Of a stretch of 64,000 bases of DNA, positions 1 through 64,000 are shown piece by piece; the stretch's first letter is position 1, and every line of letters begins with the position of its first letter. Origin of the DNA: Symbiodinium natans (lineage: Eukaryota > Sar > Dinophyceae > Suessiales > Symbiodiniaceae); assembly GCA_905221605.1 (NCBI GenBank), contig CAJNDS010002107.1, positions 377,922 to 441,921 of the forward strand, in the 5' to 3' direction. Position numbers and translations under genes: made by a program. Below the pieces are notes generated by a model. That model did not search any database. It was not told the origin of the DNA and was given only the letters and a program-made list of their open reading frames with translations.

Positions 1-800
1 CCTTAAACAGGACCTTGCGGTGCCGTGCAGCCATATAGTCAGCCTCCCACACACGCAGGCGAAGATAAAACACCCACGCACAGAAACCCCCCCCCCCCAA
101 AAAAAAACACAAGCCTGCAGCTTTGTCAGGGCTTTGTGTACCCTGACCATTTCACATCATGTGAAAAAACAACCTACAAATAGATAAACAAATATCAAAA
201 ACAATTGCACATATTATAAGTCAAAAAAGCAGGCCTTGCTTCGTAGTCGGCCTCGAAGCGGTACACGGCCGCCACCGGGTTGTGCAAAAAGTCTCCAAAC
301 AGACAACGACAAGTGAAGCAAAGCAAAGAAACCAAACAAAAAGAAAAATGAGCCGTCGCCGTCACGACCACGTCCGCCCTTTCCTCCCAAAAAGAAAACA
401 CAAAAACTACACGCCTACAGAAAACAAAAAGCAAAAAATGGAAAACAGCCGCCTGCTGTACCAGGACTGGGGCGGCCCTGTTCAACCCGAACGCTTTCCA
501 CACTGCCCTCACACCACGCTCACAAAAAAAAAAAAAACGCATGAACCAACTAGGAACAGAGCGGGTCCGGGTCCGACTCCTCGGCCCAAAAGGGCTGCTG
601 CCTTTTCGGCCTTTGCAAAACCAAAAAATGTTTGTTTTTCTCTCCTTCCTGTCCTCCCTGGGCCTCTTCTTTGTCCAGCTTTCTAGTGGCCCGTTTTGCG
701 CCTGAAACCAAAAAGGCCATGCACACAAAGGCAAAACAAATTCTAAAGCTAAGGCTCCCACACAACTCGGAGCTCTTAACCAGCTCATATTCACCAACTA
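1..800. other. Unique block before the first telomere-like array
   Basis: This block has no telomere heptamers and no convincing gene. It holds a C12-A9 homopolymer junction at 87-107 and an A15 run at about 523-537. The plus strand is A-rich over 280-560, which keeps long frames open on both strands. Those frames start on non-ATG codons and have low-complexity composition, so I do not call a gene. Confidence 0.5.
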
Positions 801-852
801 CCCTAGAACACTAAGCCCTAAACCCTAAACCCTAGAACCCTTTAACCCTAAG
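801..852 (-). repeat. Interstitial telomere-like array, CCCTAAA on plus strand
   Basis: A short degenerate array of CCCTAAA/CCCTAGA units read on the plus strand, equivalent to TTTAGGG on the minus strand. It is the first telomere-like array in the window. Confidence 0.85.
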
Positions 853-972
853 ATTTCTAAGAAGATGAACTTGCAAGAACGTAGGGAACCCCCCCCAAAA
901 CGGGCTCAAGCTGCCAAATAAAAATAGCTCTGTACGAAGGCTGCCCGCCTTGCTCTGCGCAGCTGCCGCGAG

Positions 973-1064
973 GTTTAGGGCTTAGGGTTTTAGGGTTTAG
1001 GGTTTAGGGTTTAGGGTTTAGGGTTTAGGGTTTAGGGTTTAGGGTTTAGGGTTTAGGGTTTAGG
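973..1064 (+). repeat. Interstitial telomere-like array, TTTAGGG
   Basis: About twelve nearly perfect TTTAGGG units, with one TTAGGGC and one TTTTAGGG variant at the left edge. It lies 120 bp from the oppositely oriented array at 801-852. Confidence 0.95.
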
Positions 1065-1118
1065 GGAAGTGCAGCGGGAGCTTGCGGTGTAGGATTTGGG
1101 GTGGCTCAGGGTACTAGA

Positions 1119-1655
1119 AATTGCAGGGTTTCGAGTTTAGGGTGCAGAAGTTTAGGGTTTTTTGTGGTACTAGTAATTATAGGGGTTTAGGGTTGAGGGT
1201 TGAGGGTGCAAGCGCGCAATCGGCAAAATCATACAACTCCAAGTAGAGAGGCCTCTGGCAGTGACCCATCAACACTTGTCCAGCCCAGTGCCTAAACATT
1301 CTTCCCGAAGACAGACCCAGGTCATGTGCAACTACGTTGGGTTTAGGATTTAGGGTTTAGGGTTTCGAAACTTGTAAAACCCCATTTGGGGAGGGGAGTT
1401 AGGATTTCAGGTTTAGGATTTTGTAGGATTGTAGGAACCTCTATGTAGAACAAGCGGAGTGATTCATGACATCACCTGGGACACCCCGCGTCCGGAGAGC
1501 GGAGCTCAAAACCTCGAAAGCCCTAAACCCTCATGCTCAACGTGTGGAGGGCGTCGTGTTCGCGGCGCAAAACCTCTGTTACGTTCACAGCATAGCGTTG
1601 GGTTTCGGGGTGTAGTTCAGGGTTTTGGATTTAGGGTTTAGGGTGTAGGGTGTTG
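1119..1655 (+). repeat. Scattered degenerate TTTAGGG motifs
   Basis: Small clusters of one to four TTTAGGG-like units at about 1123-1208, 1337-1420 and 1599-1652 are embedded in otherwise unique sequence. No gene is recognised between them. Confidence 0.7.
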
Positions 1656-1895
1656 GGCTATGGGCTTCGAGCAGCATGCGCTGACAAGAGGGCGCCGAAA
1701 TTCACTGGTGGGTGTATCCCCCTACCCTCTCGTGCGCTGGGATGGCGGGATGTGGGGCAATCTTCTGGCGTTCAGGCTTGAAGCCATCACGTCTGGGGCA
1801 AGAGGGTCTCAAAATCCGATCGCGGTTCCGCGTAGATCAGGCGCCTGACACTTTGCAGCGACGTCCAGAGTACGTGATCTTGGTGGAGGCAGAGA

Positions 1896-1919
1896 AACCC
1901 TAAACCCTAAACCTTAAAC
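1896..1919 (-). repeat. Short CCCTAAA array
   Basis: Three CCCTAAA/CCTTAAA units. Between here and about 2700 the sequence is mostly unique, with two more short CCCTAAA clusters at about 2296-2320 and 2617-2642 and a GCAGCTGC palindromic stretch near 2089-2110. Confidence 0.8.
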
Positions 1920-2548
1920 GCATGGAAACGGACGTCAAAATTTGGGTCACCTGATCTTGGCCGGCTTACAATGGCAAGCCTGTACCTTGCTTGTCGTTGC
2001 CGAAACCCATTGTAGCATGCCGAAAAGGGCCCGATCCGGTTTGGGTAGGGATTCGGGGGGGGGTTGGGAGGTACTGCGGGTTTCCGCCAGCAGCTGCAGC
2101 TGCAGCTGCCCAAAACCTGATGAGAGGTTGCTTGAAAAGTCTCGGGCTTTGGGTGTGGTGCGCAAGCTTCCTTCGGAGTTTTTCCAGCAACCTCCGAATG
2201 CGGCTCGGGTTGCAGAAGGTCCCGTGACGACCAAGGACAAGTCTGCACACTTAGCGACTTTGCATCCTTACATACACCGATACCCCTGTAAGCACACCCT
2301 AAACCCTGTACCCTAAACCCCTATGCCCATCGCCGGATCCCGCCCCCTTCCCCCCCCTCTGTGGTTTGGGTTAGGCTTCAGGCCACCATGCAGGTGCCCT
2401 TGCGGAGGATATCCTATGTAGAGCCCTTGTGTATACTCGCGTATCTCCTCTATACACCTCATAGCTGTATCTATGTACCGAGATGTCGATGAATACACCA
2501 TATACACAGGCTTCTATTCAATTCTGCGTATCTGTCTATCTGTTTTCT

Positions 2549-2566
2549 TATATATATATATATATA
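2549..2566. repeat. (TA)n microsatellite
   Basis: Nine TA dinucleotides, followed by CA/CG-rich alternating purine-pyrimidine sequence to about 2600. Confidence 0.9.
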
Positions 2567-2704
2567 AACACACGCACACCCACGTACGTGCGCGCGCGAT
2601 CTATACTCCCATCTAAAAAAAAACCTAACCCCTAAACCCAATATTCAGAGTCAAGGGCACAGTAGCAACGACTGGGTGGCTCTGTTGGATGCTCTGAACA
2701 GGCT

Positions 2705-2825
2705 TTTGGGTTTAGGGTAAGGGGGGTAAGGGGTAAACGGGGTAAAGGTGATGAAGGGGGTAAAGGGGGTGAAGGGGGTGAAGGGGGCAAAGGGGGTAAG
2801 GGGGTTGAGGAGGGTTAAGGGCATT
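2705..2825 (+). repeat. 9-bp G-rich repeat, GGGGGTAAA/GGGGGTGAA
   Basis: After one TTTAGGG unit the sequence becomes a run of 9-bp units with a GGGGG core (GGGGGTAAA, GGGGGTGAA, GGGGGCAAA). It looks like a telomere-type repeat that has drifted in unit length. The frame through it encodes a VKG repeat, which I regard as fortuitous. Confidence 0.8.
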
Positions 2826-3510
2826 GGTCTTGGGGCTCAGAGGCGGTCAGCATGCACTCTCATGCACTCTCGGGATGATAAGACGTCCCGTGACATCCAG
2901 TCTCACGCGTCGTCAAAGCCTTCGAGATTGGGGTGTTAAGTTAGGACCCAACAAATCACCGGGATTTTCTGTGAAACCTCCCGAGGTCGCGTGAATTGTC
3001 GGCCTCATGTTTTTTTCGCGAAATGGGCGTGTCTCAATTTTCCAAGGCATGTTCTGCATGGCTCCGCTATACTCAACCATCTTGGTGATTACGAGCTCGC
3101 ACCGAGTATTGAGACATATCCAAAGCAGAGATTCCCAAGCCATGGTGCATCGAGTCAGACAACCACCGCTGAGCACCATGCATGTTGTTTCGGCATAACC
3201 CCTCTAAACCCCCAAAACGCCTGAATCCACAAAACCCCTAAGCTCCCAAAACCCGTGAACCCCCCAAAATCTACATCAAGTTGCACAGTCCAGGGCACAA
3301 GTACCCTGGGCTCATAGGGGAACCCAAGGCCGCAGATTTCAGGTGGGTTGAGATGCGCAGGCGTAGGATTTGGGCATCAACCCTAGACCCTAAACCCTAA
3401 GAGCTGCAAAGCAGCAGGAGGAGGACCCTTGGGCTGGGAGAGGTTCCCTGATCAGAGAGTTCCCAACCCTAAACTGTTCATAGAACCTGTAAAGCCTTCG
3501 GAACCTCTAG

Positions 3511-3627
3511 GTTGAGGGTTTAGGGTTTAGGGTTTAGGGTATAGGGTTTAGGGTTTAGGGTTTAGGTTTTGGGTTTAGGGTTTAGGGTTTAGGGTTTAGG
3601 GTCTAGAGTTTAGGGTTCGGGGTTTGA
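3511..3627 (+). repeat. Interstitial telomere-like array, TTTAGGG
   Basis: About fifteen units, most exact TTTAGGG, with TATAGGG, TTTTGGG and TCTAGAG variants. Confidence 0.95.
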
Positions 3628-3714
3628 GACTTGCGTCCGACTCGACCGGTCCTGGGGATCTGTTGAGATGGGCTTCGGCTGTTCTGAACCTGGTCGGAAC
3701 AGCTTCAGCATCTG

Positions 3715-3821
3715 CTACTAGTTGCTTAAGAACCCCCAAAAATCCAAAATAATCATCCCTATCCTAAACCCTAAACCCTAAACCCCATATTGCTATGTGG
3801 GGGTTCTTAAGCAATTCGTAG
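3715..3821. mobile_element. Short palindromic element carrying CCCTAAA inside
   Basis: Two 24-bp arms (3715-3738 and 3798-3821) are inverted copies with two mismatches; the arm core is TTGCTTAAGAACCCCCA. The 59-bp interior contains about three CCCTAAA units. The structure fits a MITE or its relic. No target duplication is evident. Confidence 0.65.
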
Positions 3822-3949
3822 TCTGTGGGTCTCCGGAGGAGTCCGAAGGGGTTCTGCGTCCAAGCATACGCCATGCTCCACAACGGCGTCTGTATATACA
3901 CGTTGCGCTCCGCCGCTGCGCACCATCACCCGGGCGTTAGCCGTGCCCT

Positions 3950-4061
3950 CAGGGTTTAGGGTTTAGGGTTTAGGGTTTAGGGTTTAGGGTTTAGGGTTTA
4001 GGGTTTAGGGTTTAGGGTTTAGGGTTTAGGGTTTAGGGTTTAGGGTTAGGGTTTAGGGCTA
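3950..4061 (+). repeat. Interstitial telomere-like array, TTTAGGG
   Basis: About fifteen units, almost all exact TTTAGGG. It is one of the least degenerate arrays here. Confidence 0.97.
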
Positions 4062-4660
4062 GAGCCCCAGATCTATCAGACCTCGTAACTCGGGCCGAAA
4101 GGATATGACGCTGTCCTTGCAACAAGGGGGGGGGGTGCCTTCACTGCCAGTACCTGCTACAGCTGATGTGGGATCCTGCTAGTCTGCAGATCGTGAGGTC
4201 TCCAACTTTGTAGAAGGCTGTGTGGCTCAAAGCCCCCCGGAGTGAGAAGAAGGCTGGGCATAAACCCTAAACCCTAAACCCTAGACCCCTAAACCGCTTC
4301 GAAGATGCCGGCTCAGAGGCTACGGGTCACGGTGCTACGGTACGCCAGAGGCAGCGCAGCAGCGAAGCACGGGAGACCCACACACTCCGAGCTCGGAAGG
4401 CGCTTTGTTTTATCGTGAAAGGATGAAACCGTCCCATCGAAGGTTCCCTAAAATATCCCGAAAGTATGCGATATCCCTCATGAATCGAAGAATACCCCAA
4501 ACTTTTGCGGGGACCTTCCGTGCGCTAAACCCAGAAATTTCCAGCCACCTGGGCCGCTTCCATAGCCCAAGGGGTTGCTGGGATGACCCAGACGGGCACT
4601 GGACGGAGGAGTATTTTAGTCCGCATCACGTAACCTTCACAGCTTCTGCTATATCATGGC

Positions 4661-4739
4661 AAACCCTTAAACCCTAAACCCTAAACCCTAAACCCTAAAC
4701 CCTAAACCCTAAACCCTAAACCCTAAACCCTGAACCCCA
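4661..4739 (-). repeat. Interstitial telomere-like array, CCCTAAA
   Basis: About ten consecutive CCCTAAA units. A smaller CCCTAAA cluster lies at 4262-4293. The array faces the TTTAGGG array at 4842 across about 100 bp of unique sequence. Confidence 0.97.
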
Positions 4740-4841
4740 ATCATCTGGCCCTCCGGATGCGGTCCGAGCTCGGCTTCCAGGTCGCAGCGTGACTCGTCAG
4801 GGGCAAGGAGCCGGGGAGGCCGGGTCTCCACACCTTTCTCT

Positions 4842-4980
4842 GGGGTTTAGGGTTTAGGGTTTAGGGTTTAGGGTTTAGGGTTTAGGGTTTAGGGTTAAGG
4901 GTTTAGGGTTTAGGGTTAAGGGTTTAGGGTTTAGGGTTAAGGGTTTAGGGTTCAGGGTTCAGGGTTTAGGGTCTAGGGTC
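4842..4980 (+). repeat. TTTAGGG array with a 21-bp higher-order unit
   Basis: Exact TTTAGGG units run to about 4890. Then a 21-bp block (TTTAGGG, TTTAGGG, TTAAGGG) recurs three times, followed by TTCAGGG and TCTAGGG variants. Variant units at regular spacing indicate local tandem amplification after a point mutation. Confidence 0.95.
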
Positions 4981-5782
4981 TCACACTGAGGTTCTGGACA
5001 GGTCCCCTTCTCCGGTCTTCTTTTTTCCATCCCACTATCTTGTATTTAGGGGGACCCTCACTGCCCCACATGGTCCCTTCCTTATCTGGTTTCCCTTTTT
5101 TTTGGAGGGGGGGTGGGGGGGCCAAGGTGATTTGGGGGGTACCCAAAAAAGGGGACCATGACTAAGAGAGCTGACCCTATGGCAAGGAGCGAGCTGGAGT
5201 CGTCGTTTCAGAAACCTCTCTTTGGCATCAACTCCGGCAAGCTGCCGCGACTGCGAGCGGATCGAAGGTAGCTGTTCTACAGGCCTCTGGGAACCATCCC
5301 CATAAACAACGTTGTGGTGACAAATGCCTAAGGAGAGTGCTGTTCTACTGTGTTCTACTGGCCAGCAAGGAATCCGGCGTCGCCCTTGGGAGCCGCATGC
5401 TGACACACACCAAAGTGCGAGGACAACGTAAACGTCGCAAAGGCAAGTGCCCAAGGAATCAAACCCAACACTTACCAAACTCCTGAAAACCATCGAACTC
5501 AAGCAACTTGACGTGCGATTGAGAAACTCGCTCAAGGACAACTAGGACAGCTCAGCAGATGTAAACCCTAAGCCCCTCGAAGCCCTAAACTCCACGGCTG
5601 CTCCCCAAGCCCTTGCTCCATGGTAGGCCCGCCCCTGGGCAGGGACTTGGTCTGAAGCCTCTGGAGGCGCAGTGCACTCCAGGGGTAGTGTCCAAATGCG
5701 TCTCCGAATTCCTGTCCCGATAGTTGAGCTGGCAAGCTGAAGGGCTGAAGGGTCTGAAGATGCTTTAAGTACAGCCTGCCGG
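4981..5782. other. Unique spacer, possible exon debris
   Basis: About 800 bp with only a short CCCTAAG cluster at 5563-5592. A minus-strand frame stays open over 5035-5541 but lacks an ATG at its left end and has no recognisable motif, so it is not called as a gene. Confidence 0.4.
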
Positions 5783-5853
5783 GCTTAGGGCTTTAGGGCT
5801 GAGGGCTTACAGCTGAGGGCTTACAGCTGAGGGCTTACAGCTGAGGGCTTAGC
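5783..5853 (+). repeat. 14-bp minisatellite CTGAGGGCTTACAG
   Basis: Three full copies and one partial copy of a 14-bp unit, a two-heptamer derivative of TTTAGGG, follow two CTTAGGG-like units. Confidence 0.9.
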
Positions 5854-6194
5854 ACAGGAAAAAATGCGCAAAGCCTGCAGTGGGACCTGATTTCGCGAAA
5901 CGCGCGCATTCAAAGCTGCAGGAAATCTCCCCTCCCCTGTGAAGCACCATGTGTAGCAAAAGAGTGGTGAACAGGTCGAAGATGCTAGCCACAAGTACTC
6001 ACAAAGCCCCTAAGCCCTAAACCCTAAACCCTAAACCCTAAACCATCAGGGGGCCACGAGCCCCAAGTCGCTTACCGCCCTTGGCGGAGACTCGGGGCAA
6101 AGGGAGCTCAGCTGCAATCGGTAGATTTCGGAGCCCGATGGTGCCATGCACGACAGGGTGCCTCCTGCATTCGACCCCCCAATTCCTCTCGTAA

Positions 6195-6360
6195 GGTTTA
6201 GGGTTTGGGGTAAAGGGTAAAGGGCAAAGGGCTTAGCTGTAGGGTTTAGGGTTTAGAGTTTAGGGTTTGGGGTTTGGGGTTTAGGGTGAAGGGTAAAGGG
6301 TACAGGGTTTAGCGTTAGGGTTTAGGCTTTAGTGTTTAGGGTTCGGGGTTTAGGGTTTTC
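6195..6360 (+). repeat. Degenerate TTTAGGG array
   Basis: TTTAGGG, TTTGGGG and TAAAGGG units interspersed with short unique stretches. It is followed at 6408-6505 by a CCA/CTA-type trinucleotide tract. Confidence 0.85.
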
Positions 6361-6507
6361 AAGTTTTCCAACATCACTGTGCGGGGTACGAAAGGAGGTC
6401 ATGACCAGCATCATCACCACCCCAACCACCGCGGCCCCCACTGCTACAACTGCCACTACCACTACGATATACTACTACGGCACTACCATCTTTACGACTA
6501 CGAATCA

Positions 6508-6597
6508 CCCTAAACCCTAAACCCTAAACCCTAAACCGTAAACCCTAAACCCTAAACCCTAAACCCTAAAACCTAAACCCTAAACCCTAAACCCTGT
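6508..6597 (-). repeat. Interstitial telomere-like array, CCCTAAA
   Basis: About twelve CCCTAAA units with single-base variants. It directly follows a degenerate ACTACC/ACCACC trinucleotide stretch. Confidence 0.95.
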
Positions 6598-6699
6598 CCT
6601 GTCTCTGCAAGGGCCCCCTACGGCTTACATGGGCTCGGGCTCGGCTTCGGCTTCATCTTCGTCGGGATCCTCGCGGTTCTGAGGCAGATCCTGGTCGGT

Positions 6700-6850
6700 G
6701 TGGGGTTTGAAGGTTTGGGGGTTTGGGGTTTAGGGTTTAGGGTTTAGGGTTTAGGGTTGGGGGTTTAGGGTTTAGGGTTTAGGGTTTGGGGTTTGGGGTT
6801 TGGGGTTTGGGGTTTAGGGTTTAGGGCTTAAGGCTTGGGGTTTAGGGCTT
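6700..6850 (+). repeat. TTTAGGG/TTTGGGG array
   Basis: About eighteen units mixing TTTAGGG with a block of four TTTGGGG units near 6785-6815. Confidence 0.93.
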
Positions 6851-6940
6851 CCTTGTGCAAAGTTGGGTGCATTAACCCAAACCCTGCAAGAGACTACGAC
6901 ATCCATGGGACAACACGAACCCTAACATTGGGATCATCTA

Positions 6941-7271
6941 TTATAGGGGCCTGAATAATTCGAGTAGGGTTTTGGGGGGTTTATTATATTGTAATTCTAA
7001 AGGGACCCTAAGGGACTACTATTAGTAATTATTCCGATCCCTGTATTGCCCACATACTGCTCTAACCACAGCGGACAACCCTGAATCCTACACCCTGGTG
7101 CCTAAACAACCCTCAAGCACCCAAAACCCTAAACAACCCTCAACCCCGAAAACCCTACACAAAAACTAAAAAAAGGGGTCGGAATAATTACTAGTAGTAT
7201 TCCCTTATGGTCCCTTTGCAATTATACTACAAGATCCCCCAAACCCTATTCTAATTCTAAAGGCCCCTATT
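6941..7271. mobile_element. Long-TIR MITE-like element (family C)
   Basis: The left arm (about 6941-7045) and right arm (about 7171-7271) are imperfect inverted copies about 100 bp long. Shared blocks include ATAGGGGCCT at the tips, AGTAGGGTTTTGGGGGG-like sequence, AAAGGGACCCTAAGGGA and TAGTAATTATTCCGA. The roughly 125-bp interior contains degenerate CCCTAAA. Related single arms occur at 28106-28231 and, more diverged, at about 56310-56400. There is no coding capacity, which fits a non-autonomous DNA transposon. Confidence 0.75.
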
Positions 7272-7390
7272 TGACTGTGGCACGCGTTGTCCCTGAGGGG
7301 CTCTAGGCCGGGCCTCGTCGTCCGAGTCTTCCATAGCACATTGGTGTAAGATGTGGGCCAATCGACAGCCTGCTTTTCGGGTTCTCAGGT

Positions 7391-7532
7391 TCCCTAAACC
7401 CTAAACCCTAAACCCTAAACCCTAAACCCTAAACCCTAAACCCTAAACCCCAAACCCTACGTAAACCCTAAACCCTAAACCCTAAACCCCCCAAACCCTA
7501 AACCCCAATACCCCTAAACCCCCTAAACCCTG
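7391..7532 (-). repeat. Interstitial telomere-like array, CCCTAAA
   Basis: About eighteen units, the first eight exact. The later ones carry C-rich insertions (CCCCCCAAACCC, CCAATACCCC). Confidence 0.95.
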
Positions 7533-8150
7533 TTAAGGGCTCTGGGGGGTCTCCCTTTTCTTACCTCTACCCCATTTTAGCGAATACTTGCTTCCACTTC
7601 CCAGAGAAATCCATATGCAACAAACTGACATCATTCCTAACGGGGCCGATAGATTCAGGGTTCAGGGGTAGTCCCATAGAAGCTACTAGTATGTCCAAAT
7701 CAACCCCAGATACTGTGGTTATCAGCACAGCTTCCAAGTACTACGGTGTAGGTTTACTTGAAGGTTCCTAGGTGGTTCCAAATAGGGTTGCAAGCAAACT
7801 ACCCTAAAACAACGTCGTAACCAAATAGAACTCTAAACGCCCTTCGTATAACCCTACGTACCAGGGTTCTTCGGATTGACGCATAAGTGCTTGGGTCCCA
7901 CAAACCCCTTGCACGCCATACATAGCCATGGAAGGGTTTAGAGAGGCCTCCTCAGGCTAAGGGTTAAGGGTTGAGTCTTTAGGAAAAAAACCGACCTCCG
8001 AAGATGTCCACAAAAGCTGCAAACAGGGAGCCCGCCAAACGAGAAGGCCCCAACAACCAAGTCCACCCTGGATGTCAGAGAGCTTAGGGAGCAGGACCTC
8101 ATAATTGTTCGATGTATGTGGCTCATGGGGTCCCGGTCAGCTGACCGTCC
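7533..8150. other. Unique spacer
   Basis: About 600 bp of unique sequence without telomere arrays, apart from a TTAAGGG cluster near 7960. No gene, RNA or palindrome was recognised. Confidence 0.5.
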
Positions 8151-8225
8151 AACCCTCTAAGCCCTAAACCCTGAGCCCTAAACCCTCAGCCCCAGCTCCA
8201 AGGAGGTTTGAAAAAAGACCCTTCG

Positions 8226-8316
8226 CCCTGAAAGCCTAAAAGCTAAAACCCTAAGCCCTAAACCCCTTAAACCCTAAACCCTAACCCCTAAACCCTAAAC
8301 CCTAAACCCCCCCCCT
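8226..8316 (-). repeat. CCCTAAA array ending in a C run
   Basis: About ten degenerate CCCTAAA units, including CCCCTAA and CCCTTAAA variants, ending in C9. A smaller cluster is at 8153-8190. Confidence 0.9.
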
Positions 8317-8409
8317 AAGGTTGTGTGGGCCTACGGCGTGCCAATCTTTCACGGAGATGGGCTCGAGCAGCTCCTCAGAAGCCAGAGGCCTGAAGCAGAA
8401 TCTGCAGGG

Positions 8410-8481
8410 CTTTAGGGTTTGGGGTTTAGGGTTTAGGGTTTAGGATTTAGGGTTTGAGGTTTAGGGTTTAGGGTTTAGGGT
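8410..8481 (+). repeat. TTTAGGG array
   Basis: About ten units with TTTGGGG and TTTGAGG variants. A short CCCTAAA cluster follows at 8629-8655. Confidence 0.92.
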
Positions 8482-8804
8482 GGAGAGATGATTCGGCTTG
8501 CCTCCAGCCACGGCTGGGACTCACGCCTGGCTGGGAACCCTTGTAAGGCGGGCTGGTCTGGGGCTACTCAAGCACAGCTGCACTTGCTACACAGCCATGA
8601 AGAAATTAGGAGGGACTTCGGGGGAAAAAACCTAAACCCTAAACCCTAAACCCTGATGTCCGGGCCCTGGACGATTCGTTCTGTACATCACACTCTTCAC
8701 CTTCCGCGGATTCCTGGGGCGGCGATGTGGGGGGGGGGGGTCTTGCTTGGCCGTCCCGAGAGTGGCTCCGAAGCCATCGACGTCCGGCTTAGGGCCCAGG
8801 AATG

Positions 8805-8873
8805 AGGGTTTAGGGTTTAGGGTTTGGGGTTTAGGGTTTAGGGTTTAGGGTTTAGGGTTTAGGGTTTAAGGTG
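8805..8873 (+). repeat. TTTAGGG array
   Basis: Nine to ten units with one TTTGGGG variant, ending TTTAAGG. Confidence 0.94.
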
Positions 8874-9195
8874 TTTTGACGCCTCTCCCGGAGTTGAAGT
8901 CTGAAGGACCCTTAGGAGGGGCAAGGTGCCAAGAATCCCCGTTTGAAGACCCGCATGCCCACCACATTCAATGTACTAAACTGTTTAGACTGTAAGGCAC
9001 TGTGTCGTAATAGGAGGAGGACACCCGTCATTTAGAATCAGCCCGGCCATTGCCGACCATAAGCAAAAGTCCCCAAGCCCTAAACTCCAAACCATGCCCG
9101 TCGCGTGCGCCCTGCCTGTTCGAAGAAGGACTTCGCTACCGAACTTTCTTCTGCCTGAGGCCAGCTGCAACCCATATTTTAAAGTAACTTAAGTT

Positions 9196-9483
9196 GGGTT
9201 CTCAAACCCTTAGCCACCCCAAACCCTAAACCCATTGTATCCCCCCCATCCTAAACCCCTAACCCCTCAAACCGTAAACTTAATCAATTGCCTTCATAAA
9301 CCCTAAACCACTAAACCCAAACCCGAACACCCAGTTCTCTTTGGTCTTCAAACCACAAAGCGCAACACTCCCGCCCCCCGCCCCGCCCCGAAATCTGAAG
9401 CCTAGGTTTAGGGCTTAGGGCTTAGGGTTTCTGGTTTAGGGTTTATATAGGGCTTAGCGCTTAGGGTTCAGGGTTGAGGGTTG
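9196..9483. repeat. Degenerate CCCTAAA then TTTAGGG clusters
   Basis: Loose CCCTAAA-like units occupy 9196-9330. After 70 bp of unique sequence the orientation flips to TTTAGGG/CTTAGGG at 9401-9483. Confidence 0.7.
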
Positions 9484-9661
9484 CTTCCCTGAGTCCGCGG
9501 CCATCGGCGACAGGACGCTGCTGAAAGGAGCGAAAGGAGCCTGAGAGAGGGTCTGCTCAAGGGCACAGGTCTCCCTGAAAAACCCCGGGTTGAGGGTTTA
9601 GGGTGGGGGTACAAGAGGGTATAAGCGGGGGTACAAGGAAGGGGGGGTATAAGGGTCGAGC

Positions 9662-10033
9662 ATGGGTTTAGGAAGCATTCACTCGTTCACTGGTCAAGCA
9701 ACTCGTCAAGCGACGGAAGCATACCCGCCCATCGGGTCCCACGACATTAGAAAACTAGTTTACCCAAAAGAGTCTTCCTCAAGCCAAAGCCAGCAGTCTT
9801 TGCTCCTACCCTTTTCAGACCGAAATTCAAACATGTATATTTTTGCGCACGAAACTTTGACTAATGTCAAGAACTTTGTCCACGGCACATTGCTCATTGC
9901 CCACGGAATCTTGACCAGCGCGAATGGCATTTTGATAATCGCCCGGGGCACACTGATCATCGCCCCAGTAACCTTTGATCCTTGTCAATGCCCACAGTAC
10001 TTTGATTCTTGCCCACGGCACACGCGGGTTTGA
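9662..10033 (+). CDS. Hypothetical 123-codon open frame with heptapeptide repeats
   Basis: The frame opens with ATG at 9662 and closes with a stop at 10031-10033. Its first 60 codons are unremarkable and Ser/Gln-rich near codons 40-50. The remainder is a tandem 7-residue repeat of the type L-x-I-A-x-G-T, because the underlying DNA is a 21-bp minisatellite in frame. I recognise no family. The frame lies between degenerate telomere arrays with no sign of splicing. It may be a real short repeat protein, an exon, or simply a minisatellite whose period is a multiple of three. Confidence 0.25.
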   Translation: MGLGSIHSFTGQATRQATEAYPPIGSHDIRKLVYPKESSSSQSQQSLLLPFSDRNSNMYIFAHETLTNVKNFVHGTLLIAHGILTSANGILIIARGTLIIAPVTFDPCQCPQYFDSCPRHTRV

Positions 10034-10044
10034 TCAATGCCCAG
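9844..10044 (+). repeat. 21-bp degenerate minisatellite
   Basis: About eight units with approximate consensus TTGATCATTGCCCACGGCAC plus one base. Clear units are at 9890-9910, 9911-9931, 9932-9952 and 9953-9973. One unit at 9974-10000 carries a 6-bp insertion, and another follows at 10001-10021. This repeat is unrelated to the telomere heptamer. Confidence 0.8.
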
Positions 10045-10422
10045 AATAACGCCCGTTAGTTGCGAATGATGCGCACTCACGCTTGAGGGCTTAGCTATGC
10101 GGGTTTGAGGGTTAGGCAGGGTGCTCGGAACACCCCGAAGATAAAAGCTCTAAAGCTCCTAAGCCTCAAGCCCTAAACCCTGAACTTCCTAAACCCGGAA
10201 CTTCCTGCTAAACTCCCCCCTACTTGCCTCGGCTTCCTAAACCCCCTAAACTCCCTAAACTCCCCTGAAATTCCCTGAGCTCCTAAACGCCAAACACCGA
10301 GACAGCAATCGCTCAAGGCCCTTGCCCCAAGGGACTCCATGTCCTCATCGTCTTCCTGACCAATCTGCAGCCCTCCCTTCGGCTCTTAGGGTTTAGGGTT
10401 TAGGTGTTTAGGGGACTTCGGG

Positions 10423-10506
10423 CTTAAGTACTTATGACCTAAGCCACTGTTAAGCCCCTAAGTCCTTAAGTACTTACGACCTAAGCCACTGTTAAGCCCC
10501 TAAGTC
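10423..10506 (+). repeat. Two tandem 42-bp units
   Basis: Unit 1 (10423-10464) and unit 2 (10465-10506) differ at one position (TTATGACC versus TTACGACC). Each unit also contains a weak GGCTTAA/TTAAGCC inverted repeat. Confidence 0.9.
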
Positions 10507-10728
10507 CTCAAACATGGGCTGTGCTTGGGCGGTAGCTGCAGCTACAACTGAGTAAAGTCAAACACTACACCCTGAACCCGAAGCTCTTCACAACTGGGCT
10601 TAGTTTTTCAGAAGTAAGCCCTAGAACCTAAACTCTAAACGAAGTAGCCCAAACAAGCCCTGAACTCCTGTCAAGGGCCTCTACGAGCTCACAGAAGAGA
10701 CCCCGCAGGCGCTCGCCTCGGCCAAGAG

Positions 10729-10885
10729 AGGCTTAGGGTTTGGGGTTTGGAGTTCAGGGTTTAGGGCTTAGGGTTTAGGGTTGGGGGTTTGGGGTTTGGG
10801 GATTGGGGTTTGGGGTTTAGGGTTTAAGGTTTGGAGTTCGGTGAGGGGTTTTCGGGTTTTGGGTTCAGGGTTGAGTTTAGGGCTG
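10729..10885 (+). repeat. TTTAGGG/TTTGGGG array
   Basis: About fifteen degenerate units, with TTTGGGG as common as TTTAGGG. Confidence 0.88.
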
Positions 10886-11077
10886 GACCGCTAAACCCCA
10901 AACCCCAAGCTTCCCGCAACCCTCAAACCCTAAACTCCAAACCCGAAAGCCTACAAGCCTCTTTACCGACCATAACAGCCACCAAGCCCTTCAACCCCTT
11001 AAACCCCTCTGCACTCGCCCCACACGCCCCCTCCCCCCACCAAAAGGAAAGTACGCCAAACAATGCCCTTTCCAATT

Positions 11078-11448
11078 GACTAAAGCCCCAAACCCTCCCC
11101 CCCCCCCCCCCCCCGCCCCAAACCCTAAACCGCAAACCCTAAACCCCAAGCAAACCCTAAACCCCAAGCAAACCCCAAACCCCAAACCCTAAACCCAAAA
11201 CCCGAGACTTTAGTATCCGCTAGAACCTTGAGCATCAGGCAACACATGCATGGCATATTGGACTGGCAAACCCGGCAGATCTCAGATCTTCACCCCCCAG
11301 CCCTAACCCTAAATCCCAAACCCCAATCCCCAAACCCTAGACCCTCAACCCCACACCCCCAAACCCCAAACCCTAATCCCCAAACCCCAAACCCGAAACC
11401 CTAAACCCTAAACCCTAAACCCCCCCCCCCCCCCCCCCCCCCCCCAAA
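11078..11448 (-). repeat. CCCTAAA/CCCCAAA arrays with two poly-C tracts
   Basis: Degenerate CCCTAAA/CCCCAAA units at 11078-11206 surround a C18 run (11097-11114). A second cluster at 11301-11419 ends in a C26 homopolymer (11420-11445). The unique 95 bp between them has no gene. Confidence 0.88.
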
Positions 11449-11548
11449 CAGAAAGTCAGACCCAGCCAGGGCCCGCACTGACCTGCGACCAACTCCTGAC
11501 CTCGCCCTCGCACCTGAACTAAAGCGCCTAAGCTTTCGGAGCCTCCTG

Positions 11549-11638
11549 GTTTAGGGCTTAGGGTTTGGGGTTTGGGGTTTGGGGTTTGGGGTTTGGGGTT
11601 TGGGGTTTGGGGTTTGGGGTTTGGGGTTTGGGGTTTGG
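11549..11638 (+). repeat. Homogenised TTTGGGG array
   Basis: One or two TTTAGGG-like units are followed by about eleven consecutive exact TTTGGGG units. The single A-to-G change is fixed across the run, showing amplification of one variant. Confidence 0.95.
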
Positions 11639-11779
11639 CATCTCAAGTCCAGGCATCCACTAGTCTAGCAGTGCGTTTGCGAATCGGAAATATACCCACC
11701 CACCCAAGAATTCCAAAACATTCAGAAAAATGAGAATTCACTCTATACATTCGAAGGCCTCAATCTCAAAGCATGTGGG

Positions 11780-12255
11780 CCCTAAACCCTACATCCAAGC
11801 CCCGCACTAGACCCTAAACCCAAAAGCTAAAGGCCCACAATGGACTTTGAAGGGGCCCTAAACCCTCTGCCCCAAACCCTAGACCCCTAAACCTGGGGGC
11901 TGGGCGAGGAAAAAATGAAGAAGGGGACAAACTCTTTTTGCTCATTTTCTTTAGAAAAGGTATACCTAGACCCCTAAACCTGTGCCCCCCGAGGGCCCTG
12001 AACTCCATGCCCCAAACCTGCCCCAAACCCAAAAACCCTAAACCCTATGCCCCGAAAAAATAAGCCCCAGGTCCCTGAACCCTGTGCCCAAAAAAACCCT
12101 AGGGCCCAAAACCCTATGCTGCAAATCTTACTCCTAAACTAGGGCCCTAGACCCTACGCCCCAAAATCTAGGGCCCTGAACCCGATGCCCAAACCCGAGC
12201 ACCCTAAACCCTATGCCCCAAACCCTAGAGCCCTAAACTTGCCCCAAACCCTGGA
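11780..12255 (-). repeat. Degenerate composite repeat, CCCTAAACCCTATGCCCCA type
   Basis: A loose higher-order pattern in which CCCTAAA-type units alternate with TATGCCCCAAA and AGGGCCCTA segments, recurring every 30-60 bp. It is clearest over 11999-12255. I see no coding content. Confidence 0.7.
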
Positions 12256-12496
12256 GGATTCGGGCTGAGGGTTTTTAAGGATAAGAGTCCAGGATTTAAA
12301 ATTAGGGCGGAGGGCTTACTGTACTCCACTTCCGAAAACAAATGATCCTTTTGCAGAGGAATCCAACAACAATTCTGTTTTTGGTGTTGTGAAGGACAAC
12401 TCCTAACACTCTGGCGGGGAAGAGGGAGGGAGGGTTTAGGCTTCAGGGGTTTTTTGGGTTTTGGGTTCTGCTGTGGCCCTAAACCCCGACCCCTGA

Positions 12497-12783
12497 AGCC
12501 TCAGGGTGTAGGGTTTAGGGTTTGGGTTTGCCCCCGGGTGCCCTCACTCAAAAGGGCCTGAACCCTAAACCCCAAACCCTAAACCCTAAACCCTAAACCC
12601 TAAACCCAAACCCCTCCCGCCTGCTTGGCCTTCCCTCGCCCTCAGAGTCACAATCGGCGAGGTCGGCCTCGCCTCGTCTCTTTACCCCATCCCGACATCC
12701 CCTGCCCCATCAGGGGTGTGGGGGCTAAGTACTGCGGTTTCGGGGTTTAGGGTTCAGGGCTTAGGGTTTAGGGTTTAGGGTGT
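12497..12783. repeat. Three small arrays in alternating orientation
   Basis: TTTAGGG-like at 12507-12530, about six CCCTAAA units at 12560-12618, then TTTAGGG/TTCAGGG at 12737-12783. Confidence 0.85.
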
Positions 12784-12929
12784 AAAGAATGGACGTCTGA
12801 CATGGGTCCTGGAAACTGTCCGTTTAAAGGCTCGAATGTGGGCTTGAATACGCCGCAAACTCGATGGGAAAAAACGGGCTTCAGGTTTCTGGGGTTTGCG
12901 GGGTTCAGCGGTCCTAGGGCGCTTCGCAA

Positions 12930-13036
12930 GTCACATGTATATGTATGTATATGTACTACATACATGCATACATACATACATACACATACACTTACACAGA
13001 AACACAAAAACATATATATATATATATATGCAGTAC

Positions 13037-13080
<44 letters not shown>
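12930..13080. repeat. TACA / TA microsatellite cluster
   Basis: TACA- and TATG-type tetranucleotides at 12935-12990 are followed by (TA)n at 13011-13029 and 13039-13078. Confidence 0.93.
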
Positions 13081-13081
<1 letters not shown>

Positions 13082-13289
13082 ACATATACAGTTTCATGCA
13101 CAACTACTTCAAGTGGTAGAGATGGGCATACGGATCTATATAGGAATTTATAGGTATGCCGTGATCTGCAAGCCCCCCCCTTTCGCTGCCCGCACAAGAG
13201 AAGCCCCCTGCCCCTAGAGTCCCGGCCTGGAGCTGTTGACTCAGTAGGGCAAACGCCTTGGCAACAGCAGGCTTCGGGGGCTTCGGGGC

Positions 13290-13352
13290 TCCGGGGACTT
13301 GGGGGGTTTAGGGGGCTTAGGGGGTTTAGGGGGCTTAGGGGGCTTAGGGGGA
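13290..13352 (+). repeat. 9-bp repeat GGGGGTTTA/GGGGGCTTA
   Basis: Five or six 9-bp units. It is a telomere-type repeat with an expanded G run. Confidence 0.9.
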
Positions 13353-13540
13353 GAGTTTCGGGCTTCGGGTTCAGAGTTCAGAGCTGGCGAGGGGCCCTAA
13401 GCGATGCAGCGGTTAAGCGCCCCCGAAGCAGCAACAAGTGGAGAGCACCCTGTCACCCCTTGAAGAACTTGACGGAATGCGACTGTCTTAAGCACAAGAG
13501 GAAATAGTATTGAATAGCCCAACGAGCGAACCCTAAACCC

Positions 13541-13669
13541 TACTTGGAGGTTCATGGGTGGGTGAGGAAAACGTAGGGTAGGTAGAGTTGCGATGATGGG
13601 TGATAACCTGATGACCTTACAGTTAAGGCACTTATAACCCCATGAATCGTACCCATGCACCTCCAAATA
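13541..13669. mobile_element. Family A MITE-like element, copy 1
   Basis: The left tip (13543-13558, CTTGGAGGTTCATGGG) and the inverted right tip (13652-13667, one or two mismatches) are flanked by TA at 13541-13542 and 13668-13669. This is consistent with a TA target duplication as in Tc1/mariner-type MITEs. The interior has no coding capacity and contains the subterminal CACTTATAACCCC block shared with other copies. Confidence 0.78.
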
Positions 13670-14430
13670 GGGAGTGCCCTAAACCCGAAACCCTCCTGGG
13701 ACACAGGCTGGACGGGGTCGGCGAGTAGATGCGCTCCGAGACGGCCGATGCCTTTGTGCAGCGTTTTGAAGGCTTGAGAAGCTGCGTCTGAGGGTTTAAG
13801 GTTTGGGGCTTGGAGTTTAGAAGGTTTAGGGTTTACGGTTTGTAGGGAACTGTCGATCATCTTCGGCCAAATTTGTAGCTTTAGGTAGTGCACGTCTTGA
13901 TTGCGCTTCCCCGACACGCTGCACGAGGGTTTCTGGGAGTTTGCCCGTATGAGGACGCTCGGGTGGACAGCAGATGTTGGTTGAGTATGCTCCGTGAGTT
14001 TCTCTAGTTTTGCCTTTTGCTCCGGCGCCGAAAAATGGACCAGCTTGAGAAATACAATGAAAAGTGAGACAAAAGTGTCCCGGCCACAGAAATACAAGCA
14101 AGCAGCTGCACCTGCGGTAAGGGCACGCAAGTGACCCTGGCATTGCAGAGGCGCAGAGCGACAGTGGCTCTTTGCGCAGCTTTCGCTAGACGAAGAAGAC
14201 TGGACGTCTTTGCAAGGCGACCAGTCGTTGTGGCCTGGATGCCGAAGCCCACCACCGTGGCGGCGTCTCGCAAGCACGGACCAGCTTACGTCTGCACGCG
14301 AGGCTTCTTCTCCGCGTTGCCGCGGTGACGGTGTGGCACAGGCCAGGAGCGCCTTGGCAGAAGCCAAGGCGGCCGCAGATGCCTGGCCTTTCTCTTTGTC
14401 TTCGAAGATTTTAGGAGGGTGGCATGACAT
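13552..14430 (-). CDS. Doubtful 292-codon open frame
   Basis: The frame opens with ATG at 14428-14430. Its first 100 codons are GC-rich and exon-like (Ala/Ser/Arg-rich). The centre has a hydrophobic stretch around codons 110-135. The C-terminal third reads through degenerate telomere repeats (NPKP-type residues) and then into the family A element at 13541-13669, so that part cannot be an ancestral protein. At best one or two exons lie within 13850-14430. No family is recognised. Confidence 0.18.
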   Translation of the reverse strand: MSCHPPKIFEDKEKGQASAAALASAKALLACATPSPRQRGEEASRADVSWSVLARRRHGGGLRHPGHNDWSPCKDVQSSSSSESCAKSHCRSAPLQCQGHLRALTAGAAACLYFCGRDTFVSLFIVFLKLVHFSAPEQKAKLEKLTEHTQPTSAVHPSVLIRANSQKPSCSVSGKRNQDVHYLKLQIWPKMIDSSLQTVNPKPSKLQAPNLKPSDAASQAFKTLHKGIGRLGAHLLADPVQPVSQEGFGFRALPIWRCMGTIHGVISALTVRSSGYHPSSQLYLPYVFLTHP

Positions 14431-14696
14431 CGCTTCGGGAGCTGCCGTGGCCGTGGCTCGGCCAGCGTCGGAAGGGCATGGGTATGGGGGAGCGGGGGCG
14501 ATCTTCTAGAACCCGGATCTGCCCCGGTTTGGGGTCTCCTTTTGCTCCAGGCGCCCGAACCTTACCTTCTGAACTACCGGTACCACGCCCCGAACCCTCA
14601 AGAACCCCAAAACATAATTTTGGTCAGCTGCCTGAAAGAAACCCTCATAAAATAGCTTCTGAACTGTATCCTGCAAAAACGAGACTCACCGGAACC

Positions 14697-14815
14697 CCTA
14701 AACCCTAGACCCTGAACCCTCAACCCTGCTTAGGTTTCTTTGGGGTTTGGGGTGTAGGGCGTACGGGTTAGGGTTTAGGTTTTTGGGGGTTTGGGATTGA
14801 GGGTTTAGGGTGCAA
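14697..14815. repeat. CCCTAAA then TTTAGGG clusters
   Basis: CCCTAAA-like units at 14697-14730 are followed immediately by TTTGGGG/TTTAGGG units at 14736-14815, giving a head-to-head orientation switch. Confidence 0.85.
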
Positions 14816-14898
14816 ACTCGAACCCGCGAGCCTTCAGGGTGCGCGACATAGCAACTGCCATGCTTCAGTTCCTCACGGTTCCAAGGCACTCTGCGGCT

Positions 14899-15033
14899 AA
14901 AGTACCCGAGGTGCCTTGGGATGTGCACCCTTTTACAAACAGTCCTGATAGGGATTGTAAGAGGGGGTACTATAATCCGCATTAAGGACTGTTAGTATAA
15001 GGGGGAGCATCCCAACAGGTACCCAGTACCGCT
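14899..15033. mobile_element. Family B MITE-like element, copy 1
   Basis: The core lies at 14916-15015 with inverted arms beginning TTGGGATG and containing ACAGTCCTTA-type and CCCTTATACT-type blocks. Weaker arm similarity (GTACC...) extends to about 14899 and 15033. The centre shares the TTATRGTRCCCCC motif, in opposite orientation, with the copy at 34242-34345. Confidence 0.7.
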
Positions 15034-15109
15034 GAAGGAGGATTCCTGCAACCAGGAACTTACTAGGGATCCAGGACTGCAGGAGGAGCTTCTTAGTCAG
15101 GGGAACCTG

Positions 15110-15250
15110 GGGGTTTAGGGCTTAGGGCTTAGGGCTTAGGGCTTAGGGCTTAGGGCTTAGGGCTTAGGGTTTAGGGTTTAGGGTTTAGGGTTTAGGGTTT
15201 AGGGTTTAGGGTTTAGGGTTTAGGGTTTAGGGTTTAGGGTTTAGGGCTTA
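15110..15250 (+). repeat. Two-block array: CTTAGGG then TTTAGGG
   Basis: About seven consecutive CTTAGGG units switch sharply near 15168 to about eleven consecutive TTTAGGG units. Each block is internally homogeneous. Confidence 0.96.
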
Positions 15251-15659
15251 GATCTGCTCAGACCCTTTGAGGCCCTGGGGCGCAGGGCGCGAGGCTTCTT
15301 GGGGGGCTTGGGCGACTTGGCAAAGGTTGTCGACACCGAACCCCACCAATGACCCTCCAAACCCTGGGCTCTACCTAGCCATAGCAACCGCAGGGACATG
15401 GGTTTGAGGTTCCCAGTGCTTAGGCTTAGGGTTTTGGGCTTAGGGGGCTTCAGGCAACTACAGTGACATGCACCTGCCTGAAGATTAAAGTCGATCTCCC
15501 CCTGGACTCTTTAGCAACCAAAGCCTACACCCTAAACCCCAAACCCCAAACCCGATGTCCTTCGGGCGGTGTGCAGCACGAGGCGATGCACTTCCCAAGC
15601 ACAAATCCCCCCCCCCCCCCAGGAGCCGAAATGCAGTCCGGCCCAAGTGTAGGCTTGAT

Positions 15660-15775
15660 GCCAGGGAGGTTGATAGGGAATCCGGGGGAGTTCGGCACCA
15701 TATATCCTTCCGATGGAAGCCTTCTTTATAGGGAGTAAATATATAAGGGGTACCTGATTCCCGAACTCCTTCAGT
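15660..15775. mobile_element. Degenerate palindromic element, possible family D relic
   Basis: The right part reads, inverted, GGGAATCAGGTACCCC-TTATAT, close to the family D subterminal sequence. The left part has a diverged counterpart around GGAGTTCGGCACCATATAT. A C14 run lies just upstream at 15607-15620. The assignment is tentative. Confidence 0.35.
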
Positions 15776-15927
15776 CCAAACCTACGCCCCTGAAGCTCCA
15801 TACCCCTCGGACCCCCAAATGTAAGCAACTTGCGCAAACTTGGTCTGCCATAAACAAACCTACATAAATCCTGAGAAGAGCGTTTGGAGGTCCACGGGCC
15901 CTTGTAGAACCGATCTACTTGTGACTC

Positions 15928-15979
15928 TAAGCCCCAAAACCCGAAACCCCAAACCCTAAACCCTTTAAACCCTAAACCG
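15928..15979 (-). repeat. CCCTAAA cluster
   Basis: Six degenerate units. Further small clusters lie at 15528-15556 and 16401-16422. A 16-bp direct repeat (GAGCCCCTCTTGGCCT) occurs twice at about 16200-16240. Confidence 0.82.
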
Positions 15980-16422
15980 CAGGAGACTCTGCTCATGCTG
16001 CCGCTGTGGCCTCGGGGATACCCCCAGGCCGCCACCTCAGGATTTAGCGGTTCAACCTTTCGGGTTGAGGGTTAAGGGTTTTGGGTGTTGGAGGTTGGGG
16101 GGCTTTGAGAGAGACGTGTAAACAAGCCCTCAGATATCCGGATGCATAGAATTCCAGGCCCCTCAGAAACCTCAACGAAAGCAACAGGAATCGTAGATTC
16201 CGAGCCCCTCTTGGCCTTCCGGGAGCCCCTCTTGGCCTGAAACCTCATGCCTCCGGCCTCATTCGACCGGGCATCTTTCCGGTACTTATTGAGACTACGC
16301 CATGAGGCGCATCAGGGCGCGGATGACGCAACAACGGCGCCCTCCAAGCGCCCCGCAGCAGGTCGTGTATGACTGGCTCGTCGCCGGCCTTTGCGAAGTT
16401 AAACCCTAAACCCTGAACCCGA

Positions 16423-17410
16423 AATGATGCATTCCCTATTGGTTCCTATAGGTCCTTGAGGGCTTAGGGTTTAGCGTTTCGGGTGCTTTATCTCGTGTAC
16501 TCGGCGTTGTTCCTCAGTGGGCTCTTTGGGACCTTCAGCCTTCGTAGCAGCGATGTCCCTGCACTTCCTTGCACTCGAACAAAGAGTCACGCTACCATCT
16601 TGCTGATGCATATCTCACCTTCGGTCGCGAAGCCCAGTGTCTATGCGAGACTCATCAGACGAAGTCAGGACATAGGTATAGCGTTGAGCCCTCAAGATAC
16701 ATATCCCGCTGCGCACCTCGTGCACAAACGGCATCATCCGCGTCAGCAGACGCACCGAAGTGTACGCGGCCTCGGCAACACTATACCCGAGCCCCCCCGC
16801 CCCCGCCTTAAACCCTAAAAAAAAACACCGATGCTTTGCCTTGCCTAAAGCGAAGCTCGAGGAGCCCTGGTGAGGAGAACCGCAACAACAAAAACTGCGG
16901 CATGGTCTATTGAGGTTTAGGGTTCAGGGTTTTGGGACATAAATACATACAGACGATTGATTCCCAAACCCTCAACCTCTCAAAAGCCGAAGGCCCAAAA
17001 CCCTAAACCCGAAACACTCAGTCAAAGGGGACGGCCCACCCCCGATCGCATGGGGATTCAAGGGCTTTGTCCGCTTAGAGATGTCTAGGGTCAACCCTCG
17101 ACTCCTGGATCCCTGCGAAGGATCTGGAAACTGGCTCCAGGGGTCCCCCAGCCTTGATATCGATCTTGAAGAAGCCGAAGTAGATGCAACAGGTCTTATA
17201 TTCCCTCATCGCCCTAAACCCGAACCCCTAAACCCTGAACCCGAAACCCTGAACCCTTGGGCGTGGGATTCGGGGGGAGTGTACAAACAGCACCTGGGAG
17301 CCCGCAGGCTTCGGGATCTTGAAGGGTGCATCAGCAGGCATCACAGGCGCGGCCCGTTTTAAGCTTTACGTTCATCCGGGAAATCCATTCTAAGTGAACA
17401 GGGCCCCTAT
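16423..17410. other. Mostly unique spacer
   Basis: About 1 kb with only scattered single telomere-like units (16460, 16915, 17000, 17215-17250). Frames at 16483-16800 (plus) and 17081-17362 (plus) look exon-like in places but are short, lack motifs and run into NPKP-type repeat translation. No gene is called. Confidence 0.4.
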
Positions 17411-17821
17411 ATCCCTAAACCCTAAACCCTAAACCCTATACCCCACTGCTGTCCAGGATGCGCAAGTGATGTTGGAGGGCAGTGGGAGCAAGCCCTGCCA
17501 CGCTTAGCACGAAGTGGGATGATGGCATTTGGAGCTTAGGGCTTAGGGATTGGGGTGTGGGGTTTGGTTTTGGGTTGGGGATTTTGGGGACTATCTCGGG
17601 CGCACAGATGCTGTCTTGTCTGCTACCCCGCTCATGGGAAACCCCGAGCCCGAAGCCACTTTCCCCTACATGGTAACCCACATTCCTCATGCCGAAGATT
17701 TCACTGTAAACGTCGCGCGTGTCTCAGGAAACAGGGCTGCGCTCGCCTCGTCCGCGGAGGCGCAGACATTGGCCATGGACGCGGCCATCTTCCGCAGGAG
17801 GAGCTGGCACCGCAGCTTGGG

Positions 17822-17915
17822 TTCTTGGTTTAGGGTTTAGGGTTTAGGGTTTAGGGTTTAGGGTTTAGGGTTTAGGGTTTAGGGTTTAGGGTTTAGGGTT
17901 TAGGGTTTAAGGTCC
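17822..17915 (+). repeat. TTTAGGG array
   Basis: About twelve nearly exact units. A four-unit CCCTAAA cluster precedes it at 17411-17441. Confidence 0.97.
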
Positions 17916-18544
17916 AGGGTTCAATCCCCTCCTAGTATTCGCCTCCCCTACCCCCTAAAAAAACTATTACTCCCACTATTGTTATAGTATAGTATACAGG
18001 GCGTATTAAATATTATGGGGCAGGGGTGGTTTAATATTAGGGGGAGGGGATTAGGGTTTAGGGCTGGGGTGCTGCTAAGCAGTTTAAATTCAAATACTAT
18101 ACTACACATATACACGGATATGACAAGAAGCAAAACATGCTATGGTTCCTTCTTCTCGTAAACGCAAGGTTAGTAAGTTTGGTGCACTTGAACTCCTCGG
18201 CTTCCGATCATCCACCAAAAGACCCGGGAGGAGCTCCTTTTGTCCCTTGCCGCAGGCAACCGCTGACGGAAGCGTGCGAGCGTTGCCCATGTCCCGCGAT
18301 GCCGCGCCGCAAACGGGGAGTCAGCCCATGAACCTAACACCTCCTCTGACACCCCCAAAACCCTCGTTTAACCTTCCCTCTGGAAGCTCGAAAGCCCCGA
18401 ACCCCCAAGTCATCACCCTACACCCTAAACCCCAAACAAACCCCATAGCTTACAAACCCCCCTCTGGGCCCCCGCCGGCTTGCGCCCCTTGCCCTCGGAC
18501 CTTTAGGCGATCCTTTTCTTGTGCGCTCAGGGTTTTGGGTCGGG

Positions 18545-18655
18545 GGGTTTAGGGTTTAGGCTTTGGGGTTTGGGGTTTAGGGTTTAGGGTTTAGGGTTTA
18601 GGGTTTAGGGTTTAGGGGTTAGGGGGTTTAGGGTTTAAGGCTCGGGGTTGAATGG
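18545..18655 (+). repeat. TTTAGGG array
   Basis: About fourteen units with CTTTGGGG, TTTGGGG and TTAGGGGG variants. Confidence 0.94.
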
Positions 18656-18949
18656 GGTTTCGAGGAAGAGGGTGTAGCGGCTTCAGGGGCATGGCAGGAC
18701 CAGGTCAACACCGCACAGCAGAATTCCAGCGTGCAATCTGTGAGACCTGGGCAGCTTTCCGACACGTCACCCACAAAAATACGACGGCGCTTAAGACGCT
18801 CACAGCGCGCAAAGTGGATAAGAGAAAGACGACACAGAGCTGCCGAGCACGGATGTTCTCAAACAGTTTGGAGCCCCAGCGGCCGCAGAACTCTACGCCT
18901 GACTCGGCTGCCGATGGCCTGGGCTCAGCGTCCCGCAGGTTCTTAGGGG

Positions 18950-19070
18950 TGAGGGCTTAGGGCTTAAGGGTTTAGGGTTTTGGGGTTTAAGGGTATAGGG
19001 TTTAAGGGTATAGGGTTTAATTAAGGTTTAGGGTTTAGGGTATAGGGTTTCGGGGTTTCAGGAATTCGGG
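18950..19070 (+). repeat. Degenerate TTTAGGG array with TATAGGG-TTTAAGGG alternation
   Basis: An alternating TTTAAGGG/TATAGGG pair repeats about three times, then passes into TTTAGGG and TTTCGGGG. Confidence 0.88.
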
Positions 19071-19214
19071 GTGTTTGGGGCTTTGGGGCTTTTCGGTGAC
19101 CCTAACCGTCGGCAGGAACCACTTCCGACCGCGGGGCGAACAGCGCAACTCCGAGGATGGGCTCTGGGCGCAGGAAGGGTTCCAAGCACTCAGGCGTGAG
19201 TTTTGGGGTGGGGT

Positions 19215-19345
19215 CCATGACGGGTTTAGGGAGGGGTTTAGGGGTTTAGGGGTTTAGGGGTGCAGGGGTGCAAGGGGTTTAGGGGTGTAGGGGTTTAGGG
19301 GTTTAGGGGGTTAGGGCTTGGGGTTGAGGGTTGAGCGTTGAGGGT
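19215..19345 (+). repeat. 8-bp TTTAGGGG array
   Basis: Eight-bp TTTAGGGG units dominate, with TGCAGGGG variants, then 7-bp units from 19310. Confidence 0.92.
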
Positions 19346-19484
19346 CCAGGGTTTAGGAGTGCTTCAGGTGGAGGTCCCAGCCCCCGAGCCGAGTCTGGAG
19401 CTGCTTCAGCGGAGTGAATTCGCTCTGTGCGGGAGTTGCGCGCAGGCGAGGCGAGATGCGGACAGAATTGCCCCAAAGGTGAGG

Positions 19485-19575
19485 GATTCGGGTTTTAGGG
19501 TTTAGGGTTTAGGGTTTACGGTTTAGGGTTTAGGGTTTAGGGTTTAGGGTAATAGGGCAATAGGGTAATAGGGTC
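19485..19575 (+). repeat. TTTAGGG array ending in AATAGGG/CAATAGGG
   Basis: Seven TTTAGGG units are followed by three AATAGGG-type units. Confidence 0.94.
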
Positions 19576-19866
19576 TGTCCAACTATCCGGAAACTTCCCT
19601 AGTGTGGAATTTGGGGCGGGGGGAGAGGGGGGGCGAAGGGATTTTGCTGAGCCAGACCCTTGACACACCCGAGAGGCACCAACCCTCCAGAACCTACTTT
19701 TTTCAACACCTCCGGTCGGGACCCTATGCAACGGGAGGATCCAAGGTCCCTGCACAGCAAAAGCAGGTTCTGCGAAGGTTAAGGTTGGTGTGAAGTTGCC
19801 AGGCAGACGTCCCCCAGACCACAACAACGCTAAACAGTGAGATGAAACCCCTACGCTCTACACACC

Positions 19867-19937
19867 CCTCAACCCTAAACCCTAAACCCTAAACCCTAAA
19901 CCCTAAACCCTGAACCCTAAACCCTAAACCCTAAACT
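19867..19937 (-). repeat. CCCTAAA array
   Basis: Ten units, nearly all exact. It is separated by about 120 bp from a TTTAGGG array in the opposite orientation. Confidence 0.96.
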
Positions 19938-20060
19938 ATGACACTCTGAGTTGAGGCGTTCAAGGAAGTCCCCAGCGCGCCCCACGTGCGAGGCATCAGC
20001 CCAAGCCGATTTCAGCCGATGGCGTGCCTTCTCCCTTGGTCATCCCTTCCCTGCTTCCCC

Positions 20061-20195
20061 TGGGGTTTAGGGTTTAGGGTTTAGGGTGTAGGGTTTAGGG
20101 TTTAGGGTGTAGGGTTTAGGGTTTAGGGTTTAGGGTTTAGGGTTTAGGGTTTAGGGTTTAGGGTTTAGGGTTTAGGGTGCTTGAGGGTTTAGTGA
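20061..20195 (+). repeat. TTTAGGG array
   Basis: About eighteen units with three regularly placed TGTAGGG variants, then a degenerate tail. Confidence 0.96.
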
Positions 20196-20619
20196 GTGTT
20201 GGGATTGAGGCCCAAAACCCCCAAATCCCTAAACCCAAAAAACCCCGAGATCAAACGCGGACCACCCTGAACCCGGAACTTTCACGGGCTCAGGGCCTGG
20301 GGCTTGTGGGGTGCCTTTTCTAAGGGTGCCCCCCCCAATCCTACCTAGGATTTAGGTCTTAGGGGGCACTTTTCGGCCTCTGCTGATGCTTGTGGGGAGG
20401 GGATTCTATGCCGAGCGTTGTTTTTTTCCCTAGAACCAGAACGGAAAGAGTGCTCATCTGCCCGCAGGCGTTCTGTACACAAGAAGACAACACGTGAATT
20501 CCTAGTGAAGGACTCTGTGAAGCAAGGGGGCAGACATGATGGGTGGAAGTTGGCTTCTGGGGCTGCATGTAAGATGACGCTTCGGGTTGAAGAGGCCTTG
20601 CCTTGAGGAGGTTTCGGAT

Positions 20620-20704
20620 TTAGGGTTCAGGGTTTAGGGTTTAGGGTATAGAGATGTATAGAGTTTAGGGTTTAGGGTTTAGGGTTTAGGGTTTAGGGTT
20701 TAGG
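20620..20704 (+). repeat. TTTAGGG array
   Basis: About eleven units interrupted by a duplicated TATAGAG-ATG segment. Confidence 0.94.
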
Positions 20705-20710
20705 ACAACT

Positions 20711-21055
20711 GTGCTGAGGTCTCAGTGTCTGGAGTGTCAGGACATCCTTCTGCACGGTGTCGGGGGCAGCGAAGGGACACGTGCACGCATGCAAGTCGAT
20801 GAGGCTGTCATGGTCAGATCTTTTCTAGATGAGGAGCCCACGGGAGTGACTGGGTCATCCCCCTCCCCCAAAAAAAAGACACAGAGACACGGGTCCCCCA
20901 CAGGACGTTCAGCACAAGCAGCCTCATGTGCAGAGCTACTTCAAAAGGGGCGTCGGAAGGCCTTTGAGATAGGGTGTGCCCTTTACGTGGGGGTTATATT
21001 GTTAAACATATTGGCTCAGGCCCGGAAACTCAATGCGCCCGCGTATCTCAGCTAG
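20711..21055 (+). CDS. Hypothetical exon candidate with a C-terminal hydrophobic segment
   Basis: The frame is open over about 114 codons directly after a telomere array and begins on GTG rather than ATG, so if real it is probably an exon reached by splicing. It is charged in the middle (a short Lys run near codon 55) and has one hydrophobic stretch near codons 90-105 that could be a membrane segment. No family is recognised. The antisense and other frames in this GC-rich block are also open, which lowers confidence. Confidence 0.2.
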   Translation: MLRSQCLECQDILLHGVGGSEGTRARMQVDEAVMVRSFLDEEPTGVTGSSPSPKKKTQRHGSPTGRSAQAASCAELLQKGRRKAFEIGCALYVGVILLNILAQARKLNAPAYLS

Positions 21056-21059
21056 TGCT

Positions 21060-22230
21060 GCAAACCCATTGGGAGCGGCCGAACTGGGCAAATGTCTCCA
21101 CAGTCGATCACCTGAGTGCAGAGTTAGGGCCTTGCAAGGTTGTCTTGGGAGTTTCTGGTTGCTGAAGCTCTCCTTAAGGCGACCGGAAACGTCAGAACCA
21201 GCGACTGTTGCGACAGATCCGCGAGTAGCTTTTGGGGGTGGGGTAGTGCCTGCACTCTGAACCAAAATCCTGAAGCCCACCAAAACCACCGAGCCTGCGA
21301 GAGCTGGCCCTTCTTTCGGAGTCTGGGCGGACGGAGCGTCTTTGTAGGGGCCTCGGGCGGCTCAGCTGCACTCCGGGGGGGGCTATGACGGAAGGAATTC
21401 AAGGGGCCTCCTTGTAAGACTCCTGGGTGCTTCGAAGTGGGGTGCCCAAGACTTCGAAGTTGCAAGAAGCCCGACTTCAGGGTAGGCCCCGTGCGGGAAA
21501 GGCCACGCGGTTGCCGTTGTGGAAAAGCATTGGCTTGAAGCTGTCCGGCACGGTCGGGTGCATCACCGGGCTATTCCGGTAGCCTCACACCGCTGCTTCT
21601 CTCTTCTATTGTTAAGGAGCGGGGTGCGGTTTTGTGCCTGGGGGAGGGGGGTTGGGCCCAAGTTTTCTCAGCTCAGAATACTAAACCCTACACCCTGAAC
21701 CCTAAAGCCCAAACCCTACGTGGTGGGTCGGTTTGGCGGGGAAAGGACTTCTGTGTGCTTGCCGTGCTGCATTAAGTTCAGTGTTTCTGCACGCATCTAT
21801 CTGCTGCAGGTTCTTGTCTGTGAGGGTTAGGCATCGTAGGTAAGGGTTTGTATGAAGTCAGCTTGGAAGATTTGAAGCTGTCGGGGGGCTAAGGGGCTAG
21901 CTCGCACAATGTATAGCGAGTGGAACTGGTCCATTGCCTGTTCATGGTCAGGTGCGCAAGCCGAAGTATGCACAGATGCCCGAAACAATGGTCGGCATAA
22001 AGAAGACAGCCCTTTTTTGTTCTTGTTTGCGGGCTCGTCAACCCCTAAGCCCTAAAAGAAACCGAACAAAAAACCTTACAAGCCCCAAGACCTAAACAAA
22101 TACAAAGTCTTAACCTAAACATCTTGGCACTTGCGCAGGAAACCCGTGGACTTCTGTCTCAGCACGATGGTGGCGGGTGTGGACTACGAGAGCGAGCACA
22201 TCCCATATCCAAGCAATGTTGCCATGAAGC
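21060..22230. other. Mostly unique spacer
   Basis: About 1.2 kb with one small CCCTAAA cluster (21686-21720). Frames are open on both strands over 21100-21470, but none begins with ATG or shows a domain. Nothing else is recognised. Confidence 0.45.
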
Positions 22231-22231
22231 A

Positions 22232-22485
22232 GCGTTTAAGGTTTAGGGTGGTGTAAGGTTTAGAGTTTAAGGTTTAGGGCTCAGGGTGGTTTAAGGTTTA
22301 AGGTTTAGGGTTTAGGGTTTAGGACAAGGAAGCACCCCACATGCGTCTCTTCGGGCAAAGAACGCTCCACGTGTGCGGCGACTCCTTGAAGAACGCTGCT
22401 CCAACAGACTTCACAAACCTGCAGGGTTTAGGGTTTAGGGTTTAGGGTTTAGGGTTTAGGTTTTAGGGTTTAGGGTTTCGGATTA
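22232..22485 (+). repeat. Two TTTAGGG arrays
   Basis: Degenerate TTTAAGG/TTTAGGG units at 22232-22325 and about eight units at 22425-22485, separated by unique sequence. Confidence 0.9.
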
Positions 22486-22643
22486 ATGCTGAGGGACTGG
22501 GTTGCGGTGCGGGGCTCTGAAGGACGGGTCTTGAGTTTGCTTTGGGGCTTGGATTTGGGGCGGGGGGGCGGGGGAGGGGTGGCTTCTGGGCTTTCCAGCT
22601 ATAAGATCACTTTACGCTGCTTGGGATGAGGAGTTCAAATCAA

Positions 22644-22673
22644 CTTGGAGGCTAGTGGGTACTCATACGTGGG
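22644..22673 (+). mobile_element. Solo left end of a family A element
   Basis: Thirty bases match the family A left tip and subterminal block (CTTGGAGG..GTGGGTACT..A..GTGGGG). No inverted partner was found downstream, so this is a truncated copy or one-ended relic. Confidence 0.55.
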
Positions 22674-22727
22674 GCAATACGTAGTACGGAATGAGCCAAA
22701 AAAACCCTCTAAACAGGGAAAGGCGCC

Positions 22728-22820
22728 CTAATCCCTACACCAGAAACCCTAAACCCTAGACCCTAAACCCTAAACTCTCTAATCCCTAAACCCCAAACCC
22801 CAAACCCCAGAATCCCAAAC
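22728..22820 (-). repeat. CCCTAAA/CCCCAAA array
   Basis: About eleven degenerate units. A TTTAGGG-type degenerate cluster follows at 22936-23045. Confidence 0.88.
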
Positions 22821-23045
22821 ACCCAGAAAACCGAAGCAACAGCCCAAGGTCCGAGGCACCTTCTCACTCACCTGGGCTGAGGATGTCGAGTCTATCCGAT
22901 GGAGGGTCCCAAGGAGCCCAATACCTTTTTTTTAAGGATTTAGGGTTTTTGGGGTGTTGAGGGATGCAGGGTGTTGGGGCCTGTTGAGGTTGAGGGTTTG
23001 GGGGGTTTGGGTTTAGGGCTTGAGGTTTAGGGTACAGTTTGGGGC

Positions 23046-23786
23046 TCCTCCATCCCCTCCGGATACGCCCCCAGCTTCATGAGAGACTTCTACTCCATTG
23101 ATGTAAGAACCCGCCCCCCATTGTGGGGGGTGGGGGGGGCAGGGGGGGGGCAGGGGGTGTTACGGGGGATGAACTGAAGCTGCATTGTCATCCTAATTCT
23201 GCAGTACGGCCTCACCCCAACCCCCCCCAAAGCTTTGCTGCGTTGCTCACAACATAAAGCTTGCCCTTCTACGGAAGCACCAGCTCCAGATCCTCCCACA
23301 CCAATGCTCCGAAGGGTGTGCTAAAGGAGCTATCTTGAGGCAGCTAAACTTTGATGAGTTTAACTAAACCTCAAAGCCCCTACCTTCTTGCCTCGAGGAA
23401 TGTTGACTTTTAACCCCGAACCCCACAAAAAAAGACTCTAAACTCAAAATGTTGGACCCCCACAAAACCCCAAAACCCTTTATAGTCCAAAGCTCAAAAC
23501 CCGCGAAACCCAAAACCTCCAGGCCCCAAACCCGAAATCTTCCGAGACAAGGCCCTCAACCTAAACCCTCGACACCCTCGAAAACCTGGAAAACGTACGC
23601 CCTAGATCCTCTTGCGGTTTAGGGTTAAGAGTTTTGGGTGAAACCCTCAACCCGAAACCCTCAACCCTAAACCCTAAACCTGAACACGCCTCTTGAGCCC
23701 TGAGCAAAGCCCAAGTTGCCAGGCCCCAGTCTCGGAAGCCCGCGAAGGCGATGCGGAACCGCTCTGCCTGCAGGACGTCCACCTGG
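23046..23786. other. Unique spacer with C- and A-rich stretches
   Basis: G-rich runs occur near 23125-23160. Degenerate CCCCAAAC-like motifs are scattered over 23400-23560, and a small CCCTAAA cluster lies at 23657-23685. No gene is supported. Confidence 0.45.
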
Positions 23787-23975
23787 TGTAGGGTTCAGGG
23801 TTTAGGGTTTAGGGTTTAGGGTTTAGGGTTTAGGGTTTAGGGTTTAGGGTTTAGGGTTTAGGGTTTAGGGTTTAGGGTTTAGGGTCTAGGGTCTAGGGTC
23901 TAGGGTTTACGGGTCTAGGGTTGAGGGCTTCGGGTCTAGGGGTTTAGGGTTGAGGCTGGAGGGTTTAGGGTCTAG
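23787..23975 (+). repeat. TTTAGGG array with TCTAGGG tail
   Basis: About fifteen exact TTTAGGG units, then TCTAGGG variants three in a row, then degenerate units. Confidence 0.97.
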
Positions 23976-24305
23976 ACGGCCCACGCTTTAGGGTCCATCT
24001 TAGAACCCACTTCTACTTGGGGTGTTTAAGGGCCGGAGGGCAGGGGGGCTGCGCTGCTTCGGAGCTGTGCGCCTCCCAAAAACACCACGGAGCCCTGACG
24101 GGCTCTGGGAGGTGAAGGCTTAGGGGACTTTAGGATTTCGGGTTGATGGTGCACAGAACAGAGGCGGGTCTTGCCCAGGCTTGGTAGTGGGTGGCAACTG
24201 CAGCACGATGGGTCTGTGTGAGCCGAGCGCAAGGCAAAGTTGATGAAGGCGTAGCCAAAGCCAACCTGCTAGGTTATGGTCTAGGGCTGTAGTGCTGCAG
24301 GGGCA

Positions 24306-24417
24306 TACTTGGAAGCCCTTTTGACTTAGTAAGTCTACCTAGTATCCCCTAGAAACCCTATAATAATCCCAAAAAACCCACTCACTAGCCTTACTAAGTC
24401 AAAAGGGCTCCCAAGTA
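24306..24417. mobile_element. Isolated hairpin element
   Basis: The 28-bp arms (24306-24333 and 24390-24417) are inverted copies with one mismatch; the core is GCCCTTTTGACTTAGTAAG. The 56-bp loop has no telomere repeats. It resembles a MITE but has no second copy in the window. Confidence 0.65.
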
Positions 24418-25157
24418 GGGGGGTTTAGGGTTTTCGGTCTTCGGGTTTTAAGGCCTGCTCTTGCAAGAGGACGGGTTCGGGGTGTTGGGGGCGTGCAAGT
24501 GGCGACCGGGGGCACCGAACATCCCCGTAGAACCATCACAAAACCTGACAAAAGCCATTGGGTTTTGTATAAGCACAAATTTAAAAACTAGTTGTTAAGT
24601 TGTTAAGGAGACAAGAAGCAACCCTAAACCCTAAACCCCATGCCCTCGTGAGGGGCTGGAACTTCAAAAAAGAACCAAAAGCCCAAAGCGAGACATGACC
24701 AGCCGATGAGGCCAGGGTTTAGGGGAACATGATTCTCCTCATACCCCAAGAGGGTGAGTAAAGGGAATCCCAGCACGAGTCGTCCTGAAACCATGTTCCA
24801 ACTTTATGGTGTTGACTGTAGGGTTCAGGGAAAGCAGGATGTCCGGGAAAAGAACGGAATGAGGACTGAATGTGCACTAACATATGAACCTGGAACGGCA
24901 AGCGCTGTCCCGAAAACCCAGGCCCCCCCAAGAGCATGCCTTGTTGTTGTAGTCCATCCTTGGGCATAGGCAGTTCCATTGGGAAGAGCAGTTTCGAAGC
25001 CTTCAGATTTTGAACACCAGACTGACCTCAGTGTTCGGGCTCAGGATAAACCCTAAGCCCTACATGATGGGCCTCTTGGGATGTGTGCATTGAAGCAGAA
25101 TCCTTCAAGCTTCGGCTACCACCGGGCCTCCGTCGAACGGGCCGAAAAAACCCAGGG

Positions 25158-25215
25158 TTAGGGGTCAGGGTTTAAGGTTTGAAGTTTAGGGTTTAGGGTC
25201 TGAACCCCAACCTTA
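25158..25215. repeat. Small TTTAGGG cluster turning into CCCTAAA
   Basis: TTTAAGG/TTTAGGG units to about 25200 are followed by CCTTAAACCCTGC, giving an orientation change within a few bases. Confidence 0.75.
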
Positions 25216-25328
25216 AACCCTGCACCCTTCGCACCGCGAGCGGCGGAAGGTACACCAGGTCATAGCTCCCCTGCACAAGTCGAGGCTGTCGAGCACGGGG
25301 TCTCACTAAGCGGTAGACCAACTTGTGT

Positions 25329-25498
25329 GTTTAGGGTTTAGGGTTTAGGGTTTAGGGTTTAGGGTTTCGGGTTTAGGGTTTAGGGTTTAGGGTTTAGGGT
25401 TTAGGGTTTAGGGTTTAGGGTTTAGGGTCTAGCGTCTAGCGTCTAGGGTTTAGGGTTTAGGGTTTAAGGTTTAGGATTTAAGGTTTAGGGTTTATGGG
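25329..25498 (+). repeat. TTTAGGG array
   Basis: About twenty-four units, mostly exact, with TCTAGCG variants near 25430-25445 and TTTAAGG at the right end. Confidence 0.97.
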
Positions 25499-25661
25499 AG
25501 TCTATGCATCAAACAGTCTGGCCGTGAGTTGCTGGGGTTGCAATGTGGCTCTGCAGCTCCCAGACAAGGCGTCTGCGAGCCCCTCACATACCCCCAACCC
25601 TAAACTCATCCAGACACTGAAGCAGCAATAGAGCATCTCAAGAGGTGATGTCAGCACGTAC

Positions 25662-26124
25662 TGTATGTATATATGTATATATGTATATATGTACATATGT
25701 ATATATGTATATATGTATGTATGTATATATGTATATATGTATATATGTATATATGTATATATGTATATAATATGCATATATGTATATAATATGTATATAT
25801 ATATATATATGTATATAATATGTATATATGTATATATGTATATAATATGTATATATGTATATAATATGTATATAATATGTATATATGTATATAATATGTA
25901 TATATGTATATAATATGTATGTATGTATATAATATGTATATATGGATATATGTATATAATATGTATATATGTATATAATATGTATATATGTATATAATAT
26001 GGATATATGTATATAATATGTATATATGTATATATGTATATATGTATATATGTATATATGTATATATGTATATATGTATATATGTATATATGTATATATG
26101 TATATGTGTATAAATGTATATATG

Positions 26125-26172
<48 letters not shown>

Positions 26173-26236
26173 CATGTGTGTATACATACATACGTATATA
26201 TATATATATATATATGTACATATATATTATATTATC
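25662..26236. repeat. TATATG/TATA microsatellite, about 575 bp
   Basis: An almost uninterrupted tract of GTATATAT and GTATATAATAT units with internal higher-order repetition. It ends in (TA)n and TACA units. All long frames through it (Tyr/Ile-rich) are artefacts of the repeat. The tract is self-complementary and could form long hairpins. Confidence 0.97.
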
Positions 26237-26459
26237 TAGTTATTTTTTATTTAAGCTACTTAAGTCTTGCCCTACTTCTATGTAACTGCCCCAAAAGCCT
26301 TCAAGCACCGACCCCCGCCTTGAAGCCATGCCGGTTCAGCAGATGCAGCAGCCTCGGCTGCTCCCCAAACATGGCTTCTGCCGGGATCTGCGAGGAGAAA
26401 ATCCCAAACCCCTCCCCTGAAAGCTTCCCTTGAGCCCCGGCAGTACATAACCCTAGCAC

Positions 26460-26562
26460 CCAGCACCCCCTGAACTGAACCCTAAACCCCTAACCCCAAA
26501 ACCCCGAAACCCCTAAACCCCCAAACCCCCAAACCCCCAAACCCCTAAACCCCTAAACTGAA
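26460..26562 (-). repeat. CCCTAAA/CCCCAAA array, 8-bp units
   Basis: Mixed CCCTAAAC, CCCCAAAC and CCCCTAAAC units. Confidence 0.88.
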
Positions 26563-26879
26563 CCCTTGAACTCCCCAAAAACACCCAAGGAGCATGTATC
26601 CGCTGAACTCGCTGGGGATGTTGCCTCAAGGCCGGGTTGCCAGAACTGGCCCCAGGGCAACGGTTTAGGGGTTGGGGTTTGGGGTTTCGGGTTTAGGGCT
26701 TAGGGTTTGGGGTCCGACGCGGCCAGGGGGCGCATCATGATGGTGGTCGGTGGAGGCTCCTGCAGGCTTCACAGAAAAACGTCGACTTCAAAGCCTCCAT
26801 CCAAAAAAACCACGCAACCTTCATGGACATTGTGCACTGGCAGTGATCAGCTGGGATTGGCAATTGAGACTCTGAGGTG

Positions 26880-27030
26880 TTTAGGGTTTCGGGTTTAGAG
26901 TTTAGGGTTTTAGGTTTAGGGGTTTAGGGGTTTAGTGGATTAGGGGTTTAGGGGTTTAGGGGTTTAGGGTTTAGGGGTTTAGGGGTTTAGGGGTTTAGGG
27001 GTTTAGGGGTTTAGGGGCTGAGGGTTTCTG
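26880..27030 (+). repeat. 8-bp TTTAGGGG array
   Basis: About fifteen TTTAGGGG units, most exact, with a few TTTAGGG units at the left edge. A short mixed cluster precedes it at 26666-26715. Confidence 0.95.
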
Positions 27031-27134
27031 AGTAACTGAGGCGCCACCTCGGCCGAGTCCAACTCGCTGGCATCCTCGCGCGGAGATCGCTTTGGGTTGG
27101 GGGTGGGCTTAGGGCCTTAGGGCCCTTCGAGCTT

Positions 27135-27215
27135 CAGGGTTTAGGGTTTGGGGGTTTAGGGTTTGGGGGTTTAGGGTTTAGGGTTTAGGGTTTGGGGGTT
27201 TAGGGTTTAGGGCTT
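27135..27215 (+). repeat. TTTAGGG/TTTGGGGG array
   Basis: Alternation of TTTAGGG and an 8-bp TTTGGGGG unit, repeated about three times. Confidence 0.92.
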
Positions 27216-27724
27216 CAGATTCAGGTGCTTTTTGGAGCGTGGAGGCTTGGGAGCCTCGGATTCGGGGGATGTTCGGAGTCCAGGGCTTCCGGAGCGGAGA
27301 TTAAGGAACCAGCCCCAAACACCCCCAAACGCACGAGCTGCCAAACTTACTAAAGTGTTTGAACTCTTGAACTACTCAACTCACTGATTCCTAAACTGCT
27401 GAAGCTGCTGACCACACGCATGGGTGCTCGAGCCTCTCGGACGTGGCGAATCTACACCTCCCACTACATTGTACGAAGACCCACTCCTTCCTGCATGCCC
27501 TCGGCCCTTGCGGGAGTGTGGGGCCCACCGATACACACCCTCAATCCTAAACCCCAAACCCTCAACCCTAAACCCTAAACCACTCCCAAAAAGTTGGGCT
27601 CGGGGGGAGGACGGCAGCGCCTCAGGGCGGCGCCCCACGCTGTCGGAGAGCGCCGTGCTGGCGGTGCTGGAGGAGGAGCCTGGCTCTTCGGGGGGTCTCT
27701 TTTGGGGCTTTGGGGTTGAGGGAT

Positions 27725-27965
27725 TTCTTGAGGGTTTAGGGCTTAAGGGTTTAGGGTGTTAAGGGTTTAAGGGTTGAAGGGTTTAAAGTTTAAGGGTTTA
27801 AGGGTTGAAAAGTTTAAGGGTCTAAGGGTTCAAGGGTGCAAGGGTTAAGGGTTTAAGGGCTTCAGGGTTTAAGAGTTTAAGGGTTTAAGGGTTTAAGGGT
27901 TTAAGGGTTAAGGGTTTAAGAGTTTAAGGGTTTAAGGGTTTAAGGGTTTAGGGGTTATAGGGTTT
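27725..27965 (+). repeat. 8-bp TTTAAGGG array
   Basis: About twenty-five units dominated by TTTAAGGG, with TTGAAGGG, TTTAAAG and TTCAAGGG variants. This is the largest 8-bp variant array in the window. Confidence 0.95.
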
Positions 27966-28105
27966 ATACTACAGTTTTGGGCTACAGGGTTGAGGGCTGA
28001 AAGTGCTTTGGGTTGAGGATTTAGGCTTCTTGTTAGGGTTTAGGGTTCAGGGTTCTCCCGATACCAGGGCCTTTTTTGGTTACGATCGAGGGTACAATGT
28101 TGGTA

Positions 28106-28231
28106 AAAAAGGGGCCTTAGCAATTCGAATAGGCTTTTGGGGGGGAAAAGTATACTTATAAAGGGATTTTAAGGGAATACCATTAGTAGCAATTCCGACA
28201 CTTATAAAGGGACCCTAAGGGAGCCTGTATT
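28106..28231 (+). mobile_element. Family C element, partial copy
   Basis: Shares ordered blocks with the left arm at 6941-7045: GGGGCCT, AATTCGAATAGG, TTTTGGGGGG, AAAGGG...AAGGGAATAC and ATTAGTAGCAATTCCGA. A second AAAGGGACCCTAAGGGA block and CTGTATTG follow. No inverted partner was found. Confidence 0.6.
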
Positions 28232-28296
28232 GGCGCTCACGTCGCACCGGGGGTTCTGCAGGGCTCGCTCTCTACAATCTCTGCTGGCTCTGCGTT

Positions 28297-28370
28297 CCTA
28301 AACCCGAACCCGAAACCCTAAACCCTAAACCCTAAACCCTAAGGCCCTAACCCTAAACCCTAAACCCGCT
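28297..28370 (-). repeat. CCCTAAA array
   Basis: About nine units with CCCGAAA variants. Confidence 0.92.
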
Positions 28371-28752
28371 TCTCATTGGGGGTCTCTGAAGCAATTCTTG
28401 GGAAAGTAGACTCCAGCTCTGTCGGGGCCACATTGGAGAGGAGCCAGCCCTTGGCCCGGTTTGTCTCCCAAATTCCTTGACAATCGAGGAGTGTTGGAGC
28501 GATGGCACGAGTGGAGACAGGCAAGTGGAAGGCAAAAGGAACACCTCTGCCCCAGAGCTGAGCCGCAATCAGGAGTGAATCCAGAAGATGTTGCTTAGAG
28601 GTATGCAGGGCCCGGAGTTGCTTGGGGGGGGCCGGGAGCTCAACAGACCGAAACCTGAAGCGTCATGCCGAAGGCCACCCCTAGAAAGTTCAAGGCCTAG
28701 TCTCGAACAAAGGGGTATGTGGCTCTTTGGGATCAGGATTCGAGGGCCACCC

Positions 28753-28856
28753 TCGCAACCCTAAACCCTAAACCCTCCACCATAAACCCTGAACCCTAAA
28801 CCCTACACCCTAAACCCTAGGCCCTAAGCCCTAGACCCTACACCCTAAACCCTAAG
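28753..28856 (-). repeat. CCCTAAA array
   Basis: About fourteen units with CACCCTA, CCCTAGG and CCCTGAA variants. Confidence 0.92.
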
Positions 28857-28971
28857 TTCCGGCCCTCGAGGCCTGCAGTTTCGCTCGGCTCCTCTCGCGC
28901 AGTCTTCCCACCCATGGGCACCGGTGGCCTTCAAGCTTCGACTTTCGAATTTCGGGTGGGCAATGCTCAGG

Positions 28972-29035
28972 GGGTTTAGGGTTTAGGGTTTAGGGTTTAG
29001 GGTTTAGGGTTTAGGGTTTAGGTTTTGGGTTTCGG
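28972..29035 (+). repeat. TTTAGGG array
   Basis: Eight units, seven exact, ending TTTTGGG/TTTCGGG. Confidence 0.95.
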
Positions 29036-29136
29036 GTGTGGGAGGGAGCTTGGGGTGGTGAACTTCCCGGCTCTGTCACCAGAGAATAGGCCGAGGTGGG
29101 AGGTCGCGGCGGGAAGCACCTCAACCCGCCAAAATC

Positions 29137-29275
29137 CGAAACCCTTTAACCCCAAACCCCAACCCTTAAACCCTAAACCCTAAACCCTTAAACCCTTAAA
29201 CCCCAAACCCTTAAACCGTAACCCCAAACCCTTAAACCCAAAACCCCCTAAACCCCCACCCCCTAAACCCTCAGA
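29137..29275 (-). repeat. CCCTAAA/CCCTTAAA array
   Basis: About seventeen units of mixed 7- and 8-bp length. Confidence 0.9.
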
Positions 29276-29349
29276 GGCCCCCGGCTCATTGACCTCCCCC
29301 AACACATCGCGGCCTCTCACAGAGCCAGGAGTCGAGGCCCCCAGCGCAT

Positions 29350-29490
29350 GACCAGAGCATGTCTAGGGGTTCTGGGGGTCTAGGGGTCTGGGGGGTTTGG
29401 GGTTTAGAGTTTAGGGTTTGGGGTTTAGGTGTTTGGGGTTTAGGGGTTTAGGGTTTAGGCTCTAAGGTCTTGGGGTTTAGGCATTTGGGG
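29350..29490 (+). repeat. Degenerate TTTAGGG/TTTGGGG array
   Basis: About fourteen units of 7-9 bp mixing TTTGGGG, TTTAGAG and TTTAGGGG. Confidence 0.85.
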
Positions 29491-29580
29491 GGAAGGGGCT
29501 TCTACCATTACGCCAGGGCCGGGGTACCAGCACAACGACCACATCCCCCGAACTCCCCCGTCAGTCCACTGCACCCAGTA

Positions 29581-29738
29581 CCCTATACCCCAACCAAACC
29601 CCCCTAAACCCTAAACCCTAAACCCTAAACCCTAAACCGCCAAAACCCTTAAACCCTCTCTACACACCCTATACCCCAACCAAACCCCCCTAAACCCTAA
29701 ACCCTAAACCGCCAAAACCCTTAAACCCTCTCTACACC
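29581..29738 (-). repeat. Tandem duplication of a segment containing CCCTAAA
   Basis: Unit 1 (29581-29666) and unit 2 (29667-29738) share the flanks CCCTATACCCCAACCAAACC and CGCCAAAACCCTTAAACC. They differ by two CCCTAAA heptamers, so the array inside the duplicated segment changed length by whole units after duplication. Confidence 0.92.
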
Positions 29739-29869
29739 CCCACACCTTAAACTCCAAACCCTAGCCAACAAAACACAATTTGCCCAGCCTTCCACAGGAG
29801 CTCCCACTACGCCTCTGCGGCGGCTAGAGTTCTCGGTTGATGGACGAGCCCATTAATGGGGTGTCGGTG

Positions 29870-29957
29870 TAGGGAGTTAGGGAGTTTGGGGTTTGGGGTT
29901 TAGGGTTTAGGGTTTAGGGTTTAGGGTTTAGGGTTTAGGGTTTAGGGTTTAGGGAAG
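29870..29957 (+). repeat. TTTAGGG array
   Basis: About ten units, eight exact, preceded by TTTGGGG variants. Confidence 0.96.
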
Positions 29958-30052
29958 TATGGGCCTGTGTAGAACCCTAAACCCAGAACATGTCAGATCA
30001 CGCTAAGCCGGCGAGGCTGCACCCCTGATCTCATCCAAGATACCTACATGGG

Positions 30053-30175
30053 GGTTTAAGGGTTTAGGGTTTTTTAGGGTTCAGGGTATAGGGATTTTAG
30101 GGTTTTCAGGGTTTTTAGGGTATCTAGGGTTTCTCGGGTTTTTCGGGGGTTTATAGGGTTTTAGGGTTGTTAGGC
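30053..30175 (+). repeat. Degenerate TTTAGGG-like repeats with extra T
   Basis: Units of 8-11 bp such as TTTTAGGG and TTTTTAGGG predominate. Confidence 0.82.
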
Positions 30176-30254
30176 CCGCCCCACGACTCGACATCCAGCG
30201 GCCCACGGCGCCTGCAGCGGGCGCCGGGGCGAGACGTGGCCGGACCTGGGGGGC

Positions 30255-30307
30255 AAAGGGTTTAGGGTTTAGGGTTTAGGGTTTCGGGTTTAGGGTTTAG
30301 GGTCTAG
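30255..30307 (+). repeat. TTTAGGG array abutting a hairpin element
   Basis: Seven units run directly into the palindrome at 30308. Confidence 0.93.
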
Positions 30308-30396
30308 GGCTAGTAGGGCATAGGGGAATGAGGTACCCTATATCATCCCCTAAAAGGTATATATAGGGTACCTCATTCCCCGATTCCCTACTAGCC
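30308..30396. mobile_element. Near-perfect 36-bp-arm hairpin, family D core
   Basis: Arms 30308-30343 and 30361-30396 are inverted copies with two mismatches, enclosing a 17-bp loop. The arm reads GGCTAGTAGGG, then GGGGAATGAGGTACCCTATAT with one base overlap omitted. The same GGGAATG/GAGGTACC blocks occur in the elements at 37885-38029 and 57676-57779, so this is one MITE family. Confidence 0.8.
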
Positions 30397-30540
30397 AACA
30401 GCAAGACCACACAGCCTCCTGCTTCGGTGGGATGGGACAACAACCCAGTAAACCCGACACCCTACACCCCACACCCTACAGGCTAACTCCGCAACCCTAA
30501 GCCTTCATAGGATTCCTACATACCCTATCACAAAGAATAG

Positions 30541-30745
30541 CGGTTCATGGGCACTTACAACCCCAAATCAACTGTCCGTTTCACAGGCTTGCAAACGAAT
30601 ATCGGGGGACTGAGTCGGCTTCCATTTCCGTGTTGAAACTGCAGTCATATACTTTTGGGGGAGGTCGGCTTGGATGATCATGTGTGCTTGTGACCCACTC
30701 GCAACTGCAGTTAAAGCCCAAATATCAGGAACCTCAAGTCCCGGC
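30541..30745. mobile_element. Possible diverged family A element
   Basis: GGTTCATGGGCACTTACAACCCC at 30544-30566 resembles the family A left tip (its first bases diverged). A weak inverted counterpart (GAACCTCAAGT) lies near 30728-30740. Evidence is limited to these ends. Confidence 0.3.
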
Positions 30746-30747
30746 TG

Positions 30748-30945
30748 CATCCTAAACCCTAAACCCTAAACCCCAAACCCTAAACCCGAAACGCTGGGCT
30801 AAACACAAGACCTGGGCAAGGAAGATTCAGGCTTCGGTTCAATAGAGGGAGGGACGATGGCGCCAGGGGCGTGTCCAGGGTTCAAGGGTTTCGGGGGGCG
30901 GTTTAGGGTTTAGGGTTTCTGGTGTAGGGTGTATAGGGTGTAGTG
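30748..30945. repeat. CCCTAAA cluster, then TTTAGGG-like cluster
   Basis: Six CCCTAAA units at 30748-30790; TTTAGGG/TGTAGGG units at 30900-30945. Confidence 0.82.
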
Positions 30946-31286
30946 TAAACATACCTTTCAGGTCCTAGATCTGTAGGTGATTTCTATGACGACGATCATG
31001 ACGATTGCTGCGGCTATGGCTAGTCACGATGAATGTTCTATACTTTGCTTGCTATTCAGTTTTCGCAAACACTGTGACTACGACAGTGGCGCTTTTGCTA
31101 TTGCTAGTCATTGCTTAAACTATGACAGCCCTATTAAACCCTAAAACCCGAAACCCTGATTGCTACTCTGATTATTTGGGGGGCCGGCGGCTCGGAGCTG
31201 TAAGGTGCGGGCTGGCAGGCCCCGACCATCGGCAAAAGGAGCCGGCGGGCCTCTTGAAGAGGCCCCTCTGAATTCAGAGTGTTTAG

Positions 31287-31365
31287 GGCTCAGGGTTCAG
31301 GGTTCAGGGTTCAGGGTTTACGGTTCAGGGTTTAGGGTTCAGGGTTACAGGTCTAGGGTGGACCT
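31287..31365 (+). repeat. TTCAGGG-rich array
   Basis: About eleven units in which TTCAGGG is the commonest form, four in a row near 31292-31320. Confidence 0.92.
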
Positions 31366-31588
31366 TTTTTCTCAGAACCAGTCGCGTCGTTCAAGCAGGA
31401 AGCTCCATCGCTCCATCCCGAGAGTCCCCACGCGTCTCATAGACTTTGGTCCCTGTTGGGGCACCTGTGTTAACCCCAAATCCCGCGACTACATCAACGG
31501 GCGCTTGTTTGTGTGTGTGGCTTGCGGCAAAGAAGTCTATGGTGCGTCTGTCAAGCTTAAGCCCCCCAGGCATACGCAGAAGCGCTGA
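31366..31588 (+). CDS. Hypothetical exon candidate with two Cys pairs
   Basis: The plus-strand frame continues from the array into about 74 codons ending at a stop at 31586-31588. Within it are PCWGTC and, about 22 residues on, VCVACGK, so a C-x3-C / C-x2-C arrangement that could bind zinc. The segment is basic at its C terminus. No ATG precedes it outside the repeat, so it would have to be a terminal exon. No family is recognised, and four cysteines in a short frame may be chance. Confidence 0.25.
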
Positions 31589-31709
31589 CTCCAATTGGGC
31601 TGCAGGGGCGCGAGCACCGAATCCTGAAACCTCCAAATCCGCCACACACAATCCCTAAAACCTGAAAAGCCTAAATGCCAAAGCCCTACACCCTCGCGGG
31701 CCTCGAAGC

Positions 31710-31780
31710 CCTAAGCCCTAAACCCTAAACCCTAAACCCCAAACCCTAAACCCTAAACACCCCAAACCCTAAACCCCCGC
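31710..31780 (-). repeat. CCCTAAA array
   Basis: About nine units including CCCCAAA and ACACCCC interruptions. Confidence 0.9.
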
Positions 31781-31884
31781 AACCAGGGGCCCGGCGCGGC
31801 ACCAGGGGAGTGACCTGGCAGAACTCTCCGCTCGCCCTCCTAAACCCTCATCTGCGCCGGCCTGCGAAACACTTCGGGGAAGGC

Positions 31885-32095
31885 AGCGTTTAGGGCTCTA
31901 GGGGCTTGAGGGGTTTTAGTAGGGGCTTAAAGGGCTTTAGTAGGGGCTTTTGGGGCTTCAGGGGCTTTGGGGGCTGTAGGGGCTTTAGGGGCTTTAGGGG
32001 TTTTTTAGTAGGGCTTTCGGGGCTTCAGGGGCTTTGGGGGCTGTAGGGGTGCTTTAGGGGCTTTAGGGGCTTTGGGGGGCGTAAGGGCTTTCGGA
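31885..32095 (+). repeat. 9-10-bp GGGGCTTTA repeat with an internal duplication
   Basis: Units of the type GGGGCTTTA/GGGGCTTCA/GGGGCTGTA. A composite block of about 70 bp (starting near 31945 and again near 32012) is repeated in the same variant order, showing segmental duplication inside the array. Confidence 0.88.
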
Positions 32096-32559
32096 TTCTA
32101 GGGTTGCAGGGGCTCTACCAATCCTCCAAGTTTCCTGTGAATCCCTCAGCTCTCACGCCTCTGGCCCGTTTGGCGAGAGATCCTGAATGGGGATGCTTCG
32201 TGCCCATCTCCAGGTTGCTCTTAAGGAAGCTACCATGCTTGGAGGATCACGGGCACACAACGTAGAGTTGTAGGGCAAATATAGTTGTATTTGGTCGTTT
32301 GTCAGCACACTACGTATAACCACTCCAACTACTCATGAGCCTGAAAGTAATCGGGACATACAGGGTTTTAAAACTGAAGGTTTGGGGCTGTTGCATGGAA
32401 GCAGGATGCTCGGAGCTTCAGGACTGCGACTGAAGAAGTTGAGGGCAAGTACTTGGGCGGGGTGTGGTTCAGTGAAGGCGAACATGGACAACAGATGGTG
32501 GCTCGGAGGGGCATAAGAAAGTTCCAACCCAGGCCGAAACGCTGACAGCACCCTCAACC

Positions 32560-32930
32560 GCAAAGCCCTAAAGCTTGAACCCCCAAACACCCCTGAAACC
32601 CCAAGACCCCTACAACCCCTGAAGCCCTGAACCGCCAACCCAAAACCCCAAACGAAAAGCCAGCGTTGCTGAATGGAGGATCTGGGCTCCCTGGCCGGAA
32701 GATGGAACCGCCACGGATGCCATGGGCTGGCGAGTTCCTCGGCACTTCGCAGAGGGGAGGCCTGAAGAGAGCAAGCGTCTACTCCCACCCTCCAACCCTC
32801 TAACCCTCTGACCCTCTGACCCTCTAACTCTCTAACCCTCCAACCCTGCAACCCTGTAAGCCTCTAACCCTACAACCCCCTAACCCCCCCCAACCCCGCC
32901 CCAAAACCCCCCAAACCCTGTGGCATTTCC
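32560..32930 (-). repeat. Degenerate C-rich repeats, including CCCTCTAA/CCCTCTGA 8-mers
   Basis: Loose CCCCAAA-type units at 32575-32650 are followed by 8-9-bp CCCTCTAA, CCCTCTGA and CCCTGCAA units at 32784-32900. A translated minus-strand frame (RVRGLEGW-like) is a by-product. Confidence 0.8.
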
Positions 32931-33024
32931 TGGGACCAATTGGGGGCCCGGCCGCCAAGCCAGGAGGATCCATTGGCGTCGTTCGCGCTGCGCCGTGATG
33001 CCCAGACCTTCTGGCAGCTTCCAC

Positions 33025-33090
33025 GGTTTAGGGTTTAGGGTTTAGCGTTTAAGGCTGAAGGTTTAGGGTTTAGGGTTTGGGGTTTAGGTC
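33025..33090 (+). repeat. TTTAGGG cluster
   Basis: Seven or eight units with TTTAGCG and CTGAAGG variants. A C14 run follows at 33150-33163. Confidence 0.9.
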
Positions 33091-33429
33091 CTTGTAACCC
33101 CCACGACAACGGCCAAAAAGGCGTTTGTTCACCTGCCCTCTCGACGCCACCCCCCCCCCCCCCAACTAAAAGCGAGTCCCTGAGGTCTCGGCCGGCGTCG
33201 CAACGCAGCGAAGCGGCTCAAGCTCGGAGCCCAAAAGGCCGCGGAGGCCGCGCATTCGGCCGCGTGAGGGTTTGCGTCTATAGGGCTCACCTTTAAAGCG
33301 GATGCATGAACACATACATGAATTTTGTTGTATCTATATACATACATAATGATCCAGGGCCGAAAACCGCCCGCCCCTCCTCACCCCCACCCCAAAGACT
33401 GAAACACCTATAATAGTTTCACAAAGAGT

Positions 33430-33640
33430 AGTTCTGCCTTCCTTCCTTCTTGCCTTCTCTCTCCTATCCCAAGAATGGTCTGCTTAACAACTGAAACACA
33501 TTCCTTCTTCTTCTTCTTCTACACTATTCTCCCTCCTTACATCGTTTCTTCCATCCTTTTCTTCCTTCATGGCTTCTCTTCCCACTCAGCGTCTTGGAAC
33601 TTACACAGCTTGTGCAAGGAGCTTCCCCTTGTACACCTCC
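33430..33640 (+). repeat. Pyrimidine-rich low-complexity tract
   Basis: TTCC/TTCT/CTTC-rich sequence with (TTC)n at about 33503-33522. The 64- and 91-codon frames across it are low-complexity and not called. Confidence 0.8.
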
Positions 33641-33904
33641 CCACCCCAGAGACTAACGCTAACTGCTAACAAGCATCATCACATCATGAAGAAGAACTCT
33701 GGGGACTGCGCCTGCCTGGAGGTTCTTCGGCCGCTTCTTCCGCAGCGTTCGCACAGCCTCGGGGCCCACGACCTCGAAAATGTCCTGGGAGGTTTTTGGG
33801 GGAGTGGGGTTGATAGGGTTGAGGGCTCCGGGTTGAGGGCGTAGGGTTTAGATGGGACGGCCGCCAAAAAAAATGAGGATGGCACCTCAGGGATCGCACC
33901 GAAC

Positions 33905-34116
33905 CCCAAAAACCCTTAAACCTCAAATCCCTTAAACACACTCCGAAATCCTCAAACCCTAAAATACTGACCCCCCCTATACCCTAGAACTCTAAACCCT
34001 ACACCTGCAGACCCTGTAACTTTTGAAGCGTTTTCGGTGTAGGGTTGGTATCGCGCCTCCACAGACAGAGGTGCACTGAACAGCGAGGACCAGAACCTCA
34101 GACCGCTTTGAAAGAA

Positions 34117-34149
<33 letters not shown>

Positions 34150-34195
34150 GGGGAGAGGAGTTAGGGGTTGGGGCTTAGGGTTTAGGGCTTGGGGA
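33905..34195. repeat. Degenerate CCCTAAA, then poly-G and TTAGGG-like units
   Basis: Loose CCCTAAA-like units at 33905-34015; G31 homopolymer at 34117-34147; then TTAGGGG/TTTAGGG/CTTGGGG units to 34195. Confidence 0.85.
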
Positions 34196-34241
34196 GATTA
34201 GGCTGAGGCGGCGAAGCTTTTGAGGGTCTTAAGGGCCTTAA

Positions 34242-34345
34242 GTTGTCATGTTCCCCCTTATACTACCAGCCCTTAGTAGGGCTTATGGTGCCCCCGATTA
34301 TGATCCCCATTAAGGACTGCTAGTATAAGGGAGAACATGTTAAGT
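34242..34345. mobile_element. Family B MITE-like element, copy 2
   Basis: Inverted arms of about 38 bp: the left contains CATGTTCCCCCTTATACTA and the right, inverted, CATGTTCTCCCTTATACTAG followed by CAGTCCTTAATGGGG. Arms and centre match the element at 14899-15033. No coding capacity. Confidence 0.75.
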
Positions 34346-34594
34346 TCTAAGGGTCTTGGGGGGTGCTTGGGTTTCAAATGGTTTCAAGGGTCTTGAGGTT
34401 TGAAGTTTTTTGTTGCAGGCTTGTACATTGCCGACTCTGCCGCTCACCTGGCAAGCCAGACGAATGCCGCCATCCGAGGTTCTGTGTGAAAAAACCGGCA
34501 TTATCATACGAGTCATCGTGTTTTACATTGCAATGGCAAAGAAGAACGGCAGCCGTCTCCATAAGCGTAAGTGTGCCAGCAAAAGCAGGCAACG

Positions 34595-34770
34595 GCAATA
34601 GTACCAAAACAGTAATGATGACAGTAAACAGCAACAGTACTGACAGCAATACCAATAGTAACAATCACAACAGTCACAGTTCTCACAACAAGAAGAACAG
34701 CAAAATAGATGATGACAACCATAACAACGAGAAATTCACAACAATCAAAATCCTAGTAGCAAGACCCTAC
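34595..34770 (+). repeat. Degenerate AAC/AGT trinucleotide low-complexity tract
   Basis: A-rich CAACAGTAA-type sequence without exact periodicity, resembling the borders of the pure CAA arrays at 43.5 and 62.8 kb. Confidence 0.75.
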
Positions 34771-34791
34771 ACCCGCCCCCCCCCACCCCAA

Positions 34792-34860
34792 CCTTAAAAC
34801 CCCGAACCCCAAACCCTAAACCCTAAACCCTAAACCCTGAACCCTAAACCCTAAACTCAA
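34792..34860 (-). repeat. CCCTAAA array
   Basis: About nine units with CCCCGAAC and CCCTGAA variants. Confidence 0.93.
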
Positions 34861-35244
34861 GCTCCCGGTCCGAGATCTTCGGCGCATCCTCCGTCTCGCC
34901 GATCTCCTCGTCCACGAGGCGCCTGAGCGTTTACTGCAAGAACCTAAAATCTTTTGTAGGCTGTGGCTACTGCTGTTCCAGCATCAGGCGATTTTGCATA
35001 TATGTACATATATACAGAGATACGTATGTATATATTTGTATACCATGTCACTACATACATATGAATCGACCTACGACGTGTACTGCATATCATGATTTTG
35101 CGACGGAGCTCTTAGGTAGCCTACCCTCAACAAGCATGCCGTGACGTATGTTCTTTTTCAGGAGGTCCTTCAACCCTTGGGGGCCCACAAGAAGAGTAGC
35201 AAGCGCGAAAGCAACAAGTGATAAGAACCTATGCCCCTGAGAGC

Positions 35245-35350
35245 CCCCTAAACCCTAAATCCTAAACCCTAAACCCCCTAAACCCTGAAACCTAAACCCT
35301 AAACCCTGAACCCTTCCCCCTAAACCCCCCCAGAACTTCCTAAACCCCTG
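35245..35350 (-). repeat. CCCTAAA array
   Basis: About twelve degenerate units with C-rich interruptions. Confidence 0.88.
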
Positions 35351-35452
35351 AGGGCGGGACCGGACGCCATCAGCAAACAAAGCATGGCTGTCTGAGTTAC
35401 CCATGGTGCTGGGCTACGAAGGTTGCTTCGGGCTGGGGGGGGGGTGGAGTCC

Positions 35453-35653
35453 TAAATAGAAGACTTGGCCCAAGTGCCACCAAAAGGCAAGGGGTACTTT
35501 ATCTATGAACTTCTTCGTTCGCGACTTCGCGACTCGGAGGAGGGATTTATTCCGGTCAGCAGTGGCGCTAGACTTCAAGATCTTCGTGGGCTACGGGATG
35601 ATGTGGGTGTCAAACAAGCACTGTACACGTCGGGTCAAAGCACTCACACGTGA
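35453..35653 (+). CDS. Hypothetical exon candidate, about 65 codons
   Basis: The frame is open from just after a TAA at about 35453-35455 to a TGA at 35651-35653. It has a balanced, charged composition (ELLRSRLRDSEEGF near codons 18-31) unlike the surrounding repeats. An AG dinucleotide near 35459-35460 could serve as a 3' splice site, making this a terminal exon. There is no ATG and no recognisable family. Confidence 0.25.
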
Positions 35654-35899
35654 TGGGGAAGGGTTCGCGCGCGTGTGAGGCGGTGAATGCTTGAGAAGGC
35701 TTGGTGGTAGCCTTTGCAGCCAGCGGCGGGCGAGGAAAGAGGGTTTGGCCCTGCAGCACTCCCTAAACCCTAAACCCTAAACCCTAAACCCTCTAAAGCC
35801 GGGATCCCAGGATGTGGTCCCTTCTATGCCCACACCTATGTAAGAAGAACAACCCACCGACCCCTCCCTGCATCTACCCTGTTTTGGTCTAAGGCTGTA

Positions 35900-36005
35900 G
35901 AGTTTAGGGTTTAGGGTTCAGGGTTTAGGGTTTAGGGCTTAGGGTTTAGGGTTTAGGGTTTAAGGTTAGGGCTCAGGGTTTAGGGTTTAGGGTTTAGGGT
36001 TTTGG
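35900..36005 (+). repeat. TTTAGGG array
   Basis: About fourteen units with TTCAGGG, CTTAGGG and TTAAGGT variants. A four-unit CCCTAAA cluster precedes it at 35760-35797. Confidence 0.94.
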
Positions 36006-36349
36006 GCTTGCTCCTCTCCAAGCCCAAGCGAGTCCTTTCCCTACACTTACCCTGTTCTTGAGGGGAAGTAAGTGCCAGAGACCCCCCCGCATAAGTTTTG
36101 AAGGACCATACAGGGTACCTAGCTCCCAAATCCCTGACCAAGAACCCCTAAGTAAGTGGAGCATCTTACCACAAAACAGAAAACTGAGAGCCACAAGCAT
36201 AAACGTGAGCCCTAAACCTCCTTGAAGCCCTGACCCCCACACGGAGGAGTGAGAGCCAGAAGCACTTTCTGTGTCAGCGCTTTCCCGATCCAGACGACTC
36301 GTCGTCTGAGGCCTCGCCGCTGCTGGTGAGGACTTTAGGGCTCTTAGAG

Positions 36350-36410
36350 CTTAATGGGTTTAAGGTTTAGGGTTTAGGTTTTTGGGTTAGGGTTTAGGGC
36401 TCTTGATGTT
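36350..36410 (+). repeat. Degenerate TTTAGGG cluster
   Basis: Five or six imperfect units. A G15 homopolymer follows at 36566-36580. Confidence 0.78.
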
Positions 36411-36747
36411 TCTCGGATTTTGAGGATCTACCGGGCATGTAGGGTGTGCGCGGCTTGCAGGGCTTGGGGTTTGCAAAGAAGGCAGTTATTTTCGTAAAGC
36501 GTGCACATCTCGAACTTCAGCCGAAGGTTTCGGGCTTAGGGCTTAGGGCTCAAGACTGCTTAGGTGGGGGGGGGGGGGGGCGAAACATGTCGGACCTTCT
36601 TGTTCGAATCTTGTGCGAAGCAATGCTTGCAACCTGCTTCGTGGGACATCTCTTGAAATTCAGTGGGGCTTCAGAAACTCAACGGACTCACCTCTCACCC
36701 CCGATCGTAGGAATCGTCTAGGCTTAGGGCTTCGGGATGTTTACTTA

Positions 36748-36875
36748 TCGAACCCTGAACCCTAAACCCTACACCCTAACCCCCAAACCCTAAACCCGAA
36801 ACCCAAACCCAAACCCTAAACCCTAAACCCTGAACCCTGAACCCTAAACCCGAAACCCTAAACCCTAAACCCTCG
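36748..36875 (-). repeat. CCCTAAA array
   Basis: About sixteen units with CCCGAAA and CCCTGAA variants. Opposite-orientation TTTAGGG clusters follow at 36981-37065 and 37153-37205. Confidence 0.93.
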
Positions 36876-37499
36876 CTGCTCCCTCGAGCTAGGGCCCGTG
36901 CTGCTCGGCCAGCGGCTGCACGGAACGCCTTTCGCATGGCGGCTCGTGAGTTCTGCGCGAAGAATGAAGACTGCATTTTAGGGTCGAGGGTTTAGGGTTT
37001 AGGGGTTAGGGTTTGGGGTTTAGGGTTGAAGGTTTAGGGGTTCGGGTTTAGGGTTTAGGGTTATGCTTTGGTGTGAATCATCAGCCTTGCACCAGCGAAC
37101 TTAAGATCTCGAAGCATGACTAGTTGGACGCGCCAAAGGGAGATTTGCGGATTAGGGTTTAGGGATGTCTAGGGCTTAGGGCCTATGGTTTCGGGTTTAG
37201 GGTCTAGTCAAAACCAATTCTAAGCCTATTGGGGGATATGAAGAGCGAGGCTTCCTGCAGCACACGGACAAGAACCCTATGCTTCCCCTTGTCAGAGAGA
37301 ACCCATTTGTAGAAGCCAAAACCCTCCAAAAAACAACCGGCCCTGAACCCCAAGCAAGCTCTCAGGAGACCAAAAAACAGCAACCCTCAGCCCCTGAAGC
37401 GCGCTTGAAGGCCTGCAGCACGCGGAACTCGTTGTAGTGAGCCGCCCGCTTTGCCTGCATGGTGTGATGGCACTTCTTGGGGATGCTCATGACAATACG

Positions 37500-37675
37500 A
37501 GCATGTACATAGTAGAGACAAGCCTCGCAATCGTGGCAACAACGATAGTAATCATGAACTCACAACAACCGTTTTTATCGAATGTCAGGAATGATAACAG
37601 CAACAATGAGGATAACACGGCCAATAACAGTACCAATGGCAATAACGATAATGACACAGTAACCCTATCGTCAGG
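37500..37675 (+). repeat. Degenerate AAC/AAT low-complexity tract
   Basis: A-rich sequence with ACAACGATAGTAATCATGAAC-like character (loose trinucleotide periodicity). The open frame across it is Asn/Thr-rich and not called. Confidence 0.7.
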
Positions 37676-37884
37676 CTAGCTCACCGAAGGTTTCCCTCAC
37701 AGTCCGCAACAGTCTGCGAAAGTGCTTGGACTTCCGCCGCGACCCGGAGTGCCAGCTCTGACTCCAAGAAGCCTCAGCGTTCCTGAGACCCGAGAAAGGA
37801 TCGTTGCGTCCCACATCGCCCCAAACTGTTTCCTGACTCCGAGATAGCTGGCAAGGAAAAGCGGTAAAGCCTGATCTCAGCCTG

Positions 37885-38029
37885 CTGGTTCTTAGTAGTG
37901 AATGAAGGACTTAGGTAGAAAATTTCTGGTATTTATACATACATATATATATATACATATACATATAATAAATAATATACCTTTAAAATAATAGGGTACC
38001 TCATTCCCTCATTCCCCACGAAGAACCAG
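37885..38029. mobile_element. Family D MITE-like element with AT-rich interior
   Basis: The tips are CTGGTTCTTAGTAGTGAATG (left, 37885) and, inverted from 38029, CTGGTTCTTCGTGGGGAATG. The right subterminal block GAGGTACCCTA matches the hairpin at 30308-30396. The interior is TATATA/TACATA-rich with no coding capacity. Confidence 0.7.
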
Positions 38030-38068
38030 CAAACCAGCAAGTCAGGCTGCGAGTAGCCTCGACGAGCG

Positions 38069-38175
38069 TTAAACCCCTAAACCCTAAACCCTAAACCCCT
38101 AAGCCCTAAACCCTAAACCCTAAGCCCTAAACCCTAAACCCTAAACCCTAACCCTAAGCTCTAAGCCCTAAACAA
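38069..38175 (-). repeat. CCCTAAA/CCCTAAG array
   Basis: About fifteen units with a repeating CCCTAAG variant every few units. Confidence 0.94.
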
Positions 38176-38267
38176 CCAAACCGACTCCACTCCAGCCTTG
38201 AAAGCTTCCGAGGAGGTTTTCGGGGTGCCTGCGCTCGGAGGCGGGGATTGCTCCGGAATCCGCTGAA

Positions 38268-38510
38268 GGGCTTTTAGGGTTTAGGGTTCCGGGTTCAGGG
38301 CTTAGGGTTTAGGGTTTAGCGTTTAGGGTTTAGGGTTTAGGGTTTAGGGTTTGGGGTTTGGGGTTTGGGGTTTGAGGTTTGGGGTTTAGGGTTTAGGGTT
38401 TAGGGTTTAGGGTTCAGGGTTTAGGGTTTAGGGTTTGGGGTTTGGGGTTTAGGGTTTAGGGTTTAGGGTTTAGGGCTTGGGGTTTGGGGTTTGGGGTTTG
38501 CGGGTCTGGG
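38268..38510 (+). repeat. Long TTTAGGG/TTTGGGG array
   Basis: About thirty-four units. TTTGGGG variants occur in three separate homogeneous blocks between TTTAGGG blocks. A shorter cluster follows at 38655-38720. Confidence 0.96.
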
Positions 38511-38720
38511 CTCTGTTCGAGCTTAGAGGGGTCTTCGAGGAAGCTTCGCGCGGCGCCTCCCTCCGTAAAGGCTACGGACCTCACGGACTTGGCCGGGCTG
38601 GCGGGCGCCGAGGGCCTTTTGAAGAGGAAGGAAAAGACAGGGCTTATCAGGGTTTATGGGTTTAGGGTTTTCGGATTTAGGGTTTTAGGGTTTTGGGGTT
38701 TTAGGGGTTTGGGCTCTTGA

Positions 38721-39280
38721 CAGGGTTTAATCCGAGCATCTGTTTAATTCGTACCTCCACATTTAAAGGGATTTTTTCGTCAAAAACCGCGCCGGAAGAC
38801 TACTTTCCATTACGGGGGTTTTCGTACGGGGAAACACCACCACATTTATAGAGTTTTTTCGGGGGGTTCAAAAAAATTCTCGCCGGGCTCCTTTTTTGGC
38901 TTGAAAGTAAAAGCGCTAAAGAAGCCGAAGCTTTGTTTCTCTAGAATCTGAGGCCCTTCAGAAAGCTAGGATTTCTTATGAGCTACCCCCTATGGGCTCT
39001 GCCCGGCAAAGACAGCATTAGATTTATAGAAACAAGGGACCACAATTATGGGAGGCCCTGGGGGGGGAGCCCTGGTCCTGTAGTTTTTAAAGTTTCCGAA
39101 GCTTAAAAGTAAAGCTTTAAACAAGCCGCAGATTTGTTTTTCTAGAATCTGAGGCCCTTCAGAAAGCTAGGATCTCTTTTGTGACTGCTTACTGGAGGAG
39201 AGAAGTTTTCATTCGTTCCTGAGCTACCCCCTATGGGCTCTGCCCTGCAAAGACAGCAATAAATTTATGAACAAAGGTCT
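38721..39280. other. Unique block with a dispersed direct repeat
   Basis: An AT-richer block free of telomere arrays. The main structure is a direct repeat, given separately. No gene is recognised. Confidence 0.55.
38900..39277 (+). repeat. Direct repeat, two copies of about 140 bp
   Basis: Copy 1 (38900-39037) and copy 2 (39102-39277) share TCTAGAATCTGAGGCCCTTC, AGAAAGCTAGGAT, GAGCTACCCCCTATGGGCTC and GCAAAGACAGCA. Copy 2 carries an extra 40-bp insertion between the second and third block, or copy 1 has lost it. Confidence 0.92.
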
Positions 39281-39494
39281 ATGGCTTAGGGTTTAGGTAT
39301 GATCAACAAAGAGGAGATCGAAGAAGGCTATACCTTGAGCTCCTTCCTCAGAACCCCGAACCCCCCTACAAACCTCGCGAAGCAAGCGGGAAAACTGCAC
39401 CTCGGCTCCGCGTCGGGTGCGGCCTCTTAGGGCACATAAGTCTGCTGAAGATTTTGGGGGGCTTTGTTCGGGTTTAAAGGTTCAGGTTTGGGTT

Positions 39495-39805
39495 CTCGGG
39501 CTCGGGTTTAGGGTTTAGGGTTTAGGGTTTACGGCTCAGGGTTTAGGGTTTCGGGTCCTTCGGAGTCTGGTGGCCTCTTTCTTCTTGGCAGCTACGTCAG
39601 GTTTCTCGAATGGAGCCCGCAAAAGAGGCCATCAGGCCCCCCCAGAGCATCCGACGTCGCAGAGGGTTTCGGGTTGAGGGCTTAGCGCTCAGGCCTCAAA
39701 CTTCCAGGGCGACCTGTGCTCACACTGCAGCATCTTCCAGGTTTAGGGTTTAGGGTTTCGGGTTTAGGGTTTAGGGTTTAGGGTTTGGGCTGAACCCTAA
39801 ACCCA
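39495..39805 (+). repeat. Two small TTTAGGG clusters
   Basis: Six units at 39500-39560 and six at 39738-39785. A short CCCTAAA piece follows at about 39794. Confidence 0.85.
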
Positions 39806-40015
39806 GCTTCCTCCGCACTCTGCCTCACTACCCCGAAATCCAGAACCTCTACCACGAAGTCGCTGGCACCAACTTGCAAGCCCGAAGCCCTATGTAGGGC
39901 TATTTAGAGCTTCTGAAGGCAAATTCAGGTTTCGGATTTCGGGGTACCCCCCCCGCCCCACGCCTGGGCCTGAGCCTCCTCGAGGAGCTTGAGCCGCTTG
40001 GAAAGCCTTGGAGGG

Positions 40016-40218
40016 AGGGGTACTAGGGGGTTAATAGGGGGGGTAGTAGGGGGGGGGGAGGAGGTGGGTGGGGTGGGTAGGGGGTAGTTGGGGGGGGGGG
40101 GGGGGGGGGTAGGGCTAGGGTAGGGGTCGGGGGCGGCTAGAAGCAGGGTTAGCAGGTAGGGTTGTAAGGGTTTAGGGTTGAGAGGGTTGATAGGGTTGAT
40201 AGGGTTGATAGGGTTGAC
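40016..40218 (+). repeat. G-rich tract with GGGTTGATA 9-mers
   Basis: Long G runs (G20 at 40090-40109) and GTAGGGG motifs are followed by four GGGTTGATA units at 40183-40218. Confidence 0.88.
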
Positions 40219-40236
40219 CGTCTATCGTGTGCTTAT

Positions 40237-40267
40237 AACCTTGTACGCGCCCATGAACCTCCAAGTT
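40237..40267 (-). mobile_element. Solo right end of a family A element
   Basis: CCCATGAACCTCCAAG, the inverted family A tip, is preceded by a CTTATAACC-like subterminal block. No matching left tip was identified upstream. Confidence 0.5.
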
Positions 40268-40472
40268 CAGTCAACAGACTCCAATCCCCTTTACGAAGAT
40301 TCCGGGTAAGCCCCCCAAAATACAACTCTCAACCCCGAACCCAAGGAACTAAAATAACGGAACCCTGAAGCCAAAGAACCGAAAAATACTGACCCCCATT
40401 TTAGAACGACCACCCACCGCAGCTAAAGTGAATTTCTTGCGGGCGGCTGCAACCGCTGGTTAAAGGAACATT

Positions 40473-40565
40473 CTTGGAGGTGCATGGATACTTACAAGTG
40501 GGTTTAAAAGTACCACTACAAGTACCCTATATCAGGTTATCATGTCAACCCCATGAACCTCCAAG
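40473..40565. mobile_element. Family A MITE-like element, copy 2
   Basis: The left tip CTTGGAGGTGCATGG at 40473 and the inverted right tip CCCATGAACCTCCAAG ending at 40565 enclose 93 bp, including the ACTTACAAGTGGG subterminal block. The flanks do not show an intact TA on both sides. It ends about 120 bp from the membrane-protein gene's stop codon. Confidence 0.75.
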
Positions 40566-40682
40566 CATCTTCACGCCAAGCTCGAGCGCGTGCAACCCTC
40601 CTGTCGGAGCGTCCGTTGTGAGACCTACCTGTGTGCCCTTGCTGCATGCCATTCCTGGAGATCCTTGTGCGCAACAGCAGTT

Positions 40683-41693
40683 TTACCGCCGCCTTGCCCT
40701 GGGGGCAGACGCCACTCGCGTTCTGCCCTGCTTGCTGCCACAGCAGTAAGAGCAGAACACCGCGCAACAGCTGCAGCCGACTAGCAGACAGATCGACACC
40801 ATGACGATCATAGTGTAAACACGGTCGAATGCTGCAAAGAGCAGTGGGGAGAGCCCCCAATACCAATACATAATGCACAGGAAGAGATTCTGGAGCGCAA
40901 GGTAAAACCGACTCAGGTTCATCAGGAATCTGCTGCCAAGCTTTAGTTGCATAGCTATCACGAAAGGATTCCACCAAATCATCACGCAGGCAAATATCCT
41001 GTACCACGGTTCACGGAAGGGCGACTCCTCTTGGAACAAAAGCGGAAGGACCCCATGGGCAACGTCCATGACCAACTGCGCGAAGACCCTCGCCAAGTCT
41101 TTGTGAAAACAGGGGCAGAGCTGGTACACCGCCGCCGCTCGTTGCTCCTGCTCCTGGAGAACTGCAGCGAGCTTGAACCCTGCGTCTGCTGCAATGATGT
41201 CATCAAAGTTGACCTCCGCAGCTTCAGCTTTCTTTCCGGAACATATGCAGTCGGTCAACTTGAGGAAGACTTGAATCGAAGCCAGCAGAAACAGCGCCAT
41301 CCTTGTTGCGGCATCTTGCTTGCAGAAGTTGATGTAGATGCCACACTGCCCAGCTTCCATGAAGCAGACGATCAGAAAGTCGTCGAACTTATTGCCGCGG
41401 CTGGCATGTTGGGCCATGTATCTACGCAGACCACCCACACAAGCATATCCGGCCCAGACCACGGCCAGCAAATATGGCGCGCGGAAATGATGTTCATCGA
41501 AGAAGATTGCTGCCAGTATCCCCTCCACCAGGTCGATAATCAGAAAGATAAAGAGAAGTGTCGCTTGCATTGGCCAGAACCGATGTAGCTTGGTCTTGGG
41601 CCCAAACTGACCAACAGGAGGGGGTTCTCTTTGGTGCTGCCAAAACCAAAGAAAAACCAAAAAAGAGGCTTCAAAAAATCTTGGATGCATCAT
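40683..41693 (-). CDS. Multi-pass membrane protein, unknown family
   Basis: This 336-codon frame is the longest non-repeat frame outside the 57.9-62 kb gene. It runs from ATGATG at 41688-41693 to TAA at 40683-40685. Hydrophobic segments lie near residues 44-64, 73-90, 105-123, 131-147, 203-220, 231-250, 262-290 and 292-315, so about eight membrane spans. The loop at about 150-200 is hydrophilic and Ala/Glu-rich. A Cys-rich stretch (about 307-318) ends the last span, and the tail is very basic (Arg-rich). An in-frame stop immediately precedes the first ATG. The first 20 codons are encoded by a T-rich stretch ending in CAG at about 41637, which resembles an intron 3' end, so the true exon may begin near residue 20, or translation may start at Met42. 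I do not recognise the family, and transport or channel activity would be a guess. The neighbouring MITE and telomere arrays say nothing about its role. Confidence 0.6.
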   Translation of the reverse strand: MMHPRFFEASFLVFLWFWQHQREPPPVGQFGPKTKLHRFWPMQATLLFIFLIIDLVEGILAAIFFDEHHFRAPYLLAVVWAGYACVGGLRRYMAQHASRGNKFDDFLIVCFMEAGQCGIYINFCKQDAATRMALFLLASIQVFLKLTDCICSGKKAEAAEVNFDDIIAADAGFKLAAVLQEQEQRAAAVYQLCPCFHKDLARVFAQLVMDVAHGVLPLLFQEESPFREPWYRIFACVMIWWNPFVIAMQLKLGSRFLMNLSRFYLALQNLFLCIMYWYWGLSPLLFAAFDRVYTMIVMVSICLLVGCSCCAVFCSYCCGSKQGRTRVASAPRARRR

Positions 41694-41726
41694 TCAAGGG
41701 GAGCGCCAGAGTCTCCTCAACTCAGA

Positions 41727-41970
41727 ACCCTAAACCCTAATCCCTGAACCCTAAACCCTAAATCCTAACCCTAAACCCTCATTCCTAAACCCTAACCCTC
41801 ATAACGCCAAGCGCCGGGCTCCTCGGCATTGACGGTACCGACAGTACCTGCTGGCGGCTGCGGAACCTTTTCCTGGCACCAGCGGAGGGGCTGGAGTAAG
41901 GGTTTAGGGCGGGTCGGGTTTAGGGTTAGGGTTTGGGGTTTATGTAGGGTGTAGGGTTGTGGTTTAAGGG
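41727..41970. repeat. CCCTAAA array, then TTTAGGG cluster
   Basis: About ten CCCTAAA/CCCTAAT units (41727-41805) lie directly upstream of the membrane-protein gene on its own strand. TTTAGGG-like units follow at 41896-41970 after 90 bp. Confidence 0.88.
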
Positions 41971-42187
41971 AATTGTATAGGATTTGTGTCCGGAGTTTTG
42001 GGGGTTCCTGGAGCCTTCTTGGTCCTGGTGCCTTTTTGGGCCTGCGGCCTTTTGGTGGGGCCTTTTGGACCTCCCAAAGGGGTCTGTGGGGTCTGCTGGG
42101 GCCTTTTCGGTTGGGGCCTTCTGGGGTGGATTCTTGTACGAGCCGCTCGTAATGAAACGCATACAATTTCTAGTTATCCTGGCCTTG

Positions 42188-42445
42188 AGGGTTTAGGGTT
42201 TTGGGTTTTGGGTATAGGGGTTGCTCCATTGGCAGAAACAGCTGTGCCTACAGTTGCCCCAAGTCGTGCAGGGAGAGGGGGGGGAGGCCGACAGGGGCCC
42301 TTTGACCCTGCAACACTAGGAACCCTTTTCAGGCTCTCAAGGGATTGGCGCCCATCGAAATGAAAAAATTCTTCCCTCGACCCTAAACCCTAAAACCCTA
42401 AAACCCTAAAACCCTAAACCCCAAACCCCAAACCCCAAACCCAAT
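42188..42445. repeat. Small TTTAGGG cluster and CCCTAAA(A) cluster
   Basis: Four TTTAGGG/TTTTGGG units at 42188-42225; about nine CCCTAAAA/CCCCAAA units at 42380-42445, with 8-bp CCCTAAAA units at the left. Confidence 0.87.
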
Positions 42446-42599
42446 TCCCTGTTCCGAACCTGCAAAAGCATAGAAGCGGAAGAAGAAAAACTTAGCGTGG
42501 CGCCTCGGCGGCTTCGTGGACCTCTGAGGAACTTATAACTCAGTGGTGCTGTACACTCCTTTAGATTGGACTTTGGAAACCCCCCACGAAAAATCTTCC

Positions 42600-43513
42600 A
42601 ACAGCAAGCATAGTCATAGCAAGACAGAACAATAAGCGAAAGAAGAAGAGAATTCTCCTAATCATGGTAGTAGCAATAACAGCAAAAATAACATAGTAAC
42701 ACTAAATCGCAATATAGCAGCGCAAGCCATATGGTAATGTATGTGAGTGTGTGTGTGTGGGTGGAAACGACCAGGGCGCTCAGCCAGTAAGCCAGGCGGC
42801 CCCTCCGCCCCGAGGGCTCAAAGAACCCTCCGTAGGCACGCCCTCCCCACCCCCCCCCGCCACAACAAGAGGAAGCTACCAGCCAATCCCTATGACCCCT
42901 CATGGGTTACTAAGCAGGTTTTGTATAAACAAGGGACCCAAATTAAAGGGTCGTCTCCCACGCACACCACCCCATGCAACGCTAGCAAACACGAGGAACC
43001 GCGATGGACAGTGCCCAGACCTGCGGGCACCAGAACGAAGGGTAGAAATTAAACTAGTGAAAGAAAAATATAGTTGTACTTGAAATAGCCATAGTCAAAG
43101 TACTGGAAATAAGATTATGGCTAGTGATCGTCATAGTGCTGGTACTAGCAATAATCAGAATAGATCTAGAAATCAGACTGGCAATGGCAAATACAAATAG
43201 GATTGGTCATGGCAAAATAGAAAAATAGTAGTAACAGTAAAAATATCAATACGAATTCAATACGTCTCGTTCTAGCAATAGCAAATGCAAAGCATTAGTA
43301 CTAGTACAAGTACCTGTACCATTTCCAGCCATAATAAGAACGATGATAATCACCAGGAGAATAATCAAGAACAACACAGGAAATGGTCACATGAACTATA
43401 GTAGCAACTGTAGCAACTGTGAATGCAACAGTAAAGGGCAACAGTAAAGGAAATAGTAATCGCCAGAAAACAATAAAATTGTCAACATAATATATCAGCA
43501 TACGACTCAGAGC

Positions 43514-43596
<83 letters not shown>

Positions 43597-43850
43597 GAGG
43601 AATCGTAGTTGATGTCGTGCTGGCGAGAGCGCACCAAACAATGACACGAATGACAATAGCAATGCACATAGCAATAGCAGTCGCAATCGCAATATCCATA
43701 GAAGTAGTTCTAGCAGTAGTCATAGTCACAGTCACGATTCTTGAAAGTAGTGGCAATAGAAGTAATAATCGTCATCGTATTCGCAATATTTGTAGCAACC
43801 ATAAGCATAATGATTGTAGATGTTTGAGCTGCAACAAGAATGTCTAGGAC
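42600..43850 (+). repeat. Degenerate trinucleotide region around a CAA array
   Basis: Apart from the GC-rich piece 42745-43030, the region is A-rich with loose AGTAATAGCAAT-type triplet periodicity, fading out on both sides of the pure CAA array at 43513-43596. Long Val/Leu/Cys homopolymer frames on the minus strand come from the CAA array. Confidence 0.8.
43513..43596 (+). repeat. (CAA)28 microsatellite
   Basis: An uninterrupted run of 28 CAA triplets. Confidence 0.98.
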
Positions 43851-44108
43851 CTAGGCTTCTTACCCCGGTCTACAAAACAAGAACTCGAGCCCCAGATGTC
43901 TTCTCAAAGTTGAAAGACATACCGAGGGCTTGCGGAGCCAGCGGTCTAATCTTAGCTGAGGGTTGGGGATTCAAGGGCCCCCGGAGTGCATAAGCCGCCG
44001 AGGCCTTCAGCCCCCTGTGGTTGGAGCTGGGCTATAAATACGGAAGGGCCTCCTCCCTTCCCTCCCCACACCACATCCACACTGGAACGATACCAGTTTA
44101 GGGAATTT

Positions 44109-44540
44109 GGCTTGGGTTTGGGGTTTAGGGTTTGGAGTTGAGGGTTTAGGGGTTTGGGTTTGGAGTTTGGGGTTTAAAGTTTAGGGTTTGGGGTTTGGGG
44201 TTTGGGGTTTAGGGGCCGAAGGCCTCGTCTTCGGAGATCGACGCCGGGCTGTGCACGAATGGCGTCGGGGGCTCCTCGATCTTTTGCCTCCGCTGAGGGC
44301 TTCATTAGGGTTTAGGGTTTAGCGTTTAGGGTTTAGGGTTTAGGGTTTCCGGTTTTAGGGTATTAGGGTTACAAGCGACGAGGGACTGGAGCTTTCTATC
44401 CTTACGCGCTTTCGAGTAAAGATTTTAGGAGTTGGGGTGTAGGGTTTAGGGTTTAGGGTTTAGGGTTTAGGGTTTAGGGTTAGGGGTTTAGGGTTTAGGG
44501 TTTTAGGGTACTAGGGTACTAGGGTTTTAGAGTTTAGGGA
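44109..44540 (+). repeat. Series of TTTAGGG/TTTGGGG arrays
   Basis: TTTGGGG-rich at 44109-44215, TTTAGGG at 44308-44375, and TTTAGGG/TTAGGGG at 44435-44540, with short unique spacers between. Confidence 0.92.
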
Positions 44541-44544
44541 ACAG

Positions 44545-44690
44545 TGCCAGGGTTTATGGACTTATGGGCTTCTGGGCTTCTGGGCTTGTGGGTTTATGGG
44601 CTTGTGGATTTGTGAGTCTATGGGCTTATGGGTGTATGGGTTTATGGGTGTATGGGTTTAGGGGCTGACGGGTTTAGGAGTTCAGGGTCC
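44545..44690 (+). repeat. 9-bp GGGCTTATG-type array
   Basis: About fourteen 9-bp units (GGGCTTATG, GGGCTTCTG, GGGTTTATG, GGGTGTATG). It follows TTTAGGG units directly and shows the same G-core with a 9-bp period. Confidence 0.92.
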
Positions 44691-44810
44691 GAAGCAGAGA
44701 TGGATGTGCCTTTCTGGGGCTACCTGCTAGTGACCCTCGAATGTATGTTCAAAGCCTAGCACAGTAAACCCTGAAACCCTTCAACTCTGAGAGCCCACAC
44801 CCTAGGCCCC

Positions 44811-45105
44811 AAGACCCTCAAACCCTCAAACCCTCAAACCCTCAAACCCTCAAACCCTCAAACCCTCAAACCCTCAAACGTTTAGGGTTTAGGGTTAGGG
44901 TTTAGGGTTTAGGGTGTAGGGTTTAGGGTTTAGGGGTTAGGGTTTAGGGTTTAGGGTTTAGGGTTTAGGGTTCAGGGTTTAGGGTTTAGGGTTTAGGGTT
45001 TAGGGTTTAGGGTTTAGGGTTTAGGGTTTAGGGTTTAGGGTTTAGGTTTCGGGTTTAGGGTTTAGGGTTTAGGCCTCAAACCCTCAAACCCTCAAACCCT
45101 GCCTG
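44811..45105. repeat. TTTAGGG array inserted between CCCTCAAA repeats
   Basis: About eight CCCTCAAA octamers (44813-44878) switch at 44880 to about twenty-seven TTTAGGG units (44881-45073), then back to three CCCTCAAA octamers (45075-45105). The two outer pieces are in the same orientation and the inner array is inverted relative to them. Confidence 0.95.
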
Positions 45106-45177
45106 GTGCCCCTCTCTTTGTCGTGCTCTGCCAGGTTCTCCTGCCAGCCCCCACTGCCCATGCCCCAGCGATGTTTG

Positions 45178-45235
45178 AGGGTATAGGGTTTGGAGTTTAG
45201 GGTTTAGGGCTTAGGGTTTAGGGGTTTCGGGTTAA
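45178..45235 (+). repeat. TTTAGGG cluster
   Basis: Six units with TATAGGG and TTTGGAG variants. A CCCTAAA/CCCTGAA cluster follows at 45640-45690. Confidence 0.87.
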
Positions 45236-45826
45236 CCCTTAAACCTCTGGGGCAGCAGCTAAGCTCAACAAGGGCCTCGTCCCAAGAGACGTGGCTCGTC
45301 GAGGTGCGAGGCCTTCGATGGTGCAAGGTCCCTAGCTCTGCTCAGGGCACTTGGGCGCATCAGAGAGTCGTTGGGGATGTGAAAGTGAAGGCCCTGAACC
45401 ACTTAACACTTCGGCCACTAAGCCTCAGTTCTGTCTGCAGCACACAAACCGGCCTGGCAGAGTGCCCCCCCCACCCCCCATGCAGAGGAGTCCATGTCCG
45501 CCTCTTCCGAGCATTGAGGATGGTCTTCACTCGCTCGTCCGCCTCGCCTCTCTGGAAGGGCTGGGGCCCGGGTCTGTGCCGAAAGTTTGAGGATCCAGGG
45601 TTACGGGTGTAGGTTTCCCGGACAACCTAGACTTGCCCTACGCCCTAAACCCTAAACCCTGAACCCTGAACCCTGAAACCCTAAACCTGTCTCAAGGTTC
45701 GCTCTCACGGCGTCGATGCCTTCCTTGTTCTCCTCCTCAGCCTTCTCATCCCCCATGGGCCAGCACTGGCTGTGAGGGGTGGGGGTGGGCCCCTGCGCAT
45801 GAGGTTCCAGACTTTCCTTAGGAACC

Positions 45827-46183
45827 TTAATGACTAGAATATATGTTTAATATTCCCGTGGGCTTTATACAAACGAAATGTAAAAACAATCCCAATGCTG
45901 TTTTTTGCATTCTTTGGGTTTTACATAAATGGAGATAGAGCATAATTCCTGGGGGGCTGTAGTGTTGCAAAGCAGCAGCTTTGAAAGCAGATGCCGGTGC
46001 AAGAGCGAGCAGCTTTTGCTGAGAGCTTGCGACGATGTCTCTTCTACCACAACCCCGGTGTTTCGCAAAGAGTGAGTGAATGAATGTAGTGAGATCACTT
46101 GCAACACCTAACTTTCTCAGCCGCCCAAGCACGGCACGGGCATCTTCGTGAAGCCAAAGCTGCATGGCTTGTCTTCTGACCAA
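45827..46183 (-). CDS. Hypothetical exon candidate, about 118 codons
   Basis: A minus-strand frame runs from a TTG at 46181-46183, directly preceded by CTACAG (a plausible 3' splice site), to a stop at 45827-45829. The first 90 codons look protein-like: an amphipathic, basic helix region (AVLGRLRKLGVASDL near codons 17-31) and an Ala/Leu-rich helix near 55-72. The last 30 codons are hydrophobic and may be read-through beyond the true exon. No family is recognised, and no promoter or partner exon is seen. Confidence 0.28.
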   Translation of the reverse strand: MVRRQAMQLWLHEDARAVLGRLRKLGVASDLTTFIHSLFAKHRGCGRRDIVASSQQKLLALAPASAFKAAALQHYSPPGIMLYLHLCKTQRMQKTALGLFLHFVCIKPTGILNIYSSH

Positions 46184-46354
46184 CTGTAGCCCTCTAGCCG
46201 TGCCGGTTGCGAATCTTTACAGCCGCTGTCAGCGGCTTCTGGCCTGAAACCCTGAGCCCTGACTGACCTCTGTCCACTCTCTCCATATACTTTCATCTGA
46301 TGCTCACAAATCATATCGAGCCCGAGCACGCCCAGAGCCATCCGGGCCTCCTGG

Positions 46355-46565
46355 ACCCCTAAACCCCCCCCTAAGCCCCTCAAACCCTAAGTTGCCTAAA
46401 CTCCCGAAACCCCGAGCTCAAAACATTCATCCCTTCAACCCCTCAAACCCCCCAAAACGCGAAGCCGGAACCCTAAACCCTCCTTTAAACCCTCAACCTC
46501 CGAAACCCCTCCCTCCTTTAAACCCTCCTCTACTGAACCCCCTAAACCCCCGAAACCCCAAAGAG
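46355..46565 (-). repeat. Degenerate C-rich CCCTAAA-like region
   Basis: CCCTAAAC, CCTCAAAC and CCCGAAACCCC units with frequent unique insertions. The Pro/Asn-rich frame through it is repeat-derived. Confidence 0.75.
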
Positions 46566-46947
46566 GCTTCAGGAGGCCTCTGGGGCCTAAGTCTCGAGTT
46601 CAAGCTCGGCCTTTTTCGATTCCACACACGTAGCACGAAAGCGATTCTGCAATCAGAGGCCGCCAAGGGTTGAGGGCTGAGGGTGTAGAGACTCGGGTCA
46701 ACGTCGGGACTTCCGAAAATAGGGGTGCCCTTTTTGGGTGGGCAAGGAATAGTGCTCCGGGAGATGTTCAGGGCCTTCCAACCCTAGACCAGGCGTAACT
46801 AGTGGCAGTTTTCAGGGTACTTCGTCGATTGGTATGCAGGGGCACGGCCTCTGCGTGCTGCGGATGACGGAGTGAAACGAAACATGGAAACGTTACGCGG
46901 GACAGTGATCCTAAACCCAAGAGGACGGCTTCGGGTTTCGGGATGGT

Positions 46948-46985
46948 GGCCCTAAACCCTAAACCCTAAACCCTAAACCCACTCT
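46948..46985 (-). repeat. CCCTAAA array
   Basis: Five exact units. Confidence 0.93.
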
Positions 46986-47124
46986 TCTTTGGGGGGGGGC
47001 TTCCCAGCTTCCAGGAGCCCCTGGCAACTTTGAACATCCCCCTGAACTCTCCAGAACGCTGAGCTGAACATCTGCCCGAACTCGTAAAATGCCCCTCACT
47101 TCCCTCGGAGGAAGACCTGGTGTT

Positions 47125-47204
47125 AACCCAAAAAGCCTGGACCCTAGCCTTCAGCCCCAAGAGGCTCTTGGGGCTGAAGGCTAGGGTTTAGGCTTTTTTG
47201 GGTT
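47125..47204. repeat. 39-bp palindrome with a single-base centre
   Basis: Left arm 47125-47163 and right arm 47165-47204 are inverted copies around one G at 47164. The inner 22 bp (CCTAGCCTTCAGCCCCAAGAG and its complement) are perfect, and the outer part has one indel and two mismatches. The right arm continues into TTTAGG-type sequence. Confidence 0.93.
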
Positions 47205-47329
47205 TATGGACTAAGGTTTAGGGTCTAGGGCTTTAAGGTTGAGGGAGGGAAATGGTGGTTCAGGCTTGCAAGCCATGAGGCTGTGTCTGACAGCGTCTCT
47301 GATCATACTTGGGAGGTTCATAACTTGCC

Positions 47330-47530
47330 CTCGGAGGTCCGTGGGTACTTATAAGTGGGGTTATAGGCACCCCATGATGACTGGAACTACCCTACTCGTA
47401 ACCTTACCTATTGCTACCCCTGAACCTCCAAGCAACCTTGCTATACAAGTGTAGTAGAATTCAAGTATACCCGGCACCAACGAAGTACATACAGCTATAC
47501 TGGGATGATACGTGCCCATGAACCTCCAAG
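47330..47530. mobile_element. Family A elements, probably two adjacent copies
   Basis: The first has a left tip CTCGGAGGTCCGTGGGTAC followed by TTATAAGTGGGGTT and an inverted right tip ending at 47432 (CCCTGAACCTCCAAG). A second right tip, CCCATGAACCTCCAAG, ends at 47530 and is followed by TA. Its left end is unclear, so it may be a nested or truncated copy. Confidence 0.7.
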
Positions 47531-47639
47531 TAAGGACGTGGATCCCGGGGCCGCTTTCGGGGGTTGAAGGTTTGGGGTTTGGGGAGGCTTGAGGCTTTGA
47601 CCCGCACACCTAGCTAAGGATGCAAGGAAGAATAGACAG

Positions 47640-48360
47640 GAGCTTTCAAAGAAAATACAAAATTAGAAAATATTTAAAAAACAAAGGAAGGGTGTCCGAA
47701 GACAGGGGGTGTCCGAACATATGTGTATACATATATCTATATATGTATAATGGGCACCCTGGCAAATACTTATATGCTTACCAAGCTTCATTCCTTCTTG
47801 ACCACTGCAAGGACACAACAATCCACAGCAGCTGCAGCAACAAGGCGCGCGCGTCGTAGAAGAGAGCACCCCCCTAGTCGGATGGGGCAGCAGGTTTGGC
47901 AGAAGCAGGAAGGACTCTGCAAACATGCTTCAAGGAGGATTCGACAGCCGAGGTTTGCAAACACTGCATACCGCCTTATGTCCTGCGCTGCGCGCTGAGT
48001 TAAAGGAAGCTGATTTCTTAGCCATCCACTATAGCTGTGCTGCCTTGCCTTGCCTTGACTTTGCCTTCCCTTGCCTTGACCATCCCAACTTCGAACCTCT
48101 GCACAAGGATGCGGGCTGGGCCCAACCGGAAGGCCCCAACCGCTAGGCCCCAACCGCTAACCACCCCTTCAACCCGAATCCAAAAAAAACCTCCGCCCGC
48201 TGCCCGCCGGCATGAACCCTGCGCCGTACAGAGCCCCAGTTCAAGCCTGGCTCTTGGACTTATAATACTTCTCCACCTCCGGAATGGCCGCAATTTTCTC
48301 CTGGCCAGGCCAGAACGGTCGCTGGGAAGGCCAGGTTGCTCGTCTAGTGTCTGGGGGTTT
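47640..48360. other. Unique spacer
   Basis: A-rich at 47640-47700, a short TATATA tract at 47720-47750 and a CCTTG-rich stretch at 48038-48082. Several overlapping frames are open on both strands over 47920-48300, but none has an identifiable domain. A head-to-head CCCTAAA/TTTGGGG pair lies at 48358-48410. Confidence 0.4.
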
Positions 48361-48725
48361 GGGGGTTACCCTAAACCCTCAACCCCAAACCCTAAAGGGT
48401 TTGGGGTTTGTCCAAAGAACGGCCACCCGTGTTCAGCACTTGGAGGTAGTAGTCATAACAATGACAATGAAAATCATATACACACTATTAATATGATTTT
48501 AACCAAAAACTGTAGTCACAGCCACTTCACAGCCCAAATATGAACCTCTGAGTCCCCAAATGTGTCCAAACTTGGGCCTCCCTTGAGGTTCCGATTGGCC
48601 CACAGAGCCTCGTATTCAGGGTGCTCAGAAGGCGGGCCGAGACCAGATTCTGCGTAGGGCACCCACAAGGCCCTCCACTCCAGAGGGGGCACCTGAATCT
48701 CATGGGCCTCAACGGCACGCGAAGC

Positions 48726-48890
48726 ACCCTAAAGCTGAACCCGGAACCCGAAACCCTGAACCCGAAACAACCCTAAACCCCGAAACCCCTAAACCCGTAA
48801 CCCCAAACCCTAAACCCTGAACCCTGAACCCTAAACCCTGAACCCTCAACCCTAAACCCCAAACCCTGAGCCCTAAACCCTAATCACATC
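48726..48890 (-). repeat. CCCTAAA array
   Basis: About twenty-one degenerate units with CCCGAAA and CCCTGAA variants. Confidence 0.93.
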
Positions 48891-48984
48891 CTTGTGCTTC
48901 ATGATGCTGGGGTAGCCCTTCAGGAGCTCGGGCCCCAGGCCTTCCTAGAGCGGCGCATGTCTCGCAGTTTGCAGGGTGTTTGGG

Positions 48985-49110
48985 GGGGCTTCGGGTTCAG
49001 GGTTTGGGGTTTAGGGTTTTTTCGGGTTTCAGGGTTTCAGGTTTTTTAGCGTTTAGGGTTTAGGGTTTGAAGGGCTTTGCGGGCTTTGAGGGCTTAGGGG
49101 CTTAGGGCTC
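48985..49110 (+). repeat. Degenerate TTTAGGG cluster
   Basis: TTCAGGG, TTTGGGG, TTTCAGGG and TTTAGCG units, then GGGCTTTG-type 9-mers. Confidence 0.82.
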
Positions 49111-49245
49111 AGGGTGTTTGCGGGCGGATCCTTACAACCCGGCTAGAACCGCAGGTAGTACCCAGATACAGCTGATAGCAACATGCATGGAAACTGAGGG
49201 TGGTGGATACCCAAACCTCAGGATGTACTCAGGAATAGTTCTCAA

Positions 49246-49532
49246 ACTTTTTTGGTAATATGTCAGAAACTATCTAACGAGTTTTTGTAATCTTTTTTTA
49301 AAATGTAGGTATGAGTTGCGGCATGAATTCTGTTTACCTTTTGGGTGGGGATCCGGATCAGAGTCCGGACCCAAGGGATGTTTTTAACAATTTTAACATG
49401 TTTGGCAATATCTCAGAAACTTTCCAACAGATTTTCGTAATTTCTTTTTAATGTAGGTATGAATGATGGCATGAATTCTCTTTACCTTTTGTGGGGGGAT
49501 CCGGATCAGAGTCCGGATCCAAAGGATTTTTA
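49246..49532 (+). repeat. Direct repeat, two copies of about 140 bp, each ending in a GGATCCGGA hairpin
   Basis: Copy 1 (about 49246-49387) and copy 2 (about 49398-49532) share GTCAGAAACT-type, AATGTAGGTATGA, GGCATGAATTCT and TTTACCTTTT blocks. Each ends with an imperfect GGATCCGGA-TCAGAG-TCCGGATCC hairpin (49349-49372 and 49497-49520, perfect in copy 2). AT-rich compared with the surroundings. Confidence 0.92.
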
Positions 49533-49776
49533 AAAAGGCTTAATGGAATGTCCTTTCTTAAAGGGGCACACTGGGCGCCCGAAAACCCTCACGTGGCGAG
49601 CTGGGCGCCCGCGCCAGGAAGCCGCTGCGCATGACGCAGAGAAAGGCTGGGCACCGGCTTTGCTTCATGGGTTCAGGGTTTAGGGTGGGTTCAGGGCCCT
49701 TAAGGTTTCGAGTCTGAGCGTTGGGCATAGCTATCTCTTGAGGGTGGATTGATGTGTAGGAAAAGGAGGAGGAGTA

Positions 49777-49893
49777 CTTGAAGACTCTTGGGTACTTATA
49801 AGTTGGGCTAGAAGTACCCTAGAAAAGGTTTCAACCTACGACAACAACTACCCTCCTTATTTCCTTTCTGATACTTGCCCATGAACCTCCAAG
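49777..49893. mobile_element. Family A MITE-like element, copy 3
   Basis: Left tip CTTGAAGACTCTTGGGTAC plus TTATAAGTTGGGC; inverted right tip CCCATGAACCTCCAAG. Both ends are flanked by TA (49775-49776 and 49894-49895), consistent with a TA target duplication. 117 bp, no coding capacity. Confidence 0.8.
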
Positions 49894-49899
49894 TAGGTC

Positions 49900-50340
49900 C
49901 TTTGTCAGCACCCGACTCAGGTTTGCTGTGGTGCTTATGCTTTACGAAACAAACCTGCTCGGACAGCTGTGCCGCAAGCCCTGCAAATCTCCTGAGCTGG
50001 GGCCGCTGAGCCCATAAGACCACACCAGAGCGAGGCTTCGAAAGGTGCCCCGAGCCGAGGAATCCCAGGATGGCTGGGGGCCCTGGCAGTAGTACATCAG
50101 GTCGGCCACAGAAAGGCCAGCCTCCAGGGAAGCACAACATGAGCTTACGATTCATCGCGCAGCTTAAGCTCCGACTCCTCCCCTTCGGGGCTAAGAGCCG
50201 GCCACGGGGTGACGGCCCCAAAACCGGCCTGCGGCACCACGTAGCCGTTGGTGCTCCCCGCAAGGGTGCACTCGAAGATCTCCAGCCTCGGGGCCCCGGC
50301 CGCCGAGTGCATCCCTCCAGCCAAAACCCTACATCATCCC
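49900..50340. other. GC-rich block, possible exon debris
   Basis: Frames are open on both strands. The minus-strand frame (to 50263) is the more protein-like but starts on a non-ATG codon, and its C-terminal part reads through the family A element at 49777-49893. The plus-strand frame has an ATG at 50070 but is Pro/Arg/Gly-rich. Neither is called. Confidence 0.3.
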
Positions 50341-50454
50341 ATATTTGGGGCTTAAGTTTAGGGTTTAGGGGCTTGTAGGTACATCACGGAGCCAATTGCA
50401 ACAGGGCTCTCGTGCTGCACACTGTCACAACTCCCCCTCAACCCCAAGCCCTGG

Positions 50455-50515
50455 CCCCCAAACCCCACCTCCAAAACCCTAAACCCTAAACCCTAATACC
50501 TCCAAAACCCTAACG
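50455..50515 (-). repeat. CCCTAAA cluster
   Basis: Four exact units and several degenerate ones. Confidence 0.88.
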
Positions 50516-51450
50516 AAGGGTCTGGGGATCCGGCATAGCGGCCGCCTCACCACCTGGGGCAAAGAGCCGTTGCCTGGCCGCCTCCTGGAGTTGAAAAGGC
50601 GCACTCTCTCTGTGCGCGTGAGTGGGCGCTTCTCTCCAGTCTCTTGAGGGGGTTGAGGGCTTGGGGTTTACGGTTTGGGATTTAGGGCTTAGGGCATTGT
50701 CATTCTTGTGATTTTGAGCAATCAACTCATGGTCCGCTGCGTTCCGCTGCGTAGACCAGAATTGGTGGAAGGGGCTCTGAGCCGACGCTGGGGGGTCCAG
50801 CCGGCCACCAGTGTGTAGACGGGGAGTCGGGGCGGCACTGAATTTACAGGGTCCTTTTTTGGGGACCTTTGTTTTGACTCCCGATCTTGTGGGAGCCGGG
50901 GAACGCGAGCTCAATATAGCTCAATCAAGAGGACGAGCAACTGGCAGTCGGCCGGTTTTGCATCCGAAGATAGCCCCCGAAGAAATTGTGTAACAAGCCT
51001 CTGTCTCGTAGCTCCCCCCGCCCCAAGTCGCTCTAGGCCAGACCCAGCCGTCACCTCGCAAATCCGGCACCACACTGTGGCTGTCTAACACACGTACACA
51101 ATAGGACTCCATCTGCCTTCAGCGCAACCTGTGCCCGTAGACTTGAGCAGGAGCTTTCGTGATCAAGGGAAGCTTCGGAGCTTCGACGGTTTAAGGGATT
51201 CGCACGCCAGGAAGAAACCAAAAACACTGCCCAGATCATGCTGGAAGCTCGAAGAATCTCCTCACTACGAGCCATTGAAAACCCTTCCACGACTCAAATA
51301 CCCTCAACACTCAGGTAGACAAGACCCACAGTCCTTCTGCTGCTGGCCCTGGATCCTCTGGTGTTGGATTTAAGATGAGTTATTCAGACAAGTGCTCGTG
51401 GTGCACATCGCAAAGACAGGCCTACCTACGTGCGTAAGCATATATACGTA
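50516..51450. other. Unique spacer
   Basis: No telomere array except a few TTTAGGG-like units near 50660-50690. Short frames are open on both strands at 50811-50993 and 51050-51290, without recognised motifs. Confidence 0.4.
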
Positions 51451-51602
51451 TGCATATGTCCATGTCTGTGTCTCTGTCTATGTCTGTGTCTACGTCTATG
51501 TCAATGTCTTTGTCTCTGTCTCTGTCTATGTCTATGTCTATGTCTATGTCTGTGTCTGTGTCTGTGTCTATGTCTATGTCTATGTCTGTGTCTGTGTATA
51601 AA
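51450..51602 (+). repeat. TCTGTG/TCTATG hexanucleotide array
   Basis: About twenty-four 6-bp units with TCTGTG, TCTATG, TCTCTG and TCAATG variants. Confidence 0.96.
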
Positions 51603-51984
51603 TGTATAGTATATGCACATATACATACACATAGGATGTTTTCGTTATGTGTTTTTATACGTGTTTAGCGATCTATTGCATTTCCTTTTGCCAAGGACTT
51701 GGATCAGCCGGGCTTTAGGGTTCCACACTTCTTTGGGGGCCGGCTACAGCAGACTGGGAAGCGAATTGTCATCAAGACCTCAAGAACGCGGTGCCGGAAA
51801 TTGGGCAGGCCGCCGCAGCAAGAGCTTACACTGAACCCTAAGCTTGAAACCCTAAACCTGAAACCCTAAGCCCTAGCCTTCCCACATCATCAGATGCCAC
51901 AACCCGGCCTGTAAGTAGGCGCTAGGAGTATCCACAAATCATCGAACGCATCCATGATCTCATCTACCTGGTCGGATCTGCATG

Positions 51985-52350
51985 AGGTTTAGGGTCTCGG
52001 GGTTGGGGTTTTGCAGTCTGAGGTTTAGGGTTTAGAAGGTTTGGGCTTCTGCTTCAGGGCTTCGGGCTTAGGGTGTAGGGTTTGCCATAAGATTTGGCTT
52101 GGGTCCGGCATCAGCATCCTACAAACGTTTAGGGTTTAAGGTTTAGGGTTTAGGGTTTAGGCTTTAGGGTTTAGGGTTTAGGGTTTAGGGTGACAACGGA
52201 GGCCTTGGCCGCGACCAGCGGATCAGTTGGGTAAAGATATCGGCCTGGGCGTTGCAGGCTTGGTAGCTGCTATGGTTGGCTTGTTCCACAAGGGGCTCAA
52301 CGTTTAGGGTTTAGGGTTTAGGGTTTAGGGTTTAGGGTTTAGGGTTTAGG
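51985..52350 (+). repeat. Three TTTAGGG arrays
   Basis: Degenerate at 51985-52090; nine units at 52130-52195; seven nearly exact units at 52300-52350, with unique sequence between. A short CCCTAAA/CCCTAAG piece lies at 51835-51880. Confidence 0.92.
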
Positions 52351-52621
52351 GCCTAAGTTCCACGAGTGCTGAGGCTTTCTTTGTTCATGGAACGATCCAG
52401 ATACCCATGAAACCCGTTGTGGAGGGGTTGAAGGGTTGGTTGGGGGCGTCGGAGGGGGGGGGGTGGGCGATGCCTGTGGCCCTAAACACCCAACCCGCAC
52501 CCCTGAACCCACCGTTGATCTGAGGTCCCTGGGCTTCTGGCCATTGAAGGGCGTGACCTTGCCAACGTACCTTGCACGCAAAGACTCCCCCAAACAAAAC
52601 AACTACCCCACCTCCCTGTGG

Positions 52622-52735
52622 GTTTTAGGGTTTAGGGTTGAGGCTTTAAGGTCTGGGGTCCAGGGTCTAGTGGCCTAGGGTCTGGGTCTAGGGTCAAGGG
52701 TCAAGGGTCTAGGGTCTAGGGTCTAGGGGTCAGGT
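52622..52735 (+). repeat. TCTAGGG/TCAAGGG array
   Basis: About fourteen units in which TCTAGGG replaces TTTAGGG, with a TCAAGGG pair. Confidence 0.92.
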
Positions 52736-53100
52736 GGAAGCCGTTCTTATGAAACTCAAGGGCCCATGTCTCAGAACCTTTTAAACAAGGTAAGGGGCCA
52801 CAGTCACATAAAGCCTCTACCCCCTTCCGAACCTTCGGACCCAAGAAAACAAAGACAAATTCAGCTCTCCCAAGGATACGAGAGGTCAACCCCAAGAACC
52901 CCCCCCCTCCTGTTGGGGCCTCAGGATCGCTTTGGTCTGTGCCAGCGGCTTCCCATCGATGAGGAGCACCTGCATCGTGGCTCAGGGGACTCCAAAAACG
53001 ATGTGGGGGGCGGGGGGCGGGGAATTCCAGTTCCTACATAAGGCATGCCCAAGCATTTCTCCGGAGCTGTGGAAACATCGCATCCTCCATCCGCCTCTCA

Positions 53101-53634
53101 TTGAAATTGGCTGAGTTCCTGGCTGGAAGCTGGTGGTACGGCGCTGCCTCAATCGACAGAGGTTTCGTGCAAATGATGCTTGTGGCAGGTCCGAGGCCTA
53201 AGTACTCAAACTTGCCCCAAGGATTGGACTTCGAACCCCAACACCCCCAACACCTGTGTAGCTTCGATTCTCAGCTGCCGAACTCTCAGGGCTGCGGCCT
53301 GCTTCTCCTTGCCCTCCCACTCGTCAGCTGGCGTGATGCGCAATGCAGTTTATCCAGGCTCGGCTGGGGTTTGAAGGTGCTGGGGGCGGCGAAGCAGCTC
53401 CGAAGATTTGGGGGGCTTGGGCTTGGGGAACATGAGGAAAGTACCCTGGCCACGCAAGCCCCGCAGGCCCCGGGCCCGCACAAACCGTCACGACAAAGAC
53501 TCAGACATCTCACGACAAGAACCCCCCAATACCCAAGCTGCCTCGAAATCGTACATCCTGGAAGTCATACCTGTCAGAAAACAGAATGTCGAAGTCTTTG
53601 GGCGAGGGGCTTACGGTTTGGGGTTTGGGTTTAG
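53101..53634 (+). CDS. Hypothetical open frame, about 177 codons
   Basis: A plus-strand frame with a TTG at its left end, so it would be an exon rather than a complete gene. The first 90 codons (EFLAGSWWYGAASIDRGF near residues 5-22) look protein-like. The last third becomes Arg/Pro/Gln-rich and ends in WARGLRFGVWV-type residues that come from telomere-like DNA. The antisense frame over 53286-53513 is also open. No family is recognised. Confidence 0.22.
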   Translation: MKLAEFLAGSWWYGAASIDRGFVQMMLVAGPRPKYSNLPQGLDFEPQHPQHLCSFDSQLPNSQGCGLLLLALPLVSWRDAQCSLSRLGWGLKVLGAAKQLRRFGGLGLGEHEESTLATQAPQAPGPHKPSRQRLRHLTTRTPQYPSCLEIVHPGSHTCQKTECRSLWARGLRFGVWV

Positions 53635-53654
53635 CATAGGGTCTTGTGCTTACG

Positions 53655-53730
53655 GATTAGGGTTTAGGGTTAGGGTTTAGGGGCGAGGGGTCAGGGTTTA
53701 GGGTTTAAGGTTTAGGGCTTTTACAGGTGT
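53655..53730 (+). repeat. TTTAGGG cluster
   Basis: Seven degenerate units. Confidence 0.88.
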
Positions 53731-53889
53731 TTTGGGGTTCGGAGTCCCACTTGCTCCGTGCTCGATATACCGAACCTGTCACAACCCGAGGACTGTGACA
53801 TATTGACAACGGCCCGGCCCTTGCCAAAGATGTGCCCAGGATCCGAGAGGTTCCAAAACCCGACCCCGGTTTCGGGTTTAGGGCTTCTG

Positions 53890-54000
53890 TATCCCTAAAC
53901 CCTGAACCCTAAACCCTAAACCCTGAACCCTAAAATCCCTAAACCCTGAACCCAAAACCCTAAACCCTGAACCCTGAAGCCTAAACCCTGAACCCTACAA
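53890..54000 (-). repeat. CCCTAAA/CCCTGAA array
   Basis: About fifteen units with CCCTGAA nearly as common as CCCTAAA. A TTTAGGG cluster follows at 54120-54160 in the other orientation. Confidence 0.93.
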
Positions 54001-54591
54001 CCGCCAATTTCTCTGGTGAGCCCCACACACACTTCACAGAGGGCCCCCACCCACCAAGGACCAGCGCCAAGCGGATCACCTCCCCTCGGCCTAGCACGTC
54101 GCCGGTTTTGAGATTTTTGGAGTTTAGGGTTTAGGGTTTAGGATTTAGGGTTTCGGGTTACGATTCTGAACATCCACTGGGGTAGGGGTCAGAGCAGACA
54201 GGCTATCCCACCCACCGTTGCTGCAAACCCATGGCCGTTCTATCTCGGAGAACCAAGGGAGCAGGGCAATACCCGGGCTTCCGTCTCTTGACGCACATAC
54301 GGGCCACGTCTGCATCCCTTCGCTTCCTAGCCCCAAACGGCAGCCTTGCTGTGCAGACGAAAGTTGTCAGACACAGAACCGATTTTGGACTCGTACCGGC
54401 AACCTCACAAACCTAACTCGCATCATGGAAGCCGACGCACATACACTTGACATACAGCTGAATGACGAGGACAAGTGCATGTGCCACTGAAGGTCTCTTC
54501 AATCATGTGATGAACCGCCATGATAGAGTTGCAACCTACACGCACGCATCATGCAACCATGTCAGCTCGATGCACCACATAAAGCATGCAA

Positions 54592-54612
54592 ACACACACA
54601 CACACACACACA
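54592..54612 (+). repeat. (AC)n microsatellite
   Basis: About ten AC units, followed by AAGCAAACAC motifs. Confidence 0.92.
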
Positions 54613-54885
54613 AGCAAACACACAAGCAAACAAAAGAGCACTTGTGGCCTGCAATGTCGAAATACTTGAGGACAAGCTTCCCTTTCGGCTTCGCGGGCGG
54701 GCTGAAACCCTCAAAGCCTGGGCAAGCTGGGGGCGAAGTGAGTCTTGGACGTGGTGCTAGCACTTCAGGGATTCCTGCACAGTAAAGCACAGCTAAACCC
54801 GTGCTCACTTCCGCTGAGGCCGCCACAACTGCTGTTGCCACCCATGTTGAACAGTTTCTGATGAAGGGCTTCTCGCCAAGTTAAC

Positions 54886-55230
54886 TTGATTCATCAAAGC
54901 GTCTGCGCTTGGAGCAAATCAAGACAAACAAGTTGCAATTGTGCAAAGCTTGCAGCACGCAGAAAATTCGGAACTGGGAACCATCTCATGCTTCGGTGCA
55001 AAGAGCTGGAGAAGCTGTTTAGAAACGGATACATGCAAGCACCCGCAATTGCGAGACCATATCAGAAATATACTGCCCATGCTGACAAGCTTTGGGACAA
55101 AGATTTCCCACACGTTCTGGCATCTGCAGCGTCCTCGGGGCCCTGTGATCAACACCCCAAGCCACACGTTTCCAGGTTGAGGAGCTTAACGTTGGTAGCC
55201 TCAGCAGGACAAACGTCGATCCAACAATAG
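54886..55230 (+). CDS. Hypothetical exon candidate, about 114 codons
   Basis: The plus-strand frame ends with a TAG at 55228-55230 and begins on a TTG. It has a mixed charged composition with an amphipathic stretch (RCKELEKLFRNGYMQAP near codons 37-53) and no repeat-derived residues. It lies in a telomere-repeat-free island. Overlapping frames are also open here, so both frame choice and reality are uncertain. No family is recognised. Confidence 0.25.
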   Translation: MIHQSVCAWSKSRQTSCNCAKLAARRKFGTGNHLMLRCKELEKLFRNGYMQAPAIARPYQKYTAHADKLWDKDFPHVLASAASSGPCDQHPKPHVSRLRSLTLVASAGQTSIQQ

Positions 55231-55306
55231 GGAACCATTCCCAAGACTGGTTGTTTTTCTTCTCCATAGGCGCTAGCCGAACAAGCTCTGATCCTCTCGC
55301 AGGCGC

Positions 55307-55708
55307 ATGCCTGATCGGCAAGTTCTGTTGCATGAATTTGTTGCTGATTTAGGAGCATGTCTGGGGCATTCCTGCCAACATGCTCCGCGTTCATCTGCAC
55401 CGAATTCAGCCCCTTCCGTTGTGCACGATTCCCAGCCTGTGTTCAGCAGCATTTGGAGCTTGAAGCTTCAAGGGTCGGGGTCTGTGTTCCAAGGGGTTGC
55501 CAGGGTTGCAGGTCCTGTAGCAAAGGCCGGGAAATGTGACCAACGGTTGAGTGAGAGGTCTCCAACAAGCCCTTCCATCCCGCATCATCCCTTGCACTTG
55601 GCACAAAAAAGTCGCGATGTGGAGCAACACGCTGTAGAGAATGTGGATGATGCTACGCGAAGCCTTACGGGGTTTGCAGGAGTATCTGCCTTCTCTGTGA
55701 AGTTCTGA
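55307..55708 (+). CDS. Hypothetical protein or exon, 133 codons, ATG start
   Basis: ATG at 55307, TGA at 55706-55708. Codon usage is mixed, with no repeat-derived residues, and composition is protein-like: Ser/Pro-rich centre, acidic helix near codons 110-120 (VEQHAVENVDDATRS). It is the most credible of the small frames because it has an ATG, a clear stop and lies in a repeat-free island (54.2-55.9 kb) with the frame at 54886-55230 just upstream. No domain is recognised. Confidence 0.33.
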   Translation: MPDRQVLLHEFVADLGACLGHSCQHAPRSSAPNSAPSVVHDSQPVFSSIWSLKLQGSGSVFQGVARVAGPVAKAGKCDQRLSERSPTSPSIPHHPLHLAQKSRDVEQHAVENVDDATRSLTGFAGVSAFSVKF

Positions 55709-55964
55709 TACGCAAGCTCAATTGCGCAGCAAGTGCTTACTGCTCAGGCACTTGTGGAAGTGCGGATCTGGATGGACATGTGGCACCCATAACGCTGCTT
55801 AGATGGCCTACTGCATGATACAAGCTCGTTCTGGCATGGCAGAGTTTAAGATACGGAGGGACCCCTGGAAGGGCCCTGAATCTTATTCCCCTATAAAACC
55901 GCTATATCCGTCGACCCCAGCTTGAGCGGGGGCGGTGTCAGTGAAGACCGGAAGTCTTCGGTTT

Positions 55965-56030
55965 CAGGCTTAGGGTTTAGGGCTTGGGGTTTAGGGTTTA
56001 GGGGACGGGTTTAGGGTTTAGGGTCCCCGT
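55965..56030 (+). repeat. TTTAGGG cluster
   Basis: Seven degenerate units. Confidence 0.88.
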
Positions 56031-56309
56031 AAACCACTTGTGAACTCAGCAAGCTAACCAAAGTCCCGCCATCCGAGAGCCCAGTCATCTTGGCACCATG
56101 TCTCAAGACCCCGGTAAGCCTTCGGATCGTGGGACTGACTTAGGAAGGGCTACTAGGGGGGTCTATATGGGTTTTGAGGGTGAGGGTTCAAGACTTTCGG
56201 GCGTCTGACGTAGGCTCTGGGGTTTTACGGGTGTTGGATTTAATGAATCATTAGATATGGTTCCTGTTAAAGGGTGCCTTCAAGGGGTTGCTACAAGGGA
56301 TCTAGAATG

Positions 56310-56400
56310 GTACTATAATAGAGGAGCCTTTAAAACATGAGAATAAGGTTTTGGTGGATATTATATCACTAAAATCCGGACCCCCAAAAAAGTATTCGTA
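56310..56400 (+). mobile_element. Possible diverged family C element
   Basis: GAGGAGCCTTTAAAACATGAG, read with its following AATAAGGTTTTGG and GATATTATAT blocks, keeps the order of blocks seen in the family C left arm at 6941-6990. Identity is modest and the other end is not found. Confidence 0.35.
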
Positions 56401-56462
56401 ATCATTTAGGTCCCTGTCCCCAACCAAAATAGGATTCGTAATCATTAAGGTCCCTGTCCCTA
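56394..56462 (+). repeat. Two 40-bp direct repeats
   Basis: ATTCGTAATCATTTAGGTCC and ATTCGTAATCATTAAGGTCC start at 56394 and 56434; each is followed by CTGTCCC. Confidence 0.92.
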
Positions 56463-56972
56463 AACCTTCAACCCTAAACCTGAAACCCTAAACCCCCCCA
56501 AACCCCAGCCCTAAACCGTCTAAACCCAAACAAACTTAGCCCGCAAGCCTCCAAGAAGCCCTGCTCGACACTATCCCTTAGAATTTCTTGAGATCTGTAT
56601 ACCCGGTTTAGGGTTTAGGGTTTAGGGTTTAGGGGTTTAGGGTTTAGGGTTTTGGGTTTTGGGGTTTAGGATTTAGGGTTTAGGGTTTAGGGTTTCGGGA
56701 CCTCAAAACCTCCATTTTCATGACCGAAGGCAGGGGCTTCATAGTTGAACCTCTCAGCTGCAGTCAACCCTGCGACCTTTCCGGACCTCGGTTTAGGTAG
56801 AATATTTGTTTTGCAGCCCGGACCCCTATGCTTAGGGTTTCGGAATTAAGGGCTAAGGGTTTAGGGTGTAGCATGTCAGGCTAAAACCTCAAAATCCCTG
56901 CATCGTCCCTAAACCCTAAACCCTAAACCCTAAACCCCAAACCCCAAACCCCAAACCCTAACCCTAAACCCG
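56463..56972. repeat. Four small arrays in alternating orientation
   Basis: CCCTAAA-like at 56463-56525, TTTAGGG at 56610-56700 (about eleven units), TTTAGGG-like at 56835-56875 and CCCTAAA/CCCCAAA at 56908-56972. Confidence 0.9.
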
Positions 56973-57359
56973 AGAAATTCGTCGCAAGAACCCATCCACT
57001 CCACTTGTGCCCACACCATTTGCTCACCTTGTCGGGCTGCCCGGCTCTTTGGGGCGAGGGCCCCGGACCACAGGGACTCGAGGTTAAGGGTCCTGGGGAA
57101 GCTCTCCGACCTTGGGTGATGGGGTTTAGGGTTACATGACAGTAATGCGTGAAACTCAATTAAGATACCCCCAATCCACGCTAAAGACTTGAAAAACAGA
57201 AGCACATCTGGAGGACACCTCAAGACAATGTAGGATCCCGGCCTGCTTCCGGAGCGTCTGCAGAAGCTTTCACACAGGGCTGCTCTTGCGATCGCAACAC
57301 CGTGACAAGCTTCGCCAAGACCATGGAAAATCACATGCAAAAGCTAAACAGCTAAGAGG

Positions 57360-57608
57360 ATGACAGCAGCGACTGTGCACATGTTGCCCAACTTCTCCAG
57401 ATTCTATGACGCCTCTGTGAGCCAACAACCTTCGGTCGGGACGACAACGAGCATCCAAATGCACACGAATCCAGTCCATGAAAAAGCACTGCGGCTTGCG
57501 ATTGCTTTTGAGACTCTTCCCACCGAGAATCGCAGGAGAGACTTAGCTCTAAAGAACACAGGATTCCTACGATCAGGGGGAACCTCTGAGTCGGTGAGAT
57601 GGAGCTGA
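57360..57608 (+). CDS. Hypothetical 82-codon open frame
   Basis: ATG at 57360, TGA at 57606-57608. The composition is protein-like (HEKALRLAIAFETLPTENRR near codons 40-59) and free of repeat residues. The antisense strand is also open (57270-57479). It lies between the last telomere cluster of the mosaic and the family D element at 57676. No family is recognised. Confidence 0.22.
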   Translation: MTAATVHMLPNFSRFYDASVSQQPSVGTTTSIQMHTNPVHEKALRLAIAFETLPTENRRRDLALKNTGFLRSGGTSESVRWS

Positions 57609-57675
57609 GCTCCCCGAGATTCTCAGAGCTTCAATTGAGCCACGACGCCACAAAACGCCAATGGGTGCCCTAAAC

Positions 57676-57779
57676 CTGGTGCTTAGTAGGGAATGGGGGA
57701 ATGGATCCCTATGATAGTCCCTTAAGATCCCTTGTAGTAGTCCCTATAACCCATTCCCCCATTCCCTACTGAGAACCAG
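57676..57779. mobile_element. Family D MITE-like element downstream of the LamG gene
   Basis: The 29-bp arms (57676-57704 and 57751-57779) are inverted copies with two mismatches: CTGGTKCTYAGTAGGGAATG followed by GGGGAATGG. Subterminal TCCCTATRA-type sequence is also inverted. It ends 80 bp from the stop codon of the minus-strand gene and may lie in its 3' untranslated region. Confidence 0.8.
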
Positions 57780-57858
57780 ACATCAAACTTGCACCTCATG
57801 CTCCGAGAGGCCGAGAAAGTGAGACCTTCGGAGGCTCTGAAGACTACACGCTGCAACA

Positions 57859-59967
57859 TCAGCTCCACGAAGCTCCGGAGAGCTTCGAGTTCAGGTACTC
57901 CATGCTGGTCCACATCTCGTCCTCCGAAAGTGCCCGGTTCCAGACGATGACCTCCATGACGCCAAAGTCCGAAGACTCCATAAAGTGGCCGTTGTTGATG
58001 TACAAGTGGGCATCTCCGTTGGACTTCACCGCCGCATGGTGTCCGACGTTCTTCTTCTCCTGGCCCCTTAAGACAACCCCTGCGCTGTTGCCGCACATGA
58101 CGAGCCAATCGGTCAAGCCCGTGTGCTGCCCCTCGCTGTGCACCCACGTGTTGTAGTACGTAACCCCCACTTTTCCAGCCCAGTGGCCGTGAAGCCAGTT
58201 CGAATGATTGTGCTGGAGAACTCGCTTCTGTACTCCTCCGTCGACATAGCGAGTGACCGAGCAAATGGTGAAGTCCGGCTTCATGATCTGGCCGAAGTCA
58301 TATCCGGTGTGGACGTCCCCGGCGAGGTATGCAACAGGAAATTTCGCTCCGTGGCCAGTCTCGACCTTTCTGGTGACGCTGCCCCTCGTCTCACGACCTT
58401 GCCAGCTGCCCACCGAGCTTTTCCAAGCTGAACTGGCGTCCTCGCTCTTGAACCAGGCCACCATGGAAGACATGTCAGCCGGTTGCGGCAGAAGGGGCCC
58501 GAGCTTCGAGTTCAGGTACTCCATGCTGGTCCACATCTCGTCCTCCGAAAGCGCCCGGTTCCAGACGATGACCTCCATGACGCCAAAGTCCGAAGACTCC
58601 ATAAAGTGGCCGTCGTTGATGTACAAGTGGGCATCTCCGTTGGACTTCACCGCCGCATGGTGTCCGACGTTCTTCTTCTCCTGGCCCCTTAAGACAACCC
58701 CTGCGCTGTTGCCGCACATGACGAGCCAATCGGTCAAGCCCGTGTGCTGCCCCTCGCTGTGCACCCACGTGTTGTAGTACGTAACCCCCACTTTTCCAGC
58801 CCAGTGGCCGTGAAGCCAGTTCGAATGATTGTGCTGGAGAACTCGCTTCTGTACTCCTCCGTCGACATAGCGAGTGACCGAGCAAATGGTGAAGTCCGGC
58901 TTCATGATCTGGCCGAAGTCATATCCGGTGTGGACGTCCCCGGCGAGGTATGCAATAGGAAATTTCGCTCCGTGGCCAGTCTCGACCTTTCTGGTGACGC
59001 TGCCCCTCGTCTCACGACCTTGCCAGCTGCCCACCGAGCTTTTCCAAGCTGAACTGGCGTCCTCGCTCTTGAACCAGGCCACCATGGAAGACGTGTCCGC
59101 TGGTTGACGATCAACTAGATCCGACTGCCCTGGCCAAAAGTCCTTCAAAGCAGCGATGGCCGTCTTTTTGGTTTCGACGGAGATCCAAGGGATTGCGCCC
59201 AGGACGACCGCAAACTGCACTCCGATGTCAGCCAAGAGAATCCTCCGAGTTGGGCTCTGGAAAGGTCCGAAACCCATCTGGACGCCCAACTCCAGACTGT
59301 TTCCGTCAAGGAGGCCTCGAATGTGGAAGTTCGACATTCCTGGCTTCTTGAAGCTGAAGAGCTCGACGACTTCCTCCTGGCCCAACTTGCGGGCGTCCTG
59401 CATTTTGCTCAGGCGAAGCATGGCATCCGCCCCTCGCAATTCCCAGGTCCGGTTGGGTTCCATAGAGTCACCATAGTCGATGGAAGACAGGTAGGCTTCC
59501 TCAGGGTCGCTCCTCCAGTACCAGGACTCGGTCTGTTGGCCACCTCCTTCGCCTTGCTCACTGCGATTGCCCCCTAGAAGCGACATGGGTGCAATTGCAT
59601 TCCCGCTCTCCCCTTTGGCGATACCAACGGAAGACCTCCAGGTCTTGTAGCTGCTGCCCAGGTTCTTCTTGACGAAGTCCGTTTCATCGCCGAAACGCTT
59701 CGCAAGCCGCAGTGTCCGGCTGAAGAGAAGGTGGCCACCGGTTTTGATTTCGGAACGGAGGACGGACAAGTCGAGGCCACCCGGCATTTGGTTCGGCCAA
59801 CACACGGTGGTGACCAAATCGTAGAGTTTCGGCAGGAAATCGAAACCCAAGCCTCCGATGGCGGCCAGCACAGGCTGAATGCTCATGGAAAATTCCACTG
59901 TCAGGCACTTCTCCACGGGCGTCTTTGCAGTGTAGAAGGAGTAGCCCTGCCACTTGTTCCAGTTCTC
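57859..59967 (-). CDS. Last exon of a large repeat protein: two LamG/ConA-like domains
   Basis: The frame is open from a TGA upstream at about 59980 to the TGA stop at 57859-57861. The exon probably begins after CAG at 59968-59970, where GAG-AAC-TGG continues the frame of the preceding exon. Codons 1-110 are a cysteine-bearing region (WQGYSFYTAKTPVEKC; FDFLPKLYDLVTTVCWP), then an acidic linker, then a hydrophobic stretch near codons 250-270. Two copies of a 207-residue domain follow. Each has VAWFKSEDA near its start, HLYINxGHFMESSDFG, and ends VMEVIVWNRALSEDEMWTSM, the typical closing beta-strand and helix of Laminin_G_3/concanavalin A-like folds. Such domains usually bind carbohydrate or glycoprotein outside the cell. 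That role is inferred from the fold only. The sole internal ATG near the left end is at 59886, which would drop the first 27 codons. Confidence 0.75.
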   Translation of the reverse strand, partial: ENWNKWQGYSFYTAKTPVEKCLTVEFSMSIQPVLAAIGGLGFDFLPKLYDLVTTVCWPNQMPGGLDLSVLRSEIKTGGHLLFSRTLRLAKRFGDETDFVKKNLGSSYKTWRSSVGIAKGESGNAIAPMSLLGGNRSEQGEGGGQQTESWYWRSDPEEAYLSSIDYGDSMEPNRTWELRGADAMLRLSKMQDARKLGQEEVVELFSFKKPGMSNFHIRGLLDGNSLELGVQMGFGPFQSPTRRILLADIGVQFAVVLGAIPWISVETKKTAIAALKDFWPGQSDLVDRQPADTSSMVAWFKSEDASSAWKSSVGSWQGRETRGSVTRKVETGHGAKFPIAYLAGDVHTGYDFGQIMKPDFTICSVTRYVDGGVQKRVLQHNHSNWLHGHWAGKVGVTYYNTWVHSEGQHTGLTDWLVMCGNSAGVVLRGQEKKNVGHHAAVKSNGDAHLYINDGHFMESSDFGVMEVIVWNRALSEDEMWTSMEYLNSKLGPLLPQPADMSSMVAWFKSEDASSAWKSSVGSWQGRETRGSVTRKVETGHGAKFPVAYLAGDVHTGYDFGQIMKPDFTICSVTRYVDGGVQKRVLQHNHSNWLHGHWAGKVGVTYYNTWVHSEGQHTGLTDWLVMCGNSAGVVLRGQEKKNVGHHAAVKSNGDAHLYINNGHFMESSDFGVMEVIVWNRALSEDEMWTSMEYLNSKLSGASWS
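57880..59105 (-). repeat. 621-bp tandem duplication encoding the two LamG-like domains
   Basis: Segments 57880-58484 and 58501-59105 align with a 621-bp offset and differ at only a handful of positions (for example GTTGATG versus GTCGTTGATG near 57994/58615 and GCAACAGG versus GCAATAGG near 58331/58952). The period is a multiple of three, so the frame is kept. Confidence 0.95.
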
Positions 59968-60131
59968 CTGGAACGTTTTTTTTCATCACGCTCAGTACAC
60001 CTACAAACTCTCAGGCACTCGCTCGCTCACTCCACTCACCACACCCGAAACCACCTGAAACCTCCACGCGTCTGCTGAAATTGCTATGATGCGTATCTAA
60101 AGTTCGCCAACATGCAACCATGCGATCTCAC
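59968..60131 (-). other. Predicted 164-bp intron
   Basis: On the minus strand the upstream exon reads ...MKENGV and is followed by GTGAGA at 60131-60126. The downstream side reads TTCCAG, then GAGAACTGG. Both ends are phase 0 and splicing joins two frames that would otherwise each hit a stop (TAG at about 60084, TGA at about 59980). The intron is poor in pyrimidines near its 3' end, and other splice points are possible. Confidence 0.55.
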
Positions 60132-61712
60132 GACCCCGTTCTCCTTCATCCAGGTGTTGTCGCAGGGCACCGCCCAAGGCTCCAGCTGGACGAAGTCCTC
60201 CTTCTTGGCAGACGTCCAGTCGTCTTTCGTTGCCTCCTGATGGTTGCCAACGTGAGCTCCGTTCTTGCTCCGGGGAGCAAAAGCCAAGCAAGAGCCGGAA
60301 TTGGCCTCCCTGCCGTTAAACTGGGTGATCAAATTGGTGACGTGGACATCATCACCAGCCTGCAATTTTGGCGCTTCCGAGTGCAGGACATCCTGCTCCC
60401 TCTGTGCTGCAGCAAACTGCAACAGCGAGGGATGCATCTCTTGGGAGTGCATCTCGACGACCAGGTTGCCACGCTGGTGGCGCACCGGCATCTTTCCGAC
60501 AGGCGGGAACTGGGACACACTAGCCTCCTGGATAAGGGAAGTGCCTCCGCGTAGGGCCTTCATTGCCAAGGAAGTGGCCACCTTCGCAAAGGTCTCGAGG
60601 GTCTCACCGATCACATCACCCAGCTTGTTCAAGTAGCTCAGAGGAGGTACCTCCTCCATGATCCTGAAGCCGAGGCATCTCGTGACTTCATGGCCTGACT
60701 CGGAACTTTCGCAATTCTGCAGGTCCTTCCCCATAGCCAACAAGCTCGTGATGGACGTCACCGGCGAGCCTGCAAGAACTCCGACGGGCGGGGGCAGAAA
60801 CTTCAGGGGCGGTGCGAAGGCCATGACATGATTTGCCACAAGCTTGGCCATGCAATGGAAGGTATCGGCTCTGTTGCAATGGTCCGTGTTCAGCAGATCG
60901 CGGATCATTGCGAAGACTCTGGCGACCCCCTCCTCTCCTGCGTCGACAACGAGGTGCAACTGCTTGGGCAGCCAGTTCAGGGGTGGCGCGAAATCCATGA
61001 CGTAGTTTGCCACTTTCTTGGCCATGCAGTGGAAGATGTTGCCTCTGTCACAATGAGGAGTGTTCAGAAGATCACGGACCATCGCGAAGATCCTGTCGAC
61101 GCCCTCCTGGCCGGCATTGACGACTGTGTGCAGCTGCTGGGGCAGAAACTTCAGGGGTGGTGCGAAGGCCATGACATGACTTGCCACAAGCTTGGCCATG
61201 CAATGGAAGGTATCGGCTCTGTTGCAATGGTCCGTGTTCAGCAGGACGTGGATCATCTGGAACAACCGGTCGACCGCCTCCTGAGTAAAGTCGGCAACGC
61301 GCCTCACCGGGCCTGGCAGCCAGTTCAATGGTGGCTCCATGCGCATAACATCCGCTGCCACCTTTCTCGCCAGGCAGTTGAAGGTATTGCCTCTGTTGCA
61401 GTCGTGTGCGTGCAACAGATCGTGGCTCATCTCGAGCATCCTTTGGATGGTATCCAAGTTTGCCCGTGCCACTCTTCCTACCTGCTCGGGCAAATGGTCC
61501 AGCGGATTCGGCAAGGGGACGCTTACCTCACCAATATTGTTGTCGAAGAGCGTGAGGCCTTGGCCAACAAGCGTTACTTTGCAGTATGAGTGGCCGAAGT
61601 TCAGAACAAAAGAAGGGGGGAAACTGGACCTGTACCCGAATGTTGGTACGGGCACGGAACAGTCCTCTGTGAAGTCGAAGCCCGTGGTGAAGGCCCTCAG
61701 AATGACGGTTGC
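60132..61712 (-). CDS. Central exon of the large repeat protein: five two-Cys repeats
   Basis: About 527 codons, open from CAG/GAG at 61713 to the predicted donor at 60131. Codons 1-70 form a cysteine-containing beta-rich-looking region (FGYRSSFPPSFVLNFGHSYC). Codons about 76-362 are five tandem 58-residue repeats, the fifth degenerate. Repeats 1-4 carry HxCNR/HCDR, then F(H/N)C(M/L)A(K/R), giving two conserved Cys per repeat, and close with PPL(N/K)(W/F)LP. The rest is a mixed helical and acidic region with three further Cys leading into the last exon. The first ATG in this frame is well inside the exon, and the frame is open upstream, so the exon is entered by splicing. I do not recognise the repeat family. 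The paired Cys suggest disulphides and thus a secreted or lumenal protein, which is inference. Confidence 0.7.
60627..61487 (-). repeat. 174-bp coding tandem repeats (five units) with 348-bp higher-order copies
   Basis: Units encode 58 residues each. Units 2 and 4 are much closer to each other than to units 1 and 3: the block around 60800-60900 recurs at 61148-61248, an offset of 348 bp. This implies duplication of a two-unit block. Confidence 0.9.
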
Positions 61713-61783
61713 CTCGAAGGGGTTAGGGTGGTTAGGCTTGAAGGTTTAGGGTATATTAGGGTTTAGGGCTTACGGGTCAAAAC
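61713..61783 (-). other. Predicted short intron made mainly of CCCTAAA-like repeats
   Basis: Between two exon-like minus-strand frames lies about 70 bp containing GTAAGCCCTAAACCCTAATA and two further CCCTAAA/CCCTAAC units, ending CCCCTTCGAG. In the downstream frame it contains a TAA. GTAAGC at 61773-61768 is the best donor by sequence but gives phase 1, which does not match the 3' frame. GTTTTG at 61783 or a donor further up gives phase 0. The boundary is therefore unsettled. Confidence 0.45.
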
Positions 61784-62059
61784 GGTGGTTGCCTTCTCGA
61801 CGGTGTCGATCACCGTATTCTGCACAAACTCTACTGCATTGACGTCTTTCACCTTGTCGAAAGCTTTTTTCAAGTCGCCAGGCGAAAGGCCCGTGCCTGA
61901 GACGTCCTCGACCGCTTGTGCAATGTCATCGACGAATGGAATCTTGTTGGAAAGGCTCGCGTCTAAGGAATGGTGTGAAACCTTTTCCTTGTCGGACCTC
62001 TGCGCCTGTGCAGCAAGCAGGTCACAATAGAGTTTTGTGAAGCCAGGACTTGTGGGGCC
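61784..62059 (-). CDS. Upstream exon of the large repeat protein
   Basis: Up to 92 codons open on the minus strand below a TGA at 62060-62062. The predicted peptide is acidic and helical, with IPFVDDIAQAVEDVSGTGLS near its centre and a DLKKAFDKVKDVNAVEFVQN helix near its end. Its GC-rich, non-repetitive codon use matches the downstream exons. The upstream boundary could be after ATGAG at about 62060 or CACAAG at about 62050. It lacks a clear initiator, so at least one more 5' exon is expected. No family is recognised. Confidence 0.5.
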
Positions 62060-62251
62060 TCATGCCATCTCGAATTCAGAGAACTTTGAAGCGTTAAACA
62101 GGAGCATGATTCGACATGATTCGACCACATGCTAAAACTTGAAGCTGTTCCCATCCCTGCCTCGCGTTGCAGCAAAGCCTCTGCAGCGCTTTCAATCGGT
62201 GCCGCCGCAACCTCGGAGTCGTCAGTCACAGGGTCCTGCCGGCCATATTTT

Positions 62252-62413
62252 TCAGGCTGAGGTCTCGCTCTGTGGACACTCCAGGACAGGTCCCGGCGCC
62301 TTGTGGGCATTGGGATCGTAATTTCGCGTCTCGCGCTGGCGGTGGTGCTTGTCAAGGACTTTTTTCAGGACGTCCCCCGCTGCATGAGGATCCCGGCTTC
62401 TCTTCTTTGCCAT
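62252..62413 (-). CDS. Possible first exon or short gene, ATG at 62413
   Basis: A 53-codon frame begins ATG-GCA-AAG-AAG and is strongly basic (MAKKRSRDPHAAGDVLKKVL). It ends at a TGA at 62252-62254. A different frame just downstream (about 62245-62160) is also exon-like (DDSEVAAAPIESAAEALLQR). Both could be 5' exons of the large gene joined through small introns, but I could not find a unique set of splice sites. Confidence 0.25.
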   Translation of the reverse strand: MAKKRSRDPHAAGDVLKKVLDKHHRQRETRNYDPNAHKAPGPVLECPQSETSA

Positions 62414-62516
62414 TGCGACGTGCTCGACATCCAAGCCTTGGCTTCAACATCCGGCTTCACATGCGGATTCAGGCTGCAACAGGTGTGGCAAGAACAGCCA
62501 AGCAACCAACATGCCA

Positions 62517-63308
<792 letters not shown>

Positions 63309-63314
63309 TTTGCA

Positions 63315-63761
63315 TTGCACTCACTGCCAGAATCAGCATGTGGACCTCTGATCACTTTGGATCCTCGGCACGTCGGCTACTCTGTATCCGCCTTGGGAGC
63401 TCCAGCAGTCTTTGCTAGTTCGTACTTCACGCCCCTCGGGGCTGCTGAAGATTGTTGTGCACAGCTATGTTCGAGTATGTGGAATGCATCCGCCCCTCGG
63501 GGCTGCGATAGCGCTGTGCTGGCTGGGCACCCTACGACCGCTTCCTACTGGCTCACCTGCACCCGCGACTGCTGCAGTGCCGGCTGGCCCCGATGTTGTG
63601 TTGCAGGCTATAGCTGTGCGCTAGCTGAGTTTGGTGTGATTAAGGCGGGCAAGTGTGATATAGAAGGTCTCACCCGCCTTTTTTATTTCACAGTCCGGCC
63701 TTTTGGACTTCGAGAGGATCGCTTCCTCCAGATTGCCAGGTCTCACTACCTGCTATACTGA
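63315..63761 (+). CDS. Doubtful 148-codon open frame
   Basis: Begins on TTG just after the CAA array and ends at TGA 63759-63761. It is Cys-rich (about 14 Cys) without a regular spacing I recognise. It contains a repeated CGCCCCTCGGGGCTGC segment (near 63431 and 63489), itself a perfect GCCCC-TC-GGGGC-type hairpin. It could be an exon, but there is no start, no family and no partner. Confidence 0.2.
   Translation: MHSLPESACGPLITLDPRHVGYSVSALGAPAVFASSYFTPLGAAEDCCAQLCSSMWNASAPRGCDSAVLAGHPTTASYWLTCTRDCCSAGWPRCCVAGYSCALAEFGVIKAGKCDIEGLTRLFYFTVRPFGLREDRFLQIARSHYLLY
63642..63690 (+). terminator. Hairpin followed by a T run (terminator-like, function unknown)
   Basis: AAGGCGGG at 63642-63649 pairs with CCCGCCTT at 63673-63680 and is followed by TTTTATTT. 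It has the form of a bacterial intrinsic terminator, but in a nuclear genome this shape has no defined role. Listed as structure only. Confidence 0.25.
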
Positions 63762-64000
63762 ATCTGCTTTGGCAGAGTCTTAAGGATATTCAGGAGGAAA
63801 CCTCCTAATCTGATGCAATGAATCAATGAAGAAATTGAAGTTGGCACGGAGGCAGCCTCCGATATCAAGTACTCAGCACTGCAAAAGAGTGAAAAATAAG
63901 CGCGGCTACCCCGACACCCTACTGTGAGTCACTGCGTCCAGCACCCACGCACCAGCTGTTTAGCGAGCCGTACCTCTGGTGAGGCCGACACTCAGCGTTC
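63762..64000. other. Unique sequence with two small perfect hairpins
   Basis: AGGAGG-AAA-CCTCCT at 63792-63806 and CGGAGG-CAG-CCTCCG at 63847-63861 are 55 bp apart and similar to each other. No gene is recognised, and the window ends in unique sequence. Confidence 0.6.

Follow-up and report, generated by a model that had tools for sequence, protein, structure and literature searches.

Telomere-type arrays throughout a Symbiodinium natans locus: candidate products of break repair, some of which may have become introns

Why should a stretch of dinoflagellate DNA be studded with telomere repeats that point in both directions? The window analyzed here is a 64,000-nucleotide stretch of the Symbiodinium natans genome (contig CAJNDS010002107.1, contig positions 377,922-441,921; features below are numbered from the first base of the window). 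Chaining of exact 7-mers, with at least 10 bases covered, yielded 196 clusters of TTTAGGG or CCCTAAA in the whole window (106 plus, 90 minus), of which 194, in both orientations, start within 801..57000. The sequence-only reading had counted more than 80 in about 56 kb, rarely more than 1 kb apart and often opposed to their neighbors. Of the 195 gaps between clusters, 6 exceed 1 kb, orientation switches 109 times, and all seven of the cluster positions and strands that it quoted are correct. Tandem arrays of T2-4AGGG units number 97 plus and 54 minus at a minimum of two units, and 44 plus and 26 minus at a minimum of three. Two exact units in succession give 309 overlapping matches over both strands, against 0.01 expected from dinucleotide shuffles.

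TTTAGGG is reported to be the telomere unit of dinoflagellates, and these arrays are tandem repeats of a telomere unit at non-terminal sites, as in short interstitial telomeric sequences. The chromosome-interior setting proposed from the letters alone agrees with the position of the window, away from the left end of its contig, and with the occurrence of both orientations. The comparison of densities that it proposed gives the window no special status: exact three-unit matches occur at 2.80/kb, close to the genome mean of 3.12/kb (759 Mb). Genome-wide counts are nearly balanced between strands (forward 1,185,204, reverse 1,184,385), with 41 and 33 for a reversed control, and perfect arrays with four or more units number ∼320,000 by extrapolation. 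Telomere units cover 13.1% of the window and from 0.5% to 24.1% of 14 other stretches; the distribution is patchy, with 0 arrays across 7 kb of a second P-type ATPase locus (L029). The arrays are thus a property of the whole genome and not of this window. The dinoflagellate spliced leader is present in the genome in 205 exact copies, and on that ground Eimeria, a candidate source suggested by its telomere-like repeats, was discarded. Of the mosaic interpretation, insertion and the presence of both orientations are supported, the exceptional status of the window does not, and a non-random element in the alternation was overlooked.

That element is the spacing of opposed arrays. A CCCTAAA array followed by a TTTAGGG array across a spacer of 75-180 bp occurs 86 times in the window, compared with 44.6 (sd 5.0) when the orientation labels are shuffled. 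Genome-wide, at spacings of 100-130 bp, this order (194,914) is 3.2 times commoner than the reverse (60,787). The alternation of orientation is non-random, and the arrays frame spacers of exon size. At the left of the window, arrays at 816..851 (minus) and 972..1065 (plus) enclose a spacer at 852-971; beyond a TTTAGGG array at 3515..3617 (plus), further pairs at 3763..3785 (minus) with 3951..4058 (plus) and at 4661..4731 (minus) with 4843..4972 (plus) frame putative exons at 3786..3950 and 4732..4842. The GC content of the window's spacers is exon-like. Among opposed-pair spacers, the highest codon scores belong to candidate exons at 6596..6725 (minus frame, 14.4) and 22121..22239 (plus frame, 12.7), but the spacers as a group lie near shuffles (6.73 vs 6.08, n=16) and long spacers of other types score 6.5-6.9, about equal to the 6.9 of opposed spacers. 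The window's own spacers are thus only weakly indicated to be coding, and codon scores were set aside as a means of establishing exons among them. Pfam detected no family at E 0.01 in 10 window frames, and ARAGORN and Rfam (gathering scores) returned no matches in the window. It had also been suggested that opposed arrays could form RNA hairpins; the two stretches that were folded as RNA, each with opposed arrays, do outperform their shuffled versions, with z scores of -4.58 and -3.51, a sample of only two.

The identity of such spacers is clearer in conserved genes on other contigs, where the spacer between opposed arrays is an exon, and the arrays adjoin exons or form most of an intron. Within 60 bp upstream of 31 conserved exons from four loci, we found CCCTAAA at 16, TTTAGGG at two, and neither at 13. 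Within 60 bp downstream of the same exons the orientations are even, with CCCTAAA at seven, TTTAGGG at nine, and neither at 15. The difference in orientation between the two sides gives a Fisher p of 0.009, or 0.018 without locus L015.

A minority of arrays carries a further mark. Among 371 single arrays, direct repeats of at least 8 bp flank 17 (6.6 expected) and of at least 10 bp flank seven (0.65 expected), as would result from target duplication at a break, and in the clean cases the repeats measure 22, 14, 10, 10, 8, and 6 bp. These repeats fit the earlier proposal of independent, repair-associated insertion. Some of the long matches are other tandem repeats, and at 6 bp the gene loci show no excess (8 vs 8.9). 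AGG shows only a mild enrichment beside repeats of 7 bp or longer (0.35 of 43, vs 0.25 in permuted pairs), a signal that we set aside as weak. In one introner, an intron-generating element, the 3′ end holds a short array inside a 14-bp duplication; the two other observed copies of this introner are uninterrupted.

In five cases, a reading frame is recovered when the array and one copy of the repeat are taken out, and the repeat contains AG|GC or AG|GT. By homology, three of these joins are in the ATPase and one in the methyltransferase; the fifth is in an unnamed gene of the window. The joined peptides are NQEVL|VRKL, TEG|KMTM, NQLLWEE|ATADRL, EPGE|ANILK, and VEK|ATVIL, from loci L026 and L028 (contig C232), L027 (contig C1158), and 57.8-62.1 kb of the window. 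In each, a coding exon appears to be split, with a direct repeat at the ends of the insertion, and these arrays look like insertions that divided an exon and became new, putatively spliced introns. The window's example is a candidate intron of 80 bp at 61713..61792 (minus), with AGGCAACC at both ends; its removal joins VEK|ATVILRAF in frame at a predicted splice with GC-AG borders. Within it lies a telomere-type block at 61718..61772 (plus); relative to the minus-strand gene, its orientation is CCCTAAA. The downstream exon belongs to a long open frame at 60087..61745 (minus) and the upstream exon to one at 61766..62053 (minus), both of which extend beyond the proposed splice sites. A within-genome search for the empty site of one join, at locus L027, matched only the locus itself.

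We consider that these observations are best explained by telomeric DNA inserted singly during the repair of DNA breaks, some of the insertions having turned into introns and their orientation having been filtered by splicing, a reading to which we assign a probability of about 0.6. Either synthesis by telomerase or capture from telomeres would have supplied the inserted DNA, and such interstitial insertions would have accumulated across the genome. A staggered break in an exon would duplicate a stretch containing AG|GC or AG|GT, and the array plus one repeat copy could then be spliced as a new intron; in this way an insertion would survive that, if left in the message, would introduce stop codons. 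Other arrays would sit in pre-existing introns, near intron ends. CCCTAAA would be favored just upstream of exons because TTTAGGG there would offer decoy TTTAG|G acceptors. The same account would probably hold for most arrays in the window.

The telomere-like arrays could instead be the inverted ends of a DNA transposon of the introner type, moved by a transposase, with TTTAGGG marking the 5′ end of the intron and CCCTAAA the 3′ end. Uniform duplication length is typical of transposases, and the clean repeats here run unevenly from 6 to 22 bp. Dinoflagellates do have introners with inverted and direct repeats, those described in Symbiodinium microadriaticum carrying 4-bp duplications (PMC7789003, PMC9860276, PMC10666404), and repeated, introner-like intron ends are present in loci L026 and L028, where a short AACCCTAAA...TTTAGGGTT motif was seen by eye at some 3′ ends. 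However, when 85 TTTAGGG...CCCTAAA pairs were treated as single elements, direct repeats of at least 6 bp (9 vs 12.6) and at least 8 bp (2 vs 1.1) gave no duplication signal, and ∼200 kb, a small sample, held no sequence common to array flanks across introns beyond the heptamer. We dropped both the opposed pair as one element and a common transposon at the flanks, and hold this origin to be decidedly improbable. About as improbable is the growth of short intronic heptamer seeds by slippage or unequal recombination, with no insertion at all. Arrays do differ in length and decay, and the AACCCTAAA motif, seen by eye in some intron ends, is seed-like, but slippage would neither duplicate unrelated flanking sequence nor explain the splitting of conserved exons. 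The register at array edges is non-uniform (p 0.0017 and 0.0003), which fits slippage poorly but is not decisive.

The strongly enriched order CCCTAAA-spacer-TTTAGGG is also that of a fragment capped at both ends, as if telomerase had capped exon-side break ends at intron borders before they were rejoined, so that orientation would reflect synthesis and not a splicing filter. Capping predicts a bias on both sides of the exon; the counts, albeit small, are 16:2 upstream and 7:9 downstream, and we regard it as unlikely. A subtelomere, or an assembly chimera of telomere fragments, would account for the identity of the array repeat with the dinoflagellate telomere unit. It is exceedingly improbable given the similar density of arrays genome-wide on both strands, and a chimeric contig of the kind that the sequence-only reading had named as fatal to its case is unlikely because conserved multi-exon genes run in order through the arrays in other contigs.

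Both halves of the break-repair reading have precedents. Short interstitial telomeric sequences in mammals are described as insertions at double-strand breaks, with target duplication at three of 66 horse, six of 130 rodent, and four of 25 primate telomeric loci, and 229 human loci with at least four units and few mismatches (PMC7215372, PMC2246262). Like these, the arrays here are internal and single, and their flanks are altered, by target duplication at some loci; the scale differs, at ∼320,000 by our stricter criterion against 229 by a looser one. None of the human insertions is reported in a coding exon, because stop codons would result, and the effect of intronic telomeric repeats on splicing is raised there as a question (PMC7215372); here, in contrast, some arrays appear to have split exons. 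In Daphnia, introns are reported to have been gained through repair of staggered double-strand breaks, with 33 direct repeats of 4-12 bp at new introns (PMC4202315, PMC3443670). The present cases resemble these in that an exon receives the insertion and a direct repeat of the exon end stands at the opposite border of the new intron, but the inserted DNA is telomeric and one repeat reaches 22 bp; the string 'telomer' is absent from the main text of both Daphnia papers. Dinoflagellate introners are likewise described as creating introns when they insert, with direct repeats at their borders and hairpin-capable inverted repeats at intron ends (PMC7789003, PMC9860276, PMC10666404). Introners, however, form families of similar elements, whereas the arrays have only the heptamer in common and each behaves as a single insertion; an introner can itself contain an array.

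Insertions of telomeric DNA and introns born of break repair have each been described, and we did not find their combination in the open literature searched. If the reading is correct, it would link the literature on interstitial telomeric insertions with the separate one on the gain of spliceosomal introns, and this genome would supply a very large number of cases. Conversion into introns seems to let insertions into exons be tolerated here, and the questions about exons and splicing raised for mammals (PMC7215372) thereby become testable. More tentatively, and with some doubt, telomeric DNA may be a major raw material of introns in this dinoflagellate, seeding a large share of those in its genome, with splicing buffering insertions into exons and the breaks themselves perhaps induced by introners.

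Clusters of TTTAGGG or its complement number 196 in the window (106 plus, 90 minus), and a recount reproduced all seven positions and strands quoted in the sequence-only reading. Of the window's bases, 13.1% fall in telomere-unit 7-mers, and tandem pairs of exact units number 309 where dinucleotide shuffling predicts 0.01; TTTAGGG is the dinoflagellate telomere unit (PMC11453091, PMC11508785). The segment does not stand apart from the rest of the genome: three-exact-unit matches, overlapping ones included, reach 2.80 per kb in the window (bases 377,922-441,921 of contig C1795) versus 3.12 per kb over the 759,417,921 bases and 2,543 contigs counted, where 1,185,204 forward and 1,184,385 reverse matches were found against 41 and 33 for the reversed control. 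The dinoflagellate spliced-leader motif, counted likewise, has 205 exact copies and none in its reversed control. The window's G+C is 52.4%; the S. natans CCMP2548 genome is reported as 761.6 Mb in 2,855 scaffolds at 51.79% G+C (PMC8045281). A comparison sample, taken at one fixed offset from contigs chosen at steps, yielded 14 of 20 stretches (six contigs were too short), and short contigs are not represented in it. Coverage in these 14 averages 8.3% (range 0.5% to 24.1%) and is made up of 5,724 bases on the plus strand and 5,764 on the minus; clusters are uneven, from one each in L010 and L022 and four in L020 to 50 in L017. The 58 perfect arrays of four or more units in 138 kb extrapolate to ∼320,000 genome-wide, from a small, not strictly random sample. 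Simple repeats account for 5.79% of the S. microadriaticum genome (PMC8110479); the part of that account covered does not mention internal telomeric arrays.

The window and the other loci hold further repeats. A 606-bp coding segment is tandemly duplicated at window 57880-59106 (57880-58485 and 58501-59106, 99.0% identical) within a long minus-strand frame that has no Pfam match, and the neighboring minus-strand frame holds diverged units, about 75 to 91% identical, at 60788-61283. A long tandem tract of TATGTATA type occupies 25664-26232, and ∼540 bp of uninterrupted CAA repeat (62770-63307) produce long homopolymer frames in several phases. A dispersed element of ∼100 bp is common to window 14915-15015 and 34248-34338, L021 8479-8579, L017 1158-1247, and L010 7481-7565, where it is palindromic. 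By eye, inverted repeats at window ∼3719-3820 and 57686-57785 resemble small MITEs, the arms of the former enclosing a short CCCTAAA array. Stretch L014 carries tandem repeats ∼166 bp apart at 4917-6203, in DNA whose G+C is only 0.333, and L026 has a tandem-like block (55-2247) that reads FKDFKDF in one frame and LKILKIL in the opposite one.

The orientation of the arrays is structured. Opposed spacers, which separate a CCCTAAA array from a following TTTAGGG array, are exon-sized, the median being 115 bp for the 55 in the window and 124 bp for the 53 in other loci, while spacer lengths in the reverse order are broad. With strand labels shuffled within loci as the null, opposed spacers of 75 to 180 bp number 42 in the window against 19.5 (sd 3.4), 34 in other loci against 19.8 (sd 3.3) and 86 in all loci plus the window against 44.6 (sd 5.0). 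Overall, reverse-order spacers show an enrichment at 181 to 1500 bp, which is less clear in other loci alone. Genome-wide, at 100 to 130 bp spacing, there are 194,914 matches of CCCTAAA...TTTAGGG versus 60,787 in reverse order, requiring two exact units per side; a single array can yield several matches. The proposal that head-to-head arrays could pair in RNA was supported in the two stretches folded (z against shuffles of -4.58 for an L026 intron and -3.51 for window 3945-4300), but pairing alone does not explain the orientation, because either order would pair.

In conserved genes, opposed spacers are exons. A Pfam E1-E2 ATPase search led to loci L025 to L029, and L015, with ankyrin repeats recognized by eye, was picked up through a spacer between arrays. 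One plus-strand P-type ATPase lies in L026 and L028 (E of 1.7e-57 and 9.4e-46 to 9n10, a non-SERCA-type Ca2+ P-ATPase and the closest solved structure). Methyltransferase exons lie in L027 (E 5.6e-9 to MitM, the best match), whose E1-E2 ATPase match is probably spurious. L025 has two arrays in 7 kb, which bracket a candidate exon in the order seen elsewhere; L029 has none across 7 kb. Among 31 exons of L026, L028, L015, and L027, a set that omits every exon of L025 and L029 along with two probable L026/L028 exons lacking homology, the array within 60 bp upstream is CCCTAAA in 16, TTTAGGG in two, and absent in 13 (orientation bias p = 0.0013), whereas within 60 bp downstream the counts are seven, nine, and 15, with no bias (p = 0.80). 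The two sides differ (Fisher p = 0.009), also without L015 (CCCTAAA:TTTAGGG 12:2 upstream and 5:8 downstream, p = 0.018).

Evidence that the window's own spacers are exons is weaker than in the conserved-gene loci. Their G+C at 75 to 180 bp is 0.606 (n = 42) versus 0.531 in TTTAGGG-to-CCCTAAA pieces (n = 116, p = 6e-8), close to the 0.619 of 14 conserved exons, and other loci give 0.592 versus 0.527. Under a stricter array definition, the codon score is barely above shuffled in the window (6.73 versus 6.08, n = 16) and clearly above in other loci, gene loci included (8.55 versus 5.92, n = 30); an earlier test gave 6.93 versus 5.75 for opposed spacers and 6.5 to 6.9 for pieces of other long spacer kinds. 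Genes in the window may have diverged or decayed, or may not code for protein.

Direct repeats flank more arrays than expected. Comparing the 40 bp on either side of 371 single arrays with permuted flanks gave 43, 17, and seven repeats of at least 7, 8, and 10 bp against 21.7, 6.6, and 0.65, and a cruder test on 375 arrays pointed the same way. At 8 bp or more the counts are seven versus 2.6 in the window, six versus 3.2 in other loci, and four versus 0.9 in gene loci, which show no excess at 6 bp (eight versus 8.9). Among the matches are degenerate telomere-like repeats and tandem repeats of other kinds. Clean repeats occur at L027 5588-5752 (22 bp), L028 1890-1914 (14 bp), L026 5326-5397 and 2528-2587 (10 bp each) and 5508-5568 (6 bp), and, as the only one in the window, 61718-61772 (8 bp); a repeat of ∼15 bp with two mismatches was read by eye at L028 2007-2075. 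Among the 43 repeats of 7 bp or more, AGG is only mildly in excess (0.35 versus 0.25 in permuted pairs).

In five of these cases the array makes up ∼69 to 91% of a coding-frame interruption, and deleting it together with one copy of the repeat re-establishes the frame (join marked by a bar): NQEVL|VRKLAAVETLG, SDKTGTLTEG|KMTM, and EPGE|ANILK in the ATPase, NQLLWEE|ATADRLG in the methyltransferase, and VEK|ATVILRAF in an unnamed minus-strand gene at window 61,713-61,792, outside the interval first delimited. All five repeats contain AG|GC or AG|GT, which, judged from sequence, could serve as both donor and acceptor; Symbiodiniaceae commonly have GC and GA donors (PMC11453091). In the 14-bp case a 25-bp array lies inside the 3' end of an introner; the two other copies of that end in the loci examined (L026 4764 and 6490) are uninterrupted. 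Two intron 3' ends are repeated (L026 4764, 6490, and L028 1875; L026 3966, 6625, and L028 3904), probably as introner families, and arrays sit in or adjoin some copies.

Dinoflagellates are known to have introners (PMC7789003, PMC9860276, PMC10666404), and an introner with telomere ends is one rival explanation; however, opposed pairs taken as single elements show no flanking-repeat excess (85 pairs). The varying repeat lengths favor staggered-break repair over a transposase. Daphnia neointrons are products of such repair (PMC4202315, PMC3443670), and mammalian interstitial telomeric sequences originate at breaks, some with target duplication, 0 of 229 human loci lying in an exon and 31% in introns (PMC7215372, PMC2246262). 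Slippage from heptamer seeds is a further rival, as is telomerase capping of exon-side ends, under which orientation should be biased upstream and downstream of exons alike, a pattern not seen in this small exon set. Edge register is non-uniform at sharp array edges in all loci examined (115 G-strand 5' edges, 101 3' edges), starts favoring AGGG or GGG and ends favoring just past GGG or GGGT, which might be a telomerase start/stop signature.

Searching an open-licence library, we found no paper that links telomeric repeats to the making of introns and no description of the Symbiodinium arrays, although a study of dinoflagellate introners (Roy et al. 2023) may mention either. On the simplest account, breaks would be repaired using telomeric DNA, part of the insertions into exons would persist as introns, and arrays offering TTTAG|G decoys directly before the true acceptor would be lost.
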